23,601 nucleotides of DNA, taken from the IMG/VR virus record IMGVR_UViG_3300028025_000379, positions 1-23,601 of that record. The stretch is one strand, 5' to 3'. Positions 1 through 23,601 of this stretch are shown one piece after another. The translations under genes and the position numbers were made by a program. The stretch comes from a virus. How positions within the stretch are numbered: the stretch's first letter is position 1; every line of letters starts with the position of its first letter. The notes under the pieces are model-generated. The model saw nothing but the letters and a program-made list of their open reading frames with translations, had not been told where the DNA came from and searched no databases.

Positions 1-1
1 A

Positions 2-163
2 TATAAACTCTACCTAGAAGGCCCAGAGCGCACATTAGCAAATGGTGTGATGCGTGTTGAAGATGGGGCATTGATTCCTTTTTCTTTGGACAACCGTGAC
101 TACCAAGCCTATTTGAAATGGTTAGAAGAAGGCAATACACCCCTGCCTGCTGAGGAACAATGA
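2..163 (+). CDS. 3' end of a hypothetical phage protein (partial)
   Basis: An open frame enters from the left edge and ends with TGA at 161-163; 53 residues are visible. The end of the protein contains RVEDGALIPFSLDNRDYQ and then LKWLEEGNTPLPAEE. The pattern of acidic, proline-containing text around 'YxxYLxWLxEGNTPxPA' is common at the C-termini of small phage proteins near tail or lysis genes, but no function is established. Its stop overlaps the start of the next gene, so it belongs to the same transcription unit. The start lies outside the window. Confidence 0.6.
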   Translation, partial: YKLYLEGPERTLANGVMRVEDGALIPFSLDNRDYQAYLKWLEEGNTPLPAEEQ

Positions 164-339
164 TGCCTACAGTTGATGCCACAGATGCACGACTGTCTTC
201 CCATGAAGAGGTGTGTGCATTAAGATATGAAATTATTAATGCTCGTCTTAAACGACTAGAAAGTATATTGGTAACAGCATGTGGTATATTATTAACCAGT
301 ATGGGAGGTGTTGTTTTCACTTTGATAACACACAAGTGA
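163..339 (+). CDS. small membrane protein with N-terminal helix, lysis-associated
   Basis: This 58-residue protein has a charged helical first half (about residues 12-33, HEEVCALRYEIINARLKRLE) and one membrane segment (about 35-55, rich in L, I, G, V). That layout, a short cytoplasmic coiled coil followed by a C-terminal membrane helix, recalls XhlA-type haemolysin/holin accessory proteins, although sequence identity to that family cannot be tested here. Two ATGs stand in tandem at 160 and 163; GAGGAAC just upstream favours 163, and the first ATG makes a 4-base overlap with the previous stop. It is the first gene of a block that includes the holin and endolysin, so a role in lysis is inferred from position. 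Confidence 0.7.
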   Translation: MPTVDATDARLSSHEEVCALRYEIINARLKRLESILVTACGILLTSMGGVVFTLITHK

Positions 340-340
340 T

Positions 341-1051
341 ATGCCATTAGCCATACTAGCTGCTGCAAATGCTGCTGTTAAGGCTATTCAACAGGGATGT
401 GAGCTTTATCAGGAATACAAAGGAACTGTTTTACAAGCCAAAAAAACCTTAGACACTGCCGTAGGTATTGCCAAGGAAGTTTCAGGGGCTTCTAGGGGCT
501 TCTGGGGCTTTCTAAAGGGCAAATTCTTTGGGGAGGAAAAGCCTGTTATACAGGTTGAAGCTAAACCTCCTGAAAAGAAGGCTAAGAAAGTTCCGATAGA
601 CAGGGATGAATTGTCCATAACATTGGACATCATTGCTCAGCTTAAGGTGTTCTTCTCATGTATGACACAGCTTAAGCAAAAGCTGGCAGATGCAGAGCTA
701 CACAGCCTAGATGCTAAGAGTGATGCTGACCTCCTAAGTAGCTCAGTAGATATTGAGTATGCTATGACAGAGGTGGCTAAGCTTCAAAAGCAGATAAGAG
801 AAACAATGGTGTATCAAATAGGCGGAGACTTAGGAGACCTATACACCAAGGTGGTTAAGAGAGTAGGGATAATACAAGAACAACAAGAAGCAGCTAGGCT
901 GGTGGCTCTGAGAAAGAAGAAAGAAGAAGAGGCTATTAAAGCCCAACAAACAGCCAAGCGTCATAAGCGTTTAGCTATAGCAGCAATAGTAATACTTATA
1001 ACGGCGGAAACATGGGGACTAATGGCAGCGATAGTGATAGCAAATACATAA
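341..1051 (+). CDS. hypothetical coiled-coil protein with C-terminal membrane anchor
   Basis: This 236-residue protein starts with an Ala-rich amphipathic segment (1-30), then a Lys/Glu/Pro linker (about 65-90), a long helical region (about 90-205, ending in a charged KKKEEEAIKAQQ stretch) and one membrane helix at the C-terminus (about 210-232). I do not recognise a catalytic motif. Tail-anchored helical proteins of this kind occur beside lysis genes in environmental podoviruses; a structural or lysis role is possible. The ribosome binding site is weak and the start is one base after the previous stop, which suggests translational coupling. The last 40 bases overlap the next small gene in another frame. 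Confidence 0.6.
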   Translation: MPLAILAAANAAVKAIQQGCELYQEYKGTVLQAKKTLDTAVGIAKEVSGASRGFWGFLKGKFFGEEKPVIQVEAKPPEKKAKKVPIDRDELSITLDIIAQLKVFFSCMTQLKQKLADAELHSLDAKSDADLLSSSVDIEYAMTEVAKLQKQIRETMVYQIGGDLGDLYTKVVKRVGIIQEQQEAARLVALRKKKEEEAIKAQQTAKRHKRLAIAAIVILITAETWGLMAAIVIANT

Positions 1052-1164
1052 GCTTTCTTGTTCTTATGACTCTCTTGTGGTTCATCATCCTTCCCTTTGA
1101 GTTGCATATGTACATCAAGGTGAATAAGGCAGTGGCTATGTGTGAAAGGAAAGCAAATGAATGA
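1012..1164 (+). CDS. 50-residue single-pass membrane protein, possible spanin-like lysis protein
   Basis: This short gene begins at ATG 1012 inside the end of the preceding gene (overlap of 40 bases) and ends with TGA at 1162-1164 inside the start of the holin gene. The product has a polar N-terminus (MGTNGSDSDSKY), a membrane helix at about residues 13-32 (ISFLVLMTLLWFIILPFELH) and a short basic tail. Overlapping in different frames on both sides, together with a single membrane helix beside holin and endolysin, is typical of spanin or holin-accessory genes. No lipobox is visible, so it would not be an o-spanin. The function is inferred from place and topology only. Confidence 0.55.
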   Translation: MGTNGSDSDSKYISFLVLMTLLWFIILPFELHMYIKVNKAVAMCERKANE

Positions 1165-1606
1165 TTTATTAAACCTGCTCAAAGGAGCAGCTCCTGCATT
1201 GGCAACGGCAGTGGCTGGCCCTATGGGTGGTATGGCTATCAAGGCTATAGCAGACAAGCTTGGTGTTCCTCCTTCTGTAAGCGAGGTGACTAAAGCTTTG
1301 GAAGCAGACCCAGAGCTGGCCTTGAAGCTTAAAGAAATTGACACACGTGCCTTTGAAGCTGAGACTAAAGCAGTATCAGAGCGTTGGCAAGCAGACATGG
1401 CTTCTGATAGTTGGCTGTCTAAGAACATTAGACCAATGACTCTCATTGCCATCTTTGTTGCCTACTTCTTATTTGCTGCATTGAGTGCTGGTGGTATCAA
1501 TGTCAATGAGTCTTATGTTAAATTGTTAGGTGAATGGGGTCAGCTTATTATGCTGGCTTATTTTGGTGGCAGAACAGCCGAGAAAATTATGGAGAAAAAG
1601 AAATGA
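1157..1606 (+). CDS. holin of the three-TM (GTA holin) type
   Basis: This 149-residue protein forms membrane lesions that release the endolysin. An N-terminal hydrophobic Ala/Gly-rich segment (about 8-37) is followed by a charged helix with KALEADPELALKLKEID (about 48-75), a conserved 'W...NIRP' turn (about 94-99), and two membrane helices (about 100-117 and 128-142), ending in basic residues. The order helix, RP turn, two TM helices and basic tail is the signature of the 'holin of 3TMs, for gene-transfer release' family. ATG 1157 is preferred over the in-frame GTG at 1142 because AAAGGAAAG lies just before it. The next gene overlaps by 4 bases. Confidence 0.8.
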   Translation: MNDLLNLLKGAAPALATAVAGPMGGMAIKAIADKLGVPPSVSEVTKALEADPELALKLKEIDTRAFEAETKAVSERWQADMASDSWLSKNIRPMTLIAIFVAYFLFAALSAGGINVNESYVKLLGEWGQLIMLAYFGGRTAEKIMEKKK

Positions 1607-1887
1607 AAGAACTATTCCAACAATGGATTAACAAGTCTCCTCTTACAGAGCAAGAGATTGAAGTGAGAACATGGGCTTTTGTTGTTCGTTCAATTACCTG
1701 CATGGTGATGATCATTGCCTTTGGTGTGCTGTGGCTCATTGGCTTTGAAGAGCAAACAGGTGACTTAGCTCCTATTGATGCTGTGTTCCTAGAGATTTTG
1801 AAGGCCATTGCTTTCATGGGTGTTGGTGCTATGGGTGCTATCTCTGGACGTAAAGGTTCTGCTGCACCTGCTAAAGAAGGAGAGTGA
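1603..1887 (+). CDS. two-TM membrane protein next to holin
   Basis: This 94-residue protein starts at ATG 1603, overlapping the holin stop as ATGA. After a polar helix (1-20) come two hydrophobic segments (about 25-46, WAFVVRSITCMVMIIAFGVLW, trimmed at its end; and about 63-82, with IAFMGVGAMGAISG), then a basic tail. It could be a second holin, an antiholin or a pinholin-like partner; the sequence alone does not decide. An earlier in-frame ATG at 1534 lies deep in the holin gene and has no advantage, so it was not used. The start of the endolysin lies 1 base beyond its stop. Confidence 0.7.
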   Translation: MKELFQQWINKSPLTEQEIEVRTWAFVVRSITCMVMIIAFGVLWLIGFEEQTGDLAPIDAVFLEILKAIAFMGVGAMGAISGRKGSAAPAKEGE

Positions 1888-1888
1888 T

Positions 1889-2356
1889 ATGACACAACTG
1901 AGTAAGAACTTTTCATTGGCTGAGTTTACAAAGAGCGAGACAGCTACACGTAAGGGCCTTGATAACACCCCTACACCAGAGGTGATTCAGAATTTACAGA
2001 AGCTTGTGGATAACATCATCCAGCCAATCAGAGAAACTATTGGTAAGCCCATCAAGATTAACTCAGGCTATAGAGCACCAGAAGTTAATGCTTCCGTTGG
2101 TGGCTCCAAGACTTCTGACCATTGCAAAGGACAAGCAGCTGACATTGAAATCAATGGTATGGCTAATGGGGATTTAGCTCAATACATTGTGGATAACTAC
2201 AAGTTTACACAGGTGATACTGGAGTTTTATACAGCTGGTATTCCAGACAGTGGTTGGGTGCATGTCTCCTACGACCCTAACAACTTGAAGTGTGAAGCTT
2301 TGACAGCTGTTAAGCAAGACGGCAAGACTGTCTACCTTAAGGGCCTGCACAAATGA
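1889..2356 (+). CDS. endolysin, peptidase M15 family (D-Ala-D-Ala carboxypeptidase-like)
   Basis: This 155-residue enzyme should cut peptide cross-links in peptidoglycan at host lysis. The zinc site of the M15_3 family is visible: SDHCKGQAAD at about residues 76-85 (ligands H78 and D85) and a second histidine in WVHVSY (H125); a glutamate in VILEF (about 112) could be the general base. The N-terminal NFSLAEFTKSETA is also typical of this family. There is no signal peptide, so export depends on the holin encoded upstream. The start was chosen at ATG 1889 because AAGGAGAG lies 5 bases upstream; an upstream in-frame ATG at 1808 is inside the previous gene. Confidence 0.88.
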   Translation: MTQLSKNFSLAEFTKSETATRKGLDNTPTPEVIQNLQKLVDNIIQPIRETIGKPIKINSGYRAPEVNASVGGSKTSDHCKGQAADIEINGMANGDLAQYIVDNYKFTQVILEFYTAGIPDSGWVHVSYDPNNLKCEALTAVKQDGKTVYLKGLHK

Positions 2357-2631
2357 AAGACAGCAGACTTGAAAGAGCAGGGGTGTCTGGCTATAACAAG
2401 CCAAAGAAGACACCAAGCCATCCAACAAAGAGCCATGTTGTTGTAGCCAAGAGTGGTGATCAGGTGAAGACCATCCGCTTTGGACAACAAGGCGTGTCAG
2501 GTAGTCCTAAAAAAGAAGGAGAGTCTGAGTCTTACAAGAACAGAAGAGAATCGTTTAAGGCACGACATGCCTCTAACATATCCAAAGGCAAGATGAGTGC
2601 CGCATATTGGGCAGATAAGGTGAAGTGGTAA
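2353..2631 (+). CDS. small basic phage protein (DUF6321-like)
   Basis: This 92-residue protein overlaps the endolysin stop by 4 bases. It is rich in Lys, Arg, Ser and Gly, with MKDSRLERAGVSGYNKPK at the start, IRFGQQGVSG in the middle and a C-terminal block ending MSAAYWADKVKW. This combination is recurrent in environmental phages and some large eukaryotic viruses; I recall it as DUF6321, but could not check the name. No enzyme motif is present. High basicity suggests nucleic-acid binding or a virion-internal role, which is inference. It heads a run of four small basic genes. Confidence 0.72.
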   Translation: MKDSRLERAGVSGYNKPKKTPSHPTKSHVVVAKSGDQVKTIRFGQQGVSGSPKKEGESESYKNRRESFKARHASNISKGKMSAAYWADKVKW

Positions 2632-2807
2632 TGGCTACCAAGTCTAAAGTGAATGAAGCTGGTAACTACACCAAGCCAACAATGCGTAAGTCTTTGTTCA
2701 ACAAGATAAAGGCTGGCACTAGGGGTGGTGAAGCTGGACAGTGGAGTGCTAGAAAAGCACAGCTGCTGGCTAAGGAATATAAAGATGCTGGTGGGGGTTA
2801 CAAATGA
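2631..2807 (+). CDS. small basic phage protein
   Basis: This is a 58-residue Lys/Gly-rich protein. The start is ATG 2631, sharing one base with the previous TAA (TAATG), which implies coupled translation; the upstream in-frame GTG at 2625 lies inside the preceding gene. The C-terminal part, GGEAGQWSARKAQLLAKEY followed by a Gly-rich end, is a pattern I associate with small proteins encoded next to tail or lysis genes in environmental phages. No function is known to me. The composition fits DNA binding or a packaged protein. Confidence 0.68.
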   Translation: MATKSKVNEAGNYTKPTMRKSLFNKIKAGTRGGEAGQWSARKAQLLAKEYKDAGGGYK

Positions 2808-3037
2808 AAGCTCCTCAGAAGTCCCTAAAAGATTGGACAGACCAGAAGTGGCAGACCAAAAGTGGTAAGCCTTCTAGCCAAACAGGTGAAAGATATTTAC
2901 CAGAGAAGGCTATCAAAGCTTTAACCCCTGCTGAGTATGCTGCAACAACAAGGGCCAAGAAAGCTGGTAAGGCTAAAGGCAAGCAGTTTGTCAAGCAGCC
3001 ACAGAAGATTGCAGAGAAGACAGCCAAGTTTAGATAA
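2804..3037 (+). CDS. small basic phage protein (DUF5872-like, name uncertain)
   Basis: This 77-residue protein starts with ATG 2804 overlapping the previous stop (ATGA). Its core, WQTKSGKPSSQTGERYLP followed by KAIKALTPAEYAATTRAKK, is a conserved block in small proteins of phages and large viruses; I believe it is called DUF5872 but could not verify. The rest is Lys-rich. It has no catalytic motif or membrane segment. It is the third of four consecutive basic proteins, all translated in a chain. Confidence 0.7.
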   Translation: MKAPQKSLKDWTDQKWQTKSGKPSSQTGERYLPEKAIKALTPAEYAATTRAKKAGKAKGKQFVKQPQKIAEKTAKFR

Positions 3038-3045
3038 GGAAACAT

Positions 3046-3213
3046 ATGAAACAAACTAAGAAACAAACAGCCAAAATTGGCAAAGTGATGCATGAATACA
3101 AGACAGGAACTCTGCATTCAGGCAAGGGTGGCAAGGTTGTCACCAACCCAAAGCAAGCCATTGCTATCAGCATGTCTGAAGCAGGCATGAAGAAAAGTAA
3201 GAAAAAGACTTGA
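3046..3213 (+). CDS. small basic protein, DUF6496-like
   Basis: This 55-residue protein has a good ribosome binding site (AAGGAA, 3037-3042). The segment KVMHEYKTGTLHSGKGG followed by VTNPKQAIAIS and a Lys-rich tail matches my memory of DUF6496, a family of short proteins in phages and bacteria whose role is unknown. Its stop codon TGA (3211-3213) lies inside the -35 box of the promoter that drives the tail genes, so the 3' end of the gene is constrained by a regulatory function as well. Confidence 0.75.
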   Translation: MKQTKKQTAKIGKVMHEYKTGTLHSGKGGKVVTNPKQAIAISMSEAGMKKSKKKT

Positions 3214-3238
3214 CAAAACAAGCAATAGCTGTTATAAT
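3210..3238 (+). promoter_or_regulatory. perfect sigma-70-type promoter for the tail/virion genes
   Basis: TTGACA at 3210-3215 and TATAAT at 3233-3238 are both exact consensus boxes separated by exactly 17 bases. The promoter lies at the only long gap in the + strand arm and faces the tail tube gene at 3310, giving a leader of about 65 bases. This suggests transcription of the structural genes by the host housekeeping RNA polymerase. Confidence 0.85.
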
Positions 3239-3239
3239 A

Positions 3240-3253
3240 GTACTTAGTAGTAC
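3240..3253 (+). promoter_or_regulatory. inverted repeat at the transcription start (possible operator)
   Basis: GTACT (3240-3244) and AGTAC (3249-3253) form an inverted repeat around TAGT, beginning 1 base after the -10 box, where transcription would start. A protein bound here would block the promoter. The arms are only 5 bases, so chance is possible. Confidence 0.3.
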
Positions 3254-3283
3254 ATAACAAGAGTAATAGTTATTAACATTATT

Positions 3284-3296
3284 ATGTATAATACAT
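3284..3296 (+). promoter_or_regulatory. AT-rich perfect inverted repeat in the leader of the tail operon
   Basis: ATGTAT (3284-3289), a single A, and ATACAT (3291-3296) form a perfect inverted repeat containing a second TATAAT (3287-3292). No good -35 box lies 16-18 bases upstream. It may be an operator, a weak second promoter, or simply AT-rich leader. The ribosome binding site AAGGAAC of the next gene follows directly. Confidence 0.3.
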
Positions 3297-3309
3297 ATAA
3301 GGAACTTAG

Positions 3310-3960
3310 ATGACATACTTAGAAGCTGTCAATAGTGTACTTAGAAGACTAAGAGAGCGTGAAGTGACGTCTGTCTCTGAGACTTCTTATAGTAGACTCA
3401 TTGGTGATTTTGTTAATGATGCCCGGAATGAAGTAGAGAATGCTTGGAACTGGAGCAGTCTGCGTACAACTCTTACACTAACAACTACCGCTGATGTGTT
3501 TAACTATGAGCTGAATGGTAGCCAGAATAATTTCAATGTTATTGATGTTGTTAACGACACCACTAACACATTCATGGAATACAAAACTGGACAAGAGTTT
3601 GATAAGCTCTTCTTGACACAAGAGCCTACCTCTAAAGGTGCTCCAACTGACTACAACTGGAACGGTGTTAGCACTGATGGTGATACACAGGTTGACATCT
3701 ATCCAATCCCTGATGGTGTGTATAGCATTCGCTTTAACGTGTTGTTAAGAAACACTGACCTAACCTCTGACAGTAATGTCATTCAAGTTCCACATCGTCC
3801 TGTTGTGTTGTTAGCTTTTGCTAGAGCAGTGGAAGAACGTGGTGAAGATGGTGGCAACAGCAGTCAATATGCTTATGGTACAGGTATGAGAGCCTTGGCA
3901 GATGAGATTGCTTATGATGCTGCACGTAGACCAGAAGACACTATTTGGTATCCAGTATGA
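3310..3960 (+). CDS. tail tube protein A / head-tail adaptor (T7 gp11-like)
   Basis: This 216-residue protein forms the ring between portal and nozzle in T7-like short tails. The N-terminus MTYLEAVNSVLRRLRE and the following segment (NDARNEVENAWNWSSLR, about 36-52) are typical of the tail tubular protein A family, as are the mid-protein 'IYPIPDG' turn and the C-terminal helix with ALADEIAYDAARRPEDTIW. Length is close to T7 gp11 (196). It is the first gene after the promoter at 3210-3238 and uses AAGGAAC upstream of ATG. Its last base overlaps the nozzle gene (ATGA), matching the gp11-gp12 order of T7. Assignment rests on motif recall and synteny. Confidence 0.8.
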   Translation: MTYLEAVNSVLRRLREREVTSVSETSYSRLIGDFVNDARNEVENAWNWSSLRTTLTLTTTADVFNYELNGSQNNFNVIDVVNDTTNTFMEYKTGQEFDKLFLTQEPTSKGAPTDYNWNGVSTDGDTQVDIYPIPDGVYSIRFNVLLRNTDLTSDSNVIQVPHRPVVLLAFARAVEERGEDGGNSSQYAYGTGMRALADEIAYDAARRPEDTIWYPV

Positions 3961-5561
3961 AAGAACTTAAGTCTGCTTCAGTAGGTGCTCCGGGTTTCTT
4001 TGGGTTGAACACTCAAAGCTCTGGGGCTTTGTTGTCTGACGGATTTGCCCTTGTTGCTAACAACTGTGTTATTGATAAGTATGGACGATTAGGCGCACGT
4101 AAGGGATGGGTTATGCGTACCACTGGTGGTAGTACACCATTAGCTGGCAATCCAATTAAGAGCATCTTTGAATATGTTAATGCTGATGGAACCATTGACT
4201 ACATCAGTGCTGGTAATAATAAGCTGTTTAGAGCTGGTATTGCTGGTGCATTGACAGACATCACCCCTGCTGGTTACACTGTCACAGCTGACAACTGGCA
4301 GATGGTTTCTCTTAATGACCATGCTCTCATTGTACAAAAGAGCCATGAGCCTATTGTCTTTACAAGAGAGACAGGAAGTCTTGTTGTTACTAAACTTGTA
4401 AGTCACGGCTCTGATCACGGCGGTGCTTCCTTTGCTAGTCCAGTGTTTGGTACAGGTACAGGTAATGGCCCTAATGCAGCATTGGCTGCTTATGGACGTT
4501 TCTGGGTGATTAGTACAAACAATAATAAGACCACCCTCTATTGGTCAACAGACATTGCTGACACACATTTTCCTACGTTTGATACGGGAGCATCAAGAAC
4601 ATCTGGTAGCATGAACATGTCTGCCAAGCTTCCTAACAACGTAGACGAGGCTGTTGGCCTTGCTGCACATAACGGCTACATCATTGTGTTCTTTAAGCAG
4701 AACATTGTTATGTTGCGTGGTAATGATGATAACTTCTCAAACCCCTCCACCATGTATGTGCAAGATGTCTTGCCCGGTGTAGGCTGTATTGCTAGAGACT
4801 CCATTCAAAAGACAGGCAACGATTTGTTGTTCTTGTCTTCTTCTGGTGTAAGAAGTCTTGGTCGTACTATTCAAGAGAAGAGTATGCCAATGAGAGACCT
4901 CACAGCTAATGTGCGTGATGACATCTTCTCTTACATTGAAGCAACCAACATGGATGATGTAAGAAGCTGCTACTCAGAGAAGTATGCCTTCTACTTGTTA
5001 AGCTTCCCTTCCACTGCTTCCCCTGCTGTCTATTGCATTGACCTTAGAAAGCCTTTAGAGGATGGCTCTGCACGTATAACATCATGGCTTGGCTATACAG
5101 GCTATGCATTATGTTCATGCAGAAGTGGAACATTATATGTTGGTAAGCCTAATGGTATTGGTGAATATTTTGGTTATCAAGACAATGGTGTCAAATATCA
5201 ATTCACATATTATACCAACCATTTCAACTTTGAACAACCAACAACTAACAAGATTGCTAAGAACTTAGGCATTGTGCTAATTGGTGGCGGTGGACAGAGA
5301 CTAGTTGCTAAGCTTGGCTTTGACTTCTCTACTATTTACAGCTCCTACCCCATCTCTGTAACACAGGGAGACTATGCTGAATATAACGTAGCTGAATATA
5401 ACATTGCTGAATATAGCTCTGGTGTATTCATTGAGAATGCTAAGACACCTGTTGGTGGTCAAGGCAAGATAATACAAATTGGATTTGAAGCAGAGGTTAA
5501 TGGTGCTCCATTGAGCATTCAGAAACTAGATGTGTTTGTTAAAACAGGAAAGAGTTATTAA
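3957..5561 (+). CDS. tail nozzle / tail tubular protein B (T7 gp12-like)
   Basis: This 534-residue, beta-rich protein would form the hexameric nozzle of the tail. Repeated W- and G-rich strands and the N-terminal GAPGFFGLNTQSSG and NNCVIDKYGRLGARKGW segments are typical of podoviral nozzle proteins of the beta-propeller type; T7 gp12 is longer (794). Near residue 475-490 a short tandem repeat, AEYNVAEYNIAEY, is seen, as in several relatives. The start ATG 3957 overlaps the previous stop; the GTG at 3945 is inside the previous gene. Order tube, nozzle, fibre agrees with a T7-like tail. Confidence 0.78.
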   Translation: MKELKSASVGAPGFFGLNTQSSGALLSDGFALVANNCVIDKYGRLGARKGWVMRTTGGSTPLAGNPIKSIFEYVNADGTIDYISAGNNKLFRAGIAGALTDITPAGYTVTADNWQMVSLNDHALIVQKSHEPIVFTRETGSLVVTKLVSHGSDHGGASFASPVFGTGTGNGPNAALAAYGRFWVISTNNNKTTLYWSTDIADTHFPTFDTGASRTSGSMNMSAKLPNNVDEAVGLAAHNGYIIVFFKQNIVMLRGNDDNFSNPSTMYVQDVLPGVGCIARDSIQKTGNDLLFLSSSGVRSLGRTIQEKSMPMRDLTANVRDDIFSYIEATNMDDVRSCYSEKYAFYLLSFPSTASPAVYCIDLRKPLEDGSARITSWLGYTGYALCSCRSGTLYVGKPNGIGEYFGYQDNGVKYQFTYYTNHFNFEQPTTNKIAKNLGIVLIGGGGQRLVAKLGFDFSTIYSSYPISVTQGDYAEYNVAEYNIAEYSSGVFIENAKTPVGGQGKIIQIGFEAEVNGAPLSIQKLDVFVKTGKSY

Positions 5562-5563
5562 CT

Positions 5564-6256
5564 ATGAGTAACTATACAAAGCTTACGTCTTATGATACAA
5601 AGGACGCTTTATCAACTGGTGATCCTTTAAAGCGTGTAAAGGGTACGGAGCTGGATGATGAGTTTGATGCCATCTCTACAGCCATTGCTACTAAGGCTGA
5701 CACTACATCGCCTAGTTTCTCAGGAACACCTACAGTTCCTACAGCTACGTCTGGTACTAACACAACACAGGCTGCTTCAACTTCTTTTGTACAAACTGCA
5801 ATTGCTGCTGCAAAAGAAGCACTATATCCTGTAGGAACAATCTATACAAACATTTCAGTGAGCACCAACCCTGCAACATTGTTTGGCTTTGGTACATGGG
5901 TGGCTATTGCTGGTAGAGTTGTTGTTGGCCTTGATGCTGCTGATGCTGCTTTTGATACAGCTGGAGAAACTGGTGGTAGCAAAGACGCTATCGTTGTAAG
6001 CCACACTCACACGGCAACAGATTCTGGACATAACCATGCGCTGTACTACACAGGCGCTTACGGTACTGAAAATAATTCTGCAAACATGCTGTATCAAGGT
6101 TATGGGTATAACAACTATGTACAAAGCACAGAGCCAAACGCAGGTATTACTGGTTCTGGAGCTGCAAACATTTCAGTGTCTACAACAGGCTCATCAGCAA
6201 CTAACGCTAACTTGCAACCATACGTAGTTGCATACGTGTGGAAGAGAACAGCTTAA
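5564..6256 (+). CDS. tail fibre protein with collar-type C-terminal domain
   Basis: This 230-residue protein has an N-terminal helical segment (KGTELDDEFDAISTAIATKA, about 27-46) of the kind that attaches fibres to the nozzle, a Thr/Ser/Pro-rich linker (about 47-75), and a C-terminal domain starting YPVGTIYTN (about 88) with a GGSKDAIVVSHTHTATDSGH stretch. Two HxH motifs (H147/H149 and H156/H158) resemble the metal-binding HxH sites of trimeric collar/short tail fibres such as T4 gp12. It ends with a conserved 'NLQPYVVAYVWKR' segment of the same family. Host receptor binding is the likely role. It is short, so a second, separate receptor-binding protein may exist outside the window. Stop codons are doubled (TAATAA). 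Confidence 0.78.
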   Translation: MSNYTKLTSYDTKDALSTGDPLKRVKGTELDDEFDAISTAIATKADTTSPSFSGTPTVPTATSGTNTTQAASTSFVQTAIAAAKEALYPVGTIYTNISVSTNPATLFGFGTWVAIAGRVVVGLDAADAAFDTAGETGGSKDAIVVSHTHTATDSGHNHALYYTGAYGTENNSANMLYQGYGYNNYVQSTEPNAGITGSGAANISVSTTGSSATNANLQPYVVAYVWKRTA

Positions 6257-6268
6257 TAAGGAAACGAT

Positions 6269-7117
6269 ATGGGATTTCTAACAGACGTTATTGATAAGTT
6301 TACTGGCGTAAGTGCAGCTAAAGAAGCAGGTCAGGCTAACATTGAAGCTGCTAAGATTGCAGCAGAAAGTGCCAAGTTCAAACCATACAGCCTGACAACA
6401 GGCTTTGGTAGGGGCTTCTTTGATACTGAGAAAGGCACAGCTGGTTATGAAATTGATCCAAGGCTTGCTGCCTTTAGAGATCAGCTTTATGGGCAGGCAG
6501 AACAAACACTGGCACAGCTAGGCAGTACCAACCCACAGGCTGAAGCTGCTAAGTATGTTGAACAACAGATGGGACTTTTGCAGCCTACAAGAGCAGCAGA
6601 AGATGTTACGAATAGACTGAACGCTTTAGGCTCTGGTCGTATTGGCCTTGGTGTTTCAGGTGGCTATGTTGGTGGTGGAGAAGGCTTGCTCAATCCAGAC
6701 CAGTTTGCTACCAACTTAGCACGTGAGAGAGCCAATGCTGAGATTGCTGCACGAGGCACTGAGTATGGACAGAACATCTATGACAAGATGTTGTCTAGAG
6801 GAACAGGTATGCTTCAGACGGGCCTTGGCTTGGAAGAGCTGGGAATGAAGCCATTGACAATGGGTGCTGACATTGGTAACAAAGCTTCCATCTCTGGTGC
6901 TCAAGCTGGTCAAGCATTATTAGCTGGTGGACAGGCAGCTGCTAATGCCAACTTAGCTGGTGGTATTTCACAGGCTAGATTCTTGCAGAATGCTGTTGGT
7001 GGTGCTGCTGGTTTAGATTATAAGAATTTTAAAAATCCATTCAGTGGTATGTTCACTTCTGGTGGTAGCGACTATGGCATGGGTTCTGATACCGCTAAAC
7101 TAATTGGTCTTGTTTAA
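6269..7117 (+). CDS. putative internal virion / DNA ejection protein 1
   Basis: This 282-residue protein has a good ribosome binding site (TAAGGAAAC). The N-terminus has an amphipathic helix and an Ala-rich segment (15-35), then a helical region with DPRLAAFRDQLYGQAEQTLAQ (about 63-83), Gly-rich loops (about 125-140) and a long Ala/Gly-rich stretch (about 205-240). No enzyme motif is visible. The position directly after fibre and before two much larger helical proteins matches the gp14-gp15-gp16 ejection proteins of T7, of which gp14 is the smallest and membrane-inserting. Function is inferred from position and composition. Confidence 0.6.
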   Translation: MGFLTDVIDKFTGVSAAKEAGQANIEAAKIAAESAKFKPYSLTTGFGRGFFDTEKGTAGYEIDPRLAAFRDQLYGQAEQTLAQLGSTNPQAEAAKYVEQQMGLLQPTRAAEDVTNRLNALGSGRIGLGVSGGYVGGGEGLLNPDQFATNLARERANAEIAARGTEYGQNIYDKMLSRGTGMLQTGLGLEELGMKPLTMGADIGNKASISGAQAGQALLAGGQAAANANLAGGISQARFLQNAVGGAAGLDYKNFKNPFSGMFTSGGSDYGMGSDTAKLIGLV

Positions 7118-7126
7118 GGAAATAAT

Positions 7127-7990
7127 ATGGCAAGCGATGTAATGACACTATTTAATATGCCCACTCAACAGCAGTTGGGTCAACGCTACCTTGAGAGTCA
7201 GATGACTAGCCCTGCACAGATGGGTAATCAAGGCTTGCTGCAACAGGTTGCTTCCTTGGGTGGTAATGCTGGTGCTCTAGCAGGCTATGCTGGTGGACGT
7301 TTGTTTGGTGGTGCTACACCAGAGCAAATCAGAGCCAAGGGCATTGAAGAAGCTATGATGAAAGTGCAAGGCTTAGGACTCAAAAGCGATGCTGATATGT
7401 ATTCAGCCTTGTCTAAAGAGCTGGCTGCACGTGGCTTAACACAAGATGCTTTCTTAGCTAACAAAGAAGCACGTACAGCTATGCGTGAAGAGCAAGTGCT
7501 TAAGAAGGGCGGTGTTGATATTGAATTAGCTAATGCTCAACTTACTAAATCTAAACAAGATTTGCTTACTCTTGAACAACGTATTGCACAGAGCACAGAC
7601 CCTGAAGAGAGAAAGGGACTCATGCGTGATCTGGAGGCTAAGGGCTTGGAAGTTAAGAAAACCCAATCTTATATTGACTACCATGAGAAGATGGCTAAGG
7701 CTGCTCTGATGAATGCTGAAGCAAACAAGAACAGAGTTGGTGCTGCTGCTGAAGGTGAGAAGTTTACCATCCCAGTGTATGCTCCCGGCATTGTTCCCGG
7801 TACACGTGGTGACATCATTGGTAGACAGAACAAGCTAGGACAAGTGATGGGTAATGACGGTGCTATTTATAACAGCGTCAATGAACTCAATGCAGCTAGA
7901 GGAGCAGGAACAGGTAGTCCTATACCAGATAGTGTTATTGTTAAACCGCCTAAAACACCAACTAAACCACTCTCTGCATTCGGAGGTTAA
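7127..7990 (+). CDS. putative internal virion protein 2
   Basis: This 287-residue protein starts after TAAGGAAAT with ATG 7127. It opens with a short hydrophobic/Gln-rich part, contains a Gly-rich segment (about 45-63, GGNAGALAGYAGGRLFGG), then a charged coiled coil (about 95-195, with ELANAQLTKSKQDLLTLEQR) and a Pro/Lys-rich tail. This layout resembles ejection proteins that line the periplasmic channel; no catalytic residues are recognised. It stands between two other internal-virion-type genes in one operon. Confidence 0.58.
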   Translation: MASDVMTLFNMPTQQQLGQRYLESQMTSPAQMGNQGLLQQVASLGGNAGALAGYAGGRLFGGATPEQIRAKGIEEAMMKVQGLGLKSDADMYSALSKELAARGLTQDAFLANKEARTAMREEQVLKKGGVDIELANAQLTKSKQDLLTLEQRIAQSTDPEERKGLMRDLEAKGLEVKKTQSYIDYHEKMAKAALMNAEANKNRVGAAAEGEKFTIPVYAPGIVPGTRGDIIGRQNKLGQVMGNDGAIYNSVNELNAARGAGTGSPIPDSVIVKPPKTPTKPLSAFGG

Positions 7991-10048
7991 ATGGCTGAAC
8001 TAATGCTCAGCCCAGAAGAGCAAGTGATGTCATCAGTGGGGGCTACAGGAGTAGAACCTACTGGTGGCTTTGATCTTACTGGAGCTTTACAAGAAGGCTA
8101 TTCTCCTGCACAAATTGCTGACTACTTAGCCAGCAAGAAAAGCTTTGATGTTGCAGGAGCTAGAGCTGAAGGATATACAGATCAACAAATCTTAGCACAC
8201 CTGACAGGCAACACTGCCTTCTCTGCTGGTGTTAAACGTTTTGTTGAGAGTGCTGGTAGCAGCATCAAGGGCATTGCTCAAATGGCTGGAGCTGCCGACA
8301 CAGAACGTCTACGTGCTGAGAGACAAGCAGCTGAGATTGCTTCTGCTAACAACCCATACATTGGTGGCACAGCTGAATTTGCTGGAGCCATTGCTGACCC
8401 TATTAACTTACCTGCTGTGGCCCTTGCTCCATTACGTGGGGCTACACTCGTGGGCACTATGGCTAGACAGGGCGCTGCACAAGGCGCTCTTGGTGGCTTC
8501 CTAGAGCCTGTTCTCAAGGAAGGTGCTGACACTGGCTTCTTGTCTGCTGATCGTGCTAAGGGAGCTGCTGTAGGCACAGCTGCTGGCTTTGCTCTGGGTG
8601 GTGTGCTTGGTAAGGGAGCTGAGTCTCTTGTTAATTATTTAACAAAGAAGGCTGATGTTCCTCTGTCTGACATTCCTCAAGGGAAGCAGGCTACAGATGC
8701 TGCCTTGTCAGATGTTGCTAAAGCAATTGATGAGCCAGTGACTAACGAGCGTGTGTTCAGAGATGCACAGTATGATTATAAACCTCTGTCTGTCTTAGAG
8801 AAAACCCTGATTGATCAACGCATTGCTGCTCTTGAGGGAGACATTGTAAAGCTTTCAGAAGAAAGAACAAGGGTTGACACTACAGAGACAGCAGAGAAAC
8901 AAGTTGCTTCTTTGTTACAGGGAGAGACTAAAGCTCCAGTGCAGACAGCTGATAACTTGCCATCAAAGATGACAGGCTTGGTGTCTCCCACTAAAGCTCA
9001 ACCAACTAAACAAACACCAGCCTTGTTCCAAGGAAAGAAGGTTGTTGATGTTAAGGAAGCACCACAGGTTGCTTCTCTGTTTAAAGGCTATTCCTTAGAC
9101 ACTGACCTCAAGGCTAAGCAAGCAGAGGTTGATGCTCTCAAGGCTAAGCTTGCTCAAGACCAAGAAATTAAACTGAGACAAGTTACTGGCAAGTTACCTG
9201 AGCCTCTGGTGCAGGTAGAAACAAAGACAGCTCCTCGCTTTGCTGAGCAGCCAGTGATCACCAGAGAGGGAGAAGTTCCTCCTGCTGCATTGTCTCCTCC
9301 TCCTAGAGCCAGTGTTGTTTCTACACAACAAGTGACACCAGAGGTGCAGGCTGTCTTAGAGCGTAATGGCTTTAGGACAATGGAAGAAGCTAATGCTGCC
9401 TTGGGCAAGAGTCCATTAGACAGAGCAGGCATGGCTGGCTCAGTGGGTTCTATGCGTACTGACCCCTACCTGAAGCTGGCTGGTGATATTCCCTTTGAGA
9501 CTAACCCAGAGAAGGTGTTCAATCCTGCCTATCGTGGACGCATTGATGCAGACCCAGTGTCTGTTGATGCTGCCATCAATGACATGCACATGAAGGCTGT
9601 GGCTGCTACAGGCAGGACAGGCAGAGACCTGCGTGGCAGAGGACGCATGGGTGGTAGCCTTGAAGCTACAGCTACACTGGGCGAGAAGCAAGCAGCACGT
9701 ATGACAGCAGAAGAAGGCGGAGTCCTTGATTGGGCCTTGCAGAATGCTGATAAGAGCTGGAATAGAGAAGAGCTGGCAGCGTTCATGCCTCAATATAAAG
9801 AAGCTCAGGCTTTCCTTGGTGCTCAGATTGATGAGTATAACAGACTGAGAAGCCTTGGTCAACTCACCAAAGAAGCTGAGCAAACCATTATGCACAGATC
9901 ACAGGTTCCTCTGGGTGTTATGTCCATCTTCCAAGGACAAAGAACTAAAGCATCTGATCAATTGAATGCTTTTAAACTAGCGTATAATAGTATTAGTCAA
10001 GGGAAAGAAGTAAAAGGATTTGCTACTCCCGGACGTACTTGTTTATAA
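7991..10048 (+). CDS. large internal virion protein, N-terminal part of a divided polyvalent protein
   Basis: This 685-residue protein starts at ATG 7991 directly after the previous TAA. Residues about 30-46 and 56-71 hold two copies of a short helical motif, 'AxxEGYSxxQIxxYL'. Next comes a hydrophobic, Gly/Ala-rich stretch (about 125-212, with TMARQGAAQGALGGF and GAAVGTAAGFALGGVLGKGA) that could insert into membranes, then long coiled-coil segments (about 270-300 and 365-395) and a Pro-rich linker. The end (about 640-675, AFKLAYNSISQGKEVKGF) looks like the middle of a helical region rather than a natural domain end. In many phage large polyvalent proteins this part is fused to the sequence encoded by the next gene. 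I infer a gp15/gp16-like ejection role. Confidence 0.62.
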   Translation: MAELMLSPEEQVMSSVGATGVEPTGGFDLTGALQEGYSPAQIADYLASKKSFDVAGARAEGYTDQQILAHLTGNTAFSAGVKRFVESAGSSIKGIAQMAGAADTERLRAERQAAEIASANNPYIGGTAEFAGAIADPINLPAVALAPLRGATLVGTMARQGAAQGALGGFLEPVLKEGADTGFLSADRAKGAAVGTAAGFALGGVLGKGAESLVNYLTKKADVPLSDIPQGKQATDAALSDVAKAIDEPVTNERVFRDAQYDYKPLSVLEKTLIDQRIAALEGDIVKLSEERTRVDTTETAEKQVASLLQGETKAPVQTADNLPSKMTGLVSPTKAQPTKQTPALFQGKKVVDVKEAPQVASLFKGYSLDTDLKAKQAEVDALKAKLAQDQEIKLRQVTGKLPEPLVQVETKTAPRFAEQPVITREGEVPPAALSPPPRASVVSTQQVTPEVQAVLERNGFRTMEEANAALGKSPLDRAGMAGSVGSMRTDPYLKLAGDIPFETNPEKVFNPAYRGRIDADPVSVDAAINDMHMKAVAATGRTGRDLRGRGRMGGSLEATATLGEKQAARMTAEEGGVLDWALQNADKSWNREELAAFMPQYKEAQAFLGAQIDEYNRLRSLGQLTKEAEQTIMHRSQVPLGVMSIFQGQRTKASDQLNAFKLAYNSISQGKEVKGFATPGRTCL

Positions 10049-10056
10049 GGAAAGAC

Positions 10057-12015
10057 ATGGCATACACAGAAGCATGTGCTGTCTGGTTCAGAGAACTAGC
10101 AGACAAGAAAGCACTCATTGATAAGTTTGAAGACTTAACACCACAACAGAAAGCCAACCTGTTAGCTGAGATACAAACAAAGATGGCAAAGGAACCACAC
10201 ATTGCTGGTCGTATTGCCTCTGAGTATGTAGTGAACAGTTATGTATCAGGCCCCGGAACCATTGCTGTTAACGCATTGTCTGCTGGAACACAAACATTCC
10301 TACAACCCCTGCTTAGAGAGATCGAAGCTGCCCTACCTAGAAGCCTCAGCAAGAGCGATAAAATTACAGGTGAAGGGGTAGCTATGGTTAGGGGTATTAT
10401 GCAGGGCTTTAGCGAGGCTATGGCCTTTGCTAAGCAGGGCTTTGTTAATGGTAGACCCCTTGATATTAACATGTCTGCTCAGGCTATGGGCATGACAGAT
10501 GCTAAGTTCCAGAAGTTTATCAATGACAACTTCATCTCAGCAGAAAGAGCAGAGATGCTTAAGGCTGATCTGTATGATATTAACAACAAGGCCATAGGTG
10601 GTACGCTTGGTGAAGTTGTTAGAACTCCTACACGTGTTGGTATTTTTATTGATGAGTTTAACAAGGCCATCTTTAGACGCATGGAGTTTAACGCCATTGC
10701 CTACAGGGAAGCTGCACGTGTAGCCAAGCAGACAGGACAGGATGCTGGTGAAGTGTATGCAAAGCTTACCAAGGACAGGCTCACTGTGGACAACTGGCAA
10801 CAACAAATCACTGAGAAGCTTGGCGGTAACAACCTATGGAACGTACAGAACTTTGCTAAGGAAGCTGTGTTCCAAGAGAAGCTTACAGGTGTAGCACAGG
10901 CAGCTGCTAAGTTTAGAGCTGACAACCCCTTGTCTGCCCTCATTGTACCCTTTATTAAAACCCCATACAACATCCTTAAAGAAGGTGTGTCTTACATTCC
11001 CGGCATTGGCTTGGCAGGTAAGAAAGAGATTGGTAATACAGGCAAGTTTGATTTTGCTATTAACATGCCTGAGCAGCGGGGCAAGCTCATTGCTAAACAG
11101 ACTCTTGGTATTGGTGCTGCCCTTGCATTAGATGCTGCTGTTAATCAAGGACTGATTACAGGCTCTGACCCCAAGGATGGAAGACCTAAGTTCTCTATGA
11201 AGGTGGGAGATCAGTGGGTAAATTATCAACGTGTTGAGCCATTAGCTACAGTGTTTGGTATGGCTGTTGATGCTTCGTCTATTATTAAGGAATACAAAGA
11301 GAATAAGAATCCAGACAAGAATGCACAAGACTTCTTGTTGGCATATGCTTCTGCTGTTAAGAACAACATTCTTGAAAAGAGTTTTATGGAAGGCTTGAGC
11401 AAGGCTTTGTTTGCTATGTATGACCCAGAGAGACACGGCGGTGGCTTCTTTGCTCAGTATGCTAATGCTCTTGTACCAGCTATTGCAGCCACAACAGCTA
11501 AGGTGTTAGACCCAACAGAGCGTGAAGCTATGACGTTCATGGAGAAGGCACAGAGCCGTATCCCCGGTATGCGTGAAGAGCTTCCAGTTAAATACACCAA
11601 GACAGGTGAGCCAGAGCAGGCCAGCTTGTCTAATGCTTTGATTGGTATTAAGGTGACTACACCAACAGCTATTGAGAAGAAGCTTGAAGAGATTGGTGTA
11701 GAGATTAATGGAGCCAACAAGAAGATTGGTGGTGTTGAACTGGACAGCACACAATATTCTAGATATAAACAACTGTCAGGTGGCATCCTAGCTAACAGCT
11801 TGAGTCAGGTGTTTAACAATCCACAGTTTGAGAAGATGGATAAATATCAGAAGGAAGTTACAGTGCAGAAGATTGTCAGTATGTCACGCAGTGCAGCTAC
11901 TAAGCAGCTCACTATGGAACTATACAAAGACAACCCAGACTTTGCAAGGCAATGGTACAACGCCTACCTTGAGAAGTATGGAGCACAAGAAGCTATAGGT
12001 TATCAGCAGAAATAA
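10057..12015 (+). CDS. large internal virion protein, C-terminal part (polyvalent-protein-associated type)
   Basis: This 652-residue protein starts at ATG 10057, preceded by TAAGGAAAG; an in-frame TTG at 10039 overlaps the previous gene but lacks a good binding site. Near the N-terminus the stretch SEYVVNSYVSGPGTIAVNAL (about 55-74) matches the 'EYxxNxLLSGPxTxxxN' pattern of phage large polyvalent proteins. It is followed by mainly helical sequence, an 'IVPFIKTPYNIL' turn (about 297-308), and repeated helices; all of this is typical of such ejection or portal-associated proteins. No nuclease or peptidase motif is evident. It is the last gene of the + strand unit; a hairpin terminator follows its stop. 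Confidence 0.65.
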   Translation: MAYTEACAVWFRELADKKALIDKFEDLTPQQKANLLAEIQTKMAKEPHIAGRIASEYVVNSYVSGPGTIAVNALSAGTQTFLQPLLREIEAALPRSLSKSDKITGEGVAMVRGIMQGFSEAMAFAKQGFVNGRPLDINMSAQAMGMTDAKFQKFINDNFISAERAEMLKADLYDINNKAIGGTLGEVVRTPTRVGIFIDEFNKAIFRRMEFNAIAYREAARVAKQTGQDAGEVYAKLTKDRLTVDNWQQQITEKLGGNNLWNVQNFAKEAVFQEKLTGVAQAAAKFRADNPLSALIVPFIKTPYNILKEGVSYIPGIGLAGKKEIGNTGKFDFAINMPEQRGKLIAKQTLGIGAALALDAAVNQGLITGSDPKDGRPKFSMKVGDQWVNYQRVEPLATVFGMAVDASSIIKEYKENKNPDKNAQDFLLAYASAVKNNILEKSFMEGLSKALFAMYDPERHGGGFFAQYANALVPAIAATTAKVLDPTEREAMTFMEKAQSRIPGMREELPVKYTKTGEPEQASLSNALIGIKVTTPTAIEKKLEEIGVEINGANKKIGGVELDSTQYSRYKQLSGGILANSLSQVFNNPQFEKMDKYQKEVTVQKIVSMSRSAATKQLTMELYKDNPDFARQWYNAYLEKYGAQEAIGYQQK

Positions 12016-12016
12016 A

Positions 12017-12047
12017 AAAGGGGACTATTAAAGTCCCCTTTCTTTTT
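12017..12047. terminator. bidirectional intrinsic terminator between convergent units
   Basis: AAAGGGGACT (12017-12026) and AGTCCCCTTT (12032-12041) form a perfect 10-bp stem with a 5-base loop, followed by TTTCTTTTT on the + strand. Read on the - strand, the stem is followed by CCTTTTTTATTT, so it can also stop transcription arriving from the right. It begins one base after the last structural stop codon. Confidence 0.92.
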
Positions 12048-12222
12048 ACTCTAGATCAAAGAAGTCTCCGATGTAGATCACTAGGAATGGTAGCTTGATA
12101 AGCACACCAGCGAAGGCAACAAAGTCTTCATCACCTTCCTTCTCTCCTTGAACAATGTGGCATATGTCCTCATTGTATTCAATGTCAAGACCAATCCCCT
12201 GTCGCAGTTTAATTACTAGCAT
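12046..12222 (-). CDS. 58-residue hypothetical protein at the end of the - strand operon
   Basis: The product starts MLVIKLRQGIGLDI and ends with LPFLVIYIGDFFDLE; it alternates hydrophobic and charged residues and would be a small beta-rich fold. The start ATG 12222 is preferred because GGAGG lies 8 bases upstream (12231-12235), while an in-frame TTG at 12237 has nothing comparable. The first residues look superficially like CsrA, but the rest does not. It is the last gene of the - strand unit and its stop lies in the terminator T-tract. Confidence 0.55.
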   Translation of the reverse strand: MLVIKLRQGIGLDIEYNEDICHIVQGEKEGDEDFVAFAGVLIKLPFLVIYIGDFFDLE

Positions 12223-12308
12223 TACCAATGCCTCCAAGCGTTAGCTATTATGTGTAAGCAGGTGATCATCTCGACCACCCGCATAAGCACGTTGACGTTA
12301 AATTTCAC
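12222..12308 (-). CDS. candidate 28-residue micro-protein between RNR and the last gene
   Basis: A short frame starts with GTG 12308 inside the last codons of the reductase gene and ends with TAA that overlaps the next ATG (TAATG). The product, MKFNVNVLMRVVEMITCLHI plus eight residues ending in WRHW, is hydrophobic with a Trp-rich end. Tight coupling at both ends and the lack of any other use for this stretch support it; the upstream binding site is weak (GCGGG). The alternative ATG at 12284 would give a 20-residue product. Confidence 0.35.
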   Translation of the reverse strand: MKFNVNVLMRVVEMITCLHIIANAWRHW

Positions 12309-14199
12309 ACACACCCGCTGTACAAGCCAGCATCTGAGTTCCTTCAACATTATCATCCACCTCAATCAAACTGTCCCAATCAATAGTGGCTGGTGTTGTA
12401 GCTAACAGAGCTTCATATTGTTCCTTAGTGCAGTCTTCATAGGGAGCCTGACGATAGCTACCACCATCATAAGGCAAGAAGGATACACCAGACATCTCGT
12501 CAAAGTATTTCCATACGAAAGCACCAACTTCAGGCCACTCATGTTCAGAGACAGAGATGGTGACAGAAGGCTTATGCTCACACCAGTGACGCTGATAGGC
12601 CAGCCATAGCTTCAAATGCTGCAAGGCTGTCAGGTCTTTACGAAGCATAGCACCAGCAGGCGCTCTCTTAGGGAATGTGAACACCACAGTTTGATCAGGC
12701 TTCATAACACATGGCTCAGCTGTTACCCCTGAATCAATGAGGTGTTGTGTCAACGGGTCTTTCTTGTCTCCACGAACTCGTCTAAAGTAATACTCAGCGT
12801 GTCTAGCATGGATGCCAGATGCGCTGTCAGTGAGCTGAGACACCGTGCCACTAGGCTTAACACAAGTAATGGCAGCACTAGCAGGAATACCGAGATGCTC
12901 AGCAACAATTGCATTAGTTGCAACACAAACATTCTTAAGTTCATTTAACAAGTGCTCCAAGCGTGAGTCATCGGGGTTGTTCAACAAAGCATTGTCGAGA
13001 ATGCCTGTCATTGATACACCAAGCAAACGCTCTTCTTCTGTGTTCTTCTGCCACACCTTACGTAGATAGGGGAAGTGAGTCAATGTACTCTGGAATGTAC
13101 CCAGAATGGTAGCCAAACGTGCCTTACGTTTTAGACTGTCAGCTGTGTCATCAGCACGTACAATTATTTCGGAAAGATTACAGAATTGATATGGTCGAAG
13201 AATGATTTCAGAACAGGGATTAGTCCCGAAATCAAAGTCACTATTGCGTCTTCCATTTTGTTTCACCACCTTCTTAGCTGCTTCACGATTGAAGATACCA
13301 CGTTCACCACTCTTGCTTTCATACAAAGCATTCCATTCCTGCATGAAGATGCCAACATCAGGACGCTCTGTATAGCAGGCACTGTTATTAGCCAAGGCAC
13401 GTTGACCATTCTTCTCCCACCATGCACCACTCTTAGCATGGCGCATACGATCATCAGATAGGTTGGACAAGCTAATCATAGCACTGCGGCGTACACCACC
13501 TACGACTACCACCTCACCAATCTTACACATAATGTCATGGCATTCAAGGCTGTTGAGCTTACGTCCCTTAGCACCCTTGAAGATGTTACAAACAAATTGG
13601 AACAATTCAACCAATGGCTCTGGCCCTGAAGCACGACCACCAAAAATCTTAAGACGAGCACCTTTAGGGCGAACCTTTGATACGTCCCATTTTGGGACTT
13701 CGCCTGCATAGAGCAGGGCAATCACCTGACGCAGAGCTTTGGCCCATCCCTCTTTGCTGTCTGACACTACAACAACTGTGTTGCTTTCAAACAACTCTTC
13801 TGGAATGTCAGGCAACTTCTGAATGCTCTGACGTTCAACAGAGAAGCCAACACCAGTACCACACAAGAGGATGTACATGGCCTCGTCAAAGGCTTTGGCA
13901 TCATCAATGGGCAGGTAGCTACAGTTGTAGCCAGCTGTGTTGTCACGCTCTAAAGCCTTGCCTGCTGTCATCAAACTACGCATAGAGGGCATCACCTCCA
14001 TGTTAACTACAGCACTCTCCAGTTCCTTACGCATTGTGTCACTAAGCGTGTAGTCTTGGTTCTTCTTCAGCTGTGCTGTCATGAAGTCGAAGTAACGACT
14101 CACTGTCTCTTCCCATCCCTCACGGCGTTGCTCACTATCCATGTAACGTGCATATCGACTCTTGGCAATATACTGCTCATAACTTCCCATGTATTTCAT
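12298..14199 (-). CDS. nrdJ: adenosylcobalamin-dependent ribonucleoside-triphosphate reductase (class II, monomeric)
   Basis: This 633-residue enzyme reduces ribonucleoside triphosphates to deoxy forms in the cytoplasm, using a thiyl radical made with vitamin B12 coenzyme and no second subunit. It corresponds to the Lactobacillus leichmannii type. The active site FGTNPCSEI has N327, C329 (thiyl) and E331; the redox pair is C93 (in AGYNCSYLP) and C340 (in FCNLSE); the C-terminal relay pair is C626/C631 in CTAGVC. Spacings 327/329/331/340 and 626/631 are exactly those of 406/408/410/419 and 731/736 in the type enzyme. It is about 100 residues shorter than that enzyme (739). AAGGAAC precedes the ATG; the upstream 51-residue gene overlaps by 4 bases. 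A B12-making or B12-importing host is implied. Confidence 0.95.
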   Translation of the reverse strand: MKYMGSYEQYIAKSRYARYMDSEQRREGWEETVSRYFDFMTAQLKKNQDYTLSDTMRKELESAVVNMEVMPSMRSLMTAGKALERDNTAGYNCSYLPIDDAKAFDEAMYILLCGTGVGFSVERQSIQKLPDIPEELFESNTVVVVSDSKEGWAKALRQVIALLYAGEVPKWDVSKVRPKGARLKIFGGRASGPEPLVELFQFVCNIFKGAKGRKLNSLECHDIMCKIGEVVVVGGVRRSAMISLSNLSDDRMRHAKSGAWWEKNGQRALANNSACYTERPDVGIFMQEWNALYESKSGERGIFNREAAKKVVKQNGRRNSDFDFGTNPCSEIILRPYQFCNLSEIIVRADDTADSLKRKARLATILGTFQSTLTHFPYLRKVWQKNTEEERLLGVSMTGILDNALLNNPDDSRLEHLLNELKNVCVATNAIVAEHLGIPASAAITCVKPSGTVSQLTDSASGIHARHAEYYFRRVRGDKKDPLTQHLIDSGVTAEPCVMKPDQTVVFTFPKRAPAGAMLRKDLTALQHLKLWLAYQRHWCEHKPSVTISVSEHEWPEVGAFVWKYFDEMSGVSFLPYDGGSYRQAPYEDCTKEQYEALLATTPATIDWDSLIEVDDNVEGTQMLACTAGVCEI

Positions 14200-14351
14200 T
14201 CTAGTTCCTTTTCTATTCTATCTGCTCTGTCTTCTAGTACATCCATAAACCTGTTGACCAGCTCCTCGCTGTCAATGTCTAACAGTTCTAATATTGTAAC
14301 ACAATCTTCACGTTTTAGCAAGTCGGCAATATCATGAATGGTTAGGCTCAT
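14196..14351 (-). CDS. 51-residue hypothetical protein coupled to RNR
   Basis: This short acidic, helical protein (core EDCVTILELLDIDSEELVNRF) runs from ATG 14351 to TGA 14196, where it overlaps the reductase start as ATGA. The start also overlaps the phosphoesterase gene end by 20 bases. AAGGAACG lies at the right distance upstream. The 'LLDIDSEELVxRF' pattern occurs in small early proteins of other podoviruses; no function is known to me. Coupling with RNR suggests co-expression. Confidence 0.75.
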   Translation of the reverse strand: MSLTIHDIADLLKREDCVTILELLDIDSEELVNRFMDVLEDRADRIEKELE

Positions 14352-15105
14352 AGCGTTCCTTCAAGTAGCTGAGGCTAACAGGAAGCTCATCAAATGCCCC
14401 ATCCTCCACCTCATTAAACATCCAGATACCTGACCAGCTACCATTGGTTTGAGGGGTTAGATAGCCTTCGTCATGGGTGTAGCAGATGCCACCAAACAGC
14501 CCTGTCATACGCTTACCATCAGCCCTACGTGCATAGGCAATACCTCTGTCCTGTACGTGTCCCATCACACAGCTCATGTGCTTCTTGGACAGCATGAGAG
14601 CAGGGCTAGATACTGGCCTACCCATCACACCACTAGTGAAGTAATGACAATAGGCAACACCATCAATAACAACTGGCTGCAAGAAAGGAAAACATTCAAA
14701 GCCATACTCATCCAGCTTGAAGTCATGATAGCCAATGAGTCCATCCAACTTCCTATCTGATTCGATAGCCCTTTGTATACGTTCTTCATGGTTGCCAAGC
14801 AAGAACACCATACGTGGATTCCATTGCTTCTCCTTGTTACGTTTAAGACGGGCCTGCTCCTCTTTAATGGGGGCTAGAAGGGCCTGCATACCAGCATGAC
14901 CAGCCTCTATGTCAGCATGGTAGGTGCGTCCCTCAAAGCTCTTCTTACCCACATCGTAGATGGACAGGCTAGGCATATCCCAATGATCACCAAGGTGGAT
15001 GATGACATCAGGCTTCTTGTCTGCTGCATACTTACCAACCCATGTCAGATGATTGAAGCTATTGCCGGGCTTACATTGCGTGTCGGGAATAACTAAGTGT
15101 CTCAT
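14332..15105 (-). CDS. calcineurin-like metallophosphoesterase
   Basis: This 257-residue enzyme carries the dinuclear metal site of the family: D8 and Q10 in PDTQ (usual D-x-H), GDHWD with D40 and D43, GNHEE with N105 and H106, H154 in YCHYF, and GHVQD with H183 (usual GHxH). Substitution of His by Gln in both the first and the last motif is notable, but is common in phage members I recall. Substrate is unknown; nuclease or nucleotide phosphatase activity are both plausible. It overlaps the upstream gene by 4 bases (ATGA) and lies between small genes and the RNR in the nucleotide-metabolism part of the operon. Confidence 0.85.
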   Translation of the reverse strand: MRHLVIPDTQCKPGNSFNHLTWVGKYAADKKPDVIIHLGDHWDMPSLSIYDVGKKSFEGRTYHADIEAGHAGMQALLAPIKEEQARLKRNKEKQWNPRMVFLLGNHEERIQRAIESDRKLDGLIGYHDFKLDEYGFECFPFLQPVVIDGVAYCHYFTSGVMGRPVSSPALMLSKKHMSCVMGHVQDRGIAYARRADGKRMTGLFGGICYTHDEGYLTPQTNGSWSGIWMFNEVEDGAFDELPVSLSYLKERYEPNHS

Positions 15106-15356
15106 TTCTTCATCTCAACTTTCTCCATCACTTTCTTCAAAGCAATGAGTTCATCAATCATAAGGCTAATCTTCTGTAGCTTAGCAGTCTTTTCTTTCTT
15201 AGACCCCATGCCAAAGTCTAGAGACACCATGCGATTACAGTCACCAAACTTAACAGAAGCATCTTTCCAAATACCACCGATGCTGTCATCATAGGAACAT
15301 TCCATGAAACCAGTGCCTTCTTTGTTGAGCCACTTCCGTGAATAATATTTATTCAT
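15102..15356 (-). CDS. 84-residue hypothetical protein
   Basis: The product starts MNKYYSRKWLNKEGTGFMEC and has a beta-like first half (with DASVKFGDCNRMVSLDFGMG) and a C-terminal charged helix (about 55-84, Lys/Glu-rich). I do not recognise it. The start ATG 15356 is chosen because GGAG lies about 9 bases upstream and because it overlaps the previous gene's TAA slightly; the longer frame from 15416 lies within the previous gene. Its stop overlaps the phosphoesterase start as ATGA. Confidence 0.65.
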   Translation of the reverse strand: MNKYYSRKWLNKEGTGFMECSYDDSIGGIWKDASVKFGDCNRMVSLDFGMGSKKEKTAKLQKISLMIDELIALKKVMEKVEMKK

Positions 15357-15603
15357 CGAACGGTTCTCCATAAACGTTGCTATCGAAATACGTCTCATAG
15401 TCATACACATCACCACCCAATAAGTTAGTCATTCTATCAACAACACCAATGTAACCAGCTCCTTCCAAGAAGTGAAAGAAATAAGGCATCATCTTATCCC
15501 ATGATACATCATCAGATAGATGCACTGTCACTTCTGTATGTTGGCTCTGATTAAAGGCATCATCATACTCGTTCATTTGAAACGTTACTACTTTCTTTCC
15601 CAT
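15349..15603 (-). CDS. 84-residue acidic hypothetical protein
   Basis: The protein opens MGKKVVTFQMNEYDDAF and is acidic overall, with a central segment DDVSWDKMMPYFFHFLEGAG (about 31-50). It resembles small phage proteins with a 'W..ll..F..FL.a.GY' helix that occur in replication operons, but no role is known to me. AAGGAAAGAAC precedes the ATG. The tRNA gene ends 14 bases upstream of the start, so the gene begins right after RNA processing would release the tRNA. Confidence 0.68.
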   Translation of the reverse strand: MGKKVVTFQMNEYDDAFNQSQHTEVTVHLSDDVSWDKMMPYFFHFLEGAGYIGVVDRMTNLLGGDVYDYETYFDSNVYGEPFDE

Positions 15604-15617
15604 GTTCTTTCCTTTGT

Positions 15618-15692
15618 TGGTCTGCCCTATAGGAATCGAACCTATATCTACAGCTTAGAAGGCTGCTGCACTATCCATTGTGCTAAGGGCAG
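15618..15692 (-). tRNA. tRNA-Arg (anticodon UCU) with encoded CCA
   Basis: Read on the - strand from 15692: a 7-bp acceptor stem (CTGCCCT with AGGGCAG), D arm GCAC/GTGC with an 8-base loop, anticodon arm GCAGC/GCTGT with loop CTTCTAA (anticodon TCT), a 4-base variable loop, and T arm ATAGG/CCTAT with loop TTCGATT. The discriminator A is followed by genomic CCA (15618-15620). All four stems pair, with one G-U pair in the anticodon stem. It starts 4 bases after the ThyX stop, so it is cut from the operon transcript. It would read AGA, a frequent arginine codon in these genes. Confidence 0.95.
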
Positions 15693-15696
15693 GAGG

Positions 15697-16320
15697 TTAC
15701 TCGCTAGTTACCAGTGATGGAAACTGTTCAATCATTATACCACGAACCTGCTCTGCCACCTCACGATGTTCCTTCTGTGTTGCTTTATCACAACGAATGT
15801 CAACATAGTGCATCCAGCTACGCAGAGTTCCATTCATGTACATCTTGCTCTCTGTCATCCCTTCTGGCAGCAGCTTACGTGCCTGCTCTTTAGCAATGCC
15901 TTTAGCCAATGCACTCTCGTACATAAACTGAGCCTCTTGCAACACACGCCTCTGTGCTCCCTCCCACCAGTAGGCAAGGTAACGATCTTCTGTCTCCAAG
16001 CTGTTCTGTCTGTTCTTCACATCCTGTAAACGTGCCTCACTCATTGTGAAGTGTTCAGCCACAGCATAGCGTTGACTAAACTCTTGGAAGCTGAAGCTAC
16101 GGTGACGTAATATTTGACGAGCAATGTCACGTGTTGTTGTTATTTCAACACACATGTTCACCATTTCAAATGGAGACCAATGCTTGTTATCAATAAGGTA
16201 CTTGAGTAGTTTCGGCGCAGATGCAGGGTTGTTCTGGTTTGCCGGATTTGACACACGGGCCATACGAGCAACTAGCTCCTCCGCTTGTGGTGTCACCCAC
16301 ACCAGACTCACTTGGGACAT
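15697..16320 (-). CDS. thyX: FAD-dependent thymidylate synthase
   Basis: This 207-residue enzyme makes dTMP from dUMP with FAD, NADPH and methylene-tetrahydrofolate. The ThyX signature (RHRx7S) is present as RHRSFSFQEFSQRY at residues 72-85. The typical N-terminus VTPQAEELVARMARVSNP and the C-terminal NGTLRSWMHYVDIRCDKATQ segment, followed by KEHRE, support it. ATG 16320 has AAGAAGGAAAAC upstream; the in-frame GTG at 16344 would add eight residues and lacks a site. The upstream gene runs on for 131 bases into this gene in another frame. ThyX together with a triphosphate-type class II RNR gives a complete route to phage dTTP. Confidence 0.95.
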   Translation of the reverse strand: MSQVSLVWVTPQAEELVARMARVSNPANQNNPASAPKLLKYLIDNKHWSPFEMVNMCVEITTTRDIARQILRHRSFSFQEFSQRYAVAEHFTMSEARLQDVKNRQNSLETEDRYLAYWWEGAQRRVLQEAQFMYESALAKGIAKEQARKLLPEGMTESKMYMNGTLRSWMHYVDIRCDKATQKEHREVAEQVRGIMIEQFPSLVTSE

Positions 16321-16459
16321 ATTGTTTTCCTTCTTCAATTCCACGTTTCAACATCTCAATAAGAGCAAAGCGAACAAGATGTTCTTTCTCTTCACAAGAT
16401 AGTTCCATTTGATAGTCTGCACTACCATCTTCATTCTCTTTGATTAAGTTTAACATCAT
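16190..16459 (-). CDS. 89-residue hypothetical protein overlapping thyX
   Basis: Residues 1-47 (MMLNLIKENEDGSADYQMEL, then an EEKEHLVRFALIEMLKRGIE helix) look like a common small phage protein family with a strand followed by a helix. Residues 47-89 are encoded in the same DNA as the first 44 residues of ThyX in a different frame; this tail is Gly/Ser/Cys-rich with four cysteines and no recognisable fold. Two tandem ATGs (16459, 16456) follow AGGAG; the first overlaps the previous stop as ATGA. The N-terminal part is well supported, while the long tail may be a neutral extension. Confidence 0.65.
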   Translation of the reverse strand: MMLNLIKENEDGSADYQMELSCEEKEHLVRFALIEMLKRGIEEGKQYVPSESGVGDTTSGGASCSYGPCVKSGKPEQPCICAETTQVPY

Positions 16460-16764
16460 GTTATAAAACTCCTGACAACTTCTGGTAGATAGCCACCAAC
16501 AAGCTGGAACCTAGAAGCTTTCTTAACACGTGCTCTGATAAGTTCTTCTGCATTCTTCTGGCGGTCAAACTCCCAAACATCAGCTTCAACAATGAGCTTG
16601 TAACATTCCTCATCATCCTTAGCTACCACTGCTTGCATACCACCATACTCACTAGATGGGAATGGAACCCAGTAGTTAACTAGATAGAGGGTGTAGCCTT
16701 CACTTGGCTCTGGTTGTACGCTTTCTGGCTGCTCTTGGTTCTTGCTGCCCTTTGGTCTTCCCAT
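16456..16764 (-). CDS. 102-residue protein with N-terminal AT-hook-like motif
   Basis: The start MGRPKGSKN resembles the AT-hook core (GRP flanked by basic residues), which binds the minor groove of AT-rich DNA. A Gln/Glu/Pro-rich linker follows (10-22), then a globular part with YTLYLVNYWVPFPSSEYGG (about 24-42) and two helices. ATG 16764 is chosen because AAAGGAAAGAAT precedes it; the longer frame to 16902 lies within the HNH gene. It overlaps the HNH gene by 65 bases and the next gene by 4. The function is not known to me; a DNA-binding role is suggested only by the short basic motif. Confidence 0.68.
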   Translation of the reverse strand: MGRPKGSKNQEQPESVQPEPSEGYTLYLVNYWVPFPSSEYGGMQAVVAKDDEECYKLIVEADVWEFDRQKNAEELIRARVKKASRFQLVGGYLPEVVRSFIT

Positions 16765-17173
16765 ATTCTTTCCTTTCGTCTTTCTCTTCTTGTGTCTTGA
16801 TTGAATGACATGGCTTACACAACACCTGTAAGTTTTCTTTCTCACAGAACATGTTGTTAATATATTCTTCCCACGTTGTGAAGCCTGTCTTTGTGTTAAC
16901 AACAGGAAGGATGTGGTCTACCTGTACATCAGCTGCTACAAACTCTTTCTTGCAACATGCACACTTGTAGTGCATAGCCAGCTTATTTGTTTTCTTATTG
17001 GTACGTCTACCAACATACGCTTCCTTCAAGGCTTTGTATTTAGGGGGCCACCTACGTGTTGCTGTACGTAGAGCAGAGACAACAAAGCTTCTAAACCTTG
17101 CTGGTGTCCACTCTCCACAGTTGTACAAACGTTTGATGGAGGAGGTTTCCGAAGGCTTCGACTTCTCGTTCAT
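16700..17173 (-). CDS. HNH endonuclease
   Basis: This 157-residue nuclease has the zinc-stabilised HNH fold: CACC (C71, C74), the catalytic VDHI (D86, H87), N114 in KENLQVLC, and CKPCHSIKT (C119, C122, H123). The N-terminal 60 residues are basic and may bind DNA. Free-standing HNH proteins are frequent in podoviruses as homing endonucleases or packaging helpers; this one is in the replication operon, so homing is more likely than packaging. The ribosome binding site is poor, and the gene overlaps its upstream neighbour by 83 bases and the downstream one by 65, which suggests coupled and perhaps low translation. Confidence 0.88.
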   Translation of the reverse strand: MNEKSKPSETSSIKRLYNCGEWTPARFRSFVVSALRTATRRWPPKYKALKEAYVGRRTNKKTNKLAMHYKCACCKKEFVAADVQVDHILPVVNTKTGFTTWEEYINNMFCEKENLQVLCKPCHSIKTQEEKDERKEYGKTKGQQEPRAARKRTTRAK

Positions 17174-17396
17174 CGTGATTGGTTTCTCCCATTGTAAATT
17201 TTATTGCGTGTACCAACTCATGAAAGAAGGTTGCTTCTGCTGCTTGTGGTGTCATGTTGTCCTTGATAATAATTTCATACGTCAATGGGTTGCATGTCCC
17301 CATCTCTGTAATGTCCTTATTAAAACAGACAGTCCACTTACACCCTGCTAGGTAGAAGGAGGTTGCCACATCTGGTTTGGTGTTCTTCGTAGCCAT
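17091..17396 (-). CDS. small zinc metallopeptidase-like protein (HExxH)
   Basis: This 101-residue protein has FFHELVHAIKF at about residues 57-67, an HExxH zinc motif with H59, E60 and H63. A downstream 'DEREVEAFGNLLHQ' helix (about 75-88) gives glutamates (E78 or E80) as a possible third ligand, as in the gluzincin/ImmA-IrrE arrangement. The first half is a short beta-like region (SFYLAGCKWTVCFNKD). Similar single-domain proteins occur in phage early regions; substrates are unknown. It overlaps the exonuclease gene by 49 bases and HNH by 83. The ribosome binding site is not clear. Confidence 0.75.
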   Translation of the reverse strand: MATKNTKPDVATSFYLAGCKWTVCFNKDITEMGTCNPLTYEIIIKDNMTPQAAEATFFHELVHAIKFTMGETNHDEREVEAFGNLLHQTFVQLWRVDTSKV

Positions 17397-18022
17397 AGTA
17401 GTTGTCCATTCTCAAGTGTTCGTTCTGCGCCCAGTGCCTCCAAGCAAATAGCATACAGCTCGTTTTCTGTTGTAGCTTTTGCAAGCATCTTGTCTGCCTT
17501 TACAGGCCCCACTCCCCTGATACCCACAATGTTGTCTGCCTTGTCGCCCATCAACATTTGCTTGTAGAAGAAACGCTGTCCTTCCTCTGCGGATACATAA
17601 TACTTTTTCTGTTTCACAAAATTGTAATGCCATCCTTGCACCTGATCAAAGTCTTTATCTAAAGAGATGATGATGCTGTCATCACCGAGGGTTGTCGCAC
17701 GAATAGCAATGAGGTCATCAGCCTCTTCACCTTCACTGATAGTAGCAGCCCATGCGGTTACTAGATAGTTACGTAGGATTTCTAGGTGAGGTGGTTTCTC
17801 AACATCTTTCCTATTACCCTTGTAAGGAGCAGTCACAGCTACATCGTTACGAAAGTTTGTCTTCCCTGTTAGGAACACTTCCCATTCGTTAAGGTCTAGC
17901 TGTGTCATTAAGACTTCTTCCAAGAAGGTAGCCATCGTTTTGATAGCCACCTTCTCTGTCTCATCCTTGCAGGCAAAGGCGATGCGATAGCACATCATGT
18001 CTCCGTCTACAAGGCCGATCAT
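17348..18022 (-). CDS. 5'-3' exonuclease (FEN family, T7 gp6-like)
   Basis: This 224-residue nuclease removes RNA primers and may degrade host DNA for nucleotides. Metal-binding acidic residues of the FEN fold are visible: D6 and D8 in VDGD, EADD (100-103), SLDKDFDQ (120-127) and GDKADNI (159-165). The basic YKGNRK (67-72) and the DNA-binding GIRGVGPVKA helix-hairpin-helix (167-176) complete the family pattern. ATG 18022 shares one base with the SSB stop (TAATG), giving tight coupling. The order SSB, exonuclease downstream of polymerase is a T7-like replication module. Confidence 0.92.
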   Translation of the reverse strand: MIGLVDGDMMCYRIAFACKDETEKVAIKTMATFLEEVLMTQLDLNEWEVFLTGKTNFRNDVAVTAPYKGNRKDVEKPPHLEILRNYLVTAWAATISEGEEADDLIAIRATTLGDDSIIISLDKDFDQVQGWHYNFVKQKKYYVSAEEGQRFFYKQMLMGDKADNIVGIRGVGPVKADKMLAKATTENELYAICLEALGAERTLENGQLLWLRRTPNQMWQPPST

Positions 18023-18468
18023 TACAAGACCACTTCGTCTTCTTCTGCCACCTCAGAGGCCACAGGAGGGGCTACAAGCTCCTTAATCTTGATGGCTGGA
18101 TACTTATCACTATGCATCAACGAAGGGGCATTGCCATGCATTGCTGTCATCTTGTGTGCATAGCTGCTAATGCTCAGCTCAGCAACAGTGCCATTGCCAA
18201 TGTCAGCAGGAGCCACCTCTTTACCATTCTCATCCACTGCCTTGATGACATACTTAGTCTTGATGATGATGTATTTACCACGACCATACTTGTCATCAGC
18301 TTTCTCTTTCACCTTCACATTAAGCTCGTCCTTCAAACGTGCAGCCAGTGTGTCTGACAGACCACCGATACAGATTTCGTTACGAGTCTCAGCAGGGTTG
18401 AACTCTGTGTTAGGGGTATCCATGTGCTTAGCCCAGAAGAGTTTGCCAACCAGTTTTACTTGTGTCAT
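18022..18468 (-). CDS. single-stranded DNA-binding protein (T7 gp2.5-like role)
   Basis: This 148-residue protein is predicted to be an OB-fold protein: strand-rich, with LFWAKHMDTPN, KYIIIKTKYVIKAVDENGKE and a mobile C-terminal acidic tail (AEEDEVVL). Many phage SSBs end in such an acidic tail, which contacts polymerase and helicase. I assign the function from this tail, size, and the place between polymerase and exonuclease, not from a diagnostic motif. AAAGGAAAAC lies before ATG 18468. No signal peptide or membrane segment is present. Confidence 0.75.
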   Translation of the reverse strand: MTQVKLVGKLFWAKHMDTPNTEFNPAETRNEICIGGLSDTLAARLKDELNVKVKEKADDKYGRGKYIIIKTKYVIKAVDENGKEVAPADIGNGTVAELSISSYAHKMTAMHGNAPSLMHSDKYPAIKIKELVAPPVASEVAEEDEVVL

Positions 18469-18482
18469 TTGTTTTCCTTTGT

Positions 18483-18563
18483 TTAGTTAAATTGACCGTC
18501 TTTCCGATCTGTCATTATGTACTCGCTGCACTGTGGGTGACGCATCTTGCACTCCGACAGCAT
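18483..18563 (-). CDS. candidate 26-residue Cys-containing small protein
   Basis: In the 109-base gap between SSB and the next gene a short frame runs from ATG 18563 to TAA 18483. The product starts MLSECKMRHPQCSEYIMTDR and ends KDGQFN. GGAAAGCGG directly precedes the ATG, and the frame fills most of the gap. The C/H-rich middle (C5, H9, C12) looks like half a zinc knuckle. Evidence is limited to binding site, location and non-random composition. Confidence 0.4.
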   Translation of the reverse strand: MLSECKMRHPQCSEYIMTDRKDGQFN

Positions 18564-18577
18564 CCGCTTTCCATAAA

Positions 18578-18778
18578 TTATTGTAACGTATTTCCACTAG
18601 CCTTGTCAAGTGCTCCACGCATAACCATGTTAGCAGCAGCACTATTAAGAATGTTTAACACATCTTCATCTGTGTCGAAAGGACTATGAACCAAGACAAG
18701 TTGGTTGTCCTTAACAAACAAGTGAACAGAGGTGTCACATTCCCTTGCAAGCTTTTCAATTTGTTCTTCGTATGTCAA
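18578..18778 (-). CDS. 66-residue hypothetical protein downstream of DNA polymerase
   Basis: The protein starts at TTG 18778, overlapping the polymerase stop as TTGA, with GGAAGGAAAC upstream; this is a better start than the TTG at 18793. It opens MTYEEQIEKLARECDTSVHL, followed by a strand pair (FVKDNQLVLVHSPFD) and an Asn/Ala-rich helix. I do not recognise it. The strand-helix layout and acidic start suggest a small regulatory or accessory protein of replication, which is inference from location. Confidence 0.62.
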   Translation of the reverse strand: MTYEEQIEKLARECDTSVHLFVKDNQLVLVHSPFDTDEDVLNILNSAAANMVMRGALDKASGNTLQ

Positions 18779-20565
18779 TGTGTTTCCTTCCAATTAGCTC
18801 CGATGTTATATTCGCCGGAAACAGGACAGAACAAACTTAGTTGTACCCCTGCCTCTTCGATAGATTGTACAGCAAGTTTGCCAACAACATCAGCATACTG
18901 TTTCTTTGTTTCAATCTGCCATTCATCATGCACATTAGCACAGAAGCCGTGAGGAATCTTATGCTTATGTAGGTGGTTACTAAGAAGTACTAACGCTTTC
19001 TTCATGACGATTGCACCAGCGCCCTGTAATAAACTGTTAAGGGCAGCGTGCTCTGAACGCACCCAAATCTTTCTACCATCAAGGCCCGGTACATAGCCCT
19101 TGGACGAGACCAAGGATACCTTATCACGTAAACGCTTGAGTGCGGGAGTCCCTTCAAGAAAGGAATTGATGAGCTTCTGTCCAGCCGTAGCACTACCACC
19201 GACAATCGAGCCAATCTTCGCAGCCCCTGCCCCATAGAGGAAGGCGTAGATGAATGTCTTTGCTTGGTCACGTGTTTGTAACGAGGCTGCTTTTTGGTTA
19301 ATCGTGTGGACATCCGTGCCATCCTTAGACGATCCTTCGCACACTGTTTTAACATACGCACTGTCCTTCATGTAATGTGCCAGCATACGCAGCTCAAGGC
19401 CACTAGCATCAGCACCAACTAACACATTGTCTTTGTCCACTGTCCAAAGCTCACGACACTCAGGGCCATACACACTGCCACTGTTAGGAACTTGAGCCAT
19501 GTTAGGAGAGCTATGTGTCATGCGTCCAGTGACAGCACCATTGGTAATCACCTTGCCATGCACACGACCATCTTCTCTCACTTCCTCAAGCCAGCTAGAC
19601 ACCTGAGCTACACGTTTCTGCAACATCAGATATTCTAACAGAGCCTTAGCTTCTGGCAGGTCAATCTTCTCCAGCACCTTCTCGTCAACAATGATGGAAC
19701 CTTTGTCTGTGGTCTTTGAAAACTTAACACCTAGTCCTTGTAACCTCTCAGCAATCTGTTGTCGAGAGCCGGGGTTGAAGGGGATGCTCTTTGTTTTCAT
19801 AGGGCCAGCAACAGCTTCATCAGCAAGAGAAGGCTTGAGACCTGCATCCTTGAGTACTTGCTTCAGCTCTGTCTTTGTCTCTGCTTGGTAACTACCTAGT
19901 AACCAGTAGGCTGGTTTCTTCATTTCCTCAATGATGGGTGGGAAGATAGTTTGTAATTGGTTTTCAATATCCACCATCTTACCAGATAGAGTCGCCAGTA
20001 AGCCCTGAGCTTTCTGAATGTCAAGTTTAAACCCATGTTCATGTTGCTTCTGAATGATGATTGCTACGTCATGCTCAAGCTTACGACACTCGTCAGAGAA
20101 CTTGTCTTGGTCTAGCAACTTGTCAATAGCTTTCTCCACCTTAACCAACACAGCTACGTCTTGTTTGCAATATTCAAACATGAGGGGTAGGTCTGGATTG
20201 TCATAGCAGTTACCTTCTAGGCCAAGCTCTTTCCATCGTTGTTCGTAATCAATCTTGCTCTCTCCAACTCTTTCTCCCCAATCCTTCAGCCTGTGGCCTC
20301 CGTCTAAATTTGGATTGTATAGACGAGACAAGATCAAGGTATCTTTCGCTTTCTTCGCTGGTATCGTCACTCCCCAACACCTCTTTAGAACTGGCCCATC
20401 GAAGCCTATCAAGTTGTGTGCGATCACTGTTTCTGAGTTTGCGATTAAGGGTGTGAGTGTATCCGGCTTTGTGTGACATACATATCCATTGGTTTCATCG
20501 TAAGTGAAACAACACCAAATCTTTTTGTGGTTGGTTGTTGTCTCAATGTCTAGATAGAGTTTCAC
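18775..20565 (-). CDS. DNA polymerase, family A (T7-like), with 3'-5' proofreading domain
   Basis: This 596-residue replicase has an N-terminal exonuclease: ExoI D6/E8 (LDIETT), ExoII about N50/D55 (HNLIGFD), ExoIII Y131/D135 (YCKQD). Polymerase motif A is ADASGLELR (about D385), motif B RDQAKTFIYAFLYGAG (about 431-446), motif C VHDE (about 544-547). The motif B tyrosine equals T7 Tyr526, not the Phe of E. coli Pol I. It is about 110 residues shorter than T7 gp5 (704); the thioredoxin-binding loop seems to be missing, so processivity must come from elsewhere. The start is GTG 20565 (GGAG upstream), overlapping the preceding stop as GTGA. Confidence 0.95.
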   Translation of the reverse strand: MKLYLDIETTTNHKKIWCCFTYDETNGYVCHTKPDTLTPLIANSETVIAHNLIGFDGPVLKRCWGVTIPAKKAKDTLILSRLYNPNLDGGHRLKDWGERVGESKIDYEQRWKELGLEGNCYDNPDLPLMFEYCKQDVAVLVKVEKAIDKLLDQDKFSDECRKLEHDVAIIIQKQHEHGFKLDIQKAQGLLATLSGKMVDIENQLQTIFPPIIEEMKKPAYWLLGSYQAETKTELKQVLKDAGLKPSLADEAVAGPMKTKSIPFNPGSRQQIAERLQGLGVKFSKTTDKGSIIVDEKVLEKIDLPEAKALLEYLMLQKRVAQVSSWLEEVREDGRVHGKVITNGAVTGRMTHSSPNMAQVPNSGSVYGPECRELWTVDKDNVLVGADASGLELRMLAHYMKDSAYVKTVCEGSSKDGTDVHTINQKAASLQTRDQAKTFIYAFLYGAGAAKIGSIVGGSATAGQKLINSFLEGTPALKRLRDKVSLVSSKGYVPGLDGRKIWVRSEHAALNSLLQGAGAIVMKKALVLLSNHLHKHKIPHGFCANVHDEWQIETKKQYADVVGKLAVQSIEEAGVQLSLFCPVSGEYNIGANWKETH

Positions 20566-20999
20566 TTTTTCTCCAGTTGTTTCTCCACAAGTGTAGCATA
20601 CCCTGCAATGTCATGCCAGCTGTCATCATAATAGGGATTGCCATTAACAATACGTGCCATCTTGTTACAAATCATGTCAAGGCTTTCTTGCATGTATGGT
20701 TCCATGTTATGCCAGCTCTTTGAATAACGCAGGGTTTTCTTCAGCTCTTGTGCAGCATAGGCTACATCACGATAGTCCCCATAGTTATTGCCACGTTGTT
20801 CAAGGGTTTCATCAATTGTTTTATTCATCTCTGTCTTTCTGGTAATCATTACTGGTTGCTTCTTATGCAGCTCGTCAGTGGTACAACGAATAGGAATTAT
20901 ACCAGAGTCTAGACGTTCACGCAACAGCTTACCAAGCGTGTTGTTTGTGTTGTCGAGGGCATCACCCCAATCATCTGTGTGGAAATCTTTCATCTTCAT
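20562..20999 (-). CDS. MazG/DUF6378-like nucleotide pyrophosphohydrolase-type protein with extra N-terminus
   Basis: Residues about 58-145 match a small all-alpha family: RGNNYGDYRDVA, then SLDMICNKMARIVNGN and YYDDSWHDIAGYATL. I recall this as DUF6378/DUF1599, thought to be related to MazG-type NTP pyrophosphatases; acidic E/D residues around the helices could bind Mg, but catalysis is not proven. Residues 1-57 (DDWGDALDNTNNTLGKLLRE ... LHKK) look like an unrelated small module fused in frame. ATG 20999 follows GAGGACTACAA and overlaps the upstream stop as ATGA. The role would be nucleotide-pool cleaning beside polymerase. Confidence 0.68.
   Translation of the reverse strand: MKMKDFHTDDWGDALDNTNNTLGKLLRERLDSGIIPIRCTTDELHKKQPVMITRKTEMNKTIDETLEQRGNNYGDYRDVAYAAQELKKTLRYSKSWHNMEPYMQESLDMICNKMARIVNGNPYYDDSWHDIAGYATLVEKQLEKK
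20896..20924 (-). promoter_or_regulatory. possible internal extended -10 promoter upstream of the polymerase
   Basis: On the - strand TATAAT lies at 20901-20896, preceded by TG one base away (TGGTATAAT, extended -10), with TTGCGT at 20924-20919 spaced by 17 bases. It falls inside the N-terminal segment of the MazG-like gene, about 330 bases upstream of the polymerase. The -35 box matches only half of the consensus. Confidence 0.3.
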
Positions 21000-21160
21000 T
21001 TGTAGTCCTCATTATCCCAAAACCATACACACTCTTCTCCCTCTACACGAGGGCTGCTACAGAAGTAGCTCTGTCGATAAGGGTTTGCAGTGGCTGTATA
21101 ACGAAGACAGCTTTCTTTCTTTGGGCATTCCTTATCTTCGCACATTGTAATGTCTGACAT
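20996..21160 (-). CDS. 54-residue Cys-rich protein
   Basis: This small protein carries six cysteines in MCEDKECPKKESCLRYTATA, YFCSSP and ECVWFW, the type of spacing seen in small zinc-binding or disulphide proteins of phage early regions ('MSDITMC...CP...C.R...NPYRQSYF' pattern). ATG 21160 follows GAAGGTGTAAC; the stop overlaps the next start as ATGA. Likely a zinc-stabilised accessory protein; partner unknown. Confidence 0.75.
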   Translation of the reverse strand: MSDITMCEDKECPKKESCLRYTATANPYRQSYFCSSPRVEGEECVWFWDNEDYK

Positions 21161-21161
21161 G

Positions 21162-21311
21162 TTACACCTTCAAGTTAAGAAACAAACCGATCTGTGCAAA
21201 GGCATAGCCACACCAGATCATCCCGTTACTAGCCTCTCCCTTATACCATTGTAACACACCTACAATGGCATAACCAATACCTGTTGCAGCAACAATGAGT
21301 TGTTCAATCAT
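21162..21311 (-). CDS. 49-residue membrane protein
   Basis: The product has two hydrophobic stretches (about 4-21, QLIVAATGIGYAIVGVLQ; about 30-46, GMIWCGYAFAQIGLFLN) joined by a short basic loop, so it would be a hairpin in the inner membrane. It runs from ATG 21311 to TAA 21162, one base before the next start. The ribosome binding site is weak (AAGAAG), and the ATG overlaps the upstream stop. I do not recognise the family; its location in the replication operon is unusual for a holin. Confidence 0.68.
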   Translation of the reverse strand: MIEQLIVAATGIGYAIVGVLQWYKGEASNGMIWCGYAFAQIGLFLNLKV

Positions 21312-21463
21312 GTCTTCTTCTTTCTAAGTACAAGTAACTTGGTAGTTACCTTGACATATTTGTTTCCATGTTTGTCTTGCCTCTCCACTCCATGCATTGT
21401 CTTAGCTGGCAAGTTAGAAGGGAAGGGCCATGTTGTGTCTTCCTTAAATGGTTTCTTCGTCAC
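21308..21463 (-). CDS. 51-residue basic hypothetical protein
   Basis: The frame starts at GTG 21463 within the last codons of the primase-helicase gene (20-base overlap) and ends with TGA overlapping the next ATG. The product begins MTKKPFKEDTTWPFPSNLPA and has a Lys/Arg-rich end (TTKLLVLRKKKT). A start on GTG, with AAGGA about 10 bases upstream, and full use of the gap between neighbours support it. Function unknown. Confidence 0.55.
   Translation of the reverse strand: MTKKPFKEDTTWPFPSNLPAKTMHGVERQDKHGNKYVKVTTKLLVLRKKKT
21334..21349. repeat. inverted repeat GTAACT-4-AGTTAC
   Basis: GTAACT (21334-21339) and AGTTAC (21344-21349) are exact inverted copies separated by TGGT. The same arms, separated by 5 bases, occur upstream of the first - strand gene at 23572-23588. 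This copy lies within the 51-residue gene. Confidence 0.35.
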
Positions 21464-23057
21464 GCTCTGTCATCCTTCCTGTATATTTATTATACAACAA
21501 CTTACATGCTGGCCCAGTGATGCCACTGAAACGGTTCTTTAACACCCTCACCTTGGTGGTGTTACGTTCTGTCTCATCCTCTGCCTGACCATTACGTTCC
21601 AAACCAATCACCATGTCTGACAGCTGAGCAATGGAGCCTGATCCACGCAGCTGAGCCAGAGATGTGGCTGCTCCCTCTTCATGTCCCTTGTCAGAAGGAC
21701 GCTTGAGGTGGGACACAATGATGAGGCTAATGCCTGTCTTCTGCACCAAGGTACGAAGCTCTGTCATCACCATGTCCAATGCCTTACGTTCATCACCATT
21801 CTCTTGGCTGCTTACAACAATGGATACATGGTCAAGAAATACATAGCCACAGCCAAATGCAACTGAGAATTCCTCAACACGTTTGATGATGTTCTCAATG
21901 TTAGTACTACCAAAATGGTCGAACATATAAAGGCGGTCAGTGCCAAGAGTTGCGTCAAAAGCATCACGTTTTTCCTGTTCAGTTGCATCACAGTCTGGTA
22001 GATGCAGGGGTTTATTAGCAGCCAAGCTCATCAATGACAAGCCTGTCTTACGCACACTCTCTTCCAAGAACATCAAGCCTACGTTGTCTGTTGTCTTGTT
22101 GAGGATGTGCCATATCACCTCACGTAAAAACTGACTCTTGCCTAAGCCTGAGCCTGCTGTGACAGTGACCAGCTCACCCTTACGAATACCATACGTCAGC
22201 TTGTTAAGACCATCGTAGGGGTAGGACACCTCTGCCTTATCCAAGGGCTTAGACACGCTCTCCCAAAGCGTAGAGGCAGGGACAATACCATCAGGCATGA
22301 CACGCTCAGCTGCCCACCAACGATCAATGAATTCTTTTTCCTTGCCTGCTAACAGAAAGTCACAGCCATCCTTATACCCATCAATGGGCTTGAATGTCTT
22401 GGCCTTGCCTGCAAACATAGAAGCAACCTGCTTAGCTGCCTGCTGCCCTGCTTCATCACTGTCAAAACAGATGACGATGTTCTCAAAGGAAGACATCCAT
22501 TCATATTGTTCCTTGCAATCCTTGGCTGCACTGCCTGCCCCATTACGAATGGAAACAACAGGCCACTTGCTACCAAGCATTTGATAGACAGCCAATGCAT
22601 CATATTCCCCTTCAACGATGGTGAGATATTTACCACCCTTGGTGAACAGCTGCTGACCAAACAAGCCAGTGCCTTTCCATTCACCAACAGTTTGAAAGTC
22701 TTTGCCTGCAATGGTTCGTTTCTTTGCAGCAAATAGTTTCTCTTCCTTGTAATAAGGAAACAAGATGTGTGTTGTGTCAGCCACCACCCCATAGCGTTCC
22801 ACTGTTGCTTTGCTAATGCGTCTGCTCCCAATGGTTGGGGTTGGCAGGCTATGAAAGGACGCACGAAGGGCATTCACAGCCTCTTGATTGATCTCTTTCA
22901 ACGGGGTGTATGGCATGGTAGCCTCAATCATTTTGGTAGCCTTTGTGTGTGTGTTACAGACGAAGCAATAGGTGCTGCCGTCTTCGTTAATTGATAGACC
23001 ATCACTGCTGTCGCAGGTCGGGCTTGTGCATGGTTGGTGTGTCTTCACGAATGCCAT
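21444..23057 (-). CDS. primase-helicase (T7 gp4-like)
   Basis: This 537-residue protein makes primers and unwinds DNA at the fork. The N-terminal zinc finger has C10, C15, C31 and C34; the TOPRIM primase core shows VEGEYDA (E149) and CFDSDEAG (198-204). The helicase domain follows: Walker A AGSGLGKS (301-308), catalytic glutamate in FLEES (about 332), Walker B YVFLDHV (D409), and the SH in IIVSHLKRP (about 450). Length is close to T7 gp4 (566). AGAGGAACCAA precedes ATG 23057. The upstream gene overlaps by 56 bases. As in T7, the full-length form with zinc finger suggests coupled priming. Confidence 0.95.
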   Translation of the reverse strand: MAFVKTHQPCTSPTCDSSDGLSINEDGSTYCFVCNTHTKATKMIEATMPYTPLKEINQEAVNALRASFHSLPTPTIGSRRISKATVERYGVVADTTHILFPYYKEEKLFAAKKRTIAGKDFQTVGEWKGTGLFGQQLFTKGGKYLTIVEGEYDALAVYQMLGSKWPVVSIRNGAGSAAKDCKEQYEWMSSFENIVICFDSDEAGQQAAKQVASMFAGKAKTFKPIDGYKDGCDFLLAGKEKEFIDRWWAAERVMPDGIVPASTLWESVSKPLDKAEVSYPYDGLNKLTYGIRKGELVTVTAGSGLGKSQFLREVIWHILNKTTDNVGLMFLEESVRKTGLSLMSLAANKPLHLPDCDATEQEKRDAFDATLGTDRLYMFDHFGSTNIENIIKRVEEFSVAFGCGYVFLDHVSIVVSSQENGDERKALDMVMTELRTLVQKTGISLIIVSHLKRPSDKGHEEGAATSLAQLRGSGSIAQLSDMVIGLERNGQAEDETERNTTKVRVLKNRFSGITGPACKLLYNKYTGRMTERDEETI

Positions 23058-23184
23058 TTGGTTCCTCTTGTTGTGGCTCTAGTGTATCAGGTTTTTTACC
23101 AAAAATCAAATCCCAATTGTTAAGGATGGCTTGTGCATTTTCCTTGCGTCTTGCACTGCCCTTGCCTCCATCACCATGTGTCAT
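23002..23184 (-). CDS. 60-residue hypothetical protein upstream of primase-helicase
   Basis: The protein starts MTHGDGGKGSARRKENAQAI and has a conserved-looking NNWDLIFGKK segment (about 22-31) followed by a polar Glu/Pro/Gln-rich tail. Short proteins with 'GxGSxRR...WDxIFGKK' occur early in several podovirus and siphovirus replication operons; their role is unknown to me. ATG 23184 begins one base after the previous stop, without a strong binding site. The last 56 bases lie in the primase gene in another frame. Confidence 0.65.
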   Translation of the reverse strand: MTHGDGGKGSARRKENAQAILNNWDLIFGKKPDTLEPQQEEPNGIREDTPTMHKPDLRQQ

Positions 23185-23185
23185 A

Positions 23186-23377
23186 TCAATGCTTCCAATT
23201 GTCTAACAAATCCTGCATAAAGGCTTTCTCTTCAGCTGTAAATTCTCGTGCTTCTTTACTTGCGTTAAGCACTACGGAAAGAGCTTGTTGAAAACCTTCA
23301 TACCCTATGTGTGAAATGAGTTCACGTATATCCATCAACGTAAACATCATGTGTGCTTCATGTTCAAATGTCTTCAT
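23186..23377 (-). CDS. 63-residue hypothetical helical protein
   Basis: The product runs MKTFEHEAHMMFTLMDIREL to a C-terminal EEKAFMQDLLDNWKH and is almost wholly helical. GAGG upstream fits ATG 23377 better than the tandem ATG at 23380; earlier in-frame ATGs back to 23407 lie inside the upstream gene in a low-complexity stretch and are unlikely. It overlaps the upstream gene by 14 bases. No family is recognised. Confidence 0.6.
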   Translation of the reverse strand: MKTFEHEAHMMFTLMDIRELISHIGYEGFQQALSVVLNASKEAREFTAEEKAFMQDLLDNWKH

Positions 23378-23555
23378 CATTGTCCTCATTAACATCATCA
23401 TCCTCATGCCTCAAGTCTGAGCGTTCAACAGCACAAACATCTTCCTTCATGTGATGATAACAAACATTACAAACATCTAGGAAACCACCTGTTGCTGCAC
23501 TTCTACGTGTAGCTTCAAAGTCTGTCAGTTCATCATTACAACAATAACATCTCAT
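23364..23555 (-). CDS. small zinc-ribbon protein
   Basis: This 63-residue protein has CYCC near the start (C3, C5, C6) and CNVC (C29, C32), giving a likely four-Cys zinc ribbon of the type 'MxCYCCNxxLxDFE...CxxCY', common as a small phage protein. The last 17 residues are an acidic tail (Asp/Glu/Asn only after RHE). AAGGAAGAAGAC precedes ATG 23555. It is the first complete gene of the - strand arm in the window. It may act as a nucleic-acid or protein adaptor; function is not known. Confidence 0.78.
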   Translation of the reverse strand: MRCYCCNDELTDFEATRRSAATGGFLDVCNVCYHHMKEDVCAVERSDLRHEDDDVNEDNDEDI

Positions 23556-23571
23556 GTCTTCTTCCTTATAA

Positions 23572-23588
23572 GTAACTGTCTAAGTTAC
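23572..23588. promoter_or_regulatory. inverted repeat GTAACT-5-AGTTAC in front of the - strand genes
   Basis: GTAACT (23572-23577) and AGTTAC (23583-23588) form an exact inverted repeat just upstream of the ribosome binding site of the zinc-ribbon gene. It could be an operator or part of a leader hairpin; the promoter itself would be at or beyond the right edge and is not visible. Confidence 0.35.
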
Positions 23589-23601
23589 ATACTATGTTAA
23601 T

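Follow-up and report, generated by a model that had tools for sequence, protein, structure and literature searches.

Absence of CCWGG from a phage genome fragment and shifting palindrome avoidance in its clade of uncultivated podoviruses

Background

Elimination of Type II restriction sites from double-stranded DNA phages, the kind of case described here, was the subject of a survey (Rusinov et al. 2018, PMC6286503), which reports that 7.1% of Type II sites were eliminated, compared with less than 0.5% for other types of systems, and that elimination was most frequent in non-temperate phages. Avoidance of CCWGG, in particular, is already known. Escherichia phage T7 (NC_001604) contains two CCWGG sites where 59 are expected and 6 GATC sites out of an expected 143, and Lentibacter phage vB_LenP_ICBM2 (MF431616) contains a single CCWGG (69 expected) and no CGCG (24 expected). 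In Anabaena phage A-4L (NC_024358), several palindromes have been lost together, namely, GGWCC (0 observed/28 expected), GATC (0/97) and GGCC (0/42). The Pelagibacter phages HTVC103P, HTVC104P and HTVC115P are the nearest isolates to the phage analyzed here by DNA polymerase (47-49% identity), and HTVC104P has also purged a palindrome, GATC (0/150, counted over 50,000 bases of a genome of 54,359).

Here we analyze the window, that is, the entire 23,601-nucleotide stretch of the IMG/VR record IMGVR_UViG_3300028025_000379, which comes from a member of a clade of uncultivated podoviruses and is about 60% as long as its 39 kb relatives. A literature search that covered few subscription journals and no bioRxiv preprints brought up no description of this clade. 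Each of the described phages differs from the window in some respect. T7 keeps two CCWGG sites, and its GGWCC is just reduced (54/88). A-4L, which has one of the capsid proteins closest (28%) to the capsid protein of a relative of the window (G003), does not avoid CCWGG (45/65), and neither does HTVC104P (29/46), which has a GC content of 31%. The ribonucleotide reductase of ICBM2 is 69.5% identical, but this phage lacks CCGG (0/41), which occurs 15 times in the window, and keeps GGWCC (34/43). Furthermore, the survey of Rusinov et al. paired phages with known hosts (PMC6286503), whereas in the present case it is the dense set of relatives that shows switching.

CCWGG and other words in the window

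Direct counting found neither CCAGG nor CCTGG in the 23,601 bases, confirming the complete absence of CCWGG noticed in the initial annotation, which was made from the letters alone. Shuffling codons in 29 genes (21,297 coding bases) yields a mean of 26.9 sites (range 11-41), within the 25-30 estimated at the outset, a maximal-order Markov model predicts 37.0, and dinucleotide shuffling gives a mean of 43.1 with a minimum of 26 among 300 shuffles, so that the window has no sites at all where both the Markov and the codon-shuffled nulls are high. The GC content is 44.7%, roughly but not exactly the 43% of the initial annotation. By the definition given in Rusinov et al. (PMC6286503), a site is eliminated when the observed/expected ratio is below 0.1, with an expectation above 15 for significance; zero sites against 26.9, 37 or 43 fall within these thresholds, and CCWGG is an orthodox Type II specificity in the sense of the same survey. 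As described in PMC4081073, this sequence is read by EcoRII, PspGI and MvaI, the latter being an EcoRII neoschizomer.

The avoidance is apparent at the codon level. All 11 proline codons that precede a GG codon are CCC (9) or CCG (2), whereas 214 of the 264 proline codons in the genes of the window are CCA or CCT; this is the contrast originally pointed out, and the eight Pro-Gly positions given for it were correct to within 0-2 bases (Table 1). In a second reading frame, C precedes none of the 83 CAG or CTG codons that have G next, compared with 44 of the 163 CAA, CTT, CTA and CTC codons.

Three more words are missing from the window when compared with the codon null: GGWCC (13.3 expected), CTGCAG (10.0) and CGCG (12.9). 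The counterparts with a central C or G are present, CCSGG 12 times (5.8 expected) and GGSCC 23 times (17.7 expected), so that avoidance among these pentamers is limited to those with W at the centre. The original view of one site avoided in one phage overlooked the absence of GGWCC, CTGCAG and CGCG, as well as the variation of the word sets among relatives.

Table 1. Pro-Gly sites and other features of the window
Feature	Coordinates	Strand	Remarks
CCGGG, Pro-Gly pair	3990..3994	+	in virion structural gene 3945-5561 (phrog_3287); initially placed at 3988
CCCGG, Pro-Gly pair	4773..4777	+	initially placed at 4771
Two CCCGG, Pro-Gly pairs (7784, 7796)	7784..7800	+	
CCCGG, Pro-Gly pair	10028..10032	+	
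CCCGG, Pro-Gly pair	10252..10256	+	
CCCGG, Pro-Gly pair	10999..11003	+	
CCCGG, Pro-Gly pair	11563..11567	+	
B12-dependent ribonucleotide reductase	12298..14199	-	phrog_367, E 1.1e-185
CCCGG, Pro-Gly pair	15065..15069	-	read on - strand
tRNA-Arg (TCT), encoded CCA	15618..15692	-	ARAGORN; aligned with copies of five relatives
HNH endonuclease, candidate CCWGG cutter	16700..17173	-	phrog_3106, PF01844
T7-type DNA polymerase	18775..20565	-	basis of the tree of relatives
CCGGG, Pro-Gly pair, DNA polymerase gene	19085..19089	-	read on - strand
CCCGG, Pro-Gly pair, DNA polymerase gene	19769..19773	-	read on - strand
Primase/helicase	21444..23057	-	phrog_239

Avoidance in close and long relatives

Comparison with other genomes of the clade, as proposed in the initial annotation, shows that CCWGG avoidance extends over relatives of 38-41 kb. 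The observed/expected counts are 0/59, 0/56 and 1/57 in three close relatives with lengths of 39 kb, and those for eight avoiding relatives of 33-41 kb are 0/59, 0/56, 0/57, 0/43, 0/40, 1/57, 1/49 and 1/36. Some avoiders retain several sites (L009, 4/32; L060, 2/22), and other long relatives have many more (G007, 25/62; G015, 49/67). Among close relatives, GGWCC is incompletely lost in two (G1307, 3/22; L141, 2/8), and CGCG is merely reduced (3/19, 2/14 and 4/16).

Two relatives that are 5% diverged from the window (19.0 and 16.5 kb compared) show no one-sided CCWGG, against 16.8 and 15.5 calculated from the rate for control words, and no one-sided GGWCC, against 9.6 and 8.8; because the control words count losses as well as gains, the fair expectations are about half of these values, and the window is a member of both pairs. 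Given that no new CCWGG appeared while the control words turned over, the selection looks current. At greater distances, none of the 8 alignable CCWGG sites of L014 is common to the window, and 4 of these differ in the central base only, yielding CCSGG; this is modest evidence because, at 72% identity, control words are kept in about one third of the cases (8 of 22 for GCWGC). Similarly, none of the 7 alignable GGWCC sites of L003 is common to the window, with 4 differing only by the central base, that is, GGSCC. In pooled counts, CCSGG is found at 1.77 times the expectation in 49 avoiders compared with 1.08 times in 25 non-avoiders.

Switching across the clade

Among the 75 classified rows of the DNA polymerase tree, 49 avoid CCWGG and 26 do not, which implies at least 7 switches. 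The fewest changes on this tree are 7 for CCWGG, 9 for GGWCC, 8 for GATC, 7 for GGCC, 8 for CGCG, 3 for ACGT, 5 for GCGC and 4 for CCGG, with GATC, GGCC, ACGT, CGCG, GCGC or CCGG purged in other lineages of the clade. Many of the relatives are short, and where the expectation is just 5-8 sites, the assigned states are noisy, for example, GGWCC in L050 compared with L046, or CCGG in L034 compared with L033, despite identical polymerases in the latter pair. Both states of CCWGG occur within a single metagenome, 3300025889 (0/7, 15/15 and 0/11), which rules out sample preparation as the cause of the absence. GGWCC is at the chance level in L003 (22/23) and at zero in the window, at about 20% divergence over the alignable DNA, and hence both purging and regain may be fast.

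Clues to the host

The ribonucleotide reductase has matches in 1,189 phage records; the 15 of these that are listed show 66-70% identity, and each comes from a phage of alphaproteobacteria. A six-pattern search of bacterial genomes with the DNA polymerase recovered 15 relatives, none more than 44% identical. The tRNA-Arg matched best (80.6 bits, 85% identity) among 399 genomes of one family, the centre genome of which is titled Comamonadaceae (group names in these samples are taken from the titles of centre genomes). In the alphaproteobacterial class sample, the best match scored 73.4 bits, with 83-87% identity over 60-74 bases and 4 of 289 genomes matching at 1e-12; in the Bacteroidetes phylum sample, the best score was 71.6 bits (82%), with 11 of 198 at 1e-12; and in the gammaproteobacterial class sample, there was no match among 369 genomes at the stricter limit of 1e-14. 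The search of the same-family genomes, with the window minus 19991-23601 as the query, could also have revealed CRISPR spacers, but all the matches listed corresponded to the tRNA. The Comamonadaceae-centred family is a weak host candidate, with an EcoRII C-terminal domain in 4 of 299 genomes; the 14 control genomes carry none, so that this search included no positive control. No host-marker gene was found among 77 chosen proteins of relatives in the 25 Pfam families listed out of 34. A SAR11 host, as could be suggested by the nearest isolates, was not adopted because the capsid, portal and reductase disagree.

The agent of selection

The initial claim of strong selection against CCWGG is well supported: the effect is word-specific, extends to 38-41 kb relatives, is kept over recent divergence, switches among lineages and carries no signature of deamination. 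Restriction-site avoidance, with a CCWGG-specific Type II enzyme of the host as the agent, is the best explanation. The clade is, very probably, under current strong selection against CCWGG because Type II cleavage of this 5-bp sequence is common among its hosts. On entry, unmethylated phage DNA would be cut at CCWGG, such that copies would be lost and new ones would not survive. Whatever change is tolerated would take the place of a lost site, which at Pro-Gly pairs means a central C or G. GGWCC, CTGCAG and perhaps CGCG could be the marks of additional enzymes among these hosts. A lineage that leaves the hosts with a given enzyme would see the respective site drift back to the chance level, whereas one that meets a new enzyme would purge another word.

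Of the originally proposed host EcoRII-like enzyme, the restriction enzyme is retained, with the likeness to EcoRII as the weaker part of the proposal, given that EcoRII, as reported in PMC4081073, cuts efficiently only when several sites are available. Complete loss therefore fits EcoRII less well than a single-site enzyme; an EcoRII-type agent would tolerate low counts, and among the eight avoiding records of 33-41 kb, five retain no CCWGG and three retain one. Inference rather than observation underlies the identification of a host restriction enzyme as the agent, its action at single sites in contrast to EcoRII with its pairs, the assignment of each word to one enzyme, and the direction of each switch.

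The profile searches agree with the suggestion that the phage is not dependent on protective methylation. Neither PF00145 (C5) nor PF01555 (N4/N6) methylases were detected in the 23,601-base fragment. PF00145 was found in one (L071) of 55 clade records, the window included, most of which are fragments, and PF01555 in none of 46; among the 39 kb relatives, G003 lacks both, and G1305 and G1307 lack PF00145, the sole model run on them.

A Type IV, modification-dependent nuclease would likewise remove exactly CCWGG, leaving the same trace in the sequence, if orphan Dcm-like methylation in one host were followed by cutting in the next. Such a route appears highly unlikely, requiring a matching orphan methylase for each purged word in each lineage, and most Type IV sites are just slightly reduced in the survey of Rusinov et al. 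(PMC6286503).

Alternatively, the phage itself could make a nuclease that cuts at CCWGG, such as the HNH protein (Table 1), and that attacks host or rival DNA, with its own site-free genome being immune. Among the records in which the exonuclease gene is present too, relatives of the HNH gene are present in 21 of 46 avoiders compared with 1 of 18 non-avoiders, but this link is confounded by kinship because the carriers are mostly on the window's side of the tree. Moreover, 25 of these 46 avoiders have no HNH match, L014 carries the gene and yet has 25 CCWGG against 62 expected, and the purges of GATC, GGCC and ACGT elsewhere would be left unexplained, all of which makes such a nuclease a most improbable agent.

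Deamination acts at Dcm sites in known bacteria, and the avoided word is the Dcm site, so that mutation rather than selection could be invoked, with Dcm-like host methylation at CCWGG and deamination of 5-methylcytosine producing CTWGG or CCWAG. These products are not in excess, however: in the window, L005, L001 and L003, CTAGG is found at 1.02 and CCAAG at 1.06 times the expectation, and the respective values are 1.05 and 1.03 in 49 avoiders compared with 1.11 and 1.12 in 25 non-avoiders. The excess sits instead in CCSGG, which is not a deamination product, and GGWCC, GATC and ACGT are purged likewise in some lineages, leaving deamination with very little probability. Chance or composition can be dismissed for all practical purposes because zero was reached in none of the 2,000 codon shuffles and none of the 300 dinucleotide shuffles, and the long relatives agree.

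Implications

Because elimination of Type II sites is a known escape route, the single case, however strong the effect, is nothing unusual in kind. Of greater interest is the dense succession of lineages turning avoidance on and off: for eight words or more, some relatives avoid what others keep, which allows the gain and loss of avoidance to be timed and shows ongoing selection, and the missing words taken together provide a testable prediction on the enzymes of the host.

There are comparable grounds for accepting and for doubting that the clade forms a readable record of the restriction repertoires of its hosts, with each lineage having purged a different set of words and with fast purging and regain. 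Such a reading involves up to seven palindromes per lineage, wiped out or below a quarter of the expectation, drawn from CCWGG, GGWCC, GATC, GGCC, ACGT, CGCG, GCGC, CCGG and CTGCAG. If it is true, the profile of purged words could be matched to bacterial sets of Type II genes, pointing to hosts for uncultivated phages.

Absence of CCWGG from the window

The window is a linear IMG/VR virus record of 23,601 bases with a GC content of 44.7%. The initial annotation held that CCWGG, the EcoRII/Dcm word, appears to be missing from it, and this was borne out: neither CCAGG nor CCTGG occurs. The maximal-order Markov expectation is 37.0, 300 dinucleotide shuffles gave a mean of 43.1 and a minimum of 26, and permutation of synonymous codons inside the 29 in-frame genes (21,297 coding bases; 2,000 shuffles) gave a mean of 26.9 and a range of 11-41, with zero reached in none. 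The accompanying claim on Pro-Gly pairs proved exact: all 11 Pro codons with a GG codon after them read CCC or CCG, and CCA or CCT make up 214 of the 264 Pro codons overall. In another frame, CAG and CTG codons with a G after them are never preceded by C (0 of 83), as against 44 of 163 for control codons.

The plus strand encodes tail and other virion genes, and the minus strand a B12-dependent ribonucleotide reductase, ThyX, tRNA-Arg(TCT), an HNH endonuclease, an exonuclease, a T7-type DNA polymerase and a primase/helicase. The nearest isolates by DNA polymerase are Pelagibacter phages (47-49%), the 15 nearest reductase records listed are phages of alphaproteobacteria (66-70%), and cyanophages supply the closest matches (28-31%) to the capsid protein of G003, a relative of 39 kb. 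Stem sequences of the tRNA vary among relatives, and two bases present in five other copies are missing from that of the window.

Coordinates of features in the window and in one relative
Feature	Record	Position	Remark
tRNA-Arg(TCT)	window	15618-15692	CCA encoded
685-residue gene	window	7991-10048	
Part of C5 DNA methylase (PF00145)	locus L071	3-1061	contig start

Avoidance in relatives and over recent divergence

Words were counted against Markov expectations (observed/expected below) in 80 polymerase relatives out of a larger number in IMG/VR. The 685-residue gene yielded 10 relatives (among them L139, from the same record as L005), with no CCWGG in eight loci and one in two. We recounted eight avoiding records of 33-41 kb, a size from which we infer that they are near full length, over all pieces: five have no CCWGG (G1305, 0/59; G003, 0/56; G002, 0/57; G008, 0/43; G014, 0/40) and three have one (G1307, 1/57; G004, 1/49; G012, 1/36). 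The three other records above 32 kb in this set are G006 (1/91), G007 (25/62) and G015 (49/67). The 51 kb G006 looks like a chimera or recombinant: about 1-25 kb has a GC content of 0.43-0.46 and the remainder, where CpG and GATC are denser, 0.49-0.54, and despite these compositional halves CCWGG occurs just once in the entire record.

Aligned with the window, two relatives, L143 and L146, diverge by 5.0% over 19,011 bases and by 5.2% over 16,471, respectively. From the rate of one-sided sites per near-miss in thirty control word classes, 16.8 and 15.5 such sites would be expected for CCWGG and 9.6 and 8.8 for GGWCC. None was observed for either word in either pair, a sign that selection is still at work; the two comparisons have the window in common and are not independent. 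Because control one-sided sites count both losses and gains, a fair expectation is about half the prediction, which for CCWGG is still far from zero.

Against relatives that carry sites, the window shares none of 8 aligned CCWGG sites of L014 (small numbers; control GCWGC, 8 of 22) and none of 7 GGWCC sites of L003 (same control, 27 of 50). The central base alone differs in 4 of the 8 and 4 of the 7, giving CCSGG or GGSCC, a comparison that carries no direction. Pooled CCSGG is at 1.77 times expectation in 49 avoiders vs 1.08 in 25 non-avoiders. Across the same sets, the 5-methylcytosine deamination products CTAGG (1.05 vs 1.11) and CCAAG (1.03 vs 1.12) show no excess in avoiders.

Other words

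Also absent from the window are GGWCC (codon-shuffle mean 13.3), CTGCAG (10.0) and CGCG (12.9). CCSGG (12 vs 5.8) and GGSCC (23 vs 17.7) are not depleted; therefore, the avoided pentamers are W-centred, as expected if the enzymes concerned recognise CCWGG and GGWCC rather than CCNGG or GGNCC. GATC is merely reduced (35 vs 59.3), and CpG is strongly under-represented (observed/expected 0.38). In the close relatives G1305, G003 and G1307, CGCG is merely reduced (3/19, 2/14 and 4/16). CTGCAG occurs 0-1 times in seven of the eight long avoiding relatives and normally in G012 (28/26); similar pressure may therefore act on a PstI-type site.

Candidate enzymes

A CCWGG-cutting Type II enzyme of the host is the best account of the avoidance. 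Neither a C5 (PF00145) nor an N4/N6 methylase (PF01555) was found in the window; among the records examined, mostly fragments, PF00145 occurs in 1 of 55 (18, 28 including the window, and 9) and PF01555 in 0 of 46. The single C5 methylase belongs to L071, with GATC 0/29, ACGT 0/17, CGCG 0/16, CCWGG 0/9 and GGCC 1/13. In a family that is a weak host candidate, the C-terminal domain of EcoRII turned up in 4 of the 299 genomes, and none of 14 control genomes contained it. Efficient cutting by EcoRII requires several sites, according to passages of PMC4081073, so that isolated sites should be tolerated; the long avoiding records, with one site at most, lean, though not decisively, towards an enzyme acting on single sites rather than EcoRII. 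For the window's own branch, a phage-made HNH nuclease is conceivable though improbable: among records with the exonuclease gene, HNH is found in 21 of 46 avoiders vs 1 of 18 non-avoiders, but this association is confounded by kinship, and 25 avoiders have no HNH match. Library preparation was rejected as a cause because states differ inside one metagenome.

Switching between lineages

Loss of CCWGG in the window belongs to a known phenomenon, given the survey of Rusinov et al. 2018 (PMC6286503), which describes complete or almost complete elimination of sites, almost only orthodox Type II, in about one-tenth of viral genomes, and given our counts in T7 (2/59) and ICBM2 (1/69), where CCWGG is likewise nearly absent. 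In contrast to the window, CCWGG is far from absent in A-4L (45/65), which lacks GGWCC, GATC and GGCC; in Pelagibacter phage HTVC104P (29/46; bases 1-50000 with GATC 0/150, ACGT 1/12, GCGC 0/7); or in the uncultured marine phage AP013544 (20/41), nearly purged of GTAC (7/96).

A rapidly built polymerase tree holds 82 rows: the window, HTVC104P, AP013544 and 79 relatives; L054, which matched only in part, was omitted. Support is strong for 37 of its 72 inner branches, and 11 are unresolved. At expectations of at least 5, ratios below 0.25 were scored as avoiding and above 0.5 as not avoiding, others being dropped; word states are noisy where loci are short.

Word states on the polymerase tree
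Word	Avoiding	Not avoiding	Dropped	Changes
CCWGG	49	26	7	at least 7
GGWCC	23	20		at least 9
GATC	27	45		at least 8
GGCC	28	36		at least 7
CGCG	23	23		at least 8
ACGT	14	58		at least 3
GCGC	7	65		at least 5
CCGG	5	45		at least 4

The 38.5 kb L044 (record G012) combines GATC 0/119, ACGT 0/71, CGCG 0/22, GGCC 2/25 and CCWGG 1/36, and L036 lacks GATC, GGCC, CGCG, GCGC and CCGG, with ACGT at 1/31, yet has CCWGG at 9/10. GGWCC is absent from G1305 (0/23) and G003 (0/22), but stands at 3/22 in G1307 and 22/23 in L003 (record G002). A small branch (L029, L030, L040, L041, L043) is almost stripped of ACGT, at 0/17, 0/21, 3/26, 2/24 and 2/43, with CCWGG near chance level. It is this dense record of avoidance switching, lineage by lineage, that is worth following.
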